Source: Hahella sp. CCB-MM4 (GTDB taxonomy: Bacteria; Pseudomonadota; Gammaproteobacteria; Pseudomonadales; Oleiphilaceae). From it: 64,000 bases of DNA. Position 1 is the first letter of the stretch. Each line of letters starts with the position of its first letter. Positions 1 to 64,000 of this stretch are shown here, in pieces. The DNA lies in assembly GCF_002260525.1 (NCBI RefSeq), contig NZ_MRYI01000001.1, forward strand, positions 1-64,000. The letters run 5' to 3'. The notes beneath the pieces are model-generated. The model was not told the origin of the DNA and made no database searches. It saw only the letters and a program-made list of their open reading frames with translations. A program made the translations under genes and the position numbers.

Positions 1-22
1 CTCCTGTTACGACCGCAACCAT
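1..22 (-). CDS. Possible 5' end of a gene running off the left edge
   Basis: On the minus strand an ATG at 20-22 opens a frame reading MVAVVTG before the window ends. A GGGTGA-like ribosome site sits about six bases upstream, and a terminator-like hairpin (52-101) separates it from the flagellar operon. Some large repeat-containing adhesins begin with a similar VVTGNGLGL-type peptide, but seven residues cannot establish this. The start is plausible; the function is unknown. Confidence 0.25.
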
Positions 23-51
23 GGTGTCACCCTACTTTTTGGAATCCAATA

Positions 52-101
52 AAAAAAGCCGCTGCCCTCACGCGTTACGCGCGAAAGCCGCGGCTCTCGA
101 A
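52..101 (-). terminator. Probable rho-independent terminator after the flagellar operon
   Basis: Read on the minus strand, AGCCGC (near 95) pairs with GCGGCT (near 60), with an inner GC-rich CGCG-containing segment, and is followed directly by seven T residues (forward A run at 51-57). It lies about 220 bp downstream of the last flagellar-operon gene and upstream of the putative gene at the left edge, as expected for an operon terminator. Confidence 0.55.
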
Positions 102-323
102 ATGCTTTACTTGATGTTGAGCGTTGTAAACGCTAACGACTGCAACAAACTTCTGAAGAATACGCCTCATCCCTGGGGATGTTTCCTTGTTCGTTAAATG
201 ATCTATCAGTTTCTTCGCGAGAATCAAGAATTTAATAACAAACAATCATGAAATCAAGTTTAATCTAATTATCCGAGATCTCCTTGGCCCAAGGTCGATC
301 TACTACCCCTAAATAACTTACTT
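102..323. other. Intergenic region after the flagellar operon
   Basis: This gap separates the operon stop from the hairpin. The minus strand holds only a 31-codon ATG frame (start near 172) with a weak ribosome site and no recognisable product. It was not called as a gene. No RNA family or promoter was recognised. Confidence 0.4.
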
Positions 324-920
324 TTATTGTCTTGTTTTAGATTTATAAGCCTGCATGAATAATCGATTCATTTTATCATGATCATCTCCCTCATCTGCTG
401 TAGTCATCTGGTTTACATCACCTTCGGAGGGAGATGTAAATTCCATTTCCAGCAGCTTCTCCATTAAGGAGGAAATCACCTGATTTAAGGCAGGATTAGT
501 CGTGTTGCTTGAAACCCCTTGATTCAACAAGCTTTCACCATCGACCTTATTTCCAGATGAAAACGCAAGTATTCCACGTTTAAATAACACTAACGCTGAA
601 TCTGGAGGGAGTTGATCAAGAGATTGCCATGCGGACTCCGCAGCATTGACATCCCCGATGACAAATTTCACCAGACCTGATTGAAAGTGGGCATCCCATA
701 GTTGAGGCTCAAGTCCAACGGCTTCCTGCATAGTGGTATATGCTCTATCAAACATACCAAGCTCAGCATATTCAGCCCCCAGCATGTATACATTGCGAGG
801 ATTTTTATCCAATCCAACCGACTTTTTGAAATAAATCAGTGCTTTTTCATGATCATTATTTTCACTAGCCCTGATCCCAAGGAAGAAAAGCTCTTCGGAG
901 TCCAGAATATCAATAGTCAA
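324..920 (-). CDS. TPR-repeat protein, last gene of the flagellar operon
   Basis: This soluble protein of about 198 residues has tetratricopeptide-type helical repeats (NPRNVYMLGAEYAELGMFDRA, then SGLVKFVIGDVNAAESAW). The start chosen is TTG at 918-920, because a perfect AGGAGG (930-935) lies nine bases upstream. The longer ATG frame would overlap fliP by 47 bp and has no ribosome site. It directly follows fliP, and two further TPR genes open the same operon, so it may be a chaperone or assembly scaffold for the apparatus (inference). No signal peptide is seen from this start. Exact function unknown. Confidence 0.75.
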   Translation of the reverse strand: MTIDILDSEELFFLGIRASENNDHEKALIYFKKSVGLDKNPRNVYMLGAEYAELGMFDRAYTTMQEAVGLEPQLWDAHFQSGLVKFVIGDVNAAESAWQSLDQLPPDSALVLFKRGILAFSSGNKVDGESLLNQGVSSNTTNPALNQVISSLMEKLLEMEFTSPSEGDVNQMTTADEGDDHDKMNRLFMQAYKSKTRQ

Positions 921-933
921 ACCCAACAACCTC

Positions 934-1683
934 CTATAAAAAACTACCAACCAAAGAGTGCGCCACCAAGCTCCACCCATCGATCAAGACAAACATCAAA
1001 ATCTTGATCGGCAGAGAAAGAGTCAATGGAGGAACCATTATCATCCCCATAGACATTAGTACGCTGGCAACAACCAAGTCCACAAGCAGGAACGGAAGAA
1101 AAATTACAAACCCTATCTGAAAGGCCGTCTGAAGTTCAGACAACATGAAGGCTGTCACCAGTGTCACATTTGTGATGTCAGCAAAGTCTTCCGGTGGAGG
1201 TCCATCCTGCATATCCAGAACCATCGCCAGATCCTTTTCTTTCGTCTGCCTTATCATAAACTCCCGAAGTGGATTGACTGCCTCAGTTACTGCGATAGAA
1301 GCATCCAATTCCCCAGCAAGATAGGGGTTTAATGCCTGACTCTCCATTTGCTTTATGACAGGCATCATCGTGAAAAGGGTTAAAAACAACGCCAGCGAAA
1401 TCAGAACAGTATTCGGAGGGGTTTGCTGCATACCAAAGGCAAACCTGAGCATTGATAGCACTATAATGATTCGCGTGAAGGCTGTAAGTGCTATCAGCAA
1501 CGCGGGGGCGAGACTCAGGACGGTTAATACAGCCAGCACCTGCAACACCGTTGCTACTTGCCCCGGCTCAGCATCATTGACATTGGGCAGATTGAAATCG
1601 ATGGCTAACGTAGATGGTTCTGCTGCGTACCCCAGGGTAGGCAGGATTAAAAAAACAACAAATAGAGCAATCATTCTTATCAT
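934..1683 (-). CDS. fliP: Flagellar export gate protein FliP
   Basis: FliP forms the core pore of the flagellar type III export gate with FliQ and FliR. The 249-residue length is normal. A cleavable signal peptide (LPTLGYAAEP) is followed by the conserved membrane segment with the FTRIIIVLSMLRFAFG and QQTPPNTVLI signatures (about residues 68-95), a periplasmic loop (RQTKEKDLAMVL) and two C-terminal membrane helices. It sits five bases after fliO and just before the TPR gene. It is complete with key motifs intact. FliQ and FliR lie at the other end of the operon. Confidence 0.97.
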   Translation of the reverse strand: MIRMIALFVVFLILPTLGYAAEPSTLAIDFNLPNVNDAEPGQVATVLQVLAVLTVLSLAPALLIALTAFTRIIIVLSMLRFAFGMQQTPPNTVLISLALFLTLFTMMPVIKQMESQALNPYLAGELDASIAVTEAVNPLREFMIRQTKEKDLAMVLDMQDGPPPEDFADITNVTLVTAFMLSELQTAFQIGFVIFLPFLLVDLVVASVLMSMGMIMVPPLTLSLPIKILMFVLIDGWSLVAHSLVGSFL

Positions 1684-1688
1684 AAAAT

Positions 1689-2177
1689 TTATTCTTGCTC
1701 CGAACGCTTCTTTGAATCTTCATTGCTGCTATTAACTGCAGACATAGTGATATGATTTTGATTTTCCACTACAAGAAATTTTTGATTACTGACTTCCAAT
1801 ATATAGGCAAAAGTTTTGTTATTTAGCCGACGGTTGCTAATGTACTTTATATCGTCAGATGAATTGGGTACATGTCCCTGCTTTACCAGATATTTACGCC
1901 CAAACCAAAGCAAAGCTATCGCTCCGGCAGCCAACATACTCATCACTATATAAGCACTGCCCGGACCAGTAGCCGGACTCTGCTCTTTGAAGGGTAAATC
2001 CTGAATTTTAACTTTCCCCAAAGAGTTGGTGGATTGCCGATTCTCTTCACTCCCAGGAGAAAGTTCAGCGACACGACTAACTTCTTCATCGGGCAAAGCA
2101 GACTTTTCTGCACTTGCCCACAATGGACCAAATACCAAAGGCAAAACAACAAAGTATCTAATCCAACGAGCACTCAT
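1689..2177 (-). CDS. fliO: Flagellar export assembly protein FliO
   Basis: FliO is a small membrane protein that helps FliP assemble. The 162-residue product has an N-terminal signal or first membrane segment (YFVVLPLVFGPLWASA), a linker, a membrane helix (YIVMSMLAAGAIALLWFG, about residues 76-93) and a short cytoplasmic domain (ISNRRLNNKTFAYILEV...FLVVENQ) typical of the FliO family. Its start overlaps the fliN stop by four bases, indicating translational coupling. FliO is poorly conserved, so the call leans on topology plus the fliN-fliO-fliP order. Confidence 0.88.
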   Translation of the reverse strand: MSARWIRYFVVLPLVFGPLWASAEKSALPDEEVSRVAELSPGSEENRQSTNSLGKVKIQDLPFKEQSPATGPGSAYIVMSMLAAGAIALLWFGRKYLVKQGHVPNSSDDIKYISNRRLNNKTFAYILEVSNQKFLVVENQNHITMSAVNSSNEDSKKRSEQE

Positions 2178-2539
2178 TGACTCTGGATCTCAGTAATCTG
2201 TACTCCGAACACATCCCCTACTGCTACAAGCTTACCTCTGGCAACCGTTTTGCCATCCAACAGCAAATCGATTGGCTCATCCACCAACTTATCCATTTTA
2301 ACAACTGACTGCTCTTTCAAATGAGTGAGTTCATCAACAGTGAGAGTCGCTTTTCCTAACTCTACCGATAGGCTAACCTTTACATTCTTTACGAGCTCAA
2401 GTGGGTTTAGGTTGATACTCTTACAAGCTCCTTCCTCAACCAGATCTTCCAGAATCACTTCCTCTATTTTATTTGAAGCTCCAGATGCGGCAGAAACCTC
2501 ATCACTTTTCTCAAATCCTACTTCGTTTTCCGACATCAA
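2174..2539 (-). CDS. fliN: Flagellar switch/C-ring protein FliN
   Basis: FliN forms the base of the flagellar C-ring and docks the FliH-FliI ATPase complex. The 121-residue protein has a variable acidic N-terminus and a C-terminal SpoA domain (about residues 47-118: VSLSVELGKATLTVDEL...GKTVARGKLVAVGDVFGVQI). Length and domain are normal for FliN. It follows a short FliM-like gene across a 47 bp gap that contains three 18-bp tandem repeats. Key SpoA residues appear intact. Confidence 0.95.
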   Translation of the reverse strand: MMSENEVGFEKSDEVSAASGASNKIEEVILEDLVEEGACKSINLNPLELVKNVKVSLSVELGKATLTVDELTHLKEQSVVKMDKLVDEPIDLLLDGKTVARGKLVAVGDVFGVQITEIQSQ

Positions 2540-2548
2540 AATTAACCT

Positions 2549-2602
2549 TTTTAACTATCCAGCTTTATTTAATTATCCAGCTTAATTTAACTAACCAGCT
2601 TA
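2549..2602. repeat. Three tandem 18-bp repeats spanning the fliM-like stop codon
   Basis: Plus-strand copies at 2549-2566, 2567-2584 and 2585-2602 all contain a TTTAA..ATCCAGCTT core with few mismatches. The third copy covers the last codons of the fliM-like gene (KLVS-stop), and the other two lie in the fliM-fliN gap. The period is exactly 18, which suggests duplication of the gene's 3' end. Confidence 0.85.
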
Positions 2603-3348
2603 ATTGCTTTCCGTTCTCCAGATATTCCCAAGGTGCCTTTTAATAAAGGCTCTCCCCCACAAACCAGGACTGCAGGCTCTTCAAGGGGATGATCCAGACG
2701 AATAACATCCCCAACCTGAATCTCCAGTAGTTCGCCCAAAGTGAGTTCCAGTGGTATTAGCTCAGCGCTCATTTCCGCAACTAACTGTTTGCAACCACTG
2801 ACAACTGGCTCCAAATCACCAGATACCTTTTGGAGTAACGGCAACTGAAGTGAATCAGCCAATGAACTTACAATCGAGGGAGGAATGCAGAAACAGAACT
2901 TCATGTCTGCAACCATAATGAACCCGGTTAGCCAGCCAGATCCTGAGGTATGTTTAAATTCAGCACAGTCTTGTCCCTCCATGACAGTATTCCCGTTGGC
3001 TACCATCATGGAAAAATCCTTCGCCAACTTCTCCATCAGGTAACGACTAAGCTCACTGTCCACATCAGCATGGAGCGTGTCTTCCTTTGCTAGTTTCTGC
3101 AGGATAATCTGGCTATTTTCCCAAGCTAGGATTACCCCATTTTCGACTGCCAGGTTGTCACCCTTATCAATATATGTTTGGCAGGTATCGACATATCCAG
3201 GATGCTGATCCCCCTGAAACAATTCCATCGAAGGAACCTCTGCTTGACCAAACCAATTCTGATACCAACTTGTAACCTTTTCCAGCAAATGTCCTCTGAT
3301 TTTCTCAATGACGTTCTGGCGATAAAAAATAAAAGGACGCACAACCAT
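2587..3348 (-). CDS. Short, divergent FliM-like C-ring protein
   Basis: FliM forms the middle of the flagellar C-ring and binds CheY-P through an N-terminal EIDALL-type peptide. This protein has 253 residues (FliM is usually about 320-340) and starts MVVRPFIFYRQN, so the CheY-binding segment is absent. The C-terminal ~70 residues form a SpoA domain (LTLGELLEIQVGDVIRLDHP...LKGTLGISGERKAIKLV). The middle is only weakly FliM-like. It resembles SctQ/FliM proteins of non-chemotactic systems in build. It lies between flgE and fliN, overlapping the flgE stop by one base. The assignment rests on position and the SpoA domain. Confidence 0.7.
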   Translation of the reverse strand: MVVRPFIFYRQNVIEKIRGHLLEKVTSWYQNWFGQAEVPSMELFQGDQHPGYVDTCQTYIDKGDNLAVENGVILAWENSQIILQKLAKEDTLHADVDSELSRYLMEKLAKDFSMMVANGNTVMEGQDCAEFKHTSGSGWLTGFIMVADMKFCFCIPPSIVSSLADSLQLPLLQKVSGDLEPVVSGCKQLVAEMSAELIPLELTLGELLEIQVGDVIRLDHPLEEPAVLVCGGEPLLKGTLGISGERKAIKLVS

Positions 3349-5330
3349 TAGCGACCTCGAACGTTATTATATAGAGTTTCTATAAGTTCATTTGATACAT
3401 TCATAATCTGAGAACTTGCCTGGTAACCTCTCTGAATAATAATGATTTCGGCAAACTCACGGGATAACTCAACGTTCGACAATTCAATACTTTTACCTTG
3501 AATTTTCCCCAGCCCCTTTTCCCCGGCCTTGGCGATAAAACGACCTGCGCTTTTATCAGCTTTAAATAGCGTTTCACCAATACCAGTCAATCCATTAATG
3601 TTGACAAAATTCGCCAAAGCCACTGTTGGTCCATCAACGCTTTCGCCATTAGAGTAGTTTAAAGTCATCTGCCCACTCTCGTTGAAACTGTACGCTGTCA
3701 GCCGCCCAGCAGACCTTCCGTCTACATCGGCGATTTCCACACTGTTAATGCCGCTTAAAGACGTGAGACCTTCCAGAGATACCTCAAACTCGGAGACGGC
3801 AGATCCACTCCTATCTGCAATAGCAATACGAGGTCCTTCTACGGTGTTTCCATTTGTATAATGAATTTCAACAAAGCCTTCTTCCGTGAAATTTAATGAC
3901 TCGATATCTCCTTCATCAGTTCCATTAGCATCAAAACTAACAGAAGAAGCCGAGCCGGATATTTGAGTAAGGCTATTGGTGGTCGATTCATGAAACCTAA
4001 CCTGAATACTCAAAGTGCCTTCATCACTATCAGGAAAGGTAGCAGTCAGCACCCTGCTCTCTGCAGCCAATAGACCACTCTCTTCATAATTCAGAGCCAG
4101 AGGTCCGGCTAGCAACGTGCCACTTTCGTTCCTGAACACAACCTCCCACTCCTGGTCATCTTGTTTGGTGAATTCAGTATGTATTTCCATATGTGAACCA
4201 TCGGATTGAGTAATTTCGAAGGTTATTGCCGGATCACCTACCGCTGGCACGACACTTCCTATACTCAAATCCGGGTCCAGATTTCCAGATACTGATACCT
4301 GGTTAGTCGGCTGTGCGGGATTGGTGACCAAGTCTGAAATATTCAGATCTGTTAACGTTCCCTCGGTGCCAATGCCTGCAACACGAGACATATCAGAGGT
4401 GTTAACCAGGTAACCATCTTCTGTAAAACTAAATTGTCCACTCCCTACGAATTGGACATTCCCGCCAGTTTCATCTCTGGTGATAAAATAGACATCATCA
4501 CTCAAGGTAAAAGACTGTGTTCCTCCTGTGGTAAGATCACTGTCCGTAAAATTAAATTCACCAGGAAGAGTAAAAACCTCTTTCGTCTGTTCAGCCGTCT
4601 GTAACCGGTAGGGAAAATAGGAAACTGAATAGTTCTTATCTTCAGAGCGAATATGACCATCCGACGTAAAGTGAATGGCTTCTTTAGCACCTACAGGATT
4701 TCCAGACTGATCAATAAACTGCAGTGTCCATTGATTTCCTAGCTGTTTCTCAAATACCGCTTGTAACTTTCGAGCGGTCCCCAGATTATCAACAACATCG
4801 AATTCAAGCAGAGAATCCGCTCCGGAATTAACCGTCGATCCTGCCAGGGTCCCCGAATCCAGGTTTCCGGATAAAGATACTTGGGTGGTTTTTTCGGGCT
4901 CGGAATAAATAGAGTTCTTGATGGAGATATCCACCAGATTACCGCCACCATCAATTCCGGCAACCCTATAGCCGGTTTCAGGATCTATCAAGAATCCATT
5001 GGAGTCGAACTTAAATCCACCAGCTCTGGTATATAACTCCTCGCTTCCGGTCCTTAGAATGAAAAAACCCAAGCCATCAATAGCCAGATCAGTGTCATTC
5101 CCGGTTTCGGATATATCGCCGTTTTGGAACCGTAATTGAGAATCCTGAATTTTGGCTCCTTCGTTTCGGGTGGTATCTCCTTCGCTAAAGTTTGCCAGCT
5201 CAGAAAATCTGACATCACGTCCTTTATATCCGGGAGTATTCAGGTTTGACACATTGTTGCTGGAGTTTTCCAGAGCTTTGGAAAAAGACAGCAGACTGGA
5301 CAAACTTGAGTAAATAGATCCCATACTCAT
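3348..5330 (-). CDS. flgE: Flagellar hook protein FlgE, enlarged
   Basis: FlgE polymerises into the hook that joins basal body to filament. The N-terminus (SLLSFSKALENSSNNVSNLNTPGYKG) and C-terminus (GKSIELSNVELSREFAEIIIIQRGYQASS) are the conserved D0 rod/hook motifs. At 660 residues it is well above the usual ~400. The centre shows an internal duplication: residues ~80-225 (DGLGFFIL...YRVAGIDGGG...VSLSGNLD) match ~280-425 (...SRVAGIGTEG...VSVSGNLD), and a shorter motif recurs at ~478-508 and ~548-575. It is preceded by the hook-cap gene flgD, four bases away. Confidence 0.95.
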   Translation of the reverse strand: MSMGSIYSSLSSLLSFSKALENSSNNVSNLNTPGYKGRDVRFSELANFSEGDTTRNEGAKIQDSQLRFQNGDISETGNDTDLAIDGLGFFILRTGSEELYTRAGGFKFDSNGFLIDPETGYRVAGIDGGGNLVDISIKNSIYSEPEKTTQVSLSGNLDSGTLAGSTVNSGADSLLEFDVVDNLGTARKLQAVFEKQLGNQWTLQFIDQSGNPVGAKEAIHFTSDGHIRSEDKNYSVSYFPYRLQTAEQTKEVFTLPGEFNFTDSDLTTGGTQSFTLSDDVYFITRDETGGNVQFVGSGQFSFTEDGYLVNTSDMSRVAGIGTEGTLTDLNISDLVTNPAQPTNQVSVSGNLDPDLSIGSVVPAVGDPAITFEITQSDGSHMEIHTEFTKQDDQEWEVVFRNESGTLLAGPLALNYEESGLLAAESRVLTATFPDSDEGTLSIQVRFHESTTNSLTQISGSASSVSFDANGTDEGDIESLNFTEEGFVEIHYTNGNTVEGPRIAIADRSGSAVSEFEVSLEGLTSLSGINSVEIADVDGRSAGRLTAYSFNESGQMTLNYSNGESVDGPTVALANFVNINGLTGIGETLFKADKSAGRFIAKAGEKGLGKIQGKSIELSNVELSREFAEIIIIQRGYQASSQIMNVSNELIETLYNNVRGR

Positions 5331-5334
5331 GGCG

Positions 5335-5745
5335 TTACTCCCTCACAACAGTAATTTGAGAGGGGGAGATGCCTGTAATTGGCGTGTCATCTTCCGTCTG
5401 CAGTGTGAGTAGAGGATTACCATTATTGAAAGTAATGGTCGTTACCTTACCGATAGCAAAACCGTCACCATTATCTACCTGAACCGTCTTCCCGATTAGC
5501 CCAACGGACTGAGAAACTGCCTGCACATCCAGCAATCCTTCGATATTGTCGTTAGTCCGTGTTGCTGTTTCCAGTGACGAGAACTGAGCTAATTGTGCAA
5601 TGAACTCTCGATTATCAACTGGCTCCAAAGGATCCTGAAAGGTTAACTGCGTTAGGAATATTTGCAAAAAATCTTCAATCCCCACCGCATTTTGCCGTAA
5701 CGCTGTTGAGTCAGAGTTAATTCGACCGATTGATTCTACAGCCAT
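5335..5745 (-). CDS. flgD: Hook-capping scaffold protein FlgD
   Basis: FlgD caps the growing hook during assembly. The 136-residue product has the conserved N-terminal motif (DFLQIFLTQLTFQDPLEP, residues ~25-42) and the downstream FIAQLAQFSSLE segment. It ends with a short version of the FlgD domain, so it is smaller than the usual ~220 residues and lacks much of the Ig-like part. Its start overlaps the stop of the upstream gene by one base and flgE follows within five bases, so the three are translated together. Confidence 0.93.
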   Translation of the reverse strand: MAVESIGRINSDSTALRQNAVGIEDFLQIFLTQLTFQDPLEPVDNREFIAQLAQFSSLETATRTNDNIEGLLDVQAVSQSVGLIGKTVQVDNGDGFAIGKVTTITFNNGNPLLTLQTEDDTPITGISPSQITVVRE

Positions 5746-6425
5746 TATCTATTTACTCCTTTGTGTTTAACGTCCGCCAGGGATCGACCATTTAACATGA
5801 CTTTTTCAACTTCAAAATCGGTATCTTTAATCGCATCGGATATCAACGCCAATAGCTCTTCCGCTTTAGATACACTGGGTTGCTGATAGTCTCTTATCCA
5901 TACTGTCAGTTTGTTACCAAGGCGAGTTAAATGAATATTGGTTAATGAGTACCGACTACCAAGTTTTGAGATCTGCGTGACTAAATTGGAATATACATCC
6001 TTATCAACGGCATCTTTCGAGGTTTGGTTACCGTACACTCGCTCTCGCTCACTAACGCCATAAGCAGCAGATTGATTCAGCATCCTTACCGGGTGATTAA
6101 CTTTAAGGGTGCGAGAGTTAGGGACCACGTTTTCCTTAATGCTATTGATAAAATGCGCGTACTCGATATCCACCAATGGGGCAACGTCAGATATGCCTGC
6201 TTTACTTCCTGAAACTTGAATTGACTGGTGCGGCTGCCCGGAAAAATTATCACTACCTGCCTCTTCTTCAGTATTGGCTTCATGAGCCATAGTAATATCG
6301 TGATTACTTTCCAATTCCGAAGTCCATTTCTGTTTGAACAACGAACTGTTCTGCATATGACCACCACTTATTAGCTCGCCCGCTAAAAACTCACCGCTTC
6401 CATCCACTTTCATCATAGATATCAC
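5745..6425 (-). CDS. Putative hook-length control (FliK-type) protein
   Basis: This 226-residue soluble protein lies between fliJ and flgD, where many flagellar operons carry fliK. The first ~140 residues are polar and low in order, as in FliK secreted rulers. The last ~80 form a compact region (YSLTNIHLTRLGNKLTVWIRDY...ELLALISDAIKDT) that is reminiscent of FliK/YscP C-terminal substrate-switch domains but lacks their classic signature. No signal peptide or membrane segment is seen. Function is inferred from position and build; it could be an unrelated accessory protein. Confidence 0.5.
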   Translation of the reverse strand: MISMMKVDGSGEFLAGELISGGHMQNSSLFKQKWTSELESNHDITMAHEANTEEEAGSDNFSGQPHQSIQVSGSKAGISDVAPLVDIEYAHFINSIKENVVPNSRTLKVNHPVRMLNQSAAYGVSERERVYGNQTSKDAVDKDVYSNLVTQISKLGSRYSLTNIHLTRLGNKLTVWIRDYQQPSVSKAEELLALISDAIKDTDFEVEKVMLNGRSLADVKHKGVNR

Positions 6426-6465
6426 TCTGGTAACAATTACATCGCTACTTGCGTACAGCTCAAAC

Positions 6466-6912
6466 TCATAACTTTTGAGAACGCCTCAGCTCACTAAGCT
6501 CCGTATCCAACTTGTTATTCCTTAGAGCTTCTTCGCTCGCGATTACAAGTTTTTTTCTTTTATCCAGCTCTTCACGCCTGCGTCTTAACAGCGCGACGTC
6601 CAGCCTATGCTCCTGTAAAGCTTCATGCATTTCTTCCATCAACCCTGCAACCTCATTCCGTCTGAAGTTGAGTTCTTTCAGAACTCCCTGTATCAGAATC
6701 AAATCATTTATGTCACAAGCAGCTCCAGGGGTCTGAAATTTCCGTAGGGCTATCTCGCTATATTCAATTTCCGTATCAATTCTCTGAATCTTATTCACTA
6801 ACGCCGAATACTGTTCATGCAATGCTTGAACTTGCTCTAATTCACGAAATAATTTTATAGAGGTTGTCGTGCGGGTAATTTCGAGAGCTTTGATTCGACG
6901 TTTGGCACTCAT
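6466..6912 (-). CDS. fliJ: Flagellar export chaperone/coiled-coil protein FliJ
   Basis: FliJ is the central stalk of the flagellar export ATPase. The 148-residue protein is nearly all helix with long coiled-coil heptads (ELEQVQALHEQYSALVNKIQ, later LDVALLRRRREELDKRKKLV), strongly charged, without membrane segments. It sits six bases after fliI, the usual order fliH-fliI-fliJ. FliJ sequences diverge widely, so the call rests on coiled-coil build, size and order. Confidence 0.9.
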   Translation of the reverse strand: MSAKRRIKALEITRTTTSIKLFRELEQVQALHEQYSALVNKIQRIDTEIEYSEIALRKFQTPGAACDINDLILIQGVLKELNFRRNEVAGLMEEMHEALQEHRLDVALLRRRREELDKRKKLVIASEEALRNNKLDTELSELRRSQKL

Positions 6913-6918
6913 TCCAAC

Positions 6919-8226
6919 CTACCCTAGTACCGACCGAAGTGCTTGCTTAAGCGCAGGAGTCCTGTTTGAGGCAACTTTGACGTCCTCTGAAATGAAGTTC
7001 ATCAACGATCTATGCACTTTAATAGCACGATCTATTTCGACATCAGAACCCTCAGTGTATGCACCAAGCTCTATAAGTTCTTTTGATTCCCGGAATAGAC
7101 TCTCGTACTTAATAATGCTCTGAACAATTTTTTGATGTTCAGGGTCATTTATCCTTTTATACAGCCTGCTCAGACTCTCGAGAATATCTATCGACGGGAA
7201 AACCCCCTGGTTTGCAAGTTGCCGGGTCAGCACAATATGTCCATCCAGTATCGACCTTACGGTATCTGACACGGGTTCATTAAAATCATCTCCTTCAACC
7301 AGAACCGTGTACAGTGCGGTAATCGCACCGCCAACTTTAAATTTTCCCGCCCTTTCCGTTAGTTGGGGCAATAATGAGAAAGTTGAAGGCGTATATCCTC
7401 TCGAGGTGGGCGGTTCACCTACTGCGAGACCAATTTCCCTTTGAGCAGTGGCTAACCTGGTAATGGAATCCATGTAGAGCATGACATCTTTACCACAGTC
7501 GCTAAAGTATTCTGCAATAACCGTTGCGACAAAAGCCGCATGCAATCGCACCAGTGCAGGTTCATCAGCTGTTGCAACCACAACGATACTCTTTTTAAGG
7601 CCTTCTGTGCCCAGGTTATCCTCAATGAACTCGATAACCTCTCTGCCCCGCTCTCCAATTAAAGCAATTATATTGACATCAGCTTCGCATCTTCTTGCGA
7701 TGTTCCCCAAAAGAGTACTTTTACCCACGCCGCTTCCTGCAAATATTCCAATCCGCTGTCCTTTTGCCAGAGAACAAAATCCATCAATAGCATTAATTCC
7801 TGTATGCAACTTTTCATTAGCAGGAACTCTATCGAGCGGATTAATTGGAGACCGGTACAATGGCATTAATTTTCCAGGTTCGATATCTGAGCCATCTAGT
7901 GGTTGGCCAAAAGCGTCAACGACTTTCCCCAAAAGGCTTTCGGACACAGAGACACTGGCAGGCATACCGGAAGCAATAACCTCGCTCCCAACATGTATTC
8001 CTGACACGGGCCCTAAAGGCATCAGCAAAACTCGTCCATGGCGGAAGCCCACAACTTCGGCCATGACAGAAGTCATATCATGGGGTGCAAATACTTCACA
8101 AACCTCCCCCAAAAATGCATCAGGTCCAATACATTCGAGAACCGCCCCATAGAATTGCTCGACCTTGCCGGTTCGGCGGACCGTTTCACAATTTTCGATA
8201 ATTGACGCCAATCCGGAAGAATCCAT
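6919..8226 (-). CDS. fliI: Flagellar export ATPase FliI
   Basis: FliI is the cytoplasmic hexameric ATPase that assists export. The 435-residue protein has a Walker A motif (AGSGVGKSTLLG, about residues 163-174), the catalytic-site glutamate region (ALIGERGREVIEF), a Walker B segment (DVMLYMDSITRLA) and the family signature for F1-type/T3S ATPases (PTSRGYTPSTFSLLPQLTERAG). It lies between fliH and fliJ with two- and six-base gaps. All key residues are present. Confidence 0.98.
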   Translation of the reverse strand: MDSSGLASIIENCETVRRTGKVEQFYGAVLECIGPDAFLGEVCEVFAPHDMTSVMAEVVGFRHGRVLLMPLGPVSGIHVGSEVIASGMPASVSVSESLLGKVVDAFGQPLDGSDIEPGKLMPLYRSPINPLDRVPANEKLHTGINAIDGFCSLAKGQRIGIFAGSGVGKSTLLGNIARRCEADVNIIALIGERGREVIEFIEDNLGTEGLKKSIVVVATADEPALVRLHAAFVATVIAEYFSDCGKDVMLYMDSITRLATAQREIGLAVGEPPTSRGYTPSTFSLLPQLTERAGKFKVGGAITALYTVLVEGDDFNEPVSDTVRSILDGHIVLTRQLANQGVFPSIDILESLSRLYKRINDPEHQKIVQSIIKYESLFRESKELIELGAYTEGSDVEIDRAIKVHRSLMNFISEDVKVASNRTPALKQALRSVLG

Positions 8227-8227
8227 G

Positions 8228-9025
8228 CTATGAATTCACCCCTTCTGAAACTCCTTCCAGTTTTTGTCTGAGTATTCTGAGCTGAGACTCAAGACGACCA
8301 TCCCAGCCTCCCATGTCAGACTCAACCCGACAACCACCGATTGTAATTCTGTTATCCGCCACCAGCTCGATATTGACAGCACTATCTCCCAGGGCATCAA
8401 CTGCAATATCTTTCAACAATTCATAGTCACGCGTAGATACGAAGACCTTCAAGGTCGACACATCCCGTATAGAACTGCACACTTGGGAAACTGCGGCTTT
8501 AACTCCTTCCTCAGTTAACAATTTCGCTCCCAATATTTTGCAAGCAACGGCAAACCCGATATCCAATGCCTGAGACTCAAGCTCGTTAAACGCTGAATCG
8601 GTGCTTAAATCAATCTTCTCCAAGAGGCCTCTGAACTGATCTATGAGATTTGCAATATCTTCTTTTGACTTAGCCTGGCCATCCTCATACCCCCTGGCTT
8701 TTGCCTCTTCGTATGCCTGTTTCTCCAACGAAGCCAACTTCTCTTCCATTTCACTGTTAGCTTGAATCAACTCTTCGTTCTTTTTCAGTAGCTCAGCTAT
8801 TCTTGCTTGCGTTGAGTAGAGCTGGGAAGTGTCCCCCTGATCCGCTGACTCATCCGCTCGTGCCGATATTGTCATAGTGCTTTCAAGGGCATCTTCGATC
8901 TGATGACTTGAGGTAATCTCTGAATTACTGATTTCCTGACGGCGGAAAGCATTTTCAGTTTTACCCTTGCCGTACGTTAAACGCCTTGAGCCCGCTATCG
9001 ATGAAGATCTCAGTATTTTTTCCAT
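8228..9025 (-). CDS. fliH: Flagellar export ATPase regulator FliH
   Basis: FliH forms the peripheral stalk that links FliI to the C-ring. The 265-residue protein has a variable N-terminus, a coiled coil (ARIAELLKKNEELIQANSEM...LEKQAYEEAKARGYEDG) with FliH-like GYEDGQAK spacing, and a C-terminal domain (VACKILGAKLLTEEGVKAAV...RITIGGCRVESDMGGWDGRL) typical of FliH/SctL proteins. It overlaps the upstream gene stop by one base and leads into fliI. Confidence 0.93.
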   Translation of the reverse strand: MEKILRSSSIAGSRRLTYGKGKTENAFRRQEISNSEITSSHQIEDALESTMTISARADESADQGDTSQLYSTQARIAELLKKNEELIQANSEMEEKLASLEKQAYEEAKARGYEDGQAKSKEDIANLIDQFRGLLEKIDLSTDSAFNELESQALDIGFAVACKILGAKLLTEEGVKAAVSQVCSSIRDVSTLKVFVSTRDYELLKDIAVDALGDSAVNIELVADNRITIGGCRVESDMGGWDGRLESQLRILRQKLEGVSEGVNS

Positions 9026-9498
9026 TAACGATTAGCACTCTCTGTCTTTGTTGCCATCAAAAACTCCATGACAGTCTGCTTAACCTGATCACTGGGAACA
9101 CAATCAGGATCACGGTTACTTGCCAATGCAATCTTAATTTTATGTGAGCCGCCACCAAACGTCTGTTTCCGAAAATCGGGATTAAGAGATTGGAAAATCA
9201 AAGCACTATCAAATTCATTTGTAGTTAAAAGCTTCACTTTGAGTTGTTCAGGATTGATTTGATCGGAAATTTTCTCTTCCGTTAACTCATGGTGCTCGAC
9301 GGCCTTCAGAATTTGAGAAAAGCTATCTCTTAGAAGATCCTTGTTAACTCCCATTTCCCTGACGTCTTGCAAAGCCCTATTAATTTTTTCCCGATCAGAC
9401 TCGCCAACCTGATCCATTAACCAGGACAAGTCTGATTGACAAAGACCAGCCAGCCTTAACGCAATAATTTTATGGGGATTAAATAATTCAGGTTTCAT
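9025..9498 (-). CDS. Unrecognised small protein in the fliG position
   Basis: The gene between fliF and fliH is normally fliG (about 330 residues). This product has about 157. The ATG at 9496-9498 was chosen because it sits two bases after the fliF stop (TGACTATG), a classic coupled start; an upstream in-frame ATG at 9522 has no ribosome site. Residues ~7-50 (KIIALRLAGLCQSDLSWLMDQ...INRALQDVREMGV) vaguely recall a FliG helical repeat, but no EHPQ or charged C-terminal torque helix of FliG is visible. It may be a minimal FliG-like adaptor (inference) or a new component. No membrane segment or signal is seen. Confidence 0.75.
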   Translation of the reverse strand: MKPELFNPHKIIALRLAGLCQSDLSWLMDQVGESDREKINRALQDVREMGVNKDLLRDSFSQILKAVEHHELTEEKISDQINPEQLKVKLLTTNEFDSALIFQSLNPDFRKQTFGGGSHKIKIALASNRDPDCVPSDQVKQTVMEFLMATKTESANR

Positions 9499-9500
9499 AG

Positions 9501-10934
9501 TCAGTCTGCCGCCGCCAACCATTTACGGACATCTTCAAGCAACAGCTCCCGCTCATCTCTGGACAATTTCTCAGTAGATGATTTTCGGGTTAAAGTAAAT
9601 AGTAATGCGACCACTAAAAGAAGGCTTATACCTCCAAGCAAAACCACAATGTTTTGCAGAGTTACCTTGGAATTCCAAAGCACCCCTTCTGGCTGTAAAT
9701 CGATAGAATCAGTCACGACAACAGATGGAGTTGACTCATCAACTTCAGACGGCTCCATCATTGCAGCCTCGTAGGAATCTCCAACAGCAGATTCAACTTC
9801 CAATCCAGAGTCGCCTAATGGAGCAACGACAATTGAATCCCCCCTATCCGGGTTAATTCCGGTCGCAGAAGATATAAGCGCTTCTACCTGACTCAACTGT
9901 TCTTTGGACGCCCATTTAGGAACCACAACACTAACGCTTATATGCTGAATAGATCCTCCTTCATCCAGAAGAGATTCTACTTCTTTACCGTAGCGATACT
10001 GCTCTTCTACGTTTTCTGTAGAAAGTTTGGCGCTTTGCTTTTTCCCGCTTTGATCATTTTCGTCATACTTTCTATTCGAGTTCCGGCTAACAATCCCGCC
10101 TTTCCCCGTATCCATAAATGGAAGCAGTGTTTCTCTGACCCTTTCAACTTTCTGGTGATTCAGAGACACGTCCACTTTGACAACAAAGTTTTGCGGACCA
10201 AACACCGGGACAAGGAGAGCATTCACCTTTTGCTGAAAATACTGTTCCAACGAATTTTTTCCTTTCAGCTGTCGACCAATCAACTGTTGCTCAGCTGTCT
10301 CATTCTCAGTAAGAGAGACGCCTTTATGGTTCAAAATTGTGACCATATCATTAGATAGCCCACTGACTGAGGATGCTACAAGGTTCCGGATTCCAGTTAT
10401 TTCATCAACACTTAGTGTCCCCCCTTCTTCCAGCAATAGGGTCACAGAAGCTTTTGGCTTTTCTTCCTGGTGTTTAAACAAAGTAGACTTGGGAAGTACC
10501 AGATGCACTCGGGCATACTTAACTTTATCTAGAGCCATGATAGTTCTGGTCAGCTCGCCCTGAAGCGCCCTCTGGTAATTAATCTTCTGCGAAAACTCCG
10601 TCATTCCATAATCGGCTTCGTCAAACAACTCAAAACCAGTAGCTCCATCAAATAGAAAATTGTAGGCAGCAAGCTTAACCTTGATCTCAGGGAGCTGTTC
10701 TCTCTCTACCTTTACAACTGTCCCATCCTCAGCTAACTCATATTTAACTTTCAGTTCATCGAGTTTTTCAGTGACTTTCGCAGTTTGTTCCAAACTCAAC
10801 TTCTCATATATCGGAACAAAATCTTTCAACGCCAGAAAGTAATATGCACCGCCACACAGCATTAAAATAATTCCTGCTGCGAGTACAAACATAGCTCGCC
10901 TTCTGGCACTCCAGTCATTCCAAAAGCCACTCAT
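9501..10934 (-). CDS. fliF: Flagellar MS-ring protein FliF
   Basis: FliF builds the inner-membrane MS ring. The 477-residue protein has an N-terminal membrane helix (AMFVLAAGIILMLCGGAYYF), the periplasmic ring-building domains (AADGTVVKV-like lipoprotein-fold; KVKYARVHLVLPKSTLF; ASVTLLLEEGG...RNLVASSVSGLS), a second helix (IVVLLGGISLLLVVALLFTL, about 430-449) and a short cytoplasmic tail. The tail ends LLLEDVRKWLAAAD, which looks like the conserved FliG-binding helix. It is shorter than typical FliF (~550). Confidence 0.96.
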   Translation of the reverse strand: MSGFWNDWSARRRAMFVLAAGIILMLCGGAYYFLALKDFVPIYEKLSLEQTAKVTEKLDELKVKYELAEDGTVVKVEREQLPEIKVKLAAYNFLFDGATGFELFDEADYGMTEFSQKINYQRALQGELTRTIMALDKVKYARVHLVLPKSTLFKHQEEKPKASVTLLLEEGGTLSVDEITGIRNLVASSVSGLSNDMVTILNHKGVSLTENETAEQQLIGRQLKGKNSLEQYFQQKVNALLVPVFGPQNFVVKVDVSLNHQKVERVRETLLPFMDTGKGGIVSRNSNRKYDENDQSGKKQSAKLSTENVEEQYRYGKEVESLLDEGGSIQHISVSVVVPKWASKEQLSQVEALISSATGINPDRGDSIVVAPLGDSGLEVESAVGDSYEAAMMEPSEVDESTPSVVVTDSIDLQPEGVLWNSKVTLQNIVVLLGGISLLLVVALLFTLTRKSSTEKLSRDERELLLEDVRKWLAAAD

Positions 10935-10985
10935 AACTACTCCAAACCTCTAAAATCTCTCAATCGGACAGACCAGCTCAACCAA

Positions 10986-11291
10986 TCACACTGACATGCG
11001 CATAATGTCTTGATAGCTTTCCAGCAATTTATTACGAACTTCCACTACCAAAGACATGGACAATTGAGCCTTATCCAGGGCAATCATTACTTGATGAATA
11101 TTTTCTGCCTCACCTGTCGCTAAAGCTTGAGCGCCCTTCTCTGCTGCAGAAATATTCGAAGAAACCTCATTAAGCTCCCCACCCACCCAGTCGGCAAAAG
11201 ATACATTCTTCTGGCCATTGATCGAGGATGTCTGGATAGCGTTTTCACTGCTTATTGGCAGCAATGAAGAAATAGACTCGACTGACATCAT
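10986..11291 (-). CDS. fliE: Flagellar MS-ring/rod junction protein FliE
   Basis: FliE joins the MS ring to the rod. The 101-residue protein has the conserved C-terminal region (ALATGEAENIHQVMIALDKAQLSMSLVVEVRNKLLESYQDIMRM) that fits the FliE family, in which GE..DIH.VM is a hallmark. Size and position after flgB-flgC and before fliF are standard. It overlaps the flgC stop by four bases. Confidence 0.96.
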   Translation of the reverse strand: MMSVESISSLLPISSENAIQTSSINGQKNVSFADWVGGELNEVSSNISAAEKGAQALATGEAENIHQVMIALDKAQLSMSLVVEVRNKLLESYQDIMRMSV

Positions 11292-11695
11292 TTACTCCCT
11301 ATCTCTAATGCTTTTAACGCCATAGATTTCGCAGCATTAAGAACGCTGACATTAGCTTCATATGCACGGGTAGCAAGCATCAGAGTAGTCATCTCGTCCA
11401 CGGGATTTATTGCAGGCAACTGAATATAACCTTCATTGTTGGCCAGTGGGTGAGAGGGGTCATACTTAAGCCTTGACTGCACATTACGCTCTACTAATTC
11501 AATGGACTCAACGCCTTTATATGAATTCACATCTCCAGCTTTTGTGGTTCCGATTGCAACGAGGGGCTGAAATCCTTTATCACCGACTCTGCTGCTTGTT
11601 TGGGCATTGGCCATATTCAAAGCTATTGCCTGCATTCTTAACTTTTGAAAATCCAGACCTGACTGACCAATTTCAAAAATTTGCATCATCTCCAT
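11288..11695 (-). CDS. flgC: Flagellar proximal rod protein FlgC
   Basis: FlgC is one of the proximal rod subunits. The 135-residue protein shows the rod N-terminal motif (GLDFQKLRMQAIALNMANAQT), the FlgC-specific middle (GDKGFQPLVAIG), the YDPSHPLANNEGYIQLPAIN motif and the C-terminal rod helix (MTTLMLATRAYEANVSVLNAAKSM). It overlaps flgB by one base and fliE by four. Confidence 0.97.
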   Translation of the reverse strand: MEMMQIFEIGQSGLDFQKLRMQAIALNMANAQTSSRVGDKGFQPLVAIGTTKAGDVNSYKGVESIELVERNVQSRLKYDPSHPLANNEGYIQLPAINPVDEMTTLMLATRAYEANVSVLNAAKSMALKALEIGSK

Positions 11696-12075
11696 TAGCT
11701 GCGACCTCCGCTAATAACATTCTTCATGATGCTCCCCAATTTCGATTTTGCGGTGAGTAAGGCCTGATAATTAATAACGGCCTTATTAAGCTCTACCATC
11801 TGTTGGTCCAGCTCCACTTTTGAGGGAAGCTCGCTTGTTTTGATGTAATCACTTATTTCCACCTGCTGTAATGCGGCTTTTTTGAAATCATCAGTAGATT
11901 TGCCATGACTGATGTCTTCCATCCTCTCCATCAAAGAACTGAAATCCACAGATACTTGCCGGTATCCTTCAACACCTGCGTTAGCAACATTTTGAGCAAT
12001 AAGCATTTGTTGTAGCTGGGCAACATCGAGAGACCGATTTAACAGAGTCGACGTAACTGAAGTAAGGTATTCCAT
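11695..12075 (-). CDS. flgB: Flagellar proximal rod protein FlgB
   Basis: FlgB is a proximal rod subunit that contacts FliE. The 126-residue protein has the N-terminal motif (LNRSLDVAQLQQMLIAQNVANAGVEGY) typical of the FlgB/rod family and a C-terminal helical region (VELDQQMVELNKAVINYQALLTAKSKLGSIMKNVI) with the FlgB signature. It follows flgI by 16 bases and overlaps flgC. Confidence 0.96.
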   Translation of the reverse strand: MEYLTSVTSTLLNRSLDVAQLQQMLIAQNVANAGVEGYRQVSVDFSSLMERMEDISHGKSTDDFKKAALQQVEISDYIKTSELPSKVELDQQMVELNKAVINYQALLTAKSKLGSIMKNVISGGRS

Positions 12076-12091
12076 GTTATGAAGCTCCCAA

Positions 12092-13219
12092 TTATTGAAT
12101 GATGAGCTGCGCGTGGAGCGCGCCGGTCGCTTTGATTAATTGAAGGATTGTGATGACATCCCGGGTACTGGTTTTTATTTGTCTGAGAGCAGCAACCAAA
12201 TCAGCAATTGAAGCACCTGCCCCTAAACTGACAGCACTCGCAACCCCTTCATCAACTTCTATCGAAGTGTCAGGAACAACCTCAGTTCTAACACCAGCCC
12301 CTGTCTCTCTTACCAAGGTAGGTTGAGATACGAGAAAGTCTGTCGAAATAACAACTTTGATATTGCCATGAGATATTGTGATATCGTCTATTGAGACCTC
12401 ACCACCTGCGACAACAGTGCCAGTTCTTTCGTTGATTACAACTCTGGCGATTCGATCTGGTTCAACAACCGAGTTTTCAATTTTTGTTAAAAAATCCACC
12501 AAGTTAAATTCACCCTCAGGAAGCTCAACTGCAACTTTTCCTGCATGTATTGCTCTTGCGCTCTTTTTGCCTAAACCACTATTGATAGACTTTGCAATAC
12601 GGCTGGCGGTGGTAAAGTCAGGCTGGTTAAGCACAATATGAATCAGGCCATCATCTGCAACCAACTCAGACGACAAACCTCTCTCAACAGTGGCGCCATC
12701 AGGTACAACGCCTACAGTTGGATGGTTTTTCTGCACAACATTACCGTTAAGGTCGTAACTAAAACCGCCCACTGACACCTGTCCCTGTGCAACCGCATAT
12801 GTTTTCCCATTGGCAGCTTTCAGCGGCGCCAGCAGCAACGTTCCACCCACAAGGCTTCTGGCGTCTCCCAATGAAGAAACATTCACATCAATCATGTCAC
12901 CCGAATTGGAAAATGCGGGCAGCCTGGCAGTTAAAGTGACCGCAGCAACATTACGACTGGCAAGATCATCAGCACCGATGGTGATACCAAATGTTTCTAG
13001 AGCATTCGAAATACTTTGCAGAGTTGCTTTACTCCTACGCGAATCACCAGTCCCAGCCAATCCAACAACCAGTCCATATCCAAATAGGGAGTTTTCCCGA
13101 ACCCCTTCAATTCGTGCCAACTCTTTTAGCCTGACATTAGAAGCATATGCTTCTGTCAGACTTCCAAACAGTGTTGCCAATACCAGGAAAGTGGCAATAA
13201 AAACTCTGTATACCGTCAT
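12092..13219 (-). CDS. flgI: Flagellar P-ring protein FlgI
   Basis: FlgI forms the periplasmic P ring around the rod. The start chosen is ATG at 13217-13219, which overlaps the flgH stop as ATGA; the longer frame adds nine residues without a ribosome site. The 375-residue product begins with a signal peptide (VFIATFLVLATLFGSLTEAYA), then the conserved RLKELARIEGVRENSLFGYGLVVGLAGTGD block and the C-terminal TSTRDVITILQLIKATGALHAQLIIQ. All are typical of FlgI. It needs the FlgA chaperone, encoded nearby. Confidence 0.97.
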   Translation of the reverse strand: MTVYRVFIATFLVLATLFGSLTEAYASNVRLKELARIEGVRENSLFGYGLVVGLAGTGDSRRSKATLQSISNALETFGITIGADDLASRNVAAVTLTARLPAFSNSGDMIDVNVSSLGDARSLVGGTLLLAPLKAANGKTYAVAQGQVSVGGFSYDLNGNVVQKNHPTVGVVPDGATVERGLSSELVADDGLIHIVLNQPDFTTASRIAKSINSGLGKKSARAIHAGKVAVELPEGEFNLVDFLTKIENSVVEPDRIARVVINERTGTVVAGGEVSIDDITISHGNIKVVISTDFLVSQPTLVRETGAGVRTEVVPDTSIEVDEGVASAVSLGAGASIADLVAALRQIKTSTRDVITILQLIKATGALHAQLIIQ

Positions 13220-13797
13220 ATCAAACCAACTTTGGTAAGTACCCAATAGATAATTCCGCGGTCATCAGTGTCACCAATTAAACCAACACCATCGTACTCA
13301 ATTTTTGCATCAGAGATTCGTGTGGATAGCACCGTGTTTTGAGAGGAAATATCTTCGTCTCTAATCCATCCAGACAATTTGATAGATTGCTCCTCGCCAT
13401 TAATCGTTATTTTCTGGTCCCCCCAAATGTGGAAACGACCATTATTATCGGTCTCCAATATCGCCACAGTGATTCGCGCTTTTAACTCACCTTCTCGTTG
13501 AGTACTACCACCGGAGTTTCGTCCAATCCCTAACTCCAGGCTTCCGCTATCTGATCTGTTGCTCTTTGAAAATGATCCAGAGGCCTCCAGCGATTGGTTT
13601 ACCTGTGCATCCGTACTGGCACCTGCTTTTGCAGATTCAACGATCAATACAGTGACATTGTCCCCCACCTGAAATGCCTTCCTGTCAGAAGTCAGAGGCC
13701 TAAAAGCCGACTCATCAAAGAGGCTTTCTGCATAGACATCAACGCAAAAACAAATAGCGAATGAAATAAAAACTACAAAAGACAACCGCTTAATCAT
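13216..13797 (-). CDS. flgH: Flagellar L-ring protein FlgH without a lipobox
   Basis: FlgH forms the outer-membrane L ring and is normally a lipoprotein. The 193-residue product has the FlgH body (VGDNVTVLIVESAKAGAS..., LKARITVAILETDNNGRFHIWGDQKITINGEEQSIKLSGWIR, STRISDAKIEYDGVGLI). Its leader (SFAICFCVDVYAES) has cysteines at 16 and 18, but neither is preceded by an L-[AS]-[GA] lipobox, and cleavage after VYA by signal peptidase I looks more likely. Its start overlaps the flgA stop and its own stop overlaps flgI. Confidence 0.94.
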   Translation of the reverse strand: MIKRLSFVVFISFAICFCVDVYAESLFDESAFRPLTSDRKAFQVGDNVTVLIVESAKAGASTDAQVNQSLEASGSFSKSNRSDSGSLELGIGRNSGGSTQREGELKARITVAILETDNNGRFHIWGDQKITINGEEQSIKLSGWIRDEDISSQNTVLSTRISDAKIEYDGVGLIGDTDDRGIIYWVLTKVGLI

Positions 13798-14777
13798 GAA
13801 TCACCTTCAATAAGAACCCGACCACGCGACAACACTATTCCCTTCATAATCTCTCCACTACTGATCGATTGAAGTCGGATATGACTACCCACCTGCCCAT
13901 CCTGCAACGCCACAGCTCTAGAGCTTAGATAGACTGTCCCGGCTACTGTTTCAATTGTGACTGTCTCCCCCTGCTTTACAGGTGGAACCAATCTAATCTT
14001 ATCCATAGAAATCACCTCTCCTTCATGTAGATGCTTGGCGATTTCCATCCCATCTAACTGATCCGCCGACCACAATGGCTGACCAGTAATAGCAGAAATT
14101 TCCTTACTCAGGACGCTATAGCTAATGGAGTTACCATTTTCTCCGATATCAATATCTCTGGAAGCAACCAGCACATTTTTTTCAGCTTCTACCTTGAGCC
14201 AAATGGGGACGCTCCTAATCAGGTCATCGTCCTCACCCTTGATATCCACCCATACGCATAGCCGACTGAATGGATATTTTATCTCAATGGGACGCACATC
14301 TAATCGTATGTCAGTCTGTGTTAGCCGTATATCCTGCGCTTTAGAAGATAAAGAAGTGACAGAGATAGCATCAAACCCCTCTGCTTTTAGGACCTCCTCG
14401 ACCTCAGCCTTAGCTAAAGACTTAACACGCTGATAACCAATAATCTTCGAATATCCATAGATCCTGACAATGCCAGTTCCTTGAACTTCTAATGCATTTT
14501 GTGGATATCTTTCATTCCAAATGCGGATCTGCCTGTCGACTTCAGATCTAGAGACAAAACCAGCCGATATCACTTCAGGGGTCAGCTCAATCACTGGCAT
14601 TTCCATCTGACCGACATCTTCCGGAACAATGATTTTTCCCAAACCTTCGGCCGGTATAAATACACTATTGCTTGAATCCTTCACATTGACACTGACATAT
14701 CCGCTTAAGACGAGCTTAGAGCCTGCCCAAGCGTCAGATATGACAAACAACAAAGCGAATAAAAACAGCCTTAACAA
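13794..14777 (-). CDS. flgA: P-ring assembly chaperone FlgA
   Basis: FlgA is the periplasmic chaperone for FlgI. The 327-residue protein has a signal peptide (LFLFALLFVISDAWAGS) and a C-terminal SAF-type region (NVLVASRDIDIGENG..., ITGQPLWSADQLDGMEIAKHLHEGEVI...VKQGETVTIETVAGTVYLSSRAVALQDGQVGSHIRL). It is longer than the enteric form (~220) because of an extra N-terminal part. It lies between flgG and flgH, ten bases after flgG. Confidence 0.92.
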   Translation of the reverse strand: MLRLFLFALLFVISDAWAGSKLVLSGYVSVNVKDSSNSVFIPAEGLGKIIVPEDVGQMEMPVIELTPEVISAGFVSRSEVDRQIRIWNERYPQNALEVQGTGIVRIYGYSKIIGYQRVKSLAKAEVEEVLKAEGFDAISVTSLSSKAQDIRLTQTDIRLDVRPIEIKYPFSRLCVWVDIKGEDDDLIRSVPIWLKVEAEKNVLVASRDIDIGENGNSISYSVLSKEISAITGQPLWSADQLDGMEIAKHLHEGEVISMDKIRLVPPVKQGETVTIETVAGTVYLSSRAVALQDGQVGSHIRLQSISSGEIMKGIVLSRGRVLIEGDS

Positions 14778-14786
14778 AGGCCCTAC

Positions 14787-15557
14787 CTATCCCCTGAGAT
14801 CATTTGTAATCTGCATGATTTCGTCAGCTGCACGAATAACATGAGAGCATGCCTGATAACCCCTTTGTGCAGTGACCAATTCGACCAACTCTTTCACCAA
14901 ATCCACATTCGAGCTTTCCAAGTATCCTTGTTGAACGATTCCAACTCCATTCTCTCCAGCATCGGAATAAATAGCGTTACCAGACTCTTCATTCGGGATA
15001 TAAATGCCTTGTCCTATTGATTCAAGTCCCTGAGAGTTCATAAAACTTGCCAACTGAATCTGGCCTACTTCCAATGCATCATTATCAAAATATGCAGTGA
15101 CAACGCCGTCCTGAGATATTTCCAGCTCTTTTGCATCGGGAGGTATCTGAATCATGTCCGAAAACCTGTAGCCGGTCAGAGTTCCCAGATATCCATCTTC
15201 GTCGACCTTCATTGCACCATTTCGGGTATATGCTGTTTCGCCATTTTCCAGCAATATTTCAAAAAAGCCTCCACCCCGAATAGCTAAATCAAGAGGGTTC
15301 TCAGTTGCCTTCAGGTCTCCGGACTCAAACTCTTTCCATACCCTTGAAATCTGAGTGCCATTTCCGATGGAAACAATATCCCTTCCGCCATTTCCATCAA
15401 GAGAACTGACCTCTCTCCCAACAACCAGGTCTCTGAATTCAACACGACCTTTTTTATATGCCGTCGTATTTAGATTTGCCATGTTATTGGAAATGGTATC
15501 GATATGCTTTTGCCCGGCTTGCAGACCAGTTTCAGCAACATACAAAGCATCAATCAT
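14787..15557 (-). CDS. flgG: Flagellar distal rod protein FlgG
   Basis: FlgG is the distal rod subunit. The 256-residue protein starts MIDALYVAETGLQAGQKHID, the usual FlgG N-terminal motif, with NNMANLNTTAYKKGRVEF, then the DLAIRGGGFFEILLENGETAYTRNGAMKVDEDG core, and ends with the GYLESSNVDLVKELVELV / TAQRGYQA motif. It follows flgF by ten bases. Length is normal. Confidence 0.96.
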   Translation of the reverse strand: MIDALYVAETGLQAGQKHIDTISNNMANLNTTAYKKGRVEFRDLVVGREVSSLDGNGGRDIVSIGNGTQISRVWKEFESGDLKATENPLDLAIRGGGFFEILLENGETAYTRNGAMKVDEDGYLGTLTGYRFSDMIQIPPDAKELEISQDGVVTAYFDNDALEVGQIQLASFMNSQGLESIGQGIYIPNEESGNAIYSDAGENGVGIVQQGYLESSNVDLVKELVELVTAQRGYQACSHVIRAADEIMQITNDLRG

Positions 15558-15567
15558 CTTAAACTCC

Positions 15568-16275
15568 CTAAAACTTTCCTAACGTGGAAATCGATGTGCT
15601 AATAGAAGACTCATACGCCTTTAAAACATTGTGAGTCATCCGATAATGCTGGGTAAGCTCAACCATGTTTACGACTTCTTCCATTGTGTTCACGTTGGAG
15701 ACTTCTATAAACGATTGCAAAACCTGAGCATCTTCAGATTCTGAAGATTGCATGTCAGCATCCGCGATGAAAGTACCTGCGCCTATAGAACGCAAATTCT
15801 GTTGTTCAGTAAAACTGACGATCTTAAGTCGATCTATACTGTTTCCCTCACTGATCACAGTGCCATTCCGAGTTATTTCAAATTGCTCGGAGTTCAACTG
15901 AATCGGCCCCGCATGGCCCATTAGATAGGCCCCATTTGGCAAAGCCAGTTTACCGTCTGTAGTCATTGTCAAGCGACCGGACCTGGTGTACTGGATCACG
16001 CCTTCCTTTTCTCCAACAAAATACCCATCGCCCTCGATAGCCAGATCCAGAAAGTGGCCGGTAGGCTTGATGGCCCCCTGGGAATGATCCTTTGCGACGG
16101 TAAGCCTGTCCTGATTCTCCATATCACTGGAAATGATCTTTGAAAAAGGTTGGGATATCAGTTTGTCGCTCTTATACCCAGGGGTTTCAACATTTGCCAG
16201 GTTTTGACCTATGGTCCTTAATCTAAGCAAATCAGCGTTTAACGTAATCTGTATCGCCTCAACCAATTCACTCAT
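15568..16275 (-). CDS. flgF: Flagellar proximal rod protein FlgF
   Basis: This 235-residue rod-family protein has the N-terminal motif (LRLRTIGQNLANVETPGYKSDKL), a core region (LDLAIEGDGYFVGEKEGVIQYTRSGRLTMTTDGKLALPNGAYLMG) and the C-terminal SFIEVSNVNTMEEVVNMVELTQHYRM. It precedes flgG, so FlgF is the best call. Its start overlaps the flhA stop by four bases. Confidence 0.88.
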   Translation of the reverse strand: MSELVEAIQITLNADLLRLRTIGQNLANVETPGYKSDKLISQPFSKIISSDMENQDRLTVAKDHSQGAIKPTGHFLDLAIEGDGYFVGEKEGVIQYTRSGRLTMTTDGKLALPNGAYLMGHAGPIQLNSEQFEITRNGTVISEGNSIDRLKIVSFTEQQNLRSIGAGTFIADADMQSSESEDAQVLQSFIEVSNVNTMEEVVNMVELTQHYRMTHNVLKAYESSISTSISTLGKF

Positions 16276-18371
16276 CTTTCATTCCTTTTTTCATATCTGT
16301 TTTCGCCGCTACCCAGCAAGCCTCTTTCCAATTCAACAATCCCGAATGACTTGATGTTCAGGCCACTGGGGATCTCAGATAGAGAAAGAACGCTCAGGCC
16401 GGGCAACAGACGCGTAGTTAGCTTCTTCAAATGTGGTCGAAGACTTGGTGATGATATGAGTACTGGCTCAAGACCATCCGCCATCATCTGCTCCACGAGC
16501 TTTGCCAATTTGGTCAGAACCTGTTCAGTGAGTTTTGGGTCCACAAATAAGGAGCCGCCTTCCTCAGTCACTTTCAGGCCACTTTGAAATACCTGCTCCA
16601 CTCCAGGATCAAAACTGATCACGTATAGAAAGTTATCCTGAGAAACCAGTTTTTGACATATTTCCGCCCCAAGCTTTTGGCGAACCAGCTCAGTTAACTG
16701 AACATGGTCTTTTACCCTCTTACCTACATCTACCAAAGTCTCAGCAATTAGTTCAATGTTTCGGATAGAGACTCTCTCTGCGAGTAAGTTTTGCAAAATA
16801 CGCTGAATATCGCTCAGCGTGAGAGTATTTGGTATCAGATCGTCATAGAGTGTTGGTTGGGCGACTCTAACCCGCATCATTAATTTTTCAGATTCGGATC
16901 TGGAAATGAGCACAGGTGCCTTGCCCCTTAATGCTTCACTGAAATGAGTCAGTAATACCGTCAACGGGTCAACTAGTGTGCAGTTTAATGATTTTGCCAA
17001 GTCTGCTTCCGATTCACTAATCCACACAGCGGGCAGGCCATAGGTAGGATCCAGTGCTTTTATGCCAGGGAGCTTGTCCCCCATATCGTGTGCACTAATT
17101 GCGAGGAGCCTGTCTGCTATCAGCTCACCATTTGCTACACAGACCCCATGCAGACAAATTTTGTAGGCATTACTTTTGGAAGCCCCATCCTGTATGATTT
17201 TTACTTTGGGTAATACAAGCCCGAGCTCGAAAGCAAACTGTTTTCTGAAACGATCGATTTCGTCCATTAACTTGCCTTCGTTCTCTCCAAAGAACGTAAT
17301 AATATCTGAGCCTAACGCCACCTCAATCGGCTCAACCTTTAACTCTTCATAGAGAGACTTTTCTTCATCTTCAGATTGTTCTTCAACAACGTCCATCTGA
17401 GTGGAGTTTTTCTTATATGCAAAGAAAGCCAAGCTGCCAAAAATCGTTGCGACAGCAAGTACAGGAAACAAAGGAATTGCCGGTAGAGATAAAAGTAACA
17501 ACAGCCCCAAAACAACAATGACTAAAGTTTTCGGGTATTGTGTGATCTGGTTCGATATTTCACTTCCAAGATGGGCATCTGTGGCGGCTCTTGTAATGAT
17601 AATGCCCGTCGCGGTCGAAATAACCAGAGCAGGGATCTGGGTAACGATACCGTCACCTACGGTCAGCAATGTATATGTATGTAATGCGTCGCTCCAACTT
17701 AAGTCCATCTGAGCAACGCCAATCGTCAGACCGCCAATAATATCAATCAGTATTATTAATATCCCAGCAATCGCATCTCCTTTTACGAATTTACTGGCAC
17801 CATCCATTGCTCCGTAAAAGCTGGCCTCTTTCTCAATCGTCTGACGTCTCTCACGAGCCTCAATTTCATTAATCAGCCCCATGTTCATGTCAGCATCAAT
17901 ACTCATCTGCTTGCCAGGCATGCTATCAAGCGTGAATCGTGCAGCGACTTCAGCCACTCGCTGAGCACCACTTGTCACTACGACATACTGAACAACAATA
18001 AGAATTAAAAAAACGACGAGGCCAATCACATAGTTGCCACCAACCACGTATGTCCCAACAGCATTTATCACATTGCCCGCATCGCCTTCCGAAAGGATCA
18101 ATCGAGTTGCTGCAATGTTGAGAGAAAGCCGAAATAGCGTAGCTATCAGCAGCAGGGAGGGAAATGTAGAAAACCCCAGAGGCTTATCGACAAAAAAGGT
18201 CAGCAACAACAACATCAAACCAAAACTGAAATTGGTAATGAGCAGGAAGTCAAGGAGCTGCGATGGAATTGGCGTGAATAGGACCAATAATATTCCAACC
18301 ATACCTAACACAAGGCTAAATTCACTTCGTGTTCCCAAAAAGGTTGAAAATGATGTCTTAGTACTACTCAT
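16272..18371 (-). CDS. flhA: Flagellar export apparatus protein FlhA
   Basis: FlhA is the large export-gate protein; its cytoplasmic nonamer ring receives substrates. The 699-residue protein has about eight membrane helices in the first ~320 residues and the family signature (RVAEVAARFTLDSMPGKQMS then IDADMNMGLINEIEARERR), followed by a linker and the soluble domain (VLLTHFSEALRGKAPVLISRSE). The start overlaps the flhB stop (ATGA) by four bases. Full length and intact. Confidence 0.98.
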   Translation of the reverse strand: MSSTKTSFSTFLGTRSEFSLVLGMVGILLVLFTPIPSQLLDFLLITNFSFGLMLLLLTFFVDKPLGFSTFPSLLLIATLFRLSLNIAATRLILSEGDAGNVINAVGTYVVGGNYVIGLVVFLILIVVQYVVVTSGAQRVAEVAARFTLDSMPGKQMSIDADMNMGLINEIEARERRQTIEKEASFYGAMDGASKFVKGDAIAGILIILIDIIGGLTIGVAQMDLSWSDALHTYTLLTVGDGIVTQIPALVISTATGIIITRAATDAHLGSEISNQITQYPKTLVIVVLGLLLLLSLPAIPLFPVLAVATIFGSLAFFAYKKNSTQMDVVEEQSEDEEKSLYEELKVEPIEVALGSDIITFFGENEGKLMDEIDRFRKQFAFELGLVLPKVKIIQDGASKSNAYKICLHGVCVANGELIADRLLAISAHDMGDKLPGIKALDPTYGLPAVWISESEADLAKSLNCTLVDPLTVLLTHFSEALRGKAPVLISRSESEKLMMRVRVAQPTLYDDLIPNTLTLSDIQRILQNLLAERVSIRNIELIAETLVDVGKRVKDHVQLTELVRQKLGAEICQKLVSQDNFLYVISFDPGVEQVFQSGLKVTEEGGSLFVDPKLTEQVLTKLAKLVEQMMADGLEPVLISSPSLRPHLKKLTTRLLPGLSVLSLSEIPSGLNIKSFGIVELERGLLGSGENRYEKRNER

Positions 18372-19477
18372 ATAGCGGCCCCATATGGCGTGCCAGTTTG
18401 CCCACCCAGAGTTCTCTTCAGCCTATATGCCTTACGAAGAGCTCTCGCAACTCCCATATAGGCAGTTTCCGGAATATTTTTATCAATCCCGACTTTTCGA
18501 TAAAGGTATCGGGCAAGGGGAGGATCCTCAACAATGTGCACACGGTGTCGTCTGGCAACTGCCTTAAGATGCAAAGCCATCGCGTCTACCCCTTTACCAG
18601 TCACCTTTGGAGCCACCATGCTTTGCGGATCATACTTGATCACTACTGCATAATGCTCAGGGTTGGTAATAATCACATCAGCATTTTCAATGCTGCTGAC
18701 AGAGGCGCTCCTCTTACGAAGTTCACGCTCTAACTCCCGTCTTTTTGATCGGACCATTGGATCGCCTTCCCGGCGCTTAATCTCGTCCTTTACTTCCTTC
18801 TTAGTCATACGCATATTGCGTATAAATTCCCTGCGAACAAATAGAAAGTCCGCAATGGAAATCACAATCAGCGCTATCGATAACTTCAGAATCAAAGAAC
18901 CCAGCTGAGCGGAAATAAAAGGAATAGCGTTGGAAGCCCCCGTTTGTGTAAGCCCAAACGAATATGGCAGAAAACTTTTCACGCAGTAATAAATGATTGT
19001 TCCAAGGAGCAAAAGCTTGATTACATTCTTCAGGAGCTCAAATAGTATCTTTATAGAGACCAGCCGCTTGAATCCTTCAATAGGGTTAATTCGCTTGATA
19101 TCAGGCTTTACCGGATGAAAAGAGAGGACTGGACCGATCTGAATTAATACAGCAACTACACCTGCCAACATAGTCATTAAAAATAAAGGACTGAGAATTC
19201 CAACAACCTCGCTTACAATCCACTTGCTCCAACCACTTACGGTTTTGATATCAAAGGGAATAGATCCTGATACATCAAATAATCGGCTACATACTTTTAG
19301 AAAGTCTCTGGCCAATTCTGGAGCCATCGACCAAAGCAGAACCACGGACACCAAGAGTCCTACCACATGAGAGACTTCCATGCTCTTCGCTACGCCTCCC
19401 TTCTTTCTCGCTTCCTGTAATTTATGGGGCGAGGGTGGCTCAGTCTTTTCTGATTTATCGGGTTGGGACTCTGCCAT
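18368..19477 (-). CDS. flhB: Flagellar export switch protein FlhB with NPEH site
   Basis: FlhB switches export from rod/hook to filament substrates after self-cleavage between Asn and Pro of an NPTH motif. The 369-residue protein has the N-terminal EKTEPPSPHKLQEARKKGGVAKS signature, four membrane helices and a cytoplasmic tail. The cleavage site reads ITNPEHYAVVIKY: N272-P273-E274-H275, with Glu in place of Thr. Asn-Pro and His remain, so cleavage may still occur. The gap to fliR is 40 bp. Confidence 0.97.
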   Translation of the reverse strand: MAESQPDKSEKTEPPSPHKLQEARKKGGVAKSMEVSHVVGLLVSVVLLWSMAPELARDFLKVCSRLFDVSGSIPFDIKTVSGWSKWIVSEVVGILSPLFLMTMLAGVVAVLIQIGPVLSFHPVKPDIKRINPIEGFKRLVSIKILFELLKNVIKLLLLGTIIYYCVKSFLPYSFGLTQTGASNAIPFISAQLGSLILKLSIALIVISIADFLFVRREFIRNMRMTKKEVKDEIKRREGDPMVRSKRRELERELRKRSASVSSIENADVIITNPEHYAVVIKYDPQSMVAPKVTGKGVDAMALHLKAVARRHRVHIVEDPPLARYLYRKVGIDKNIPETAYMGVARALRKAYRLKRTLGGQTGTPYGAAI

Positions 19478-19516
19478 ATTTCATTACTACTGTTACTACT
19501 CGATATAAACTTAATT

Positions 19517-20287
19517 TCAGGCAGCGGTAATCACTTGATCCCAATATCGAAATACGCTCGAAATCACCTCAGATATCAAAGGCATCATATATTTAAGCGA
19601 CAGAGCCGTCATACCTATTCCCAGAGCCACTTTTAACGGTAGAAATATAAAGTACACATTCATCTGAGGCATGGTCTTTCCCATTACCGCGAGACCTGCA
19701 TCGACAAAAAACAACACTGCCAAAACCGGCGCTGCAATCGTCATTCCTAAAAGAAACATCAGACCATAATGATGTAGAACGGCGGAAAAATTCATCCCCC
19801 CACCCCAACTACCGAGGGGAACCTGCTGAACACTGAAGACCAGTCCTTTCAACAACAGATGATGTCCATCAACTGAGAAAAACACAAAAGCAGCCACAAA
19901 TAACAACAATGTTCCGATTAGAGGATCAGCAGAATTCGTGGCGGGATTAAGGAGACTCGCAGCACCAAAACCTGACTGAAAGTCAATCATGCGACCAGCT
20001 ACCTGAAAAGCAGAAAAAGCCGCATGTAAACCTAGAACCAGCATAACGCTGAGAACCAACTCACCAGTCAGCCCCAAAAGCATCTCAATCAGTGTTTCAG
20101 GCATAGGGGTAACAGCGGAAAAATTGGCACTAATCAACAACGCCGAGAGGACCACTATCAACATTAGACGGAAACGACCAGGTACGCGCCCAAATAAATC
20201 AAGAACGGACAAATAGAATATGGTCGACATACGAACACTTAATAGAGCAACCGACCATATCCACCCCATGTCAAATTGAAAAGTCAT
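19517..20287 (-). CDS. fliR: Flagellar export gate protein FliR
   Basis: FliR is the third core gate protein. The 256-residue membrane protein has about six helices, with the FliR features VLSALLISANFSAVTP, LGLHAAFSAFQVAGRMIDFQSGFGAASLLNPATN and the late DAGLAVMGKTMPQMNVYFIFLPLKVALG motif. It follows fliQ by eight bases and precedes flhB, the standard fliQ-fliR-flhB order. Intact. Confidence 0.97.
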   Translation of the reverse strand: MTFQFDMGWIWSVALLSVRMSTIFYLSVLDLFGRVPGRFRLMLIVVLSALLISANFSAVTPMPETLIEMLLGLTGELVLSVMLVLGLHAAFSAFQVAGRMIDFQSGFGAASLLNPATNSADPLIGTLLLFVAAFVFFSVDGHHLLLKGLVFSVQQVPLGSWGGGMNFSAVLHHYGLMFLLGMTIAAPVLAVLFFVDAGLAVMGKTMPQMNVYFIFLPLKVALGIGMTALSLKYMMPLISEVISSVFRYWDQVITAA

Positions 20288-20294
20288 AATGATC

Positions 20295-20561
20295 TCAGAA
20301 ATACACAGGGATATTTTTTATCAGAGTGCTTGCAAATACAGTCAATGTAGCAAGCATCCATGGCCCCAATATAAATAAAACGACAACTACCGCTGCTATT
20401 TTGGGAACAAAAGTCAGCGTCATTTCTTGTATTTGGGTAATTACTTGAAAAATACTGATGACAAGACCGACTACCATTGCCACTCCCAAAATTGGAGCAG
20501 ATATCATAATGGCAGCCCACAACATATCATTTGTCAGTTGCATCGCCTGGTCAATTGTCAT
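20295..20561 (-). CDS. fliQ: Flagellar export gate protein FliQ
   Basis: FliQ is a small gate protein with two membrane hairpin helices. The 88-residue product starts MTIDQAMQLTNDMLWAAIMI, then PILGVAMVVGLVISIFQVITQIQEMTLTFVPKIAAVV, which is the family signature, and WMLATLTVFASTLI. It is normal in length and sits between the TPR gene and fliR. Confidence 0.97.
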   Translation of the reverse strand: MTIDQAMQLTNDMLWAAIMISAPILGVAMVVGLVISIFQVITQIQEMTLTFVPKIAAVVVVLFILGPWMLATLTVFASTLIKNIPVYF

Positions 20562-20573
20562 GAGCGCTGCCCC

Positions 20574-21710
20574 TTAAGCTATGATGAAGCCACTAAGATA
20601 ATCTGTAAGCTTCTTGCCACTTTCATCCACCGGGGAGTTCAGCAAAGACAAGATAATTTCCGAGGCTTTTTGCTCATTTCCAGAAATGTGGTCGCACAAT
20701 GCCTGAGCAAAAAAACCTGAAAAATTGGCCTTATCCAGCCTAATAGCTTTTTTTGCGTTTAACCGCGCACTTTCAATATTCCCAGCAAATAATTCAACAA
20801 CTGCTAAAGCGCCGTATGTCTCCCCAAACCCGCGGTCCAGTTCGATTGCCTTTTCACAACAATCCATTGCACCTTGAAGGTCACTCAACAAAATTCTGCA
20901 CCAGGCCAAAGCATTCCAAGACCCTATGTGGCCAGGCATATATGAGAGCCCTTTGACAAACTGCGCTTCAGCCATAGCCAATTCTTCACGCCTCATACTT
21001 AGTAACGCTTGCCCTATCCATAGGCGACCGGAATCACTTTTGACATCCAATGCCCTGCTTATCAGAGCCTGGGCATCATCGAATTCCATATCTGCCATAT
21101 TGCAATAGGCTAACACCCCAAGAGCATTCGCCTCATCCGGGCTCAGTGCCAATACTTTATCAGCATAGAATTTGGCTGCCTTATAGTCACTCTGGTCGAG
21201 CTTGCAAGATGCCAATAGCGAAAGAGCTTCCACCGATTCCGCATCCAACCCCAATGCTTCCTGTAAACATTCCTCGACATTGTCCAACGCCCTTAAAAAG
21301 TATTGGATGCGGGCCATCAGAATTGGAAACCTAATGTTGTCTCGATTCTCTTGGTAGCAGGTTTCGAGATATGAGAAAGCTTCTTGCGGACTACTGCGCA
21401 TCAAACAACAGTATGCCGTAAGGTATAAAACCTCCCCGTCAGTTTCACCTTGAGACAATATTTGCTTCAGATTTCCCTCAGCGGCACCAAAGTCACCTGT
21501 CGACATGAACAAGAGAGACTCTTCATATAGAACGCCAGGATGCGATGGATATAACTTCTTCACCGTTTCAAGATGATTCGTTAGAGATTCAATATCCCCC
21601 AACAAACTAAGTTGACGAATCAAGTCGAGGTGAAGAGAAATATTTTGAGGATCCTGAATGAGAAATTTCTTCAGACGTCCGACTCTATCCTTAATTTCGG
21701 TAACGAGCAT
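20574..21710 (-). CDS. TPR-repeat protein, second gene of the flagellar operon
   Basis: This 378-residue soluble protein is built of about nine tetratricopeptide repeats; clear units include SVEALSLLASCKLDQSDYKAAKFYADKVLALSPD and IGSWNALAWCRILLSDLQGAMDCCEKAIELD. It lies 12 bases upstream of fliQ and directly after another TPR gene. No signal peptide or membrane helix is seen, so it should be cytoplasmic. TPR proteins act as type III chaperones and as scaffolds; here that is inference from context. No specific family was recognised. Confidence 0.85.
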   Translation of the reverse strand: MLVTEIKDRVGRLKKFLIQDPQNISLHLDLIRQLSLLGDIESLTNHLETVKKLYPSHPGVLYEESLLFMSTGDFGAAEGNLKQILSQGETDGEVLYLTAYCCLMRSSPQEAFSYLETCYQENRDNIRFPILMARIQYFLRALDNVEECLQEALGLDAESVEALSLLASCKLDQSDYKAAKFYADKVLALSPDEANALGVLAYCNMADMEFDDAQALISRALDVKSDSGRLWIGQALLSMRREELAMAEAQFVKGLSYMPGHIGSWNALAWCRILLSDLQGAMDCCEKAIELDRGFGETYGALAVVELFAGNIESARLNAKKAIRLDKANFSGFFAQALCDHISGNEQKASEIILSLLNSPVDESGKKLTDYLSGFIIA

Positions 21711-21721
21711 AAAACTCTCTA

Positions 21722-22258
21722 TCAGTTGATCTTTTGGCTATCGAATCGAGGGGCTGCAACAGAGCCAGAATTTGCATTACTATCCAGAGCATTCAACAAG
21801 TCTTTGCTCCTCTTAAAATATAGATTATCTGCGGGGGCAGACTTCAAGAGAATATCGATCAACCTCCTTGCCTCGGACTCATCGCTATCTTCCCATGAAA
21901 CCAACGCGCAGTAGTATAACGCAGGCGGAAAAGTCGGAACCTCATCCAGCACCTCTTTCCATACAAGAAGAGCTCTGTCCTTGATTCCTTGCTCATAATA
22001 AACCATTCCGTACTGGAACCGCTCCAACAAGGCATCCGGTTGTTTCATTAAGTAGCTTTCGTAATGGTATGATGCCCTGTCGAATAGGTTTAGCTGAGCA
22101 TATAGTTTAGCCAGCAGTGAATCACACTCGGGCTGGGGGTCAGGCAAGTTATTCGCTTGCTTCAATTTTGCCAATGCGGAATCGATACGATTTTTTTCAA
22201 CGTCCAACTTGGCCAAAGCCAACAATTCGTCACTTTCAAAGAGAGACAAGTCCAGCAT
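21722..22258 (-). CDS. TPR-repeat protein, first gene of the flagellar operon
   Basis: This 178-residue soluble protein has about four tetratricopeptide-like repeats (CDSLLAKLYAQLNLFDRASYHYESYLMKQPD; FQYGMVYYEQGIKDRALLVWKEVLDEVPTFPPALYYCALVSWED). It is the promoter-proximal gene of the 26-gene minus-strand run, with a weak AAGGA about 12 bases before its ATG. Together with its neighbour and the TPR gene at the far end, it frames the apparatus genes. Function unknown; chaperone or assembly role is inference. Confidence 0.8.
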   Translation of the reverse strand: MLDLSLFESDELLALAKLDVEKNRIDSALAKLKQANNLPDPQPECDSLLAKLYAQLNLFDRASYHYESYLMKQPDALLERFQYGMVYYEQGIKDRALLVWKEVLDEVPTFPPALYYCALVSWEDSDESEARRLIDILLKSAPADNLYFKRSKDLLNALDSNANSGSVAAPRFDSQKIN

Positions 22259-22323
22259 AATACCATCAATTCCTTATTAACAATGAAGGATACATTGCAT
22301 ACCCTCCTTCCACGAAGCGCCAA

Positions 22324-22352
22324 ATCATAACAATTTATTGCTATTTTGAGAA
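22324..22352 (-). promoter_or_regulatory. Candidate sigma-70 promoter for the flagellar operon
   Basis: On the minus strand, TTCTCA (22347-22352) and TATGAT (22324-22329) are separated by exactly 17 bases; they match the -35 and -10 consensus at four and five of six positions. Transcription would begin near 22317, about 60 bases before the first gene. No good sigma-54 or sigma-28 motif was found in the same gap. Confidence 0.35.
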
Positions 22353-22442
22353 GCCGGAAGTTCCCATGTCATTTTGCCCATATACACCAGCTCGTATATG
22401 CTAACTCTAATGAGTTGAAGACAGTCAGTCCCTGGTCGACCC

Positions 22443-23228
22443 ATGCCATATACTTTCATGTCATTTATTGCGATGTTCCTGGTAACCAGTATGTTTTTGG
22501 TAACCGCAGCATCAAACGTACGCGCTGAAGAGACCGCCCGCATCGCCATTGGAGAATGGCCCCCTTACCTTTCCGTCGAACTGCCACACTATGGAGTTGC
22601 AGCTCACATTGTTGAAGAAAGTTTTCGGGCCGCTGACTTACAGGTAGAGTTCGGTTTTTTCCCATGGAATCGGGTCGCCCAATATGTGGAAGATGGCACT
22701 TGGGATACCTCTATTCTTTGGGTTGAGACAGAAGAACGAAAAAAGATTTACCTGTTTTCAGACGTGGTTTTTGAAGGAACCGCAGTTTTTTTTCATCGCA
22801 AAGAGAGGCCTCTCAGTTGGAATACCTATCAGGATTTTGAGGGGTTGAAATTTGGCGGCCTGATGAGCGCCACTTACCCTTGGTTTGAAGATGCCAAGCT
22901 GGCAGGAGTATCCATGAAAATGGAGAAAGTATCAGATGAAGGCCTTAATTTTGCCAAACTATTATCCGGCAGAATTGATGCTTTCTCTCTCGACAAACTT
23001 GTCGGCCTGTATATTCTGCAAAGACAGCTGCCTTATGTCATGGATCACATCAGTTACAATCCCCGTCCAATTGAGTCATGGCCGTACCGGCTGATCTTTA
23101 CCCAAAGCCCCCGAGGTGAAATGCTAGTGGAAGCATTCAACCGGGGTCTACAAAAAATCAAGGACAATGGACTCGTCCATCGGCATTTACAGGAAGCAGT
23201 AGAGGGAATCTACTATCCCTACAAATGA
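22443..23228 (+). CDS. Periplasmic solute-binding protein (SBP_bac_3 family)
   Basis: This 261-residue secreted protein has a signal peptide (MFLVTSMFLVTAASNVRAEE) and the two-lobe amino-acid-binding-protein pattern (RIAIGEWPPYLSVELPHYGVAAHIVEES; later GRIDAFSLDKLVGLYIL). No ABC permease or ATPase gene is adjacent, so it is an orphan. It might serve a distant transporter or act as a sensor. It is the only plus-strand gene between the flagellar operon and the glycan locus. The precise start is uncertain: MPYTF at 22443 or the Met five codons later. Confidence 0.85.
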   Translation: MPYTFMSFIAMFLVTSMFLVTAASNVRAEETARIAIGEWPPYLSVELPHYGVAAHIVEESFRAADLQVEFGFFPWNRVAQYVEDGTWDTSILWVETEERKKIYLFSDVVFEGTAVFFHRKERPLSWNTYQDFEGLKFGGLMSATYPWFEDAKLAGVSMKMEKVSDEGLNFAKLLSGRIDAFSLDKLVGLYILQRQLPYVMDHISYNPRPIESWPYRLIFTQSPRGEMLVEAFNRGLQKIKDNGLVHRHLQEAVEGIYYPYK

Positions 23229-23259
23229 TCTCCGAAATACCTATACCTAAAACAGCGCT

Positions 23260-24219
23260 CTACTCGACCACATTTTCCAAATACCAACGATATGCGTGCT
23301 CTAAACCACTCTTCAGGTCGTACTTTGGACTCCAGCCAAGCTGCCTGAGCTTGCAGCTATCCATCAGCTTTCGAGGAGCTCCATCAGGCTTTGTCGTATC
23401 AAAGTCAACTTCTCCCTCGTACCCAATAACCTCTGATATGGTATGAGCAAGCTCAGCAATTGAGCAATCTACTCCTGTCCCCACATTGATATGGGACAGC
23501 TGAGGCTCGGTAATACCTCGATACGATTCTTTCGGAATCGACATGACATGCAAACAGGCACTCGCCATGTCCTCAACATGCAAAAACTCTCGAAGCGCTC
23601 TACCTGTCCCCCAAATTGACACCTTAGCCAATTGATTTTCCTTAGCATGGTGAAAACGACCTATCAGCGCAGGAACAACATGACTGTTTTCAGGGTGAAA
23701 GTTATCGTTTGGGCCGTACAAGTTAGTGGGCATTACACTACGATAGTCTGTCCCGTACTGCCGATTATAGCTTTCACACATTTTAATGCCCGCGATCTTA
23801 GCAATCGCATAAGGTTCATTGGTAGGTTCAAGCACACCCGTCAGCAAAGCATTCTCCCTCATTGGCTGCTCAGCTTCCCTAGGATAAATACACGAACTAC
23901 CTAAAAAAAGTAGACGCTCGACACCAGTGCAATAAGAAGAGTGAATTACATTGCACTGTATCGCGAGGTTGTCATATATGAAATCTGCGGGATAAGCATT
24001 ATTAGCATATATTCCCCCAACTTTTGCCGCGGCTAAAAAAACGTACTGAAACCGATTCTCAGCAAAATATTCCGCAACAGCTTTTTGATCTTTGAGATCC
24101 AGAGAATTCCGATCTATCGAGTGGATATTATTAAAACCATTACTTTTTAGCAGGCTGAGTATTGAAGCCCCAACCATCCCATTGTGACCAGCAACAAATA
24201 TTGATGCACTTTTATCCAT
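23260..24219 (-). CDS. fcl: GDP-L-fucose synthase
   Basis: Fcl (WcaG) is the NADPH-dependent epimerase-reductase making GDP-L-fucose from GDP-4-keto-6-deoxymannose. The 319-residue short-chain dehydrogenase-fold protein has the nucleotide-binding motif ([14 protein letters not shown]), the Ser of the catalytic triad ([16 protein letters not shown]) and YxxxK ([25 protein letters not shown]), plus [26 protein letters not shown], all typical of the family. It follows gmd by six bases, completing the two-step route. Confidence 0.97.
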
Positions 24220-24225
24220 ATACCA

Positions 24226-25362
24226 TCACTCCATTGAAACAGGAACGTCATGACCGTGCTTTTTAAGGAGAGCATGCCGCTGAGCAATCCTCAAGTCTTC
24301 CGCGACCATTTCTGAACACATTTCCTGGGCGCTGATAACAGGCTCCCAACCTAGTTTTACTTTCGCGTTTGTAGGATCTCCCAGCAATGTCTCTACTTCC
24401 GCTGGCCTAAAATATCTAGGGTCCACCTTCACAATAACATCGCCAACTTTGACACATGGCGCAGAACTGCCATTAACAGAGACAACAACCGCATACTCGT
24501 CTACCCCATCCCCCTCGAAACTCAATTCGATGCCGAGTTCCTTTGCGGACCACTGAATAAATTCCCTGACTGAATATTGAGTTCCCGTCGCAATAACAAA
24601 ATCTTCTGGCTTATCCTGTTGCAGCATCATCCACTGCATACGCACATAATCTTTGGCGTGCCCCCAATCTCGTAATGCATCCATGTTCCCCATGTATAAG
24701 CAGGTTTCCAGCCCTTGAGCGATATTTGCTAAACCACGGGTAATTTTACGGGTAACAAAAGTTTCCCCTCTTCGAGGACTCTCGTGATTGAACAGTATTC
24801 CGTTACAGGCGTACATACCATATGACTCCCTGTAATTTACAGTAATCCAATATGCGTATAACTTAGCTACTGCATAGGGACTTCTTGGGTAGAAAGGAGT
24901 GTTTTCCCTTTGTGGAACTTCCTGTACCAGCCCATAAAGCTCTGATGTGGATGCTTGATAAAAGCGGGTTTTGTCGGCCAACCCCAAAAAGCGCACCGCT
25001 TCCAGCAACCTCAAAGTACCAATGGCATCGACATCAGCCGTATACTCCGGCGACTCAAAGCTTACTGCAACATGGCTCTGTGCCCCGAGATTATATATTT
25101 CATCCGGCCTGATATCAGCGATGATACGGGTAAGATTGGAACTATCAGTCAAGTCACCATAGTGCAAAACCAAGTTTTGGTTTTCGACATGGGGATCTTG
25201 GTAAATGTGATCAATTCTTTGCGTATTGAATAAAGAGGCACGCCTCTTAATACCGTGAACTTCATAACCTTTCGATAATAGAAATTCCGCCAAATACGAG
25301 CCATCTTGCCCGGTAATACCGGTGATAAGCGCTTTCTTCTTCAATCTCGTCTCCAAATTCAT
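24226..25362 (-). CDS. gmd: GDP-mannose 4,6-dehydratase
   Basis: Gmd converts GDP-D-mannose to GDP-4-keto-6-deoxymannose. The 378-residue protein has [31 protein letters not shown], the catalytic STSELYG and [25 protein letters not shown] motifs, and [19 protein letters not shown]. Length fits. It pairs with fcl downstream. GDP-L-fucose made here probably feeds the glycan assembled by the neighbouring genes. Confidence 0.97.
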
Positions 25363-25406
25363 TAAGACTGGTATGACTTATTTATATGCGTATTCACAGC
25401 ATAACA

Positions 25407-26861
25407 CTACAGTTTTCTGGAACCACACCAATCGCGATATAAAACAACAAAGCATATAAGCCCAAAGGTCATTGCTAATAAGATATCCTGATACGCGGGG
25501 ACGTCATATATATACTTATAACCCACTATAGGTATTGCAAATAAAAAAGGAAGCTTTGACACTTCTATTACTTGATTCAGCCATGACACAGGTGAGCTAT
25601 CCAATACTTTTTGATATCCGCCTACAACGAGCACGGGGATCATAACCAAATAAAATACCAGCATCGAAACGCAAACACCTATAATCCCGTAGTAGAACGC
25701 AGAAACAATCAACAATGGAAATGATAAAACAACTCCAAACACGTCAGCTTTCAGCACCAAAGAAGAACCTGAACGCGAAATCAAAAGAGTCCGGAACAGT
25801 CTAATCGCGGCATTCAAAAAGAAGTATAAAATTACCGCATAAGCACAATATAGGTATTCTTTTGGAAATTCGTTACCTAGAAGAAATACGAGAATTTCAT
25901 CCATCACAATAGCCGCACCAATATATATTGGCATCATAAACCCTAAGTTGAAGCGACTGAGCTTGAGATATTTCAATCGACTCTCTTCGTGTTTACCTTT
26001 ACTGAACTGTGGAGATAAAGCCTGAGAAATACTTTGAGTTAATATGGAAAGTTTACCTATAAGCGAGAATATGATGACATAAAACCCCGCATCACTTATC
26101 GCAAGCAACTTTCCCACTACAAGTTTATCTGCCTGTTTGTGAACAAAAAGCAGTCCAGAAAGCAAAAACATATTCCTCATGTGACCTTTTACTTCATGAT
26201 GGAATACAGATTTATACTTCGGCAATAAGAAGCCCCAACCTACCCGCTTTACACAACAACCAAGAAACAACGTCATCTTTAGTAGATACAGAGATACAAT
26301 TACAACTGCAATATTCGAAAAGCTCACGCCTGAGACCAGCAACGCTGCGGAGAGAGCATACAACAGTACTCCCACTAGCAGGTCGACCAAACTAACCACT
26401 ACGAATCTTTCAAAACCAGCGAGAACACTACTAAGATACGAAATGATCAGAATAATTGGCGCTGCATACAAGAAGACATGCCACCCACCAAGGGCGGAGT
26501 TAAATTCAGTACCACTAAAAAAGAACATGCTGATATCATGGGAGAACAATGTCACTGAAATCATTAGCAGGATAAAAATCAAACCGTAAATTGCGGTAAA
26601 GTACTGGCAGACATTTACCAGCTTCTCCCTGATATCCCGGTTTTCAGCTATGTACTTTATGACAGTTTTAGCCAATCCCAAGTCAAACAGAGCCCTCAAG
26701 CTATTGAGAAGAGCAATGGAATATACAATCAGCCCTCCCTCTTCTGCCCCAACATAGCCTACCATCAACTTATAGCTTAGGGCGGTAATAAGCCCCAGCA
26801 ATAGCTGACCAATGAAAATTACGATTATATTCTTACGAGTTTTGTCTGCTTCCCGACTCAC
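25407..26861 (-). CDS. Wzx-like polysaccharide flippase
   Basis: This 484-residue protein has about 12-14 membrane helices and the polysaccharide-synthesis (MATE/MOP flippase) layout: an N-terminal VIFIGQLLLGLITALSYKLMVGYVG, with SLIGKLSILTQSISQALSPQFSKGKHE in the middle. It likely flips undecaprenyl-linked glycan units across the inner membrane. It overlaps the upstream gene by one base. The sequence is markedly A+T-rich, as is common for O-antigen/capsule loci. Confidence 0.88.
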   Translation of the reverse strand: MSREADKTRKNIIVIFIGQLLLGLITALSYKLMVGYVGAEEGGLIVYSIALLNSLRALFDLGLAKTVIKYIAENRDIREKLVNVCQYFTAIYGLIFILLMISVTLFSHDISMFFFSGTEFNSALGGWHVFLYAAPIILIISYLSSVLAGFERFVVVSLVDLLVGVLLYALSAALLVSGVSFSNIAVVIVSLYLLKMTLFLGCCVKRVGWGFLLPKYKSVFHHEVKGHMRNMFLLSGLLFVHKQADKLVVGKLLAISDAGFYVIIFSLIGKLSILTQSISQALSPQFSKGKHEESRLKYLKLSRFNLGFMMPIYIGAAIVMDEILVFLLGNEFPKEYLYCAYAVILYFFLNAAIRLFRTLLISRSGSSLVLKADVFGVVLSFPLLIVSAFYYGIIGVCVSMLVFYLVMIPVLVVGGYQKVLDSSPVSWLNQVIEVSKLPFLFAIPIVGYKYIYDVPAYQDILLAMTFGLICFVVLYRDWCGSRKL

Positions 26862-27592
26862 TACTGCTTTGCGCCTTTAATGGTTCTATATATTCGATCG
26901 GCTACAATTTCGTGGCCAGCTCTAGAATAGTGTATTCCATCAGGCAAGTGCGTATCGGGGTCAAGATCTGTTGTATCAATGATGGAAACTCTACTATTAC
27001 TCTCTTTCAATGACATGATAATGTCGTTGAACACTCTTATATTCTCTTTTGTTCCAGGTAGCTCGTTTTCAATTCGTTGGGTGCATTGATTGATAGTGAG
27101 GATCAAAATCTTTGCATTGGTATTTTTTATCAGCTCTGAAATTATCTTGGTATAAATCTTTTTAAAACGACTTGCCGTCGTCCAACTTTTGTTTCCCCTC
27201 AGTCTGACAAAATGACGCCTTCTCGGTTTGATAATATATACATAGAGCCCCATGGCGACACGGCGTATAAAGCCAGTCCTTTTGCCATATAGCACATTGG
27301 AAAACCATAGAGGAATTTCCCTGGTTGATGCGTCAGTAATTCCCGCCACTATGATGTAATAGTCTGGAAATCTGTTTATAACTTTATCTCCATCATTAAA
27401 TATCTGCTCAAGAAGGGAACGCCCCATACAAATATTCTCTACGGATATAGAAGTACAGTCTTCATTTTTAACCAGACATTCTTCCAAAAGAGCTCCGAAG
27501 GTATGATTATCAGGTGCCGTTTCTGGTGGTCTTACTCTTAACCCCACCGAATTGCCCATTATACAAACCTTCAGCTTTTTCCTTTCTTCCAC
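26861..27592 (-). CDS. SGNH/GDSL-type hydrolase
   Basis: This 243-residue protein has SGNH-fold blocks: GNSVGLRV near residue 13 (nucleophile Ser in block I), AGITDAST (block III, where the usual GxND Asn is replaced by Thr) and LPDGIHYSRAGHEIVADRI (block V Asp-x-x-His). The fold includes esterases, acetyltransferases and lipases acting on glycans. Sitting between the Wzx and glycosyltransferase-like genes, it may add or remove an O-acetyl group on the glycan (inference). No signal peptide is seen, so it may act in the cytoplasm. Confidence 0.7.
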   Translation of the reverse strand: MEERKKLKVCIMGNSVGLRVRPPETAPDNHTFGALLEECLVKNEDCTSISVENICMGRSLLEQIFNDGDKVINRFPDYYIIVAGITDASTREIPLWFSNVLYGKRTGFIRRVAMGLYVYIIKPRRRHFVRLRGNKSWTTASRFKKIYTKIISELIKNTNAKILILTINQCTQRIENELPGTKENIRVFNDIIMSLKESNSRVSIIDTTDLDPDTHLPDGIHYSRAGHEIVADRIYRTIKGAKQ

Positions 27593-27610
27593 GCTGCGAC
27601 CTTGTTCACA

Positions 27611-29059
27611 CTACTTACTTAACACGTCAAAGTGGTTCTGGCTAAACAAGCCAGCCAAACTCTGAATATTTTTCTCTTGTTCTAATTGAGAGGAATTGAG
27701 AACAAAGTTGGCTTGGTGATTACACTCTATATAAGCAGCAGTAAAGGCAAGCAATTCGACGCCTGATGCAGAGGGCGTATCGGCCTCCTTAGACACTGAC
27801 CTTAATGCTTCGATCAAATCACTCCATTGTTTACATCTTTGAACTCCCGGCATTGTTGACCAAAACGCATTGCCGAGGCATATCACACTTTTCCCATACA
27901 CAAGAGCTTCCCACCCCATCCTTCCGGTAATGGTGATTATCGCAGCGGAGTTTTTTATCAGTTCACGGGGCGACTGATCCCTGGAAACCAAAACAACATT
28001 CGGCAAATGGCTTACCTCCTGGTAAAACTCCGGCTTCCTGTATCCATGATTTCCGCCATGTTCCTTCACAACCAGAATAATGCCCAACGGTAGGTGCCGT
28101 GAAATGAACTTAATCACTCCCAACTGGTCAGAGAACTCAGCCCCCCTAACCAAAGTTGATGACTCAGGTTCGTAATGAAGAGGAAAAATCACATAGGGAC
28201 TATCAATGTTCTCAAGGTCAACAAACCAATGATTGCCATAGATTTTTGTCTTTACTATGTTTATCAGCTTGGTGGCGTGCCAAAAAACCGGGTTTAACAA
28301 CGGCCTCCTCTTGAGAATCAGCTTTTCCTTATTCTCGGAGGCTTGGGTAATTCGTCTAATAAACTCCGCAACCTTATGTTTTGGAAACAGTCGATAGTTC
28401 TGCCCAGTCTTTTCCATATATACAGGCTTTTCTATCCTCTGTTTTAGGTTGTCCAGATATTGTCTGGCTTCATTAAAACACTCCGAATCGGGGTTCTCTG
28501 CCAAGTATGCCTCGTATTTACTTCTATGATTTATTGGCAAGTCAACATAGGGATCACAGACAATGATTCCATTTCCTACTTTGGATTGCCTAACCGACAG
28601 ATACTTTACGCCTTTAACTTTACAGATTTCATAGAGAATTGCGTCCGCGAGACCCAATATCAGCTCGCCATATACGATATCGGGCTTGACTGAGTCCAAG
28701 AACATTTCCATCACGTGAAAGCAGGCAGCTGTGTAGGCACAAATTTCCTTATATTTCATATGTCCATAGTTGAAATAGGAAGGAAAAAATACCAGCTCTC
28801 TCTCGCTTAAAATGGCCTTATTAAAATTAAATGATGGGTATTTCTGAAGAAATTGCTCCAGCGAAGCAACATTGCTCACATCTGTCCTTAGCACACTCTC
28901 TATATGCTCTTCGTATGCAAAATCCACATCAGAGATTTCGCTGGAAGTTTCGTAGACAATATTTACATCAGTGCTTGGATACTCTTTGGCAATTGTTTCT
29001 CTCAACTTGCCATATAGCCGCAAGTGATTGAGATTTCTTGGGAAAAAGGCAATTCTCAT
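27611..29059 (-). CDS. Putative glycosyltransferase, capsule KpsS/KpsC-like
   Basis: This 482-residue soluble protein ends in a GT-B-like region with VILVVKEHGGN-type text, then SPRELIKNSAAIITITGRMG then WEALVYGKSVICLG, similar to the C-terminal motif of capsule polysaccharide (Kdo transferase) enzymes. The N-terminal half (MRIAFFPRNLNHLRLYGKL) is unmatched. With the nonulosonic-acid genes nearby, it may transfer that acidic sugar (inference). It abuts the Wzy-like gene, sharing one base, and precedes the SGNH gene. Confidence 0.6.
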   Translation of the reverse strand: MRIAFFPRNLNHLRLYGKLRETIAKEYPSTDVNIVYETSSEISDVDFAYEEHIESVLRTDVSNVASLEQFLQKYPSFNFNKAILSERELVFFPSYFNYGHMKYKEICAYTAACFHVMEMFLDSVKPDIVYGELILGLADAILYEICKVKGVKYLSVRQSKVGNGIIVCDPYVDLPINHRSKYEAYLAENPDSECFNEARQYLDNLKQRIEKPVYMEKTGQNYRLFPKHKVAEFIRRITQASENKEKLILKRRPLLNPVFWHATKLINIVKTKIYGNHWFVDLENIDSPYVIFPLHYEPESSTLVRGAEFSDQLGVIKFISRHLPLGIILVVKEHGGNHGYRKPEFYQEVSHLPNVVLVSRDQSPRELIKNSAAIITITGRMGWEALVYGKSVICLGNAFWSTMPGVQRCKQWSDLIEALRSVSKEADTPSASGVELLAFTAAYIECNHQANFVLNSSQLEQEKNIQSLAGLFSQNHFDVLSK

Positions 29060-30315
29060 TAATTACTCTCATAAATTTCAGTCCACTCTTTTTTTACATG
29101 GCCTAAATCTGAATGACTTAATGAAATCAACAACCATGTTAGCGGAAATGCAAAAGAAAACGAAAACGATATAAAAAGAACAGCATAAGCAGCAAGTAGC
29201 AGCTTAGCACGACACAGCTTCACACTACTGAATATCCCCATGAGCAAAATAATAAATAGAAGCCCCATTTCAGCAGCATGGCGACCAAAAGCCGATGACC
29301 CGCCATGGGCATCCATTAATCGGCTAAATGCTTCGTTATTCCCGATCCCAGACAAATAATTGGAAATAATGCTGGGTGCGACTTGATCAAAAGTACCAAC
29401 CCCCGTTCCAATCACATGCCCATCAATAATGGTTAAGGGCCCGATTAAAAAGGCCAGAACCCGCATGAGAGAAGACACATCCGTTGACAAAAATAACACA
29501 GGGTTTTTCATCAGGCTCAACAAGACTTCACTTCCGCGGCTTCCAGTGTAAATCCCCGAATTACCCGTTAGTACAACAAACAGAGCAAGGCCAACAACAA
29601 TAGCCAGCACTATCGTACTTCTATTTAATGAGAATCTTGATACCACCCACAAACTGACAAGCAAATATCCAGTCCCCGACGAACTCAATACGGTCATAAT
29701 AATTCCAGCCGCAATAATAAGAGCATATTGAGTCCAACCAATAAGTCTCCGGCCATAGTAATAGCTCGCTATGGCTAGGTAACCTCCTGCAATGGCACCT
29801 AAAAATCCGGCTTCCGGATTTATTCCTCCAACCCCTCTCCCTCCAGAGGACTGAGCTGCCCGAAAATCACCAATAAAATGCTCTCCCACCGAGGCGACCC
29901 ATATATCAGGCACCAGATATTGAAGAAGAGCAGAGAAAAAATTCACATAAAATCCAAAGAACACCCAATTTGGACTTATTTCATCTCGGTAACGAGAAAA
30001 CAGATAAAACAAAACAAAAGCGAATAAAAATACAAGATGATTGGAAGGACTAAAATTAAAGTCCCTATTTACATTGATATAGCCAATTTGAATTATGGAG
30101 AGAAGCAAAAAATATATCTGGAACCGGTTTAGTTTAACGTTATGATTTATCATCTCATAGAAAAATACGAGACAGGCAAAAATAAAAATAAGCGGCTGAA
30201 TATCTGTAGACAAAGGGAGGGGAGATATAAACGACATGCCACACCATGCAGCAAGTATATTTATCCTATAGTTAAATTTCACCTCCTTAAATTGTTCGTT
30301 TATACATCGCGCCAT
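29059..30315 (-). CDS. O-antigen polymerase/ligase-like membrane protein (Wzy-type)
   Basis: This 418-residue protein is a string of about 11-12 hydrophobic helices with a large periplasmic loop between residues ~140 and ~180 (FRAAQSSGGRGVGGINPEAG) and another near residue 300 (GTGVGTFDQVAPSI), as in Wzy polymerases and WaaL ligases. These families have almost no sequence motifs, so topology and the neighbouring wzx-like gene support the call. The gene is A+T-rich. Confidence 0.75.
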   Translation of the reverse strand: MARCINEQFKEVKFNYRINILAAWCGMSFISPLPLSTDIQPLIFIFACLVFFYEMINHNVKLNRFQIYFLLLSIIQIGYINVNRDFNFSPSNHLVFLFAFVLFYLFSRYRDEISPNWVFFGFYVNFFSALLQYLVPDIWVASVGEHFIGDFRAAQSSGGRGVGGINPEAGFLGAIAGGYLAIASYYYGRRLIGWTQYALIIAAGIIMTVLSSSGTGYLLVSLWVVSRFSLNRSTIVLAIVVGLALFVVLTGNSGIYTGSRGSEVLLSLMKNPVLFLSTDVSSLMRVLAFLIGPLTIIDGHVIGTGVGTFDQVAPSIISNYLSGIGNNEAFSRLMDAHGGSSAFGRHAAEMGLLFIILLMGIFSSVKLCRAKLLLAAYAVLFISFSFSFAFPLTWLLISLSHSDLGHVKKEWTEIYESN

Positions 30316-30596
30316 TTTATATAATAACCTTCACAACAAATACAACCAACTTGTAGAGAGACTCCAACCATAACTTACAATCAGAATAAAGGTCCGCTTA
30401 ATCCTATATGCTTGGAGCATCAGAACTTTGATTATAGGCAAGCCTCATGGAGACGATCTAATGACAGAATCTCAACAATTGGCTTGAAATTCAGTCCCCC
30501 CTTTAGACCCCAAGGGAGTTTTTCTGTCTACGGAAACTATCAGCCCTAGTCAGCTCTTTACCAAAAGGGAGGCTTCAGCCTCCCACTCACTAGCAG
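30316..30596. other. Intergenic region with the NulO-operon terminator
   Basis: This 281-bp A+T-rich gap separates the DapA-family gene from the Wzy-like gene, both on the minus strand. It contains the hairpin at 30562-30584 near its dapA-side end. The remainder presumably has the promoter for the downstream wzy-to-fcl genes, but no clear -35/-10 pair was identified. Confidence 0.5.
30562..30584 (-). terminator. Rho-independent terminator of the nonulosonic-acid operon
   Basis: On the minus strand GGGAGGC, a four-base TGAA loop and GCCTCCC form a perfect seven-bp stem followed by TTTT. It begins 13 bases past the stop of the DapA-family gene, the last gene of the NeuB operon, and separates it from the wzy-to-fcl genes downstream. 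Confidence 0.75.
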
Positions 30597-31508
30597 CTAC
30601 TTGCTCTCCGAGGATAAATACTTTTCAAAATAAACATCCAGGGCTAGTTTCTCGTCCGATGTTAGCTGCCTATAATAGGGCGTTACCCATTCTTGGCACA
30701 ACCCTAGCCTCGATCCGAGGTACTTGAGTTCGGCAACACGTAGAAAGTTGTCACGGGCAGCAGGAGAGGGGTAATTCAATAACGTAGAATTGAGATAGCG
30801 CTGTGCGTCACGCGCTTCCTCTTCGCTACCTTGCTTATATAAATCATACACATTTTGTATCTGATCCAGAAAAACCGAGGCCTCAACCGAAGTGGCTCCT
30901 TTGACACCAAGCGCGAGACAGGCATAAAATGTTTTCACTACCGCTGTGATTACTTGGAACTCATCATCCGCAAGATCAATAGCACCTTGTACATCGACCA
31001 TATTACTGGAAGAGTACTTAACGCCAACTATGTTAGGAATATTTTTCAACCGAGCCACAAATTCAGGCCCCATTCTCACAGCCCAATTGCCACTGGTATA
31101 TGCCCATAGCGTCTTACCTCGCTCTTGGAGGTAATTAGCCAGCAATTCATACCACATATAAATATTATCTAGAGAAACCTTTTGGTGATAAGGCATTGCA
31201 TGGTATGAATCAAATTCAAGATGCTTGGTGCGATCGATAAATTCCAAAGATTCAGCTGGAGAGAAAAAGCTGCAACCCAGGATCACAGGCACTCGACCAT
31301 CGACAGCATTACAGACAACTTCTGCCACTTTAAGTCTTTGCGACATCGACAGACACATATCTTCAGCCCCTGTCCCCAAAACCCAAAGTCCACCAACTTT
31401 CTTGTCTACATACTGATTGACTATATTTCTTAAAGAACTTTCATCAACAGTCTGATCTTTATCGAGCGGTGTAATTAATACAGGGATGACACCCTCTAAA
31501 ATTCGCAT
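30597..31508 (-). CDS. DapA/NanA-family aldolase in a nonulosonic-acid operon
   Basis: This 303-residue TIM-barrel class I aldolase-type protein has GLWVLGTGAEDMCLSMSQRL in the usual GTTGE position and the Schiff-base lysine in NIVGVKYSSSN (about residue 161). The active-site Tyr is kept in WAYTSGNW, but the YN.P motif is altered. NanA cleaves sialic acid and DapA condenses pyruvate. Placed at the end of a synthase-phosphatase-CMP synthetase operon, it may act on a related keto-sugar acid. Its start overlaps the CMP-synthetase gene by 13 bases. Substrate unknown. Confidence 0.8.
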   Translation of the reverse strand: MRILEGVIPVLITPLDKDQTVDESSLRNIVNQYVDKKVGGLWVLGTGAEDMCLSMSQRLKVAEVVCNAVDGRVPVILGCSFFSPAESLEFIDRTKHLEFDSYHAMPYHQKVSLDNIYMWYELLANYLQERGKTLWAYTSGNWAVRMGPEFVARLKNIPNIVGVKYSSSNMVDVQGAIDLADDEFQVITAVVKTFYACLALGVKGATSVEASVFLDQIQNVYDLYKQGSEEEARDAQRYLNSTLLNYPSPAARDNFLRVAELKYLGSRLGLCQEWVTPYYRQLTSDEKLALDVYFEKYLSSESK

Positions 31509-32191
31509 AAATTTAACTCCTTACAATATCTGATATCTGCTTCTGCCCGGTATAGATCCAGTTTGGTGTCCACATCGATCGAAAATTCCTCATCCATGAC
31601 GTAGCCTACTTCCTTTTCTGAAGTAAATCTTTGTTTATCCCTTAGATAATCAGATCTCACGATATATATACTGGCATTATATCTATAGTATCCAACATTG
31701 GGATCGTCAGGAGTATAATCGACAAGCCTGTTTTCATTCAGCAGTTGTTTGATAACTACATCCCTCTTTTTATGAGGTCCGGTTACACTTGCCAGAGTAT
31801 CGGCCCCTGTAGATTCAAACAACTTTACAGCTTCATCTATATGCCACGACTGACGGAGGGGAGCCGTCGGCTGCAGCAAAATTACAGCATCAAAGTCCTG
31901 ACCCTGAGCATCGGCAAACCAGTCCAGCGCATGCAGAAGTGTTTGTGAATTTCTGACATTATCTGTTGACAGCTCAGGCGGCCTGATAAATGGCACATTT
32001 GCCCCACATTCTCTGGCAACACTGGCAATCTCTTCATCATCAGTGGATACAACATGGTTAGTGACAAGAGAGGATTTTCTAACCGCTTGTATTGAATAAT
32101 CTATTAGAGGGCGTCCAGCTAGATCCATAATGTTTTTTCTGGGCAGACGCTTAGAGCCCCCCCTAGCAGGAATTACTGCCAATATACGCAT
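31496..32191 (-). CDS. CMP-nonulosonic-acid cytidylyltransferase (NeuA/PseF-like)
   Basis: This 231-residue enzyme activates a sialic-acid-like sugar with CTP. It starts MRILAVIPARGGSKRLPRKN, the CMP-sugar synthetase nucleotide-binding motif. IVRSDYLRDK and DEEFSIDVDTKLDLYRAE fit the family C-terminal Mg-binding aspartates, and ILLQPTAPLRQSWHIDEA is also typical. Which nonulosonic acid it activates cannot be read from motifs alone. The gene overlaps the DapA-family gene and lies 15 bases after the HAD-cupin gene. Confidence 0.92.
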   Translation of the reverse strand: MRILAVIPARGGSKRLPRKNIMDLAGRPLIDYSIQAVRKSSLVTNHVVSTDDEEIASVARECGANVPFIRPPELSTDNVRNSQTLLHALDWFADAQGQDFDAVILLQPTAPLRQSWHIDEAVKLFESTGADTLASVTGPHKKRDVVIKQLLNENRLVDYTPDDPNVGYYRYNASIYIVRSDYLRDKQRFTSEKEVGYVMDEEFSIDVDTKLDLYRAEADIRYCKELNLCEF

Positions 32192-32206
32192 ATATCTTTC
32201 TCAATC

Positions 32207-33124
32207 TTACAGAAGAACTTCCTCGCCAGGTATTGTCGTACGAAGACCGACCTCACCATCAGGCTGTTGGTATTCAGCTTCGACCCTGACACGGTCATTA
32301 GTCCAAGGTGTCGAACATTCGATAATTAAGGTATCTTCGATAGCCTCTTCCTGATGAACCAGGTACGGAGGAAAGTAGTAATGATCTCCACCAGTCATAA
32401 TGATTTCTTTAATGTTTTTTCCATCACCGATGCGAACCAGCATCTTGCCGGAAACCACATAGCCCATTTCATGTCTCTTCCGGTGATACTGCAATCCACC
32501 TTTACACCCAGCTTTAACGAAAAGCTTCTTCATCATGACTTTCTTTGAAGCCAGAGCCAAAGTGGTCTCTTCTCCCCACACTCTTGCCCCCATATCAATT
32601 TTATCGGGAATAACTACTGAGAGTACATCCAGATCATGGGAATCACTTTCATGGCTGTCCAAAATGAGCTCACATATTTCGCGGACCGCACCATGCCCTC
32701 CACGAGCTTCAGTAATATGCACGCACACATCCTTGACGCTGGAAGTTGCATCCCACACACAGATTGGAATTCCAGCGACGCCTAAAGCATCAAGATCATT
32801 GTCATCATTGCCAACAAACGCGATATCTTCCAGTTCAACGCCTATTTCACTTGCCCATTTCCGTAGCTCTACGTCTTTCCTTTCTACATTCTGAACGACA
32901 TCTATCCCGAGCTTATTGGCTCTTTGTGTAACCACAGGATTGGCTTCAGTGGAAATGATGACATGCGGAATTCCCAACCTTTTCAGCTTAGAAAGACCGA
33001 TACCATCAGACCTTACGCACCTGACTGTTTCTTCTCCATGCTGACTGACGTAAACACTGTTATCTGTAAAAACCCCATCAAAATCAAAAGCTACCGCTTT
33101 AATATTCTTAAATTTCTGAAACAT
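32207..33124 (-). CDS. HAD phosphatase (KdsC-like) fused to a cupin domain
   Basis: Residues 1-165 form a KdsC-type HAD phosphatase: AVAFDFDGVFTDN with nucleophile Asp, VIISTEANPVVTQRANKLG, and IAFVGNDDNDLDALGVAGIP. Residues ~175-300 form a cupin: HRKRHEMGYVVSGKMLVRIG and GDHYYFPPYLVHQEEA, with His/Glu metal ligands. KdsC-type phosphatases remove a phosphate from KDN-9-P, Neu5Ac-9-P or Kdo-8-P. Here the likely substrate is a phosphorylated nonulosonic acid made by the upstream synthase; the cupin could epimerise, isomerise or bind a sugar (inference). The start overlaps the synthase stop by 17 bases. Confidence 0.85.
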   Translation of the reverse strand: MFQKFKNIKAVAFDFDGVFTDNSVYVSQHGEETVRCVRSDGIGLSKLKRLGIPHVIISTEANPVVTQRANKLGIDVVQNVERKDVELRKWASEIGVELEDIAFVGNDDNDLDALGVAGIPICVWDATSSVKDVCVHITEARGGHGAVREICELILDSHESDSHDLDVLSVVIPDKIDMGARVWGEETTLALASKKVMMKKLFVKAGCKGGLQYHRKRHEMGYVVSGKMLVRIGDGKNIKEIIMTGGDHYYFPPYLVHQEEAIEDTLIIECSTPWTNDRVRVEAEYQQPDGEVGLRTTIPGEEVLL

Positions 33125-34124
33125 CTATATACTCTCCCGACTTATAGTCACGTTTCGCCAATTTACCAATCAGTCTGACGCTGTCTCTTACAGGAACCCC
33201 CTCACCATTTATCCTGCAGGACAAGTTCTTCACGTCGAAATACTCCCCACTTTTAATATCTGTAGCTGCAACAATTTTCTTACCCAGCTTCTTAAAAACG
33301 GCCTCAGTACCCACCCCCTCAGGAAGTTCATGCCTCAACATCTGTTGAGTACGATTTATATCCCTGACAAAGTTCTCAAAACCGTGCAATGTCAACGCAA
33401 AGCTATGATCGGTTCCACGCCAGCTACGATCAAAAGTTACATGTTTTTCAAAAACCTCAGCACCCAATTGATATCCTACAGCGCCAGACAAAATTCCATT
33501 GAAGTGGTCAGACAATCCGACCTGAACGCTTGGATACTTCTCTTTCAGCAGGGTAATCCTGCCAAGAGTTAACTCTTCCGCACGGCATGGATAACGCGAT
33601 ACACAATGCAATAGAGAAAACTTTGCATTATTACCAATCAAATACTCCACCGTGGCATCAACGATGTCAGCATTAGCCCCACCAGCACTGATAACAAATG
33701 GAATATCAGACTCTATAACCTCTTGTAAAAACGGAACATTCCCCATATCAAAGGAAGCCATTTTAATTACTTGAGTTCCGATATCTTTTAGCTGATGCAA
33801 CGATACACGATCAAATGCCGTGCACATAAAATCCACATCAAATTTTGAACATTCTTCCTTTAACTCTGCCATTTCCTCTATTGACAACTCGAGGGCTTCC
33901 CTATGCTCTCCATAAGTCTCTCCAAAGGCATTTTCGGAGTTATATTCCTTCGACAAAGCTAATGGCTCAAATAAAGTCGCCATATCCCGCTTCTGGAACT
34001 TAATGGCATCCGCACCGGCGTCAGCAAATTGCCGAACATATTTTTTTGCCAGATTCAGGTCGCCCTGATGATTTTGTCCAACCTCTGCGATAATGTATGC
34101 GGCGTTTTTTCTACTTCTTAACAC
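33108..34124 (-). CDS. NeuB-family nonulosonic-acid synthase
   Basis: This 338-residue enzyme condenses PEP with a sugar to form a nonulosonic acid. The NeuB TIM barrel is clear (IIAEVGQNHQGDLNLAKKYV; ADAIKFQKRDMATL; SDHFNGILSGAVGYQLGA; EKHVTFDRSWRGTDHSFAL), followed by an SAF/antifreeze-like domain at residues ~275-335 (KIVAATDIKSGEYFDVKNLSCRINGEG). The start is GTG at 34122-34124 with AGGAG (34131-34135) six bases upstream. It heads the four-gene NulO operon. No NeuC, PseB or LegB gene lies nearby, so the sugar is undetermined. Confidence 0.92.
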   Translation of the reverse strand: MLRSRKNAAYIIAEVGQNHQGDLNLAKKYVRQFADAGADAIKFQKRDMATLFEPLALSKEYNSENAFGETYGEHREALELSIEEMAELKEECSKFDVDFMCTAFDRVSLHQLKDIGTQVIKMASFDMGNVPFLQEVIESDIPFVISAGGANADIVDATVEYLIGNNAKFSLLHCVSRYPCRAEELTLGRITLLKEKYPSVQVGLSDHFNGILSGAVGYQLGAEVFEKHVTFDRSWRGTDHSFALTLHGFENFVRDINRTQQMLRHELPEGVGTEAVFKKLGKKIVAATDIKSGEYFDVKNLSCRINGEGVPVRDSVRLIGKLAKRDYKSGEYIDVSEI

Positions 34125-34837
34125 TAGTTTCTCCTGAGTATGTTAAGTTGATCGACAGATAAAGCCTAACCCACTGATATCAGCCAGTAGACAAATATCG
34201 AAAAATTAGATGTCAAAGTGTTGTCTCTTAATGAGAGTAGGAGGTGATGATACTACTGGACTTACGGCTTGCCCAATTGCCACCGAATTATGAATTAAAT
34301 CCACTTTTACCATTTATTCTTCCCTGATAGAAAGCAAATCTGGTGAATCTTATTTTCATTTTTCTTACTGAAGTAAACCAAAATAGTCTAATGAAATTTA
34401 ATTCAGGTAATCATATCCGGCATTATTGGACCTTCAAGAAACCATAGATGTGAATTTCAGAATTAGTTATCAAATTATATTACTAATGCAACAATTCCCG
34501 AAGGTCATAACACGTCAATTTTACTAAAGTATAGTTAAAAGAACCATTTAGCCTCATACTAGGCTTTTATCCGCTGACTATAATAACGAATGCCGTTCCG
34601 CGTGCCTATGATGAAGTCCAAAACTCTTCTTACTTCTGTTATGTGTCCACCAGCGATGATCTATTTCCCCCCCCCTTTAGCATCCTGCTGGACGTTTTTC
34701 TCTGATATCTATATCCAGGGTTAGAAAGCGTTTCCGTCGGCATACCCCGCAAGGGCCTTTGCCCAGACATCAGGCTTTCCCCTCGGTAGCTCTACTTCTC
34801 GGCTCGCCCCATTCCCTCCTACTCCTTTGAATTCAAC
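34125..34837. other. Gene-poor 0.7-kb stretch between the glycan locus and the next genes
   Basis: No credible gene, RNA or mobile element was recognised in this 713-bp stretch. The left part is A+T-rich and should carry the NulO-operon promoter; the right part is richer in G+C. A run of nine C sits at 34667-34675. A minus-strand frame near 34560-34665 reads RWWTHNRSKKSFGLHHRH, possibly decayed coding sequence, but no family could be assigned. The stretch marks an apparent change in base composition. Confidence 0.5.
34667..34675. repeat. Nine-C homopolymer tract
   Basis: A perfect run of nine C lies in the intergenic stretch upstream of the NeuB operon, 543 bases before its start codon. Tracts of this length can slip; here it lies outside any recognised gene. 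Confidence 0.9.
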
Positions 34838-35788
34838 TCACACAAACCCGGCCGTTACCGGGGCATGATCAGGTACGACACCGACAACATTGGGGTTACT
34901 GTCAGTCAGGTTGGGAGAATCGTCATTTAATATAGAGACTTGTGGCACCTGGCGTAGTCCTGCCTGATTTCTCGGCATCAATTGGGCGCTTGCGAGGATA
35001 TGGTCCAGCAACTCCTCTTCACCGTTGTGTTTCCGGGTCCAGCGCTTGTCTTTGTCTACCAGATTCGTCACATTGAACAGCCTCTGGCTGTCTCCCTGGT
35101 CACTTCGCTGAAATGCGCCGGAGGCTCTGTCTGCATCTTCCGGCCCCTTCGGCTGGCTGCCCGGCGGGCCATATAATAATTGGGTAGTAGCAGACTCGTG
35201 GACATCGTTGAAATCGCCAAGAATGACAAGACTCCGGTCATCCGCCAGCAACCCGGATGCATGCTCCCTGATGCTGACAGCTTCGGCACTTCGACGCTGA
35301 AGAGCATAGAAGGCCGTCTGAGCCCTCAGAGATTCATCCGTCGTGGAAAAATGCCCTCCGAATGTCAGGAGTTTTGACTTCATATGCGCGGTAATAATGT
35401 CCAGTTCACCACCGTTATAGGGCAGAGTTACCTGCAGCGCGGGTCTGGAAAACTTCGTCGCGATCTCCACATTACCGCTGCTATCAAAGTGATGAACGCT
35501 TTCCCCCGGTGGTAGTATCCAGGCATTAATTTCACGGGTACTGATTGCCTGATCGCGGGTTAACATGGCGACCCGGTTGTGCCGACCATCAGGGGTAGCG
35601 GCATATGCATGAAAGCCGAGAGCATCTGCGAGTTCTTCCAGAGCATCCGCATCCAGAACCTCCTGCAGGGCCACCACGTCAGATCCCAGGGCCTGCAATG
35701 TATTCTTCAGATAATTCAGCTTTTCCTGGTAGACGGTACTGGCTTTAGTGAAGTTTTGTACGTTCCAGGTTGTAATCTTGATGGGCAT
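34838..35788 (-). CDS. Endonuclease/exonuclease/phosphatase family protein
   Basis: This ~316-residue protein has the DNase I-like fold: ITTWNVQNFTKA, DVVALQEVLD (metal-binding Glu), TAHMKSKLL, VILGDFNDVHES and PDHAPVTAG. The start chosen is ATG at 35786-35788, eight bases after AGGA; the longer frame has no ribosome site. No signal peptide is evident, so it could be an intracellular nuclease or phosphodiesterase. No partner is visible; the next gene upstream is divergent. Confidence 0.85.
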   Translation of the reverse strand: MPIKITTWNVQNFTKASTVYQEKLNYLKNTLQALGSDVVALQEVLDADALEELADALGFHAYAATPDGRHNRVAMLTRDQAISTREINAWILPPGESVHHFDSSGNVEIATKFSRPALQVTLPYNGGELDIITAHMKSKLLTFGGHFSTTDESLRAQTAFYALQRRSAEAVSIREHASGLLADDRSLVILGDFNDVHESATTQLLYGPPGSQPKGPEDADRASGAFQRSDQGDSQRLFNVTNLVDKDKRWTRKHNGEEELLDHILASAQLMPRNQAGLRQVPQVSILNDDSPNLTDSNPNVVGVVPDHAPVTAGFV

Positions 35789-36035
35789 GATCGAGTCCTC
35801 TAGACAGGTTTGCATCCATACTGCAGCCAGGAAATTACAACACGAGGACTATTGGACAATATCTCATCATTGAGAACCTTCCCTGGCGCTATTGCAACAG
35901 ATTTTTATCATCGCCAGGATCAAAGGCCGGATGATGGAGGCCGTCAATCAATTGCTTTGCCTTCACGAGTTTGATGCAATAGCGAACAAGCTAAACTGTT
36001 GATTAGGATCCGTATACACAACAGGCAGGAGCACC

Positions 36036-36794
36036 ATGACCGCCAGCAAAGTCCGGTTTCGTTTTTATGAGGAACTTAACGATTTCCTCCCCCCGGAACG
36101 AAAGAAACGGGATTTCGACTATGCGTTTGACGGTAAACCCTCGGTGAAGGACGCCATAGAAACCTGCCGGATCCCACATACTGAGGTCGACCTGATAATA
36201 GCCAATGGGGCGTCTGTGGGTTTTGACTATCACCTGAAAGATGGCGACCGAATAGCGGTTTATCCAGTATTCGAAAGCATTGATATCACCCCCATCGTTA
36301 AACTCCGCGACAAGCCTCTACGGAAAACCCGTTTTATTCTGGATGTCCACCTTGGGACACTGGCTCGCCATCTCCGGCTGCTGGGAATGGATGTTAAATA
36401 TCGCAATGACTATGAAGACGAGGAGATCGTCAGGGAAGCCCTGGAAGAGCACAGAATTATCCTGACCCGGGACCGGCTGCTGCTGTGCCGAAAGGCGGTT
36501 ACGCATGGATACTTCCTGCGTTCTACGCATCCGCCGGAGCAAGTCGCCGAAGTCATCCGGCGTTTTGATCTGGTAGATTCACTGCAGCCATTCCGTTATT
36601 GCATGCAGTGCAACGGCGAGATACATCGGGTCGATAAAAGCGAGATAGAGGATCAGTTACTCCCTAGAACCCGCAAATACTACGACGTCTTTTATCGATG
36701 CAGCCAATGCGGAAAAGTCTATTGGGAAGGCCCTCATTTTGAAGGCCTGGCCCGCCAGGTGGAGCAATTTGTCAACGGCGATACCGAGAATTGA
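36036..36794 (+). CDS. Mut7-C RNase-domain protein with ubiquitin-like N-terminus
   Basis: This 252-residue protein starts with a ThiS-like ubiquitin-fold domain (VRFRFYEELNDFLPPERKKRD...VGFDYHLKDGDRIAVYP), then a Mut7-C PIN-type RNase domain (RFILDVHLGTLARHLRLLGMDVKYRNDYEDEEI, with acidic residues and ILTRDRLLL) and a zinc-ribbon (YCMQCNGEI...YRCSQCGKVYW with two CxxC pairs). The family is widespread but poorly characterised; RNA cleavage is a prediction. It converges on the tyrosine-kinase gene with a 20-base gap. Confidence 0.9.
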   Translation: MTASKVRFRFYEELNDFLPPERKKRDFDYAFDGKPSVKDAIETCRIPHTEVDLIIANGASVGFDYHLKDGDRIAVYPVFESIDITPIVKLRDKPLRKTRFILDVHLGTLARHLRLLGMDVKYRNDYEDEEIVREALEEHRIILTRDRLLLCRKAVTHGYFLRSTHPPEQVAEVIRRFDLVDSLQPFRYCMQCNGEIHRVDKSEIEDQLLPRTRKYYDVFYRCSQCGKVYWEGPHFEGLARQVEQFVNGDTEN

Positions 36795-36818
36795 TTCTCT
36801 GGCGGGGGATCGAATCAA
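36791..36818. terminator. Weak bidirectional hairpin between convergent genes
   Basis: TTGATTC (36791-36797) and GAATCAA (36812-36818) form a perfect seven-bp stem around a 14-base loop. It lies across the stop of the Mut7-C gene and the stop of the convergent tyrosine-kinase gene. There is no T run, so termination is only possible, not shown. Confidence 0.35.
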
Positions 36819-39217
36819 ACGATGCCGGTTGGTTCTTTGCGCTGAATTGTGATCAATGGTTCTTCAGGTACTTTGGTTTCGCTACTTTCCGGTTCGGTAT
36901 AAGTCGGGTATTTACGCTGTTCGAACTGCTTTTTCAAAGACACCGAACTCACCTGATTCAGCACCACCCCGGCAATAGCCCCCTCGGCTTCCTGCAAACG
37001 TCTGACACCTTCCTGAATTTTGGGCACCTGGGTTTCACCCGCTTTGACCACATAGATAATCGTGTCAGCAAACTCAGACAGGATTGTCGCATCACTGCCG
37101 GCTAACGTTGGACCAGTGTCGATAATGATTCGATCATGCAGTTTCTTCAACACCGCCAGAACCATTTGAAACTTGCGGCTTGAAAGCACTTCTTCAGGAT
37201 TTCCGGGAGGACTTCCGGCTGGCATCACAGAGGCTCTGGTACCTTTCAGCGGATGCAGGCACTGCTCTATTTCAGCCGTGTTGGCAATGAGATCCGTCAG
37301 ACCGGGAGCGTTGAGAGAGATATTCAAAGACGCGGCCAGCATGGATCGGCGCAGATCAGCATCCATCAACAGCACTTCTTCATGTTTACCCAGAGCTTCC
37401 GCCAGATTCAGTGCCAGTGTGCTTTTACCTTCCCCCTGCTGGGAAGAAGTCACCAGGATGACCTTACAGGTGCGATCCACCCGCGACAGGATCAAACTGG
37501 TGCGAAGGCTACGTACGGCCTCAGCAAAGGGGCTATCCGCGGAGGATTGGACGCCCTCATATATTGGCGACTCTCCTTGTCCGTCTGTTGAACCGGTGTT
37601 TTCAGCTATCGGCAGTGACCCCAACACAGGCAAATGGAGAAATTCATCCACCTGATTGGTCTGCTGGATAGTGTTGTCCCGAAGGCTTCGCATCCAGGCC
37701 CTGGCAATACCGACCATCAATGCCGCAATGCCCAGAATAAGATATACCAGGAGAGTATCCGGTTTGGACGGTAATCCCGGTGTCACTGCCGAATCCACCA
37801 CCCGGGCATTCTTGACCGTAGCCCCGGGAATCGGAGTCGGAATTTCGCGAACCCTCGTCATAAGACCTTCATAAAGCGTACGATTGCTTTCTACCTCCTG
37901 GGTCAGCTCCGAAATCAACTGCATTTCCAGCTCACTCTGGCGCGATATCACTTGCTCCGCATCCTGCAGTCTCTGTCTTGCCATGGATAGCTGCCTGCTG
38001 CTGGCTCTTTCCTTCTCCAATGCAGCCTGATACTCAGACTCAACATCCAACGCGGCATCCAGCAATTGAGTTTCCAGATCTTTCTTGAAGCCAGTCAGCT
38101 CAGCCTGGGCAGAAATCATCTTGGGATGCTTGGCGCCATAGGTTTTGGCAAGTTCATCCACTCTGGACTGAGCATTTTTTTGACGTTCGAGCGCAGCGGC
38201 AACTAATGGTCGTCCCACAATTTCCGGCAGCTGGAGGAGGTATTCAACAGGTGGTGGTGCGCCAAATATCACCACCCTGTCATAGATGTTTTCCGCCTCA
38301 ATCCTGGCTCTTTTCAGCGCAACATTACGAACGGTCAGCTCAGCGATGACTTCATCATTGTCGCGACCTCCCTGACCCTGGTCGTTCTGGCCCGGGTCTG
38401 AAGCCTCCTCGATCCCGTCTGCTTGCTGAGGATCAACAAATTGCTGAAAACGATTCAATCGAGCTTCAGATTCCAGTAACCGTTGATGTACCGCTTCCAG
38501 ATCCTCTGACGATAGGGCTTCCCCCTCCACCGCCTGCGCCGTTTCCACGGTCATATAGGTTGATATGTATTGATCTGCCACGGCATTGGCAACTCGAGCC
38601 GCCATCTCCGGATCAAAAGCGCTGAAGCGAATATCCACCAGTTGGGTATTACGTACAGGTTCAACTGAGAGTCTTTCCATAAAAATGGCGACAACCTGCT
38701 CCAGGGGAATCGAGGGGGCTACACCCTCCACAGGTTGCTCCGGCGTCTCATCATTATCTGCATCCATCGGCCAAAGGGATTTCAGCCAACGCATGAGAAG
38801 GAATTCATCCAAAGCCAGCGGGGTTTGCATTTCAGGATTGAATTCAGCCTGTTCCGTCAGATTGAGTTCAGCAACGACCGCTTCAGCAAGGCTACGCGAG
38901 CGCAATATTTCGTGCTGGGTTTGCAGAAAGCTTTGAACTTCCTCGTCCTTATTAGAGCTTTTGCTACCGTCTTTAGACAAGGTAACAGCTTTGGACAGGA
39001 CTGCAGGACGCTCAATCAATAGGGTTGCAGTTGCCTGATATACCGGTCTGACGCCGCTGAGCCCCAGATAACCCGCCAATAAGGACAACATCACCAGAAA
39101 CAGTATGCCGCGCTTATACTTTAGAATGGCTGCACCCAGTCTCCCTGGGTCAATAATTGGATGACCAGCGGAAGGTTTCTTTACCCGCTGAATCGGTTCT
39201 GCCCTTAGATTTTCCAT
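36815..39217 (-). CDS. Wzc-like chain-length regulator and bacterial tyrosine kinase
   Basis: This 800-residue inner-membrane protein has an N-terminal Wzz domain (helix LFLVMLSLLAGYLGLSG, then VYQATATLLIERP), a long coiled-coil periplasmic part, a second membrane helix (LLVYLILGIAALMVGIARA) and a C-terminal BY-kinase: Walker A SSQQGEGKSTLALNLAEAL, Walker A' EEVLLMDADLRRS, Walker B RIIIDTGPTLAGSDATIL. The tail has only a few tyrosines (KYPTYTE). It probably controls export of a polysaccharide with the wza-like gene, which it follows by one base. It is separate from the wzx/wzy locus. Confidence 0.93.
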   Translation of the reverse strand: MENLRAEPIQRVKKPSAGHPIIDPGRLGAAILKYKRGILFLVMLSLLAGYLGLSGVRPVYQATATLLIERPAVLSKAVTLSKDGSKSSNKDEEVQSFLQTQHEILRSRSLAEAVVAELNLTEQAEFNPEMQTPLALDEFLLMRWLKSLWPMDADNDETPEQPVEGVAPSIPLEQVVAIFMERLSVEPVRNTQLVDIRFSAFDPEMAARVANAVADQYISTYMTVETAQAVEGEALSSEDLEAVHQRLLESEARLNRFQQFVDPQQADGIEEASDPGQNDQGQGGRDNDEVIAELTVRNVALKRARIEAENIYDRVVIFGAPPPVEYLLQLPEIVGRPLVAAALERQKNAQSRVDELAKTYGAKHPKMISAQAELTGFKKDLETQLLDAALDVESEYQAALEKERASSRQLSMARQRLQDAEQVISRQSELEMQLISELTQEVESNRTLYEGLMTRVREIPTPIPGATVKNARVVDSAVTPGLPSKPDTLLVYLILGIAALMVGIARAWMRSLRDNTIQQTNQVDEFLHLPVLGSLPIAENTGSTDGQGESPIYEGVQSSADSPFAEAVRSLRTSLILSRVDRTCKVILVTSSQQGEGKSTLALNLAEALGKHEEVLLMDADLRRSMLAASLNISLNAPGLTDLIANTAEIEQCLHPLKGTRASVMPAGSPPGNPEEVLSSRKFQMVLAVLKKLHDRIIIDTGPTLAGSDATILSEFADTIIYVVKAGETQVPKIQEGVRRLQEAEGAIAGVVLNQVSSVSLKKQFEQRKYPTYTEPESSETKVPEEPLITIQRKEPTGIV

Positions 39218-39793
39218 CTAGAAAAAGCTCTCCTTCACAATGATGGTATCGCCCGGTTTCAGGCGTACATCCTGACTTGCTGGATGTGGCGTCTTGGCAG
39301 GATCGTTTTCTGAGATGAGCTGGATCTCGTCTTCAGCGGCGTCGTCAGTGAATCCGCCGGCCAGAGAAATGGCCGTTCGAACGGTCAGGCCGGGCTGATA
39401 GGCATAACCTCCGGGATTCTTTACTTCTCCACTGATATAGAACTGTCGATATTCCAATACGGTGACACTGACACGTGGATCTACCAGATATCCCTGCTTT
39501 AGCCCCTGCGCAATCTGCGCCTGCATTTGATCCAGGGTCTTCCCCACCGGTTTGATTTCCCCCAGAAACGGATAATCTATTGAGTCAGCCTCACCTAGTC
39601 TGGCTTCCAGGGTTAAATCGTTTTCACCATACACCTGTATTCGTATCAGGTCTCCCGGCCCCAGCTTATACTGTTCAATTGCCGATACCGGCTCCTCGGC
39701 ATGGCTATTCGACACAACACTCATTAGCAATAAAACGGCAAACAATACAAAATTAACTGTCACGAATCTTTTTGACAGCGCAAAGCAATCCAT
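39218..39793 (-). CDS. Wza-like polysaccharide export protein, short form
   Basis: This 191-residue secreted protein has a signal peptide (VLFAVLLLMSVVSNSHAEE) and Poly_export and SLBB domains (YKLGPGDLIRIQVYGENDLTLEARLGEADSIDYPFLGEI; FYISGEVKNPGGYAYQPGLTVRTAISLAGGF). It lacks a lipobox and the outer-membrane C-terminal helix of full Wza. Such short forms act with Wzc-type kinases. It is the first gene of the two-gene operon with the kinase. Confidence 0.93.
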   Translation of the reverse strand: MDCFALSKRFVTVNFVLFAVLLLMSVVSNSHAEEPVSAIEQYKLGPGDLIRIQVYGENDLTLEARLGEADSIDYPFLGEIKPVGKTLDQMQAQIAQGLKQGYLVDPRVSVTVLEYRQFYISGEVKNPGGYAYQPGLTVRTAISLAGGFTDDAAEDEIQLISENDPAKTPHPASQDVRLKPGDTIIVKESFF

Positions 39794-39978
39794 TCAAGGG
39801 GCCTCTCAGAACATTTCCCTAACCTGACAATATGATTCCATGATATTTACTTTTCATCCACTGGCTAAATGCCCTAGGGTCTGTTGGTGAAAATAGCGCC
39901 ATCCTCGTCGCAGACTGACCAAAATTCCGTCTTAATCCATGCTACTCTCCCGCAACCTTAACCATTCGGAGACGATTC

Positions 39979-40386
39979 ATGCAGGCCAACACCATTAGAT
40001 TGATTGAAGATTATTACGCTGCCTTTAACGCCGGGGATATGGCGCGGTTTCTTGATCTTCTAAGTGATGATGTCGTTCACGATATCAACCAGTGTTCCCG
40101 CCAAACAGGTAAAGAGGCATTCGCCGCCTTCATGAGTAAGATGAACGAATGCTACCGGGAGAAGTTGGAAGATATTGTCGTGATGGCAAATAAGGATGGC
40201 TCTCGGGCTGCCGCAGAATTCGTCGTTCTGGGTGAGTATCTGGCTTCCGACGAAGGCCTGCCGCCTGCAGATGGCCAGTCCTATCAATTGGCTGCCGGGG
40301 CATTTTTTGAAGTCCGCGATGGAAGAATTGTCCGCGTCACCAACTACTATAACCTCGGAGATTGGATCGCCCAGGTATCCAACTAG
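39979..40386 (+). CDS. SnoaL-like/ketosteroid-isomerase-fold protein
   Basis: This 135-residue cytosolic protein fits the SnoaL/NTF2-like fold (IEDYYAAFNAGDMARFLDLLSDDVVHDINQ; FFEVRDGRIVRVTNYYNLGDWI). Similar small proteins are steroid-delta-isomerase-related. No substrate can be inferred. It is read divergently from the Wza-like gene and is followed by a short tandem repeat. Confidence 0.88.
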   Translation: MQANTIRLIEDYYAAFNAGDMARFLDLLSDDVVHDINQCSRQTGKEAFAAFMSKMNECYREKLEDIVVMANKDGSRAAAEFVVLGEYLASDEGLPPADGQSYQLAAGAFFEVRDGRIVRVTNYYNLGDWIAQVSN

Positions 40387-40691
40387 CGATCAACCAACAA
40401 CTCAAGTCCCCCACTGGTTGATAGAAGTCCGACACTGGTTGATAGAAGTCCGCTAGGGAAGATTCTGGCGGACATCCTCTCCTGCAACGCCATTCAGGAA
40501 CGCCATCACCACTCTTTCATACTCGGCTCTCTGCGCTCCTGCCACAAGCATCACCAAGCTCCCGGACACCCAAAAGCAGCATAAGTATAAGTGTTAACGC
40601 GAAGTTCACTAATCTGTACTATGGTTATAAGGTAATCCAAACGTTATAGTCCATTTGTGCTATAAATGATTGATTTTGGCCGAAACCAGGG
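40387..40691. other. Intergenic stretch with a 21-bp tandem repeat
   Basis: Apart from the repeat at 40412-40453, nothing was recognised in these 305 bases. The right end, upstream of the solute-binding gene, has A+T-rich ATTTGTGCTATAAATG text that could include a -10, but no well-spaced -35 was found. Confidence 0.4.
40412..40453. repeat. Two near-perfect 21-bp tandem repeats
   Basis: CACTGGTTGATAGAAGTCCG with one trailing base occurs at 40412-40432 and again at 40433-40453, differing only in that last base. It lies 26 bases after the SnoaL-like stop. A partial upstream copy (CAACTCAAGTCC) precedes it. Confidence 0.9.
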
Positions 40692-40781
40692 TTGCCGGAA
40701 GCGATAGTGACGATGCGACAAGGACTGATGGCGCAGATCAGACAAAGCAAAAAAAGCATGATGTCCTTCAATGGTGTCGAT

Positions 40782-41540
40782 ATGCAGTTAAAAACACTTT
40801 GGGGAGTTGTTCTTGTACTTGCAGCACTCTCAAACCACGCCCTAAGCGACGACAGGCCGATCAGGGTCCGCGCTGTACTGGCAGAGGCGGACTACCCGCC
40901 CTTTTATTACGTCAAAGATGGGGAAATGACCGGTATTTCCATCGAAGTTCTGAATCATATCTCCCGTCAAATCAATCTCAATACCAGCTTTATCAGACTA
41001 TCCTGGCCACGCGTACTCAAGTCACTTGAAGACGGCTCTGTCGATCTCGTCACGACCTTTTTCAATACGGCTGAAAGAGCACCTTTTGTGGTATATACAG
41101 GTGTACCTCACGCATACGAAATCAACACATTCTTTGCTCTTAAAGGAAGTGAAGTGTCCTTTACCGGCAGACTGGAGTCACTGTCGGCGTACCGAATCGG
41201 AATGATACGGGGGTATTCCTATGGCCATAAATTTGATGAAGCGGAATATCTTCTAAAAGAACAAGTGCTGGATGAACCAACCCTGGTCAGAATGCTGGTT
41301 GGTCAGCGCTTTGATCTTGCCATCGGCAATCCATTTGCCATTCAGCTGCAGGCGCAGGCTCAGGGTTATAACGGTCAGGTGCAATTTCTACAGCCGGTTG
41401 TCGACCGTAGTCCTATTTATATGGCGGTCAGTCGTAAACACCCCAAAGCTCTGGAACTGGCATCAAAGCTCACAGGGGCCATATACGAGCTTAAACAGAC
41501 CCCAATGTACCAGTCCATGCTGAAACACTATGGAATGTGA
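40782..41540 (+). CDS. Periplasmic solute-binding protein (SBP_bac_3 family)
   Basis: The start proposed is ATG at 40782, which gives a clean signal peptide (MQLKTLWGVVLVLAALSNHA); longer frames (40692, 40758) push the hydrophobic core inward. The mature protein (~230 residues) is a two-lobe amino-acid-binding type (PPFYYVKDGEMTGISIEVLNHI; RIGMIRGYSYG; LVGQRFDLAIGNPFAIQL). No ABC genes adjoin. A similar protein is encoded convergently just downstream; the two are separated by tandem repeats. Confidence 0.85.
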   Translation: MQLKTLWGVVLVLAALSNHALSDDRPIRVRAVLAEADYPPFYYVKDGEMTGISIEVLNHISRQINLNTSFIRLSWPRVLKSLEDGSVDLVTTFFNTAERAPFVVYTGVPHAYEINTFFALKGSEVSFTGRLESLSAYRIGMIRGYSYGHKFDEAEYLLKEQVLDEPTLVRMLVGQRFDLAIGNPFAIQLQAQAQGYNGQVQFLQPVVDRSPIYMAVSRKHPKALELASKLTGAIYELKQTPMYQSMLKHYGM

Positions 41541-41605
41541 GGGCTTTTGATCTTTACGACGGGCTTTTCCGGATCTACATCGAGGCGATCCAGGTCAGCT
41601 CTTTA

Positions 41606-41693
41606 GGATATCTTGGCCAACATTGCAGACTATCTTGATCAACACTGCAGACTATCTTGATCAACACTGCGGGCCATCTTGGTCAGCACCGCA
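41606..41693. repeat. Four 22-bp tandem repeats between two convergent genes
   Basis: Copies occur at 41606-41627, 41628-41649, 41650-41671 and 41672-41693 with the pattern GACTATCTTGATCAACACTG plus two bases. Copies 2 and 3 differ at one position; outer copies are degenerate. The last ends three bases before the stop of the convergent solute-binding gene. Confidence 0.92.
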
Positions 41694-41696
41694 GGA

Positions 41697-42518
41697 TCAC
41701 TTAACTAGCAGGGAAAATTTAGGCTTACCAGAATCCGGTGTAACCAAACCAAACTTTTCCCGGATGTCTGCAAGTTTTCCGTTTTTTTCCAGAATATCCA
41801 ACCATCGATTCAGATCTTCGACGGATACAACTCCCTGTTTGCGGGTCAGAATAGTGTGACGATATTCCTGATCGCACTTTTCAGACACCAGAAACCTGCC
41901 CCTGCTGTCCGGATTGTCCCGCATGAACAGATTCAGGTATGAACGGGTCACTATCGCCACCTCGGCAATGGAAGGTCGATCGAGCAATATCAGCTGTAGA
42001 TTTCTCTCGTGATCAGAAGATAGAAATACCCGGTATTTGGTGTTGAGGTATTCATCGTCGGAAATGTAGTTGGAGAATCCATAGTGATAGCCGAGAATGC
42101 CGACCAGGCTGCGGCTGCCGACATCATTAAAGAAATTCTGGTCACGCCCCGGTTTCTCCAAGGCAACATAGACCTCCCCGCCTCCCATGAATACCCGGCT
42201 GGCCTCCAGAGGATATCCCTCCCACCCCCATATCAGGCTTTCGAACATGATGAGATCGTATTGATGACGATCAAAATCCAAATAACGTCTCTTTGGCGAT
42301 GTCAGATAAATCTCAAGCCGAATATCGCTCTGGATAGCATTGATGGCATCCACCAACGCCACTGTTGCTCCCTCATATTTAGGGCCGGCTTTGGCATGAG
42401 TGGAATAAAAATAGGGCGGAAATTCATAGGCACCGACTTTGACAGTCATCGGTTCAGCAAAGACTGCCACAGGTATCAGCAATGAGATCGCATACAGATA
42501 CCATATCTTCTTATTCAC
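41697..42518 (-). CDS. Periplasmic solute-binding protein (SBP_bac_3 family)
   Basis: This 273-residue secreted protein has a signal peptide (IWYLYAISLLIPVAVFAEP) and the amino-acid-binding-protein pattern (VKVGAYEFPPYFYSTHAKAGPKYEGATVALVDAIN; SLVGILGYHYG; IAEVAIVTRSYLN). It is an orphan with no transporter genes adjacent. It is convergent with the preceding solute-binding gene and not closely similar to it in the parts compared. Confidence 0.85.
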   Translation of the reverse strand: MNKKIWYLYAISLLIPVAVFAEPMTVKVGAYEFPPYFYSTHAKAGPKYEGATVALVDAINAIQSDIRLEIYLTSPKRRYLDFDRHQYDLIMFESLIWGWEGYPLEASRVFMGGGEVYVALEKPGRDQNFFNDVGSRSLVGILGYHYGFSNYISDDEYLNTKYRVFLSSDHERNLQLILLDRPSIAEVAIVTRSYLNLFMRDNPDSRGRFLVSEKCDQEYRHTILTRKQGVVSVEDLNRWLDILEKNGKLADIREKFGLVTPDSGKPKFSLLVK

Positions 42519-42676
42519 AAATCACCTTCCTGTGTGCCGGATACGATCAACGCTTTCTATCTTAGCCTACATTTATACAAAGGTGGCCAGTCTTAATAAA
42601 GATCAGATATAAGGGAGCGGCTCTCATGAGCACAGCAAGGTACAGCCATTGAGCGATGAGGATTAAGAGAGAAAAT

Positions 42677-42706
42677 TCAGGTATTCCAGAGTCAGGTATT
42701 CCAGAG
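42677..42706. repeat. 15-bp duplication of the DODA gene's last five codons
   Basis: Read on the minus strand, CTCTGGAATACCTGA (Leu-Trp-Asn-Thr-stop) occurs at 42692-42706 as the end of the dioxygenase gene and again, identical, at 42677-42691 immediately downstream. The repeat therefore copies the stop codon as well. Confidence 0.93.
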
Positions 42707-43513
42707 ATAACAGCGGCTTTCCACGCCCATGGTCTTAAACGAATAAATTTCTGAAACCGCCGACCCCGAAGCCCCAAAACAACAATGCAGCGGCAACAGA
42801 TGCTCCTCCCGGGGGTGACAGAACCGGGCTGACGGGGCCTGCTCCCATTGTTCGAGTCTGGCGGTCCTCTCCTCTTCAGAGAGTTCCTGTCCGCTCATTA
42901 CAGCATCCAGCCACTGGGTGAAGTCTGCAATGGAAACACCTGCGGTTGGTGTTTTAGGTGAAAAAAATACTGAAAGGTTATGAAAGGAAAACCCTGATCC
43001 GATGATCATAATGTTTTGGGCGCGGAATTCTCGCAAAGCTCTCCCGACCCTGACATGCAACCCCGGGTCTAATGAAGCATCCAGAGATAACTGGACCACC
43101 GGAATATCAGCCTTGGGATATAGCATTCGCAGAGGTATGAACATTCCGTGGTCAAAGCCCCGGCGACCATTAATCTGGCTGGGAATCCCCTGCTCATTTA
43201 AATGCCGGCTGACAGCTGTGGCGAGCTCTGGCTTTCCGAGTGCGGGATACTTAATTCCGTATGACTCAGGCGGAAATCCGTAGTAGTCATAAATGAGGGA
43301 CGGGGTTGCGCCACCCGTTACTTCAACAGGCTGCGCTTCCCAATGAGCGCTGATCAATATGATGGCGGCGGGAGACGGGGGTAAACCGGTTCGGAGCTTT
43401 TCAAAAGTCCGTACCATCTCCGCATGCCCGGAGTGACCAAGCAGTGGCAAAGGCCCACCGCCATGGGAAAGAAAGAGGACAGGTGCAGCAGATATCTCAT
43501 TTGTACATGCCAT
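42692..43513 (-). CDS. LigB/DODA-type extradiol dioxygenase
   Basis: This 273-residue protein belongs to the 4,5-DOPA/class III extradiol dioxygenase family (YgiD-like). Metal and catalytic residues are visible: FLSHGGGPLPLLGH, ISAHWEAQPVEV, GFDHGMFIPLRMLYPKADIPVVQLS, GSGFSFHNLSVF and HPREEHLLPLHCCFGASG. It opens a catechol-type ring using Fe or Zn; the substrate is unknown. It lies 42 bases after the sigma-54 activator gene on the same strand and may be co-transcribed with it. Confidence 0.93.
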   Translation of the reverse strand: MACTNEISAAPVLFLSHGGGPLPLLGHSGHAEMVRTFEKLRTGLPPSPAAIILISAHWEAQPVEVTGGATPSLIYDYYGFPPESYGIKYPALGKPELATAVSRHLNEQGIPSQINGRRGFDHGMFIPLRMLYPKADIPVVQLSLDASLDPGLHVRVGRALREFRAQNIMIIGSGFSFHNLSVFFSPKTPTAGVSIADFTQWLDAVMSGQELSEEERTARLEQWEQAPSARFCHPREEHLLPLHCCFGASGSAVSEIYSFKTMGVESRCYLWNT

Positions 43514-43555
43514 GGTGCGACTTCCAGCCGATGGTATTACAACGTTTCATCTACC

Positions 43556-44911
43556 TTAGCGGTCCAGTTCCTTGAGCTTGCGATATAGGGTGCGTTCGCT
43601 GATTCCCAGTTCTCGGGCTAATGACAGCTTATCCCCCCGATAGGTATCCACTACCTGCGCCAGATAGGTTTTCTCAAGTTCCTCAAGAGGCATTATAACC
43701 CTAGGCAGGAATCGAGGCCTATTATCGGCGTCATTCTCTTTCGGCTCTTCGCCAGAGGTCAGATCATATTCACCAAGATCCATTTCCAGATGCTCAGGCT
43801 CTATGCTCTGTAAATCACAGAGTAGCACAGCCCGCTCCAGACGATTGCGCAATTCACGGATATTTCCGGGAAACGACTGTTTCTGCAGCCAGTTCATTGC
43901 ATCATTGGAAAGGCTCCGAGGCCGCTTTTGACTGATGACTTCCAGTATATGCCGGGCGATATGGGGAATATCCTCCCGACGATCGCGCAAGGAAGGCAGA
44001 ACAACTGGAAACGGACTGATGCGATAGTAAAGATCTTCCCTGAACCCGCCCACCCGGATCAGGGCCGGGAGAGATTTATGGGTGGCACAGATCAGACGAA
44101 AATCTGCCTGTTTGGAGGTAACGCTGCCAACAGGTCGGTAGGTCGCCGATTCAATCAGACGCAGAAGCTTCACCTGCATGGACAGAGGAATATCCCCGAT
44201 TTCATCCAAAAACAATGTCCCGCCACTGGCCGCTTCCACCAGCCCTTGCTTGCGCTGGTTGGCACCGGTAAACGCACCTTTTTCATAACCAAACAGTTCA
44301 CTTTCGAACAGCGAATCGGTAAGCCCTGAGCATTCCACCGTCACAAATGGTTTGCCTGCCCTGGGGCTGTGGTCATGAAGGTGTCTGGCGGCAAGCTCCT
44401 TGCCGGTCCCTGACTCTCCCAGCAACAGAACGCTGATATCCGAGGACGCAGCCCGGTTCAACAGATCCAGCATATGGGTGTAGGCAGGGCTGAATCCAAT
44501 CATATGTTTCTGTCCCTGCGCCTTGTATACCGGTGTCATGGTCTCGACAAAAAATTGAATTTCGCCTTTTTCGTCCCGAACCGGAGTCATCTCCACATCC
44601 ACATGCTCCTTCCCCTTAGGCGTGTTATGAATATGCAGAATGCGCTGACGTTGGCCGGTTTGCAGACTCTGGCGCAAAGGACAGGTCTCCCCTGCCTGGT
44701 CACAGGGCACGCTGTATCCATGGGAAACACGAAAACAATTCTGGTTGATCAAAGAAGCATCTTGCTGAAAGGTTTGCCGGTATAAATTGTTTGCCGCCCT
44801 TATGCGATATTCACGATCCAGAAGAACGGCAGGAGCAGGAATCGCTTCCAGCATAGACGTCAGCGAAGGGAGATTGAGGGGGAAAGCATCGGACATATCG
44901 TTCTGCCACAA
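43556..44911 (-). CDS. Sigma-54-dependent activator with a cysteine-bearing PAS domain
   Basis: This 451-residue protein has an N-terminal PAS domain ([32 protein letters not shown]) bearing [19 protein letters not shown], a possible metal- or cluster-binding cysteine set. The AAA+ domain follows: [15 protein letters not shown] (Walker A), [12 protein letters not shown] (the sigma-54 contact GAFTGA), [13 protein letters not shown] (Walker B). The C-terminal Fis HTH is [20 protein letters not shown]. It activates sigma-54 promoters in response to the PAS signal. No receiver domain. Targets are not visible; the dioxygenase gene follows. Confidence 0.95.
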
Positions 44912-44947
44912 ATAACACCTAGTCTGTCAAAATTGACATATAACTGT

Positions 44948-45001
44948 CCTCTGCACAACCACGGCCCTCTGCACAATCATGGCCCTCTGCACAACCACGA
45001 G
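44948..45001. repeat. Three 18-bp tandem repeats before the sigma-54 activator
   Basis: CCTCTGCACAACCACGGC-type copies lie at 44948-44965, 44966-44983 and 44984-45001. Two degenerate copies (CCCCCTACACAACAGCC, CCCCCAGCACAACC) extend to about 45045. They lie between the activator start and the HD-GYP gene end. Confidence 0.9.
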
Positions 45002-45081
45002 CCCCCTACACAACAGCCATTGCCCCCAGCACAACCGGAAACACAGCTCAGGGAGTTAAAAGTGATCCAGCTGCCAAGTTG

Positions 45082-46212
45082 TCAGCCGTAAGTGTTCTCC
45101 TGGAACGCCCGCTGAATTTCCTCCACTTCTTCAAGATTTTGCAGCAGCGCCTCGACGCACCGGCGATCCAGTTTTGTGCCTGCCAACTCCTGCAATTTGG
45201 CGAACGCTTTGTCATTACTCCATGCATCCTTGTATGGTCGTCGGCTGGTTAACGCATCAAACACATCAGCCACGGCGACTATTCTGGCCTCCAGTGGAAT
45301 GGACTCCGCAGCCAATTGATCGGGATAACCCCGTCCGTCCCAGGACTCATGATGATGCAAAACAATATTTCGCAGCATCTCCACATGAGAGACTCCGTCC
45401 AGCCCATAGTTTTCCAGTAAGCGGTCAATGAGTCTCCGCCCTTCTTCGGAGTGGGTTTGCATGATGGAAAACTCGTTGTCATCCAAAGGGCCGGCTTTGA
45501 GGAGAATCCTGTCAGGTATGGTCAGTTTTCCCAGATCGTGCAGCGGGGAAAACATGAATACATGTTCCACAAACTGATCATCCAGCTCCATATCCCCGGC
45601 CAGATTTTTCGCAATCAGACGAGCATAACGGGACATTCGCTCAAGATGTCCTCCGGTTTCCGGATCCCGGGAATGAGTCATATCCAACGCGGACTTTAAG
45701 GTCGCCAGCAGAGTACGGATCTTGGCTATCTCGTTATACACCATCAACGTAATCATATGACCGATGACATCCAATTCCGTCATAGACCGTTCCGTAAACA
45801 CGTTAGGCTGATCAGAATTAAAGAAGACAAATCCCAAAAAGCGTTCATCCCAGATCAGCGGCATGGTGTAACTGGCCCGATAGCCAGCATCGTATATGGT
45901 TTTCGTATGCTGATGGTCGCCGTCATTAAATACCGCCAGATCCTGTACAACCCGCGGTCGTCTGTTGCTGGCCACTTCCTGTAACGACCGGCAGTCTGCA
46001 AGTCGGGCGTGGTAATGATTCAGTGGGCTGGTCCGCTCACTGCTGTAGGCATAGGTACGCAGATAATCCGTATTACTGTCATACAGAGCCACGGCCAGGC
46101 GTGAGATATAGGGCATATGCTCACTCAAAATCTGGTGCATGTACTTCAACTTACCCACTATCGAGTTATGCTGGTGCAACCCATTCCAGGCATCTATGTG
46201 GCTATATGACAT
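45082..46212 (-). CDS. GAF-HD-GYP c-di-GMP phosphodiesterase
   Basis: The start is ATG at 46210-46212, eight bases after AAGGAG. The 376-residue protein has an N-terminal GAF-like domain (residues ~20-165: LSEHMPYISRLAVALYDSNTDYL...GFVFFNSDQPNVFTERSM) and a C-terminal HD-GYP domain: HDLGKLTIPDRILLKAGPL, then HHHESWDGRGYPDQL with HHE and GYP intact. It likely hydrolyses c-di-GMP in response to a small-molecule signal. It stands alone between tandem repeats and a 0.5-kb gap. Confidence 0.94.
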   Translation of the reverse strand: MSYSHIDAWNGLHQHNSIVGKLKYMHQILSEHMPYISRLAVALYDSNTDYLRTYAYSSERTSPLNHYHARLADCRSLQEVASNRRPRVVQDLAVFNDGDHQHTKTIYDAGYRASYTMPLIWDERFLGFVFFNSDQPNVFTERSMTELDVIGHMITLMVYNEIAKIRTLLATLKSALDMTHSRDPETGGHLERMSRYARLIAKNLAGDMELDDQFVEHVFMFSPLHDLGKLTIPDRILLKAGPLDDNEFSIMQTHSEEGRRLIDRLLENYGLDGVSHVEMLRNIVLHHHESWDGRGYPDQLAAESIPLEARIVAVADVFDALTSRRPYKDAWSNDKAFAKLQELAGTKLDRRCVEALLQNLEEVEEIQRAFQENTYG

Positions 46213-46724
46213 GCAGACTTCTCCTTTACCTGACAGATGTAGCAACCGGTTCAGCCAATAGAATACTGGTGACTGTTAAAACAGCCCTGGTAACCATCGG
46301 AATGACATTACTAACTATAGCATTCTCTCTTTGAGCCGAAGAACTGCCAAAAATGGCAAGCCGCCCGCCACTAGTGTCAGACAAATAGCACCTCAAGTAA
46401 AAGATCCAACACGCTGTCATATTTAGAAGAAATTAATATATAGTTATTTCATATGGTTATATTGAAGCGAAAAATAAGGTTAGAATGGCCCACCCTTTGC
46501 AATACATTCAGGTATATGTAGAAACAAGCAGCATGCCCGATGACAAAATCGTGTGCGATAGAAGGTGACGGCTTGTGCTTATTCAGCACTCATTACCTCT
46601 TCTTGATACGCCAGAAATGTCAGGCATGGGCCACCTGAAAACCGGATCCTGATACAAGAACCGGATGAAAAACAGGAACTGGATCTATAGTAACTGGATC
46701 TATAGTAAGAAGTAGCGCTGCCGA
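46213..46724. other. 0.5-kb intergenic region upstream of the sulfide genes
   Basis: No gene is convincing here. An A+T-rich stretch at about 46430-46462 (AATATATAGTTATTTCATAT, then GGTTATATT) has imperfect two-fold symmetry (ATATAG.../...TATAT) and is a candidate operator for the downstream sulfide genes; AT-rich operators are known for the BigR/SqrR type. No regulator gene is adjacent, so this is conjecture. A 15-bp tandem repeat lies at 46677-46706. Confidence 0.4.
46677..46706. repeat. Two 15-bp tandem repeats before the MBL-fold gene
   Basis: AACTGGATCTATAGT occurs twice in succession (46677-46691, 46692-46706), identical in both. It lies 18 bases before the possible first ATG of the MBL-fold gene, so it could affect the leader or ribosome site. 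A related ACCGGAT pair is scattered just upstream. Confidence 0.9.
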
Positions 46725-46739
46725 ATGATGAGGTTCAAC

Positions 46740-47639
46740 ATGACTAAAGCCATTCCATTTTTGCCCGATATGGAAACACATCCACAGGTCATCGCTTTCT
46801 TTGACGAGCCGACCAATACATTCTCTTATATCGTCAAAGACCCCAATTCCAATGCCTGTGCCGTGGTAGATTCGGTCATGGATTTTGACTACCCCAGTGG
46901 GCACACCAGCTATGAAAGCGCTGATAGGATCATTCAGTACATCAGAGGAAATCATTTGACTCTGGAATGGATTATCGAGACCCATGTCCATGCGGACCAT
47001 CTGTCTGCTGCGCCTTACATTCAGGAAAAGCTGGGGGGCAAACTGGCAATCGGCAACGCCATCACCACCGTCCAGGACACCTTTGGCAAGATCTTTAATG
47101 AAGGCACCGAATTCCAGAGAGACGGTTCACAGTTCGATAGGCTTTTCGCCGATGGTGACAGCTATACCATCGGCACCATGACGGCTTATGCCATGCATAC
47201 TCCCGGCCATACCCCGGCCTGCATGACCCATGTTATCGGTGATGCCGCTTTTGTCGGGGACACTCTATTCATGCCGGATGGTGGAACTGCCCGGGCGGAT
47301 TTTCCCGGCGGTGACGCCGGAGTTCTGTTTCAATCGATCAAACGGGTCCTCTCAATGCCCGGGGACATGCGGTTATTTATGTGTCACGACTACATGCCCA
47401 ACGGTCGGGAGCCACAGTGGGAAACCACAGTAGAAGCAGAACGCAGAAACAATATACATATCAAGGACGGCACTTCCGAAGAGGACTTCGTCAATATGCG
47501 AGAAGCCAGAGATAAAACCCTGGGCATGCCCAGGCTGATTATCCCAAGCCTTCAGGTGAACATGCGGGCAGGCCATCTGCCTCCACCGGAAGAGGAAAAC
47601 GGCAAGGTATACCTCAAAGTTCCCGTCAACATCCTTTAA
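46740..47639 (+). CDS. MBL-fold persulfide dioxygenase-like protein (ETHE1/Blh type)
   Basis: The ATG at 46740 begins a metallo-beta-lactamase-fold protein of 299 residues; an in-frame ATG at 46725 is possible. Motifs: ETHVHADHLSAAPYI (HxHxDH), HTPGHTPACMTHVIGDAAFVGDTLF, LFMCHDYMPNGREPQWETTVEAE. These fit the glyoxalase II/ETHE1 group and especially the Blh proteins of sulfide-responsive operons, which oxidise glutathione persulfide. The next gene (DUF442-SQR fusion) and the SulP gene share its strand and topic. Confidence 0.88.
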   Translation: MTKAIPFLPDMETHPQVIAFFDEPTNTFSYIVKDPNSNACAVVDSVMDFDYPSGHTSYESADRIIQYIRGNHLTLEWIIETHVHADHLSAAPYIQEKLGGKLAIGNAITTVQDTFGKIFNEGTEFQRDGSQFDRLFADGDSYTIGTMTAYAMHTPGHTPACMTHVIGDAAFVGDTLFMPDGGTARADFPGGDAGVLFQSIKRVLSMPGDMRLFMCHDYMPNGREPQWETTVEAERRNNIHIKDGTSEEDFVNMREARDKTLGMPRLIIPSLQVNMRAGHLPPPEEENGKVYLKVPVNIL

Positions 47640-47683
47640 CGAACATCCAGCGCGGCAGCCTCAGCCTGGTGTTGAGGATGCCG

Positions 47684-47706
47684 GCGGTTATCCAGTGGAT
47701 AACCGC
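47684..47706. other. Perfect 10-bp stem hairpin between sulfide genes
   Basis: GCGGTTATCC-AGT-GGATAACCGC is a perfect inverted repeat with a three-base loop. It lies between the MBL-fold gene stop (47639) and the DUF442-SQR start (47782). There is no T run after it, so it may tune expression or stabilise mRNA, or be an operator. Confidence 0.6.
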
Positions 47707-47781
47707 TTCTGCCAGGTGACATGACTGTACCACAGTCAGGCGTATGTGATGACCAAGACTAAAACAAGAGGTGAAACCTAT

Positions 47782-49455
47782 ATGCAATTCAAGCAACTAA
47801 CTCCTGATCTCTATGTTTCGGGACAGATTCTGCCCACCGAAATCGCGACAGCGGCTGAGCATGGCATCAAGACCATCATATGCAACCGTCCGGACGCGGA
47901 AAGCAGCGATCAACCCAGCTTCGCGGAAATGGAAGAGGAAGCCGCCCGCCACGGCATCACTATCCATCATTTACCCGTGATATCAGGACAGGTTACGGAC
48001 AACGATGCATTGGCAATGGACACATTGCTTGATCAGGCAATCCGCCCGGTTTTGGCCTATTGCCGCACCGGAACCCGCAGCACACAGTTATGGGCTCTGG
48101 CCCAGGCACTCAGCGGTGAAGACATTCATCAGCTTGAGACCACAGCGAAATCCATCGGCTATGACGTCTCTCCCCTACTGCAACGATTTGAAAAAGACTT
48201 CCAGCAAGCCGAAGCCAGCAAGCCTTCGATGACTTATGAAGTCGTTATCGTAGGCGGCGGTGCGGCTGGTATCGCCGTGGCCTCCAGCCTGCTGTCCCGC
48301 TTCTCTGACATCAAAATCGGTATTATTGATCCGGCAGAACATCACTATTACCAGCCAGGCTGGACCCTGGTGGGCGGGGGAGTGTTCAAACCGGAAAATA
48401 CTGAGCGTCAAATGGCGTCTCTGATTCCCCGCCATGCTCACTGGATAAAGGCCGCTGTCGCCTCCTTCGAACCGGAAAAAAACCAGTTGATGCTGGAGGA
48501 TAACCGTATTGTTCAATATCGCCGGCTGATTGTTGCTCCAGGCTTGAAGCTGAACTGGGACGGCATTGAAGGACTGGCAGAAACACTGGGCCATAACGGC
48601 GTGACCTCCAACTACCGCTATGATCTTGCGCCTTATACCTGGCAGTTGGTGCAACAGCTTAAAAGCGGCCGGGCGATATTCACTCAGCCGCCAATGCCGA
48701 TCAAATGTGCAGGCGCTCCCCAAAAGGCCATGTATCTCTCCGCGGACCATTGGTATCGCACAGGCGTCCTTGGCAACATCGACATTCAGTTTTATAACGC
48801 AGGCGGCGTTTTGTTCGGGGTTAAGGAGTATGTCCCAGCCCTGATGGAATACGTTGAACGCTATAAGGCAAAACTGAATTTTTCCCATAATCTGATCAGG
48901 ATCGATGGCCCCTCAAGAACGGCCTGGTTTGAACACTCTCTCGCGGACGGCGAAAAAGAAGTGGTTGAGACTGAGTTCGACATGATCCACGTCTGCCCCC
49001 CACAACAGGCACCGGACTTTATTCGCCGCAGCCCTCTCGCCGACGCTGCCGGTTGGGTGGATGTCGACCAGAATACCCTGCGGCATAAACGCTATGAGAA
49101 CATCTGGTCACTGGGCGACACCATGAATGCTCCCAATGCAAAAACAGCGGCGGCAGCACGCATGCAGGCGCCGGTAGTGGCCAATAACGTACTGCATGAT
49201 ATGGGGCTGGGCACAGGAATAGCCCATTACAACGGCTACGGCTCGTGCCCATTGACGGTTGAACGGGGGAAAATCGTCCTCGCCGAGTTTGGCTATGGAG
49301 GCAAACTGCTACCGACCTTTCCATCCTGGTTGCTGGATGGAACCAGGCCGACCCGCAGCGCCTGGATACTCAAAGAGAGAATCCTTCCTCCCGTATATTG
49401 GGAGGCTATGTTGAAAGGTAAGGAATGGCTGACCAAACCAACAATTGTTGAGTAA
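47782..49455 (+). CDS. DUF442 phosphatase-like domain fused to a sulfide:quinone reductase-like flavoprotein
   Basis: The start ATG at 47782 follows GAGGTGAAACCTAT. The 557-residue protein combines residues ~1-120 of DUF442 type (LTPDLYVSGQILPTEIATAA...; P-loop RPVLAYCRTGTRSTQL, a Cx5R motif) with an FAD domain (VVIVGGGAAGIAVASSLLSR; QPPMPIKCAGAPQKAMYL; IWSLGDTMNAPNAKTAAAA). In SQR, cysteines near PxxC and GDxC form the redox pair; the first is kept (PIKCAGAP) but the second position reads GDTMN, lacking Cys. It likely processes sulfide or persulfide with the MBL protein. Confidence 0.9.
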   Translation: MQFKQLTPDLYVSGQILPTEIATAAEHGIKTIICNRPDAESSDQPSFAEMEEEAARHGITIHHLPVISGQVTDNDALAMDTLLDQAIRPVLAYCRTGTRSTQLWALAQALSGEDIHQLETTAKSIGYDVSPLLQRFEKDFQQAEASKPSMTYEVVIVGGGAAGIAVASSLLSRFSDIKIGIIDPAEHHYYQPGWTLVGGGVFKPENTERQMASLIPRHAHWIKAAVASFEPEKNQLMLEDNRIVQYRRLIVAPGLKLNWDGIEGLAETLGHNGVTSNYRYDLAPYTWQLVQQLKSGRAIFTQPPMPIKCAGAPQKAMYLSADHWYRTGVLGNIDIQFYNAGGVLFGVKEYVPALMEYVERYKAKLNFSHNLIRIDGPSRTAWFEHSLADGEKEVVETEFDMIHVCPPQQAPDFIRRSPLADAAGWVDVDQNTLRHKRYENIWSLGDTMNAPNAKTAAAARMQAPVVANNVLHDMGLGTGIAHYNGYGSCPLTVERGKIVLAEFGYGGKLLPTFPSWLLDGTRPTRSAWILKERILPPVYWEAMLKGKEWLTKPTIVE

Positions 49456-49524
49456 GAGACCTTACAAGGCTGTCGTAATGTCGATATTAAGGCTTATCAG
49501 AGAAAGTCAGAGAAAAGAGGTGAC

Positions 49525-51249
49525 ATGAGGGGATTGCGTAAGTATCTGCCCATCCTGGAGTGGGGCAAACAATATAATCGCGACACACTGACCAGCGATC
49601 TGGTGGCAGCTTGTATTGTCACCATTATGCTGATCCCTCAGTCCCTCGCTTACGCATTACTGGCAGGGTTACCTGCCGAAGCGGGTTTGTATGCTTCGCT
49701 ATTGCCACTGGTTGCTTATGGCATTTTCGGCACCAGCCGGACATTGGCCGTAGGACCTGTGGCCGTTGTATCACTGATGACCGCGGCGGCGATTGGCAGT
49801 CTCGGATTCAGCGATCTCACAGATAAGCTGCTCGCTGCCGCATGTCTAGCCTTATTGTCGGGTGGATTCCTGATGATATTGGGCGTTTTGCGTCTGGGAT
49901 TTCTTGCCAACTTCCTGTCACATCCGGTGATTGCCGGATTCATTACCGCCTCGGGAATCATCATCGCCCTGAGCCAGCTCAAACACATCTTTGGCATCAA
50001 AGCCAGTGGGGATAACCTGATCCATTTGCTTCACGGGTTATTGTCCAATATAGGAGAAATCAACGTTCCCACGGTTATCATAGGTGTGGCAGCCACAACA
50101 TTTCTGTTCTGGGTGCGAAAAGGCCTGCAGCCTCTCCTGCTGAAACTCGGCATGTCGAAACGTTATGCCGATCTGGCGTCCAAAACCGGCCCCGTGTTCG
50201 CCGTTGTGGTCACCACACTGGCGGCCTATTTGCTGGACCTGGGCAGTCAGGGCGTCGCCCTGGTCGGTGATGTTCCGAGTCAGTTACCAGGCTTCTCGAT
50301 CCCCAACATCTCGATGGATTTCTGGCTGGCATTGGCTGGTCCGGCTGCCCTCATCTCCATTATTGGTTTTGTGGAATCCGTATCCGTTGCACAAACCCTG
50401 GCCGCCAAACGGAGACAACGCATTGATCCAAACCAGGAGTTGATTGCCCTTGGCGCGGCCAATATCGCTGCGGGCTCAACTCAAGGTTTTCCAGTCACCG
50501 GCGGCTTTTCCCGTTCCGTGGTCAATTTTGATGCCGGCGCAGAAACCCCGGCGGCCGGTATGTTTACCGCTGTGGGTATCGCCCTGGCCACCTTACTGTT
50601 AACCCCGTTGCTGGCTTATCTTCCCAAGGCAACTCTGGCGGCAACCATTATTGTCGCAGTTCTCTCCCTGGTGGACCTGTCAATTCTTGGTAAAACATGG
50701 CGTTATTCCAAAGCGGATTTTATTGCTGTCAGTGCCACGATCATTGTGACACTCACCATGGGGGTCGAACTCGGTGTCTCAGCGGGGGTGTTGTTGTCGA
50801 TCATTATCTTTCTGCTGAAAACCTCCCGTCCTCACATGGCCATCGTCGGTCAGGTAGAAGGGACCGAGCATTACCGTAATGTGGAACGCCACCAGGTCAT
50901 CACCCATCCCAATATCCTCTCTGTCAGGATTGACGAAAGCCTCTATTTCGCCAATGCCCACTACCTGGAAGACCAGATCGACAGCATGGCCGCAGAACGC
51001 CCTTCGTTGCGCCATGTCGTGCTGATGTGTACGGCCGTCAACGCCATCGACATGAGCGCACTGGAATCGCTGGAAGCTCTGAACAGACGGCTAACCGACA
51101 GGGGTATCAAGCTGCACATGTCCGAGGTGAAAGGCCCCGTGATGGACAACCTGAAACACAGTAGCTTCTTGCAGCACCTTAGCGGCAATGTCTATCTTTC
51201 CCAACATCGCGCGGTATCCGACCTGATGGAACACGACTACTGCATCTGA
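49525..51249 (+). CDS. SulP-family anion transporter with a STAS domain
   Basis: This 574-residue inner-membrane protein has about 10-12 helices in the first ~410 residues (LVAACIVTIMLIPQSLAYALLAGLPAEAGLYASLLPLVAYGIFGTSRTLAVGPVAVVSLM, a SulP signature) and a C-terminal STAS domain (ILSVRIDESLYFANAHYLEDQI...TAVNAIDMSALESLEAL). It likely carries sulfate, bicarbonate or another anion. It follows the DUF442-SQR gene by ~70 bases and its ATG has GAGGTGAC directly upstream. SulP transporters occur beside Blh/SQR genes, so sulfate or sulfite export/import is a reasonable guess. Confidence 0.95.
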   Translation: MRGLRKYLPILEWGKQYNRDTLTSDLVAACIVTIMLIPQSLAYALLAGLPAEAGLYASLLPLVAYGIFGTSRTLAVGPVAVVSLMTAAAIGSLGFSDLTDKLLAAACLALLSGGFLMILGVLRLGFLANFLSHPVIAGFITASGIIIALSQLKHIFGIKASGDNLIHLLHGLLSNIGEINVPTVIIGVAATTFLFWVRKGLQPLLLKLGMSKRYADLASKTGPVFAVVVTTLAAYLLDLGSQGVALVGDVPSQLPGFSIPNISMDFWLALAGPAALISIIGFVESVSVAQTLAAKRRQRIDPNQELIALGAANIAAGSTQGFPVTGGFSRSVVNFDAGAETPAAGMFTAVGIALATLLLTPLLAYLPKATLAATIIVAVLSLVDLSILGKTWRYSKADFIAVSATIIVTLTMGVELGVSAGVLLSIIIFLLKTSRPHMAIVGQVEGTEHYRNVERHQVITHPNILSVRIDESLYFANAHYLEDQIDSMAAERPSLRHVVLMCTAVNAIDMSALESLEALNRRLTDRGIKLHMSEVKGPVMDNLKHSSFLQHLSGNVYLSQHRAVSDLMEHDYCI

Positions 51250-51477
51250 CACAGCCCCGTCTCAAATGCAGAATGATGTTCAATACAGGGAGGTCCAACG
51301 TCCTGTTTATGATATTCATCAATATATTCCCGCTCCGGCAAGCCTATGCTAGGGCCTGTTCACACTTATTTCGCCGGCCACTGCTGTGATCAATGATCAG
51401 CTATAAAACAGGGGCTAGCGTATAAACATGAAGGCCCTAACTCAGGCACACAATAACAAAGATAGGCGGAGTGTCTC

Positions 51478-52878
51478 ATGTCCATCCAACGAGAACCGAT
51501 GTCAGCGGTGGATACCGCATGGCTGCGAATGGAGTCACCTTCCAACCTGATGATGATCGGATCGGTCCTGATCCTGGAACAAGCCGTCGATGTGGATCGG
51601 TTCAAACAGATCATCCAGGAGCGTCTACTCAAGTTCTCCCGCTTCAGGCAACGGGTTACCCATGTAGAAGAGCGGCCATGCTGGGAAGAGGATCCTCATT
51701 TTCATATCGACAATCATATTCATTTGATCGGCCTGCCAGGTCAGGATCGTCAGGAAGACCTGCAGCGACTGGCGAGCGATCTGATAAGCACTCCGTTGAA
51801 CCTTACCCATCCTCTGTGGCAAATCCACGTCGTAGAGAGTTACCAGGGAGGTTCTGCGCTGATTTTCCGTATTCATCATTGCATTGCCGATGGTATCTCC
51901 CTGGTCAGGGTGATGCTGTCACTAACCGATGTTGGCGCTGTCCCACCGCCACAGGAACATCATGAGAACACTCACCACAGCCTGATGGACCACCTGCTCA
52001 CTCCTGCTTTGAATTGGTTAAAACATGAAGCCAATCTGGGAGAACAGTTATTCCACGGAGGCCTTGATCTGATCGAGCACCCACAACATCTGCTGGATCT
52101 TGCCAGGGAAGGAGCCGCCATCACCTCAGAAGTGGCACGCATTGCCGCGATGCCGACGGACCCGCCATCCTGCTTTAAAGGCACACTGGGCGGCCGTAAA
52201 AATGTTTCCTGGTCCGCCAGCCTGCCTCTTGAGGAGGTCAAACACACGGCCAAGCTACTAGGAGCGACCATTAACGATATTCTTTTAACGGCCACCACCG
52301 GAGCCTTACGCCGTTATTTACTGGCCAGAAATGAAGAACATAATGGGGAGTTGGACATCGCCCGCCTGCACGCAGCAGTGCCTTTTAACCTGCGCCCGCT
52401 GGACCAACCCATCACCACCCTGGGCAATCAGTTTGGACTGGTAATCGTGCCCTTGCCCGTCGGTATTCATCAACCGCTCATGCAATTGGAACAAATACGA
52501 AACGCCATGCATGCACTCAAACACTCCTACCAGGCCCAGGTGTTCTACGGTCTGCTGGGCGTGTTCGGCAAAGGCCCAAGCATCCTGGAACAGACCGCTC
52601 TGGAAATACTCAGTAAAAAAGCCTCTCTGGTCATGACCAACGTCCCTGGACCAAAACATGCCCTGTATCTGGCGGGGTGCCAGGTTCGCCAGCCCATTTT
52701 CTGGGTTCCCCAGTCCGGAGAAGTCGGCATGGGGTTAAGTATTCTCAGCTATCACAACACGGTGCAATTCGGAGTGGTGGCAGACCAGCAATTGATCCCC
52801 GATCCGGATCAATTGGTTGCAGGATTCAAGCAGTCCTACCTGGAACTTAAAAGACTGGCGGACGATAGCCTGAAATGA
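51478..52878 (+). CDS. Wax-ester synthase/diacylglycerol acyltransferase (WS/DGAT)
   Basis: This 466-residue acyltransferase makes wax esters or triacylglycerol from acyl-CoA. The catalytic HHxxxDG motif is IHHCIADG (His 133-134, Asp 138, Gly 139), and the C-terminal PGP-type motif VMTNVPGPKHALYLAGC is present. The N-terminal VDTAWLRMESPSNLMMIG is a known family signature. The start ATG has GGAG seven bases upstream. It precedes a phasin and PHA synthase, indicating a storage-lipid locus. Confidence 0.94.
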   Translation: MSIQREPMSAVDTAWLRMESPSNLMMIGSVLILEQAVDVDRFKQIIQERLLKFSRFRQRVTHVEERPCWEEDPHFHIDNHIHLIGLPGQDRQEDLQRLASDLISTPLNLTHPLWQIHVVESYQGGSALIFRIHHCIADGISLVRVMLSLTDVGAVPPPQEHHENTHHSLMDHLLTPALNWLKHEANLGEQLFHGGLDLIEHPQHLLDLAREGAAITSEVARIAAMPTDPPSCFKGTLGGRKNVSWSASLPLEEVKHTAKLLGATINDILLTATTGALRRYLLARNEEHNGELDIARLHAAVPFNLRPLDQPITTLGNQFGLVIVPLPVGIHQPLMQLEQIRNAMHALKHSYQAQVFYGLLGVFGKGPSILEQTALEILSKKASLVMTNVPGPKHALYLAGCQVRQPIFWVPQSGEVGMGLSILSYHNTVQFGVVADQQLIPDPDQLVAGFKQSYLELKRLADDSLK

Positions 52879-53049
52879 GGTTGACCCATATCAACCGAAT
52901 AGCGGGGGGAATCCCCTAAACTCGTTAATATCGCCAGCGGATAAGAACTGTTGGCCCTGTATGAATTGTTGACCCGGACAGTAACGCAACAAGTTTGTCA
53001 TAACTTCCAATTAGTTTTCACAAATTCTACAACCTGCAAGGAGAGAGAA

Positions 53050-53439
53050 ATGGAAAACCATCAATTCGACACCATGACAGAACAAATGAAAAAAATGATG
53101 GAACCGGCGGCACGTCTGAATACGGCACTGCTGGAACACATGGGCAAGCTGGCAGAATTCCAGATGAAATCAGCCCGCACCTACGGCGATATGACCCTGG
53201 AGAATATCAAAGGGGCTTCTGCCGTTAAGGACCTGGAATCCCTTAAGGGTTATGCCTCCGGTCAAGCGGACTTTGTCGGCAACCTCGGCAGTCGGATCAT
53301 GGAGGATTTTCGTACCCTGGGTCAGCTGGGAGCTGAGCTAAAGGAAGACGTGGAAAAAGCCTTCTCCGAATCATCCGGGCAAGAGGAAGAATCCGCCAAA
53401 GAAGGCACTGACAAAGAAATCTCAGACAAAGAGGCATAG
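53050..53439 (+). CDS. Phasin-family protein
   Basis: The start is ATG at 53050 with AAGGAGAGAG about two bases ahead of it. The 129-residue protein is helical and charged (MEPAARLNTALLEHMGKLAEFQMKSARTYGDMTLENIKGA...), the phasin build, with an acidic C-terminus. Phasins coat PHA granules and influence PhaC activity. It precedes phaC by about 90 bases, which supports the role. Confidence 0.88.
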   Translation: MENHQFDTMTEQMKKMMEPAARLNTALLEHMGKLAEFQMKSARTYGDMTLENIKGASAVKDLESLKGYASGQADFVGNLGSRIMEDFRTLGQLGAELKEDVEKAFSESSGQEEESAKEGTDKEISDKEA

Positions 53440-53529
53440 TGCTTCCTGATATTCCCAATGGCCACCCGCAGTATCAATGAATAGCGGGTGGCCACCGTCA
53501 CAATAATAAGCCCACACGGACCTCGAACC

Positions 53530-55392
53530 ATGACCTCTCTTTTTACGGACAATCTGTTCAAGAATGAATTCTTCAGCAACAACCCGGCGGCGCGTATCGC
53601 CCGAAAAATGGTGGATGCTGCGGATGACGCCGCAGTGAAATACCGCGACCAACTGGAAAAATTATGGAGCAGAAACAAAGCCGTCAATGATGCCCAGATG
53701 TCGACCCTGCTGGACATGATGGACAGTTACCGGGTGATACTGGAACAACTGGCTTTACATCCGGTGCAGACGTCCAAAAGAGAGATCAAGCTGATCAGGG
53801 ATCAGGCCAGACTGATCATTCATACGGCCCGCAAAGCCCTGGGACAGGAGGTTGAGCCAGTCGTCACACCAGAGGCTGCGGACCGCCGTTTCAATCATGA
53901 GGACTGGTCCAATAATCTACTGTTTGATTACATCAAGCAGGCCTATCTGATTAACGCGAATGCTGTACTGGAACTTGTGGATCAGTTGGAGGATACCCGC
54001 ACCCACAGCCACGCCGAGTTCGTGTTCTATACCCGCCAACTGGTGAACACGCTTTCTCCCTCGAATTTGCCGGTACTGAACCCGGAGGTCTTGCGCAAAA
54101 TATGGGAAACCAAAGGGTTAAGCGTGGTTGAGGGCGCCAAAAATCTGTGGGAGGACTATCGCAGTAATCCCGGCATGTTCAATATTGCCATGACCGACTA
54201 TTCCGCATTCGAAGTGGGAAGAAATATTGCCACCACGCCCGGAAAGATCATCTTCCAGAACGACCTGATGCAACTGATCCAGTATGAACCGACAACAGCC
54301 AAGGTATTTCAGACGCCCTTGCTGATTATCCCTCCCTGGATTAACAAGTATTACATTCTTGACCTCAAGGCTAAAAACTCCTTTATCAAATGGGCCGTGG
54401 ACCAGGGCCATTCGGTATTTGTGGTGTCATGGAAAAACCCGGGACCGGACATGGGAGATACGCGCTTTGAAGACTACATGACCCAAGGCGCTCTGGAAGC
54501 CATCCGGGTAGTTCGTGAAGCCACCGGAGAAGAGCAGCTGAATACCATCGGCTATTGCATCGGGGGCACTCTGCTGGGCTGTACTCTTGCCTATTTACAT
54601 GCACGCGATGAAGCTGATCAGATCAAATCCGCCACCTATTTCACCACCCTGCTGGATTTTTCAGATCCAGGTGAAATCGGGGTTTTCATTAACGAGCACA
54701 CTATCGGCAATATTGAGAAATTCCTGGATAAAACCGGCTATTTTGACGGCCGGGCTATGGCGTTCAGTTTTAATATGTTGCGGGAGAATGATCTCTATTG
54801 GTCCTATTTCGTTAACAACTACCTGAAGGGTGAAAAGCCTGCCGCCTTTGATCTGCTTTACTGGAACTCAGACGGCACTAACCTGCCCGCCGCGATGCAG
54901 AAGTATTATTTGCGCAATATGTACCTGGAAAACCGGCTGATAAAGCCGAAAGGGATCTGTCTGGCCGGGACCGACATTGACCTGCGCAATATTACAACTC
55001 CCAGCTACTTTCTATCGGCTGAGCAGGATCATATCGCAAAATGGAAATCCACTTACGTCGGCGCCAAAGCCCATCAAGGCAGCGTCACTTTCGTACTATC
55101 CGGATCCGGCCATATTGCCGGGGTTGTGAATCCTCCGGCAGCCAACAAATATGGCTACCGGATTCTTGGTAAAGGTGAACCATTACCGGAAAACCCCGAC
55201 GACTGGTACCAGCACGCTGAAAAGCATGATGGTTCCTGGTGGCCGCACTGGCAACAATGGATCAAAGCCTATTCCGGGCGCAAGATCACCGCACGAAAAC
55301 CGGAGAATGGACAGCTTCCAATTTTGGAAGACGCCCCGGGAAGATACGTTAAACAAAGAATTGCTGACGTACTGAAACTCTCGTGCACCTGA
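53530..55392 (+). CDS. phaC: Class I poly(3-hydroxyalkanoate) synthase PhaC
   Basis: The start proposed is ATG at 53530 (MTSLFTDNLF); an in-frame GTG at 53488 would add 14 residues and lacks a ribosome site. The 620-residue enzyme polymerises hydroxyacyl-CoA. The lipase-like box GYCIGG has nucleophile Cys about residue 343; AEQDHIAKW supplies Asp and SGSGHIAGVVNPP supplies His. Length and the phasin neighbour fit class I. An AraC-type regulator follows on the same strand. Confidence 0.96.
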   Translation: MTSLFTDNLFKNEFFSNNPAARIARKMVDAADDAAVKYRDQLEKLWSRNKAVNDAQMSTLLDMMDSYRVILEQLALHPVQTSKREIKLIRDQARLIIHTARKALGQEVEPVVTPEAADRRFNHEDWSNNLLFDYIKQAYLINANAVLELVDQLEDTRTHSHAEFVFYTRQLVNTLSPSNLPVLNPEVLRKIWETKGLSVVEGAKNLWEDYRSNPGMFNIAMTDYSAFEVGRNIATTPGKIIFQNDLMQLIQYEPTTAKVFQTPLLIIPPWINKYYILDLKAKNSFIKWAVDQGHSVFVVSWKNPGPDMGDTRFEDYMTQGALEAIRVVREATGEEQLNTIGYCIGGTLLGCTLAYLHARDEADQIKSATYFTTLLDFSDPGEIGVFINEHTIGNIEKFLDKTGYFDGRAMAFSFNMLRENDLYWSYFVNNYLKGEKPAAFDLLYWNSDGTNLPAAMQKYYLRNMYLENRLIKPKGICLAGTDIDLRNITTPSYFLSAEQDHIAKWKSTYVGAKAHQGSVTFVLSGSGHIAGVVNPPAANKYGYRILGKGEPLPENPDDWYQHAEKHDGSWWPHWQQWIKAYSGRKITARKPENGQLPILEDAPGRYVKQRIADVLKLSCT

Positions 55393-55512
55393 ATTCATTC
55401 ATCAATATCGTCTGGAAATAGATTAGCGTTGCAGACTTGTCTTCAGTGGCCATCCAGCGGGAAAACGCGTAGGATCAATTCACTCTGATAGCCCTACCCG
55501 TTCCGGATTTCC

Positions 55513-56553
55513 ATGGCCATGACCAGACGAAGCGTTGATATATTCAGCCAACCTGTACCCCATATCTATCCCCAGGCTTACCTGCAAATTGCCGGTGAGC
55601 GCGGAGCGTCCGTTCCCGGCATATTGAAGCAGGCCGGTATCCCTGGAGATTTTGCCAGAGGAGCCGGGAAGGAGCTGAGCCTGGAACAATTCGAAGTATT
55701 GATTCTGGCTGTATTGGACGTTGCCGACGATAACGGTATTGGCCTGGAAGTCGGATGGCGTTTGCCACCAACAGCCTACGGAAACTTCGGCTATGCTCTA
55801 TTGTGTTGCCCGAACCTGCAGTCAGTGCTTGAGCTGTGCCAACGCTTTTGGCATATCAACGCCCGCGGAGTCAACATGACCGCCGGTATTCAGGATGATC
55901 TGTGTGTGGTCGATCTGTCAGTGCCGGACATGATTCGCGAACCGTTTCGGCAGCAAATCCTGGAAACGACCATCGCCAGTGTCATGCGGGGGTTTCATCT
56001 TCTGTTAAGAGACAGTAGCGCCAAAGCAGAAATCTGGCTCAACAGCCCAGCTCCGGTTTACGAGGAAAAAGCCAGGAAAATACTTGGAAGTGTATATTTT
56101 GGCATGCCGGCAACCCAATTCAGGCTGGCAAAAACACTTCTGTCCCATCCACTGGATATGTCCAATCCAACAGGACTGGCGTTTGCCGTTGAACAGTGCG
56201 AACAAGAGTTCCAGCTTACCCAGCTGAAAAGTGATCCGGTCCTGGATAGAGTACAGAGGGAAATGGTCTTCGATTCGCGCGGCTATCCGGGACTGAATGA
56301 TATGGCCGATCGACTTAACCTGAGTGCCCGTACACTGAGAAGGCGTCTCCAGCAGCAAGGTACACGCTACAAGACACTGCTGGATGACGCGCGTCGCCGG
56401 GACGCGATAAAACTGCTGGATGACAGAGCAATATCCATTCAGAAGATTGCCGGATTACTGGGATACCAGGATCCTGCCAATTTTACCCGAGCGTTTCGTC
56501 AATGGACCGGCCACACCCCCAGCCAGTATAGACAGATGCGGGATAATGACTGA
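55513..56553 (+). CDS. AraC-family transcriptional regulator
   Basis: This 346-residue protein has an N-terminal arabinose-binding-like domain (IGLEVGWRLPPTAYGNFGYALLCC PNLQSVLEL-type text) and a C-terminal AraC double HTH: LNDMADRLNLSARTLRRRLQQQG and ISIQKIAGLLGYQDPANFTRAFRQWTGHTPSQYR. Build matches OruR/AdpA-like AraC regulators of catabolic genes. It follows phaC and is convergent with the amidase gene. Target unknown; it may regulate the neighbouring storage or amidase genes (inference). Confidence 0.93.
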   Translation: MAMTRRSVDIFSQPVPHIYPQAYLQIAGERGASVPGILKQAGIPGDFARGAGKELSLEQFEVLILAVLDVADDNGIGLEVGWRLPPTAYGNFGYALLCCPNLQSVLELCQRFWHINARGVNMTAGIQDDLCVVDLSVPDMIREPFRQQILETTIASVMRGFHLLLRDSSAKAEIWLNSPAPVYEEKARKILGSVYFGMPATQFRLAKTLLSHPLDMSNPTGLAFAVEQCEQEFQLTQLKSDPVLDRVQREMVFDSRGYPGLNDMADRLNLSARTLRRRLQQQGTRYKTLLDDARRRDAIKLLDDRAISIQKIAGLLGYQDPANFTRAFRQWTGHTPSQYRQMRDND

Positions 56554-56665
56554 CGCTTGTTCTCTTAGTTTTCATTCTCTCACATCCCTTATCACATCCC
56601 GCTCTCTCATATCCCATATTCCACACTCTCAAGCCCAGCGCAATTAGGGAGCAAACTTATCGTCC

Positions 56666-58141
56666 TCAATACCCCGGGGGAGCCTGAAAGCCCCCCATAA
56701 TCGTGGCCAGATGACGGGCAAAATCAATGCTTGCCCGGTCCTGATATGGACCCGCAACAATCTGAACATTCACCGGCGTTTTCCTATCGCTTACCCCAAT
56801 CGGCGCACTAGTGGCAGGTAAGCCAAACAGCGTGGCCGGCGAAATCCAGATAAAGAGATCCATATAACTGATACTTTGCCCATTGATCTGCACTCGGCGT
56901 CTTGGAATGTCCGGTTCCTGCTGGTGCAATATGGCAGTGGTGGCCGTTGGCGGCATCAAGATGACATCATAATCATCAAACACCCGATTAAACTGTTCCC
57001 GAATACGCCTGGCTGTCTGATCCAGGCCGGTCCATCCGGCATAACTGATATTGTTCCCTGCCATAAACTGCCTGAACTGTTTCGGCATACGCAGAAATTC
57101 TTCCAGACGCCCCAGCAACAGACCCGCCAGATAAATCAACACCCTTAATCGCTTGGGACTGGCAGTGCCAATTAAACCACCCAACTGCCGCATGTAGGTA
57201 GCATACAGTTGTTCCATGTCCACTCCCTTGGGAGCGCCTGAGTCGACCCGGACACCGGCGTCTACCAACCGGGTTTTCAGCTCTGCGTATTTCTGCTGCA
57301 TCCCCTCATCCACAGGACAAAGCAGGTCTTCAGTCCACATCAATACTCGATAGTCCTGGAGTTTTTCTTTTCCGGGAGCAGGCAGATTCACCTGCCAACC
57401 AGGAGCCATTTCCGGTGGTGGCCCGGCCACAATATCCAGCATCATCTCCAGGTCATCAGCTGTCCGTGCCATCGGACCTGCCACTGCCAGGGGTGGCTCT
57501 CCCAGAGTCCCGGGCGGACCGGGAATGTGCCCACGTAATGGGATAATTCCATGACTGGGTTTATGTCCGTAGACGCCACAATAATGAGCGGGTATTCGAA
57601 TGGAGCCCGCCAGATCGCTGCCCAGTTCCAGAGGTGTGAGTCCCGCAGCCAGTGCGGCAGCAGCACCTCCCGAGGAACCACCAGGAGTCAATCGGGTATT
57701 CCAGGGGTTATTGGTCGTACCGTATACACGGTTATAACTTTGAATATCAGAGGCATAGTACGGAACATTGGTCTTCCCGAAAACGATGGCGCCGGACTCC
57801 AGCAGACTCGCCACTGCGGGAGCCACCGCTTTAGGATAATGATTCCGAAAAAGCGGAGCACCCGCTGTACAGGCCATCCCCGGCACTTCCCAGGTATCTT
57901 TAATGGTCAGCGGCAATCCGTGTAGACGCCCCAGAACCTCTCCCCTGCCAATTGCCTGGTCGGCTTTATCAGCGCTTTCCCTGGCTCGATCAAGATCCTG
58001 TGCCACAATTGCATTCAGTGCCGGGTTGAACTCCTCCACCCTTTGCAGATGGGCTTCCAGCAGATCTCTGCTACCGATTTTACCTGTACGTAAATCTTCT
58101 GCCAGCTCTGACGCTGACGAATATATCCAGTCTCTACTCAC
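56666..58141 (-). CDS. Amidase (amidase-signature family)
   Basis: This 491-residue hydrolase has the Ser-cisSer-Lys triad: PLTIKDTWEVPGM (Lys), TPGGSSGGAAAALAAGLTP (Ser, cis-Ser) and GSDLAGSIRIPAHYCGVYGHKPSHG (nucleophile Ser). No signal peptide. Substrates cannot be told; the family covers aryl and aliphatic amides and amidotransferase subunits. It lies downstream of the flavin monooxygenase on the same strand, with a gap of about 140 bases. Confidence 0.94.
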   Translation of the reverse strand: MSRDWIYSSASELAEDLRTGKIGSRDLLEAHLQRVEEFNPALNAIVAQDLDRARESADKADQAIGRGEVLGRLHGLPLTIKDTWEVPGMACTAGAPLFRNHYPKAVAPAVASLLESGAIVFGKTNVPYYASDIQSYNRVYGTTNNPWNTRLTPGGSSGGAAAALAAGLTPLELGSDLAGSIRIPAHYCGVYGHKPSHGIIPLRGHIPGPPGTLGEPPLAVAGPMARTADDLEMMLDIVAGPPPEMAPGWQVNLPAPGKEKLQDYRVLMWTEDLLCPVDEGMQQKYAELKTRLVDAGVRVDSGAPKGVDMEQLYATYMRQLGGLIGTASPKRLRVLIYLAGLLLGRLEEFLRMPKQFRQFMAGNNISYAGWTGLDQTARRIREQFNRVFDDYDVILMPPTATTAILHQQEPDIPRRRVQINGQSISYMDLFIWISPATLFGLPATSAPIGVSDRKTPVNVQIVAGPYQDRASIDFARHLATIMGGFQAPPGY

Positions 58142-58278
58142 AACTTTCCCCTGTTATTTTTGTTATTGCTATCGATATCAATTCAACTTGTGATGGTGAT
58201 TCATCATGCTACTCGAGCTATTTATCTTGCTGTTTACCCTTACTGCCCAGTTTGTTATTTGCCTTGCTGGCTGCCTTG

Positions 58279-59793
58279 TTATTTGGAGATGCCAGAGTCC
58301 GCAACAACGGATGAAGGTGCTGTATGGAATGTCTCTCCAACAGGATTGGAGAAGGACAGCACACCGTCCTCCAACTTTCCATAGCGCAGCATCATCAGGT
58401 CCAGTGCATAATTCTGATGCAGCTTCCAGGGAGCTTTTGAGCCCTGATGGGGAATCGTCCCCTCCGCGCGCTGTACATAACCTGAGGTCATATCAAGGAA
58501 GGGGCGGAACTCAACACTATCGTCGGAGTTGCGCGGCATGCATTGCCGTACCCCCAATTGATCCATGTGTCGGATAACGCGTAACAGGTACTCTGTGACA
58601 ATGTCTGCCTTCAAGGTCCACGAAGCATTGGTGTATCCGAATACCAATCCGAGGTTGGGCATATCCTGTAGCATGACCCCCTTGTAGCAAAGCTTTCGGG
58701 TGATATCGAACGGCTTGCCGTCAAGGTACAGCTCCGCACCACCCAGGGGTTGAATCGCAAGCCCTGTTGCCGTCACGACAATATCGGCTTCCAACTCAGC
58801 TCCTGATTTGAGCCTGATACCAGTGTCAGTAAGACACTCAACCTGATCCGTCACGATAGAGGCATTGCCTCCCCGCAAAGCCTCAAAAAGATCTCCGTCA
58901 GGCGCAATACACAAGCGTTCATCCCAAGGTTTATAGTACGGACTGAAGTGTTTGGCGTCGACGCCGGCCCCGGTCTGTTTGAGAGCCTGCTTACGAATGA
59001 AATTAGCCATTCCCTGAGGAAATGCCCGGCTCAACTTATACAGCAACAGGGAAAGAAAAATATTGCGGGTCCGGGCCAGACGATAGACCATTTTTTCCGG
59101 CAAGAACCTGCGCAGGAAATTAGAAACCGCATCCTCTCGCGGCAAAGACAGTATGTAGGTGGGAGACCGCTGCAGCATGGTAATGTGCTCTACCTTGTCC
59201 GCCATGGCCGGCACCAGCGTCACCGCCGTTGCACCACTGCCAATGACAACCACCTTCTTGCCGGTGTAATCCAGATCTTCCGGCCATTTCTGGGGATGTA
59301 TGATCTGCCCGGCAAACTGGTCCTGGCCGGGAAACTCAGGTTGGTAGCCTCCGTCATAGTTGTAATATCCGGAGCAGCACAATAGAAAACGACAACAGTA
59401 ACGCTTTACTTCCCCGGACTGCTCATCCAGAGCCTCTACTGTCCAGGTCGCCTGAGAGGAATCCCAATAAGCCCGCTTTACATAATTGCCGAAACGGATG
59501 TGCTCTTCTACGTGATATTCCGACGCGGTCTCTCGTATGTATTCCCGGATGGCCGGTCCATCGGCAATTGCCTGAGGATTGCTCCAGGCTTTGAAGTTAT
59601 ATCCCAGGGTATACATGTCCGAATCCGAGCGGATTCCCGGATAGCGAAACAAATCCCAGGTACCACCGATGGCCTGCCTTCGCTCCAGAATAACAAAGGA
59701 CTTGTCCGGCAGTTCCCGCCGTATGTGGCAGGCCGCGCCAATGCCGGATAGTCCGGCTCCGATAATCAGAACATCACTGTATTGAGTTGCCAT
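58279..59793 (-). CDS. Flavin-containing (Baeyer-Villiger-type) monooxygenase
   Basis: This 504-residue flavoprotein has two Rossmann motifs (VLIIGAGLSGIGAACHIRR; VVVIGSGATAVTLVPAMA) and the Baeyer-Villiger fingerprint FxGxxxHxxxWP as FAGQIIHPQKWP, between them. It begins QYSDVLIIGAGLSG near the N-terminus with the ERRQAIGGTWDLFRYPGIRSDSDM block. It likely inserts oxygen next to a ketone or oxidises N/S using NADPH. Substrate unknown. The amidase gene follows on the same strand. Confidence 0.95.
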   Translation of the reverse strand: MATQYSDVLIIGAGLSGIGAACHIRRELPDKSFVILERRQAIGGTWDLFRYPGIRSDSDMYTLGYNFKAWSNPQAIADGPAIREYIRETASEYHVEEHIRFGNYVKRAYWDSSQATWTVEALDEQSGEVKRYCCRFLLCCSGYYNYDGGYQPEFPGQDQFAGQIIHPQKWPEDLDYTGKKVVVIGSGATAVTLVPAMADKVEHITMLQRSPTYILSLPREDAVSNFLRRFLPEKMVYRLARTRNIFLSLLLYKLSRAFPQGMANFIRKQALKQTGAGVDAKHFSPYYKPWDERLCIAPDGDLFEALRGGNASIVTDQVECLTDTGIRLKSGAELEADIVVTATGLAIQPLGGAELYLDGKPFDITRKLCYKGVMLQDMPNLGLVFGYTNASWTLKADIVTEYLLRVIRHMDQLGVRQCMPRNSDDSVEFRPFLDMTSGYVQRAEGTIPHQGSKAPWKLHQNYALDLMMLRYGKLEDGVLSFSNPVGETFHTAPSSVVADSGISK

Positions 59794-59901
59794 GAGATAT
59801 TTCCCACCTGATGGTTTTCTTTATTTTTATTGACCCAAAGTTATTCTGGCACGTTGTCGTCGTAGTAATGAGGGGCGATCTGGTCATTTTACTTGTCATT
59901 A

Positions 59902-59929
59902 GAGGCCAATACTTCCCTTTTTTGGCCTC
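59902..59929. other. Hairpin upstream of the flavin monooxygenase gene
   Basis: GAGGCCAA (59902-59909) and TTGGCCTC (59922-59929) form a perfect eight-bp stem with a 12-base loop. It sits in the 191-bp gap between the pseudo-receiver stop and the monooxygenase start on the minus strand. No terminating T run follows. It could be an operator or leader structure. Confidence 0.45.
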
Positions 59930-59984
59930 AGAACAAGTCGTAACAAGAATATTGCAGACTTATCCGTTCTCAAGCAGTCTGCCG

Positions 59985-60431
59985 CTATTTTGATTTTGTA
60001 TCTGAAGGCAAAGACACAATGTCAAACCAATAGGTATCCATAATACTGACCATCGTGCTCAATTGTTCAAAATGAAGCGGATAGGGAAGGACAGAATTGG
60101 CTCCCAATGAATAGAACAAATGCGCCAGCTCGATTTGTTCCGGCAAGAGAAACACAATCGTGGGAACGACTTTCCAACGCCGCACAGATTGCAGGTCAAT
60201 CAACGTCTGACGGGCTTGTTCGTCGTCTCCCAAATAAGCGATCAGGAACAGGTCAATCTGCCGTAACGCTTTCATCGTTGACGGCTCCGCCAGGTTCATT
60301 ACAGATTGGCAGACTCTGAGATCATGATTCAGGCTAAAGGCAGCCATCGATTCTTCCACATGCTGGGCCACGTTTTCGTCATCAGTGAAGAGGATAATCG
60401 TATGCGATTGAAACTCATCAGGTGTTTCCAT
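59985..60431 (-). CDS. Degenerate receiver-domain protein without phosphoacceptor
   Basis: This 148-residue single-domain protein follows the receiver fold (IILFTDDENVAQHVEESM...; IDLFLIAYLGD; TIVFLLPEQIELAHLFYSLGANSVLPYPLHFEQL). The position of the phosphorylated Asp reads Ala (LIAYLG) and the usual Lys-Pro reads Tyr-Pro, so it should not be phosphorylated in the normal way. It lies six bases after the GGDEF-EAL gene, at the end of a signalling operon, and may be a binding partner or decoy (inference). Confidence 0.75.
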   Translation of the reverse strand: METPDEFQSHTIILFTDDENVAQHVEESMAAFSLNHDLRVCQSVMNLAEPSTMKALRQIDLFLIAYLGDDEQARQTLIDLQSVRRWKVVPTIVFLLPEQIELAHLFYSLGANSVLPYPLHFEQLSTMVSIMDTYWFDIVSLPSDTKSK

Positions 60432-60437
60432 TATTCG

Positions 60438-62186
60438 TCACCCCCTTAACGCACTGGCGCTAAGTGACGGACGCAGTCTGGACTCCAGCAGACGATTGAC
60501 CGCTTGCACTGTTAATGGCTTGTAGAAATAGAACCCCTGCCCGATGAGGCATCCCTGGTCCTTAATTTCCATAACGTGTTGCTCAGTTTCCAATCCTTCG
60601 GCAATGACCTCCAGTTTCAACCCCTCGGCCAGCGAGATGATGGCGCGAGTAATGGCCGGGTCGCAAATGCTCCCTGCCCCTTTTTCCGAGATGAAGCTAC
60701 GATCGATCTTTATACGATCCAGAGGGATTTCCTTCAGGTAGCGCATGGACGAATACCCTGTGCCGAAATCATCGATGGAGATTTTGATGCCCAAATTCCG
60801 TAATGTATTAAACATCTGGAAACTGGCAGTCCCGGATTCAATGAAGACTTCTTCCGTCAACTCAATTTCCAGATCTCCGGCATCAATACCTGAATCGGAT
60901 ATTGTTTGCATGAGGTTGTCGAAGAAACCTCTGTATTTCAGTTGTTTCGGAGAAACATTCACTGACACCGGCACCTTGTATCCCATATCATTCCATTCTG
61001 CCATCTGACGGCAGGCTTCCTCCAATACCCACTCACCCATCGGAATAATCAGACCAGACTTCGTTGCCACCGGAATAAACTCAATCGGTGGTATCACCCC
61101 TCTTTCCGGATGATTCCAGCGTACCAACGCCTCCAAACCGACAATATCATTAGTCTCCAGGTCAATCTGAGGCTGGTAATACAGCTCAAGCTGGGAGCTG
61201 CTGATTGCCTCTTTCAGGCCCCTTTCGATCTCCAGTCCCTGAACCAGGCGCTCCTGCAGGCTTTCAGTAAAAAAGTGAAAATGACCCGGGCCCAGGGCTT
61301 TGGATTCATAGAGAGCCATGTCAGCTTTCTGCATCAATTCGATGCCGATGGAACCGTTGTCCGGATATATGGCCACCCCGATGCTGACTGAAATATCCAG
61401 GGTGGTATTACTGACAGGGGCTGGGCGTCCGACGCCTTCGATGATTTTGGAGACAATTTTCTCCACGTCATGATAGCCCTGGATATCATCCAGAAGGACC
61501 GTAAACTCATCCCCGCCGATACGGGCGACGAAGTCACTTTTTCTGACCAATCGACGCAGACGGTCTCCAACCAGGGTCAGCAGAAGATCCCCCACATGGT
61601 GACCCAGCGTATCGTTAACATCCTTGAAGCGGTCCAGATCCATGAAGATTACCGCCAATCTGCTTTTGTTACGGCCCGCCCTGGCAATCGCAAGTTCCAT
61701 GTGCTCCTCAAAGATGAACCGGTTGCCCAGGCCCGTCAGAGGGTCACGGCGTACCAGTCTGGCGATTTCCAATTCGGCGGTTTTACGCTCGATCGCATGC
61801 CGGATACTTCTATCCAGCATACTTGAGTTGATTTCATCCTTGGGAATGAAATCCGCAGCGCCGGCCTTGATCAACATATCGTCCAGTTCAGCCGCCGTAT
61901 TCCCGGTCATCACAATAATAGGTTTGTCTATATGCGCTTCCTGGGCACGTCTGAGTAGCTCAAACCCGGTTTCGTCACCTAAGAAATAATCCACCAGAAT
62001 GACGTCATATTCGCTATCCATCAGCCTGTTCACCGCCTGATTATAGGCACTGACATGCTCGGTTTCGTATTTCACCCGGACGCTGCTCTTCAAGGCCTGA
62101 TTGATCAGAATAAAGTCCTGGCGGTCGTCCTCTACCACCATCACCTTGATCAGTTTTTTACTCTTGGGAGATGCTTGTATGTCCAT
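60438..62186 (-). CDS. REC-GGDEF-EAL response regulator
   Basis: This 582-residue protein has a receiver domain (VMVVEDDRQDFILINQAL; VILVDYFLGDETGFELLRRA with Asp; FIPKDEIN with Lys), an intact GGDEF domain (VARIGGDEFTVLL, preceded by the RKSD inhibitory site) and an intact EAL domain (VGLEALVRWNHP; ELTEEVFIE; DDFGTGYSSMRYLKEIPLDRI; VIAEGLET). It could make or break c-di-GMP under control of the upstream kinase. Its start overlaps the receiver gene by 29 bases. Confidence 0.96.
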   Translation of the reverse strand: MDIQASPKSKKLIKVMVVEDDRQDFILINQALKSSVRVKYETEHVSAYNQAVNRLMDSEYDVILVDYFLGDETGFELLRRAQEAHIDKPIIVMTGNTAAELDDMLIKAGAADFIPKDEINSSMLDRSIRHAIERKTAELEIARLVRRDPLTGLGNRFIFEEHMELAIARAGRNKSRLAVIFMDLDRFKDVNDTLGHHVGDLLLTLVGDRLRRLVRKSDFVARIGGDEFTVLLDDIQGYHDVEKIVSKIIEGVGRPAPVSNTTLDISVSIGVAIYPDNGSIGIELMQKADMALYESKALGPGHFHFFTESLQERLVQGLEIERGLKEAISSSQLELYYQPQIDLETNDIVGLEALVRWNHPERGVIPPIEFIPVATKSGLIIPMGEWVLEEACRQMAEWNDMGYKVPVSVNVSPKQLKYRGFFDNLMQTISDSGIDAGDLEIELTEEVFIESGTASFQMFNTLRNLGIKISIDDFGTGYSSMRYLKEIPLDRIKIDRSFISEKGAGSICDPAITRAIISLAEGLKLEVIAEGLETEQHVMEIKDQGCLIGQGFYFYKPLTVQAVNRLLESRLRPSLSASALRG

Positions 62187-62628
62187 GAGAATCCCTATTT
62201 AAACTAAACCAATAGCGATAAACCTCACCGATGATTCTTTCCAGGCTGGCAAGATCATCAGGTTTGCAGATGTATGAGTTTGCTCCCAGCTCGTAACTGT
62301 TCATGATGTCTTCACCTGACTCGGAGGTAGAAAACACAATGATTGGCAATGATGCCAGTTTGCTATTGTTTTTAATGTCCCGAAGGCAACTTCGACCATC
62401 TTTCTTCGGCATATTGAGATCAAGAAATACAATGGTTGAATGGCTGAATAACTCAACTTCCTGATCATTCTCTGACAGCAGGTGAAGTGCTTCCATGAGT
62501 TCTTCGCCATCACGGAAACTCTTTACCGTAAAAGGCGTATTTGACCGTTTGACCGCCGTTCGAATCAGCAATAGGTCTTCAGGGTCATCATCCACAACCA
62601 GCAGTTGCGGCAGGTAATCAGAATCCAA
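62158..62628 (-). CDS. Single-domain response regulator (Rcp1-type)
   Basis: The start TTG at 62626-62628 was chosen because AAGGAGGTGGG lies just upstream; a longer frame starting at 62871 would overlap the kinase gene heavily. The ~156-residue receiver has acidic VVDDDPEDLLLIRTAV, phosphoacceptor Asp in TIVFLDLNMPKKDGRSCL and Lys in SYICKPDDLASLERII. It overlaps the kinase stop and the next gene's start, so three genes form one coupled unit. It is the likely first phosphate acceptor of the kinase. Confidence 0.9.
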   Translation of the reverse strand: MDSDYLPQLLVVDDDPEDLLLIRTAVKRSNTPFTVKSFRDGEELMEALHLLSENDQEVELFSHSTIVFLDLNMPKKDGRSCLRDIKNNSKLASLPIIVFSTSESGEDIMNSYELGANSYICKPDDLASLERIIGEVYRYWFSLNRDSHGHTSISQE

Positions 62629-64000
62629 TGCCCACCTCCTTCTGATATATCGGGAGTTCAAAATAGATAGAAGCCCCTTTCCCCGGCGCTCCCTCAGCCC
62701 AAATCGCTCCCTGGTGCCGCTCAACAATCTTGCGGCAGATTGCCAACCCCATACCGGTACCGGAGTATGTATCCCGCCCATGGAGACGCTTGAACACCTC
62801 AAAAATCTGCTCAGAGTAACGAGGGTCGAAACCGATGCCGTTGTCTTTGATACAGATTTGGTAAATATCATCCTGAATGACCGTGCCGTTGATACTCACA
62901 ACAGGCACATTTCCATCGACCTTGTATTTCAGGCTGTTGGCGATAACGTTCTGCATCAATTGCCTGACCTGACTCGTATCGCACTCAATCGTGGCCAGAA
63001 ACCCGGTTTGGATTTCAGCGCCAGATTCATCAATGGCCAACTGCAGGTCTGATAAGACATCCTCCAGGATCTTATTCAAATCCGTTGGCTGAAAGCAGCT
63101 TCCCTTGGAAGTTACCCGGCTGTATGACAGCAAGCTGTCCAGCAACTCCCTCATCCTCTCCGCAGCGCTGACCACATAGCCTGAAAATTCCTGCCCCTCT
63201 GAGGTAAATTCACCGTAATCCTGACTCTGCAGCAACTTGGAAAAGGAGATGATTTTCCTTAACGGTTCCCGCAAATCATGGGAAGCAATAAAAGCAAACT
63301 CCTGTAGTTCCCGATTTGATCTTTCCAGTGCGGAATTCCGACTTTCTATACGCCGTTCATATTCTTTGCGCTCACTGACATCCACCACAGAAGCAACGAT
63401 TTCCTGCCGATCAATACTCCCCACAGGGTTCAAGCCAATTTCCACAGGCACCCGAGTGCCGTCCTGTCGCAGGCCGTAGAGATCCTTTCTCTCTCCCATC
63501 GCCCGGCGTTCCGGGGCATCACAGTAGAGACCACGGTCTTCAACATGTTGTTTGCGTAATTCGGAAGGCACCAGTAACTCGATACTTTTTCCCTCCAGCT
63601 CCTCCGACGCGTAGCGGAAGATGGAAAGAGCCTGTTCGTTGGCCTGAAGCACTTTGCCCTGCCGGTTGATGACGATCATGCCATTCGGAGCACACTCGAA
63701 GATGCTGCGAAAGCGTTGCTGTGCCCGGGTGGCAAGCTCAATCTGGTTTTCCAGTGCCTGCTTGGCAGATTCCAATTCCTGGGTCCGCTCTGCCACCTTA
63801 TGTTCTAACGATAAATAAAGTCTGCGGAGTTCCTGCTCTACTTCTTCCCGTCGGGACATTTCATCTCCCAGAGCCCTGTTGCGCTCTTCCAGTATCGCCA
63901 GGCTCGGCATACTGAGCACCTTGGGAAGCAGTGGCCATACCAGTACCGCTGTTACCAAAGAGACTAACGCGGTAAAACCTTTGACGTAGCCTTCCAGATA
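62618..64000 (-). CDS. Membrane sensor histidine kinase with PAS domain (5' end cut)
   Basis: Reading continues through the right edge (YLEGYVKGFTALVSLVTAVL before the first TTG at 63958), so the N-terminal membrane region is truncated. Seen in order: a membrane helix, a coiled coil (AILEERNRALGDEMSRREEV...), a PAS domain (FRSIFECAPNGMIVINRQGKVLQANEQALSIF), a phosphoacceptor helix (FIASHDLREPLRKIISFSKLL, His) and an HATPase (QNVIANSLKYK; DNGIGFDPRYSEQIFEVFKRLH; GTGMGLAICRKIVERHQG). It is of the type that pairs with Rcp1-like receivers, as encoded next. Confidence 0.95.
   Translation of the reverse strand, partial: YLEGYVKGFTALVSLVTAVLVWPLLPKVLSMPSLAILEERNRALGDEMSRREEVEQELRRLYLSLEHKVAERTQELESAKQALENQIELATRAQQRFRSIFECAPNGMIVINRQGKVLQANEQALSIFRYASEELEGKSIELLVPSELRKQHVEDRGLYCDAPERRAMGERKDLYGLRQDGTRVPVEIGLNPVGSIDRQEIVASVVDVSERKEYERRIESRNSALERSNRELQEFAFIASHDLREPLRKIISFSKLLQSQDYGEFTSEGQEFSGYVVSAAERMRELLDSLLSYSRVTSKGSCFQPTDLNKILEDVLSDLQLAIDESGAEIQTGFLATIECDTSQVRQLMQNVIANSLKYKVDGNVPVVSINGTVIQDDIYQICIKDNGIGFDPRYSEQIFEVFKRLHGRDTYSGTGMGLAICRKIVERHQGAIWAEGAPGKGASIYFELPIYQKEVGIGF

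Follow-up and report, generated by a model that had tools for sequence, protein, structure and literature searches.

What can a run of flagellar genes build when the genes for rotation and for a filament are missing from it? The question arises at the left edge of the window, by which we mean the whole 64,000-nucleotide stretch of Hahella sp. CCB-MM4 analyzed here, the start of contig NZ_MRYI01000001.1 (C1). Between positions 324 and 22258, this DNA encodes an export gate, a rod, MS, P and L rings and a hook, with no motor, no filament and no full FliG. A sequence-only reading had offered two options, a secondary flagellum drawing on parts encoded elsewhere or a nonrotating apparatus of flagellar descent. 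We weigh both here, together with two further explanations.

Gene content and spread of the run

The sequence-only reading had described one nearly gapless minus-strand operon of 26 basal-body and export genes, flanked by TPR genes. The operon and its flanks stand, with TPR_A at one end and TPR_B and TPR_C at the other; the number does not, our recount giving 27 contiguous open reading frames (ORFs), head to tail and unbroken from 22258 to 324, mostly with overlaps or small gaps. Three TPR genes and one small FliM-like gene are among the 27, and all coordinates below refer to the minus strand. Profile searches support FliP, FliN, FliF, FliI, FlhA, a FlgE/F/G-type hook protein, FlgA, FliH and a FliM-like C-terminal domain. 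The scores of FlhA and FliN fall just short of the NCBIfam cut-offs yet pass those of Pfam, and that of FliO falls far short. The remaining names come from ORF reading, homology to the canonical flagellar set of the genome and an annotated plasmid cluster that shows the same gene order.

The export gate genes are fliP (934-1683; TIGR01103, over cut-off) and flhA (16272-18371; PF00771, 4.2e-235; TIGR01398, 1e-225). They are accompanied by a fliO-like gene (1689-2177; TIGR03500, 1.7e-07) and by flhB, the export switch (18368-19477), fliR (19517-20287) and fliQ (20295-20561), the last three named by order and by homology to the genome's own FlhB, FliR and FliQ. The export ATPase gene fliI (6919-8226; TIGR01026, 4.2e-165) lies beside fliH (8228-9025; PF02108, 5e-12) and a weakly conserved gene in the fliJ position (6466-6912). 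The gene in the fliK position (5745-6425) has orthologues in most relatives and no Pfam match. Ring, rod and hook genes include fliF for the MS ring (9501-10934; TIGR00206, 2e-66), flgE for a hook protein of 660 aa (3348-5330; TIGR03506, 1.9e-78, with Pfam FlgE/F/G domains) and flgA (13794-14777; TIGR03170, 2.9e-25); fliN (2174-2539) matches PF01052 at 2.7e-20. The order of the annotated plasmid cluster and orthologues identify flgD, the hook cap (5335-5745; orthologues in relatives), fliE (10986-11291), flgC (11288-11695), flgB (11695-12075), flgI for the P ring (12092-13246), flgH for the L ring (13216-13797), flgG (14787-15557) and flgF (15568-16275).

The TPR genes were recognized with Pfam. 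TPR_A (324-980, with its true start perhaps near 923) encodes a small protein, possibly a chaperone, and is kept in relatives, as is TPR_B (20574-21710; 378 aa); TPR_C (21722-22258; 178 aa) occupies the same place in relatives G001, G002, G004 and G006. Compared to solved structures, TPR_A gave generic TPR matches only, with nothing specific to class II chaperones.

The run is one member of a family. Of 80 loci retrieved from Beta- and Gammaproteobacteria and other groups, 69 have the same kind of cluster, and the core order flgF-flgG-flgI-fliE-fliF-fliI-flgE-fliP is complete in 54 of these 69 clusters and in none of the 11 other loci. A search for the gene order in related genomes and a FliI tree had both been suggested by the sequence-only reading, and the tree shows a separate lineage: the cluster ATPase forms its own branch (support 100/100). 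It is likewise split (100/100) from the SctN proteins, with the injectisome side of the tree made up of the three SctN of this genome alone.

C-ring remnants and missing motor genes

The C-ring genes had been called small or unusual, and closer analysis agrees. The gene in the fliG place (9025-9522) encodes 165 aa, and its family ranges from 141 to 288 aa (leaving out two longer frames that are ORF artefacts), compared to about 340 for FliG. Searched alone, the window protein had no FliG match; the link is made by the family profile, which reaches true FliGs and matches FliG residues up to about 190, and by the predicted structure of a family member from Thiodiazotropha, whose top PDB folds are FliG. 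That model reached a pLDDT of 88.8 with an alignment of 53 sequences; a model of the short FliG built from 7 sequences reached 43. By profile and predicted fold, then, the family is homologous to the N and middle domains of FliG, and the gene at 9025-9522 is a FliG-family gene with these two domains and without the torque domain (FliG_C). Such a short FliG is found in 68 of the 69 loci, 52 of the 68 having gone into the profile itself. Two apparent FliF-FliG fusions (L090 and L096) were set aside as most likely frame artefacts of ORF calling in GC-rich DNA. In the FliM-like protein (2587-3348; 253 aa), Pfam sees the FliMN_C domain alone, without PF02154, and two relatives are alike; the canonical FliM of the genome has PF02154 at 4.3e-73.

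The absence of a full fliG, motA and fliC from the run had also been noted correctly, and on inspection no FlgK or FliD gene was seen in the cluster. Contig C1 has no FliG_C, flagellin or MotA_N match over cut-off. The genome's sole FliG_C match over cut-off is on contig C118, its flagellin-type genes over cut-off are on C85 and C107, and its MotA_N matches are on C35 and C118. The genome-wide search that the sequence-only reading had proposed for a second flagellar set thus found a canonical one, with a real FliG, on C118. Across the family, none of the 69 clusters has a match to FliL, MotC, FlhF or canonical FliM.

The canonical set makes it conceivable that the cluster builds a secondary rotating flagellum that relies on this set for the torque domain of FliG, for the stators and for the filament. 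The cluster FliF would allow this, as its alignment shows a conserved C-terminal tail, presumably the site where FliG would bind. However, the cluster's own short FliG would be expected to occupy that site, and genome-wide profile searches found no FliG_C and no Flagellin_N in 12 of 56 carriers. MotA_N was not found in the same 12 and is present in 6 other carriers tested. With nothing to borrow in these genomes, the idea is refuted for the family unless those assemblies miss all three, and we consider it highly improbable. The machine thus persists in genomes that seem unable to make it rotate or to give it a filament, which, together with the short FliG, supports the option of a nonrotating apparatus.

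Missing motor and filament genes could also mark a secondary flagellum in decay, and broken genes do occur: flgI is split in one plasmid cluster, and flhA and flgI are apparently split in L127. Against decay, gene order and the short FliG are common to clusters of Beta- and Gammaproteobacteria, and in 6 of the 12 carriers the cluster's FlhA is the sole FlhA/SctV found, so that the cluster has been kept as the only such system. Decay is even harder to credit than borrowing.

Giant proteins that share an N-terminus

A candidate export substrate accompanies the apparatus. Giant proteins, mostly of the Rhs/YD-repeat type, with a conserved N-terminus (MVAIVSGNxLGL...) are present in 54 of 59 carriers and, at comparable E, in 0 of 21 non-carriers. 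This contrast is confounded by descent, because the non-carriers are all Hahella relatives; the sole within-genus contrast is G005. With the 16 seed genomes set aside, the motif remains in 38 of 43 carriers. The search was empty in five of the 59 (G000, G059, G095, G102 and G104), which a contig edge explains for G000 alone. The motif profile found no convincing relative in the PDB. One weak partial match to the motif was seen among the 21 non-carriers.

The giants are single chains of 4 to 7 thousand residues, up to 12.9 thousand; chains of such size would far exceed known flagellar substrates, which counts against export. Two of them match RHS repeats (PF05593) at 2e-165 and 7.4e-80, and DUF6531 is also seen. 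No PAAR domain was found in the G004 giant, the only one scanned whole, the second scanned giant being without its start. A recognized toxin domain (TNT) is present in one of nine giant C-termini. Upstream of the giants, whose starts were located in 14 of 30 loci, the 14 stretches contain one loose match to a FliA-type, sigma-28-like promoter.

The window itself appears to contain the beginning of such a gene. Its left side is unreadable, as the contig starts there, and it was at this edge that the sequence-only reading had allowed for the missing flagellar genes. In relatives G001, G002, G004 and G006, the same side instead shows TPR_A followed by the beginning of a giant gene, without motor genes. 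Reading bases 22 to 1 directly on the minus strand gives seven codons, MVAVVTG, at the place that the motif takes with respect to TPR_A in G001, G002 and G006. The window thus probably begins inside a giant Rhs-type gene (1-22), judging from these codons.

RHS repeats as such were rejected as a marker of the cluster, since they are universal in the 57 genomes searched, including G005, which has no cluster. In the flanks of the cluster, Rhs occurs in 29 of 54 carrier genomes, the fair figure for this association. Control windows drawn from ten carrier genomes had Rhs in 0 of 20, and the corresponding test (9/20 versus 0/20, p 0.0012) is biased, because these genomes were picked in knowledge of the flank result and include nine that are Rhs positive. 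In G079, the adjacent Rhs giant starts without the motif, and in G105 it is split across two frames.

These distributions bear on another explanation, in which the full hook-basal body gene set makes a hook-only appendage, an anchor or adhesive stalk, and the giants merely travel with it and exit by another route. The universality of RHS repeats would suit this, as would the 22 of the 54 positive carriers in which the motif turned up solely on a different contig or at a distance of over 54 kb. In the 32 others, it lies no farther than 54 kb from the cluster. However, it is the N-terminal segment rather than the repeats that tracks the cluster, and it does so on plasmids as well: both plasmid clusters examined have an adjoining giant bearing the motif. 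The motif also heads a tandem-95 giant. Three plasmids have giants with the second half of the motif only, and two of these, when examined, had no cluster within 15 kb of the giant. We regard an independent appendage as unlikely.

The co-occurrence of a motorless cluster with motif-bearing giants is new here, and in the open-access full texts searched we found no link between an Rhs protein and such a cluster. Taken together, the gene content and distribution suggest, with a probability of roughly three in four, that the cluster encodes a nonrotating type III machine of flagellar origin, by which giant Rhs-type proteins are exported. The giants are probably what the machine exports.

A proposed exporter and its relation to known systems

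In such an exporter, the short FliG would anchor a static sorting platform of FliM and FliN to the MS ring, the TPR proteins could act as chaperones, and the shared N-terminus of the giants would be the export signal. The giant chain would cross gate, rod, rings and hook in an unfolded state, and the hook tip, in a flagellum the site of filament growth, would display or release it. The variable C-terminus of the chain may serve as a toxin or adhesin on neighbor cells. If this is correct, nature has turned a flagellum into a pure secretion machine with rod, rings and hook kept, which bears on the origin of the injectisome, and the cluster reveals what remains of FliG once torque is not needed. 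Giant Rhs proteins would gain a dedicated exporter, and very large proteins a candidate export signal.

With T6SS and other Rhs/YD polymorphic toxins, the giants have in common RHS_repeat, DUF6531 and, in one case, a C-terminal TNT domain; they differ in an N-terminus that tracks the cluster and, judging from the one giant scanned whole, may also differ from T6SS Rhs effectors with an N-terminal PAAR domain. Two flagellum-related systems were considered and do not match. Flag-3 of Enterobacterales, in the block order described for it, includes fliG, motAB and fliC and is a complete flagellum, and the hat-like fT3SS structure is reportedly an inner-membrane structure of species with an ordinary fT3SS (PMC9380563).

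A closer parallel is the FT3SS of nonflagellated Lysobacter enzymogenes OH11. It is reported to lack fliC, fliD, flgKL, fliG, fliM and motAB and nevertheless to export heterologous flagellin, for which it depends on flhB and fliI (PMC7277350, PMC9927559); the passages searched do not mention Rhs. Compared by description, it differs in reportedly lacking flgB and fliE, both present in our cluster, and in having its genes outside an operon. Given that one of the Lysobacteraceae, Stenotrophomonas ginsengisoli (L116), is a carrier of the same cluster family, kinship with the Lysobacter system is possible.

The flagellar hook-basal body shares with the cluster its export gate, ATPase, MS, P and L rings, rod, hook and cap, and a FliA-like sigma gene is present at 47 of 69 loci. 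In contrast to a flagellum, the cluster family has no FliG torque domain, MotA stator or flagellin filament, and it has a short FliG, a FliM-like protein and its own FliI lineage. Injectisomes, including the Myxococcales type, are likewise flagellum derived and export without rotating; the latter reportedly lacks FlgBCDEK, FliEG and FlgH (PMC3459982), whereas the cluster retains genes for rod, hook and L ring. Where an injectisome has a secretin, the cluster encodes flgI and flgH, and no genes for needle or translocon proteins were seen in it. On balance, we lean toward a third major type III branch beside flagellum and injectisome, found in Beta- and Gammaproteobacteria and also on plasmids, in which a motorless hook-basal body with a torque-less FliG would deliver giant Rhs/YD (and tandem-95) cargo by a dedicated N-terminal signal, for use against other cells or in binding them.

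A partial flagellar cluster in a genome with a canonical flagellum

The window is the start of an 805-kb contig in a genome of 6.66 Mb, and ORF reading places 27 open reading frames on its minus strand from 22258 to 324. Their order is TPR_C, TPR_B (two TPR protein genes at one end), fliQ, fliR, flhB, flhA, flgF, flgG, flgA, flgH, flgI, flgB, flgC, fliE, fliF, a 165-aa gene in the place of fliG (9025-9522), fliH, fliI, genes in the fliJ and fliK positions, flgD, flgE, a FliM-like gene, fliN, fliO, fliP, and TPR_A, the TPR gene nearest base 1. Family profiles confirmed the main genes. Pfam finds the FliMN_C domain and no PF02154 in the FliM-like protein; the genome's canonical FliM does carry PF02154.

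The sequence-only reading saw no full FliG and no motor or filament genes in this cluster, and it holds: the torque domain FliG_C exceeds the cut-off at one place in the genome, on contig C118, where the proposed genome-wide search for a second flagellar set located a canonical flagellum. FHIPEP has five matches, in that flagellum, in the cluster, and at three other loci (C129:51461-64681, C74:259823-282935, and C74:332300-350130) that look like injectisome-type type III secretion gene sets, judged by their short SctJ-like FliF homologues. A fourth flagellin-type gene (~300 aa), which matches Flagellin_N incompletely, lies at C107:87574-87930, and five other Hahella genomes have a similar one. 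Beside the cluster, at 23260-39217, are surface polysaccharide genes, assigned by Pfam to capsule synthesis and the Wzz/tyrosine-kinase type and including, by eye, sugar-nucleotide and flippase-like genes.

A separate lineage with a shortened FliG

A FliF search of 58 genomes, this one included, found close homologues in six: G006, of the same genus (80%), G001, G002, G004 (49%), G044, of another family in the same order (38%), and G003 (33%). Ordinary FliF aligns with cluster FliF over the N-terminal half only, at ~30%. The core order of the cluster is the same in all six relatives; in G003 and G044 the small genes that diverge most are recognized by place only, and no match to fliQ or TPR_C was seen in the G044 cluster. 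Within the G003 cluster lies a 989-aa gene (L063:3593-6562) that by eye seems to join a glycosyltransferase to an amylase-type enzyme.

GTDB genomes were then pattern-scanned with a FliF profile, and among the best 80 of at least 304 confirmed loci, 69 are clusters of the window kind, 9 are ordinary flagella with full FliG, and 2 are undecided. Hosts include Methylobacillus, Duganella, Massilia, Undibacterium, Ramlibacter, Variovorax, Burkholderia, Ralstonia, Pandoraea, Vibrio, Pseudomonas, Stenotrophomonas, Parendozoicomonas, Thiodiazotropha, and Legionella. The sequence-only reading had proposed looking for the gene order in relatives, and in this set, too, it is kept: flgF-flgG-flgI-fliE-fliF-fliI-flgE-fliP is complete in 54 of the 69 clusters, preceded by flhA in 48, and in none of the other 11 loci. 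The remaining clusters run into contig ends, lack genes that ORF calling handled badly in GC-rich DNA, or have relocated export genes (L077, L078, L087, and L107). The loci were picked by FliF similarity, so that the unity of the set is partly selection, yet a separate gene, FliI, also sets the lineage apart. Built as the earlier reading had proposed, the FliI tree has a branch (100/100) that separates 70 lineage rows from nine flagella and the three type III sets of this genome, with program warnings of long branches (G003, L094, and the C118 flagellum) and uneven make-up.

A short FliG is a near-constant member. A profile built from 56 members, of which the 69 clusters supplied 52, matches 68 of these 69 (best 80 of at least 304 loci); it misses L099, which breaks off right after FliF. 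The profile also matches all nine true FliGs of the set more weakly (2e-8 to 0.002), the best as strong as the weakest short-FliG member (L118, 8e-8), and these matches extend to about residue 190. Comparison of the family with FliG by hhalign gives a probability of 92% (E 5e-7). In a search of PDB sequences, FliG takes the first 13 places, the best match (7e-08) being residues 10-172 of Aquifex FliG. The structure predicted for the L073 member from a 53-row alignment (pLDDT 88.8) has FliG as its first 15 fold matches, with a best Foldseek E-value of only 0.005; over 74 columns it superposes at 1.5 A on the FliG domain from the H. pylori FliG-FliM complex. Pfam matches among 53 members are all weak, MgtE_N in 18 and FliG_M, FliG_C, or FliG_N in 3 to 4, and the window protein alone gives no FliG match in Pfam; its assignment as FliG rests on the family. 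An even sample of the class (369 genomes) holds short FliG in four, this one included; most other profile matches there are in frames as long as true FliG (~330-370 aa), and a few are in frames of 465-480 aa, the size of MgtE.

Carriers without torque domain, flagellin, or MotA

We searched 56 carriers of the cluster: the Hahella order supplied seven, and the others are 49 of 50 further genomes (L117 left out). FliG_C is present in 44, and genome-wide search did not find it in 12, genome completeness not being given for 49 of the 56 carriers behind this and the following absences: four Ramlibacter, five Variovorax, Caenimonas koreensis, Lacisediminimonas profundi, and Legionella maceachernii. 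Flagellin and MotA_N were not found in the same 12 either, and MotA_N is present in all six carriers taken for comparison. A single FlhA/SctV, on the contig of the cluster, was found in six of the 12 (G062, G071, G072, G074, G075, and G086); four (G066, G082, G083, and G099) have two, G068 has three, and G085 shows none because its contig begins at FliF. As the cluster is kept in carriers in which torque domain, flagellin, and MotA_N were not found, its machine can hardly be working there as a rotary flagellum. Elsewhere, Duganella, Massilia, Oxalobacteraceae, and Janthinobacterium carriers have a second full-length FliG and flagellin-type genes on one contig (G060:C18, G064:C12, G065:C61, and G087:C5), perhaps an additional complete flagellum.

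Giant neighbors with a common N terminus

A giant YD-repeat gene adjoins the cluster in 29 of 54 genomes (4 to 40 kb of flank each) and is found in none of 39 control stretches, 20 from ten carriers picked after the flank result was known and 19 from this genome, window included. Of 18 adjacent giants checked at the start, 16 share the N terminus MVAIVSGNxLGLxxxSLxxLG...GEQAYVNxATGNLVLQxxD...RTYNSQG, which by eye does not look like a Sec signal; G079 starts without it, and in G105, split over two frames, it is on the upstream frame. A profile of this motif from 16 seed genomes, searched in 80 genomes, matches 54 of 59 carriers (each with a best E no higher than 6.3e-15; 38 of 43 without the seed genomes) and none of 21 non-carriers save for one match (3e-5, positions 40-71) in G056, the non-carriers being Hahella relatives only and the carriers related to one another, so that p-values overstate independence. 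The cluster-less Hahella G005 has RHS repeats and no match to the profile. The distance from the motif to FliF or short FliG is 7 to 54 kb in 32 genomes. The profile missed it in five carriers, G059, G095, G102, G104, and the window genome, the last probably because the contig ends seven codons into the gene: window bases 22-1, ATGGTTGCGGTCGTAACAGGAG, read MVAVVTG, where the motif starts after TPR_A in G001, G002, and G006. Between TPR_A and this start, at 48-105 (minus strand), a GC-rich inverted repeat and the T run after it look by eye like a terminator.

A FliA-like sigma factor is present in 47 of the 69 clusters (best 80 of at least 304 loci), and a protein of ~120 aa (e.g., L159:6855-7232) lies near it and TPR_A in some 20 loci, with a weak match in G003 and no convincing Pfam match in four members scanned. 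In G004 the cluster and a sigma-factor fragment enclose a giant, the small protein (weak match, 0.014) lying alongside, and a second motif copy adjoins TPR_A. Giants of G004 and Pseudomonas MRCP1333 combine RHS repeats with a LysM domain, and one of nine giant C termini has a TNT toxin domain.

Plasmids played no part in finding the motif. FliF matches 55 plasmid records, and the two best, from Undibacterium sp. YM2 (pUYM01, 175 kb; L291) and Variovorax sp. PDNC026 (1.24 Mb; L292), were examined. Both clusters have short FliG, the sigma factor, and the ~120-aa protein; the annotated order on pUYM01 is nearly that of the window, with fliH outside the run and flgI split. The motif is in a reading frame neighboring the Variovorax cluster, and the neighboring 12.9-kaa gene on pUYM01, annotated as a tandem-95 repeat protein, starts with the motif segment (9.5e-23, one-sequence search). 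Being on Rhs giants and on a tandem-95 giant, the N terminus heads proteins with differing bodies, the behavior expected of a targeting signal. Of 72,556 plasmid records, tblastn (1e-5) finds the full motif in 1, that of Variovorax, and its second half only in three others (two of Eleftheria and Undibacterium KW1); in the two half-motif plasmids examined, annotation shows no flagellar gene up to 15 kb away, a count confined to plasmids.

We propose that export gate, ATPase complex, rings, rod, and hook would form an envelope-spanning channel, in which short FliG, binding FliF and FliM, may make a static substrate-sorting ring free of stator contact. The giant chain would enter N terminus first, perhaps helped by the TPR proteins, and come out via the hook. 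In the open-access literature we found no report of export by a cluster of the window type; the nearest experiment is with the set of Lysobacter enzymogenes OH11, which exports heterologous flagellin (PMC7277350).
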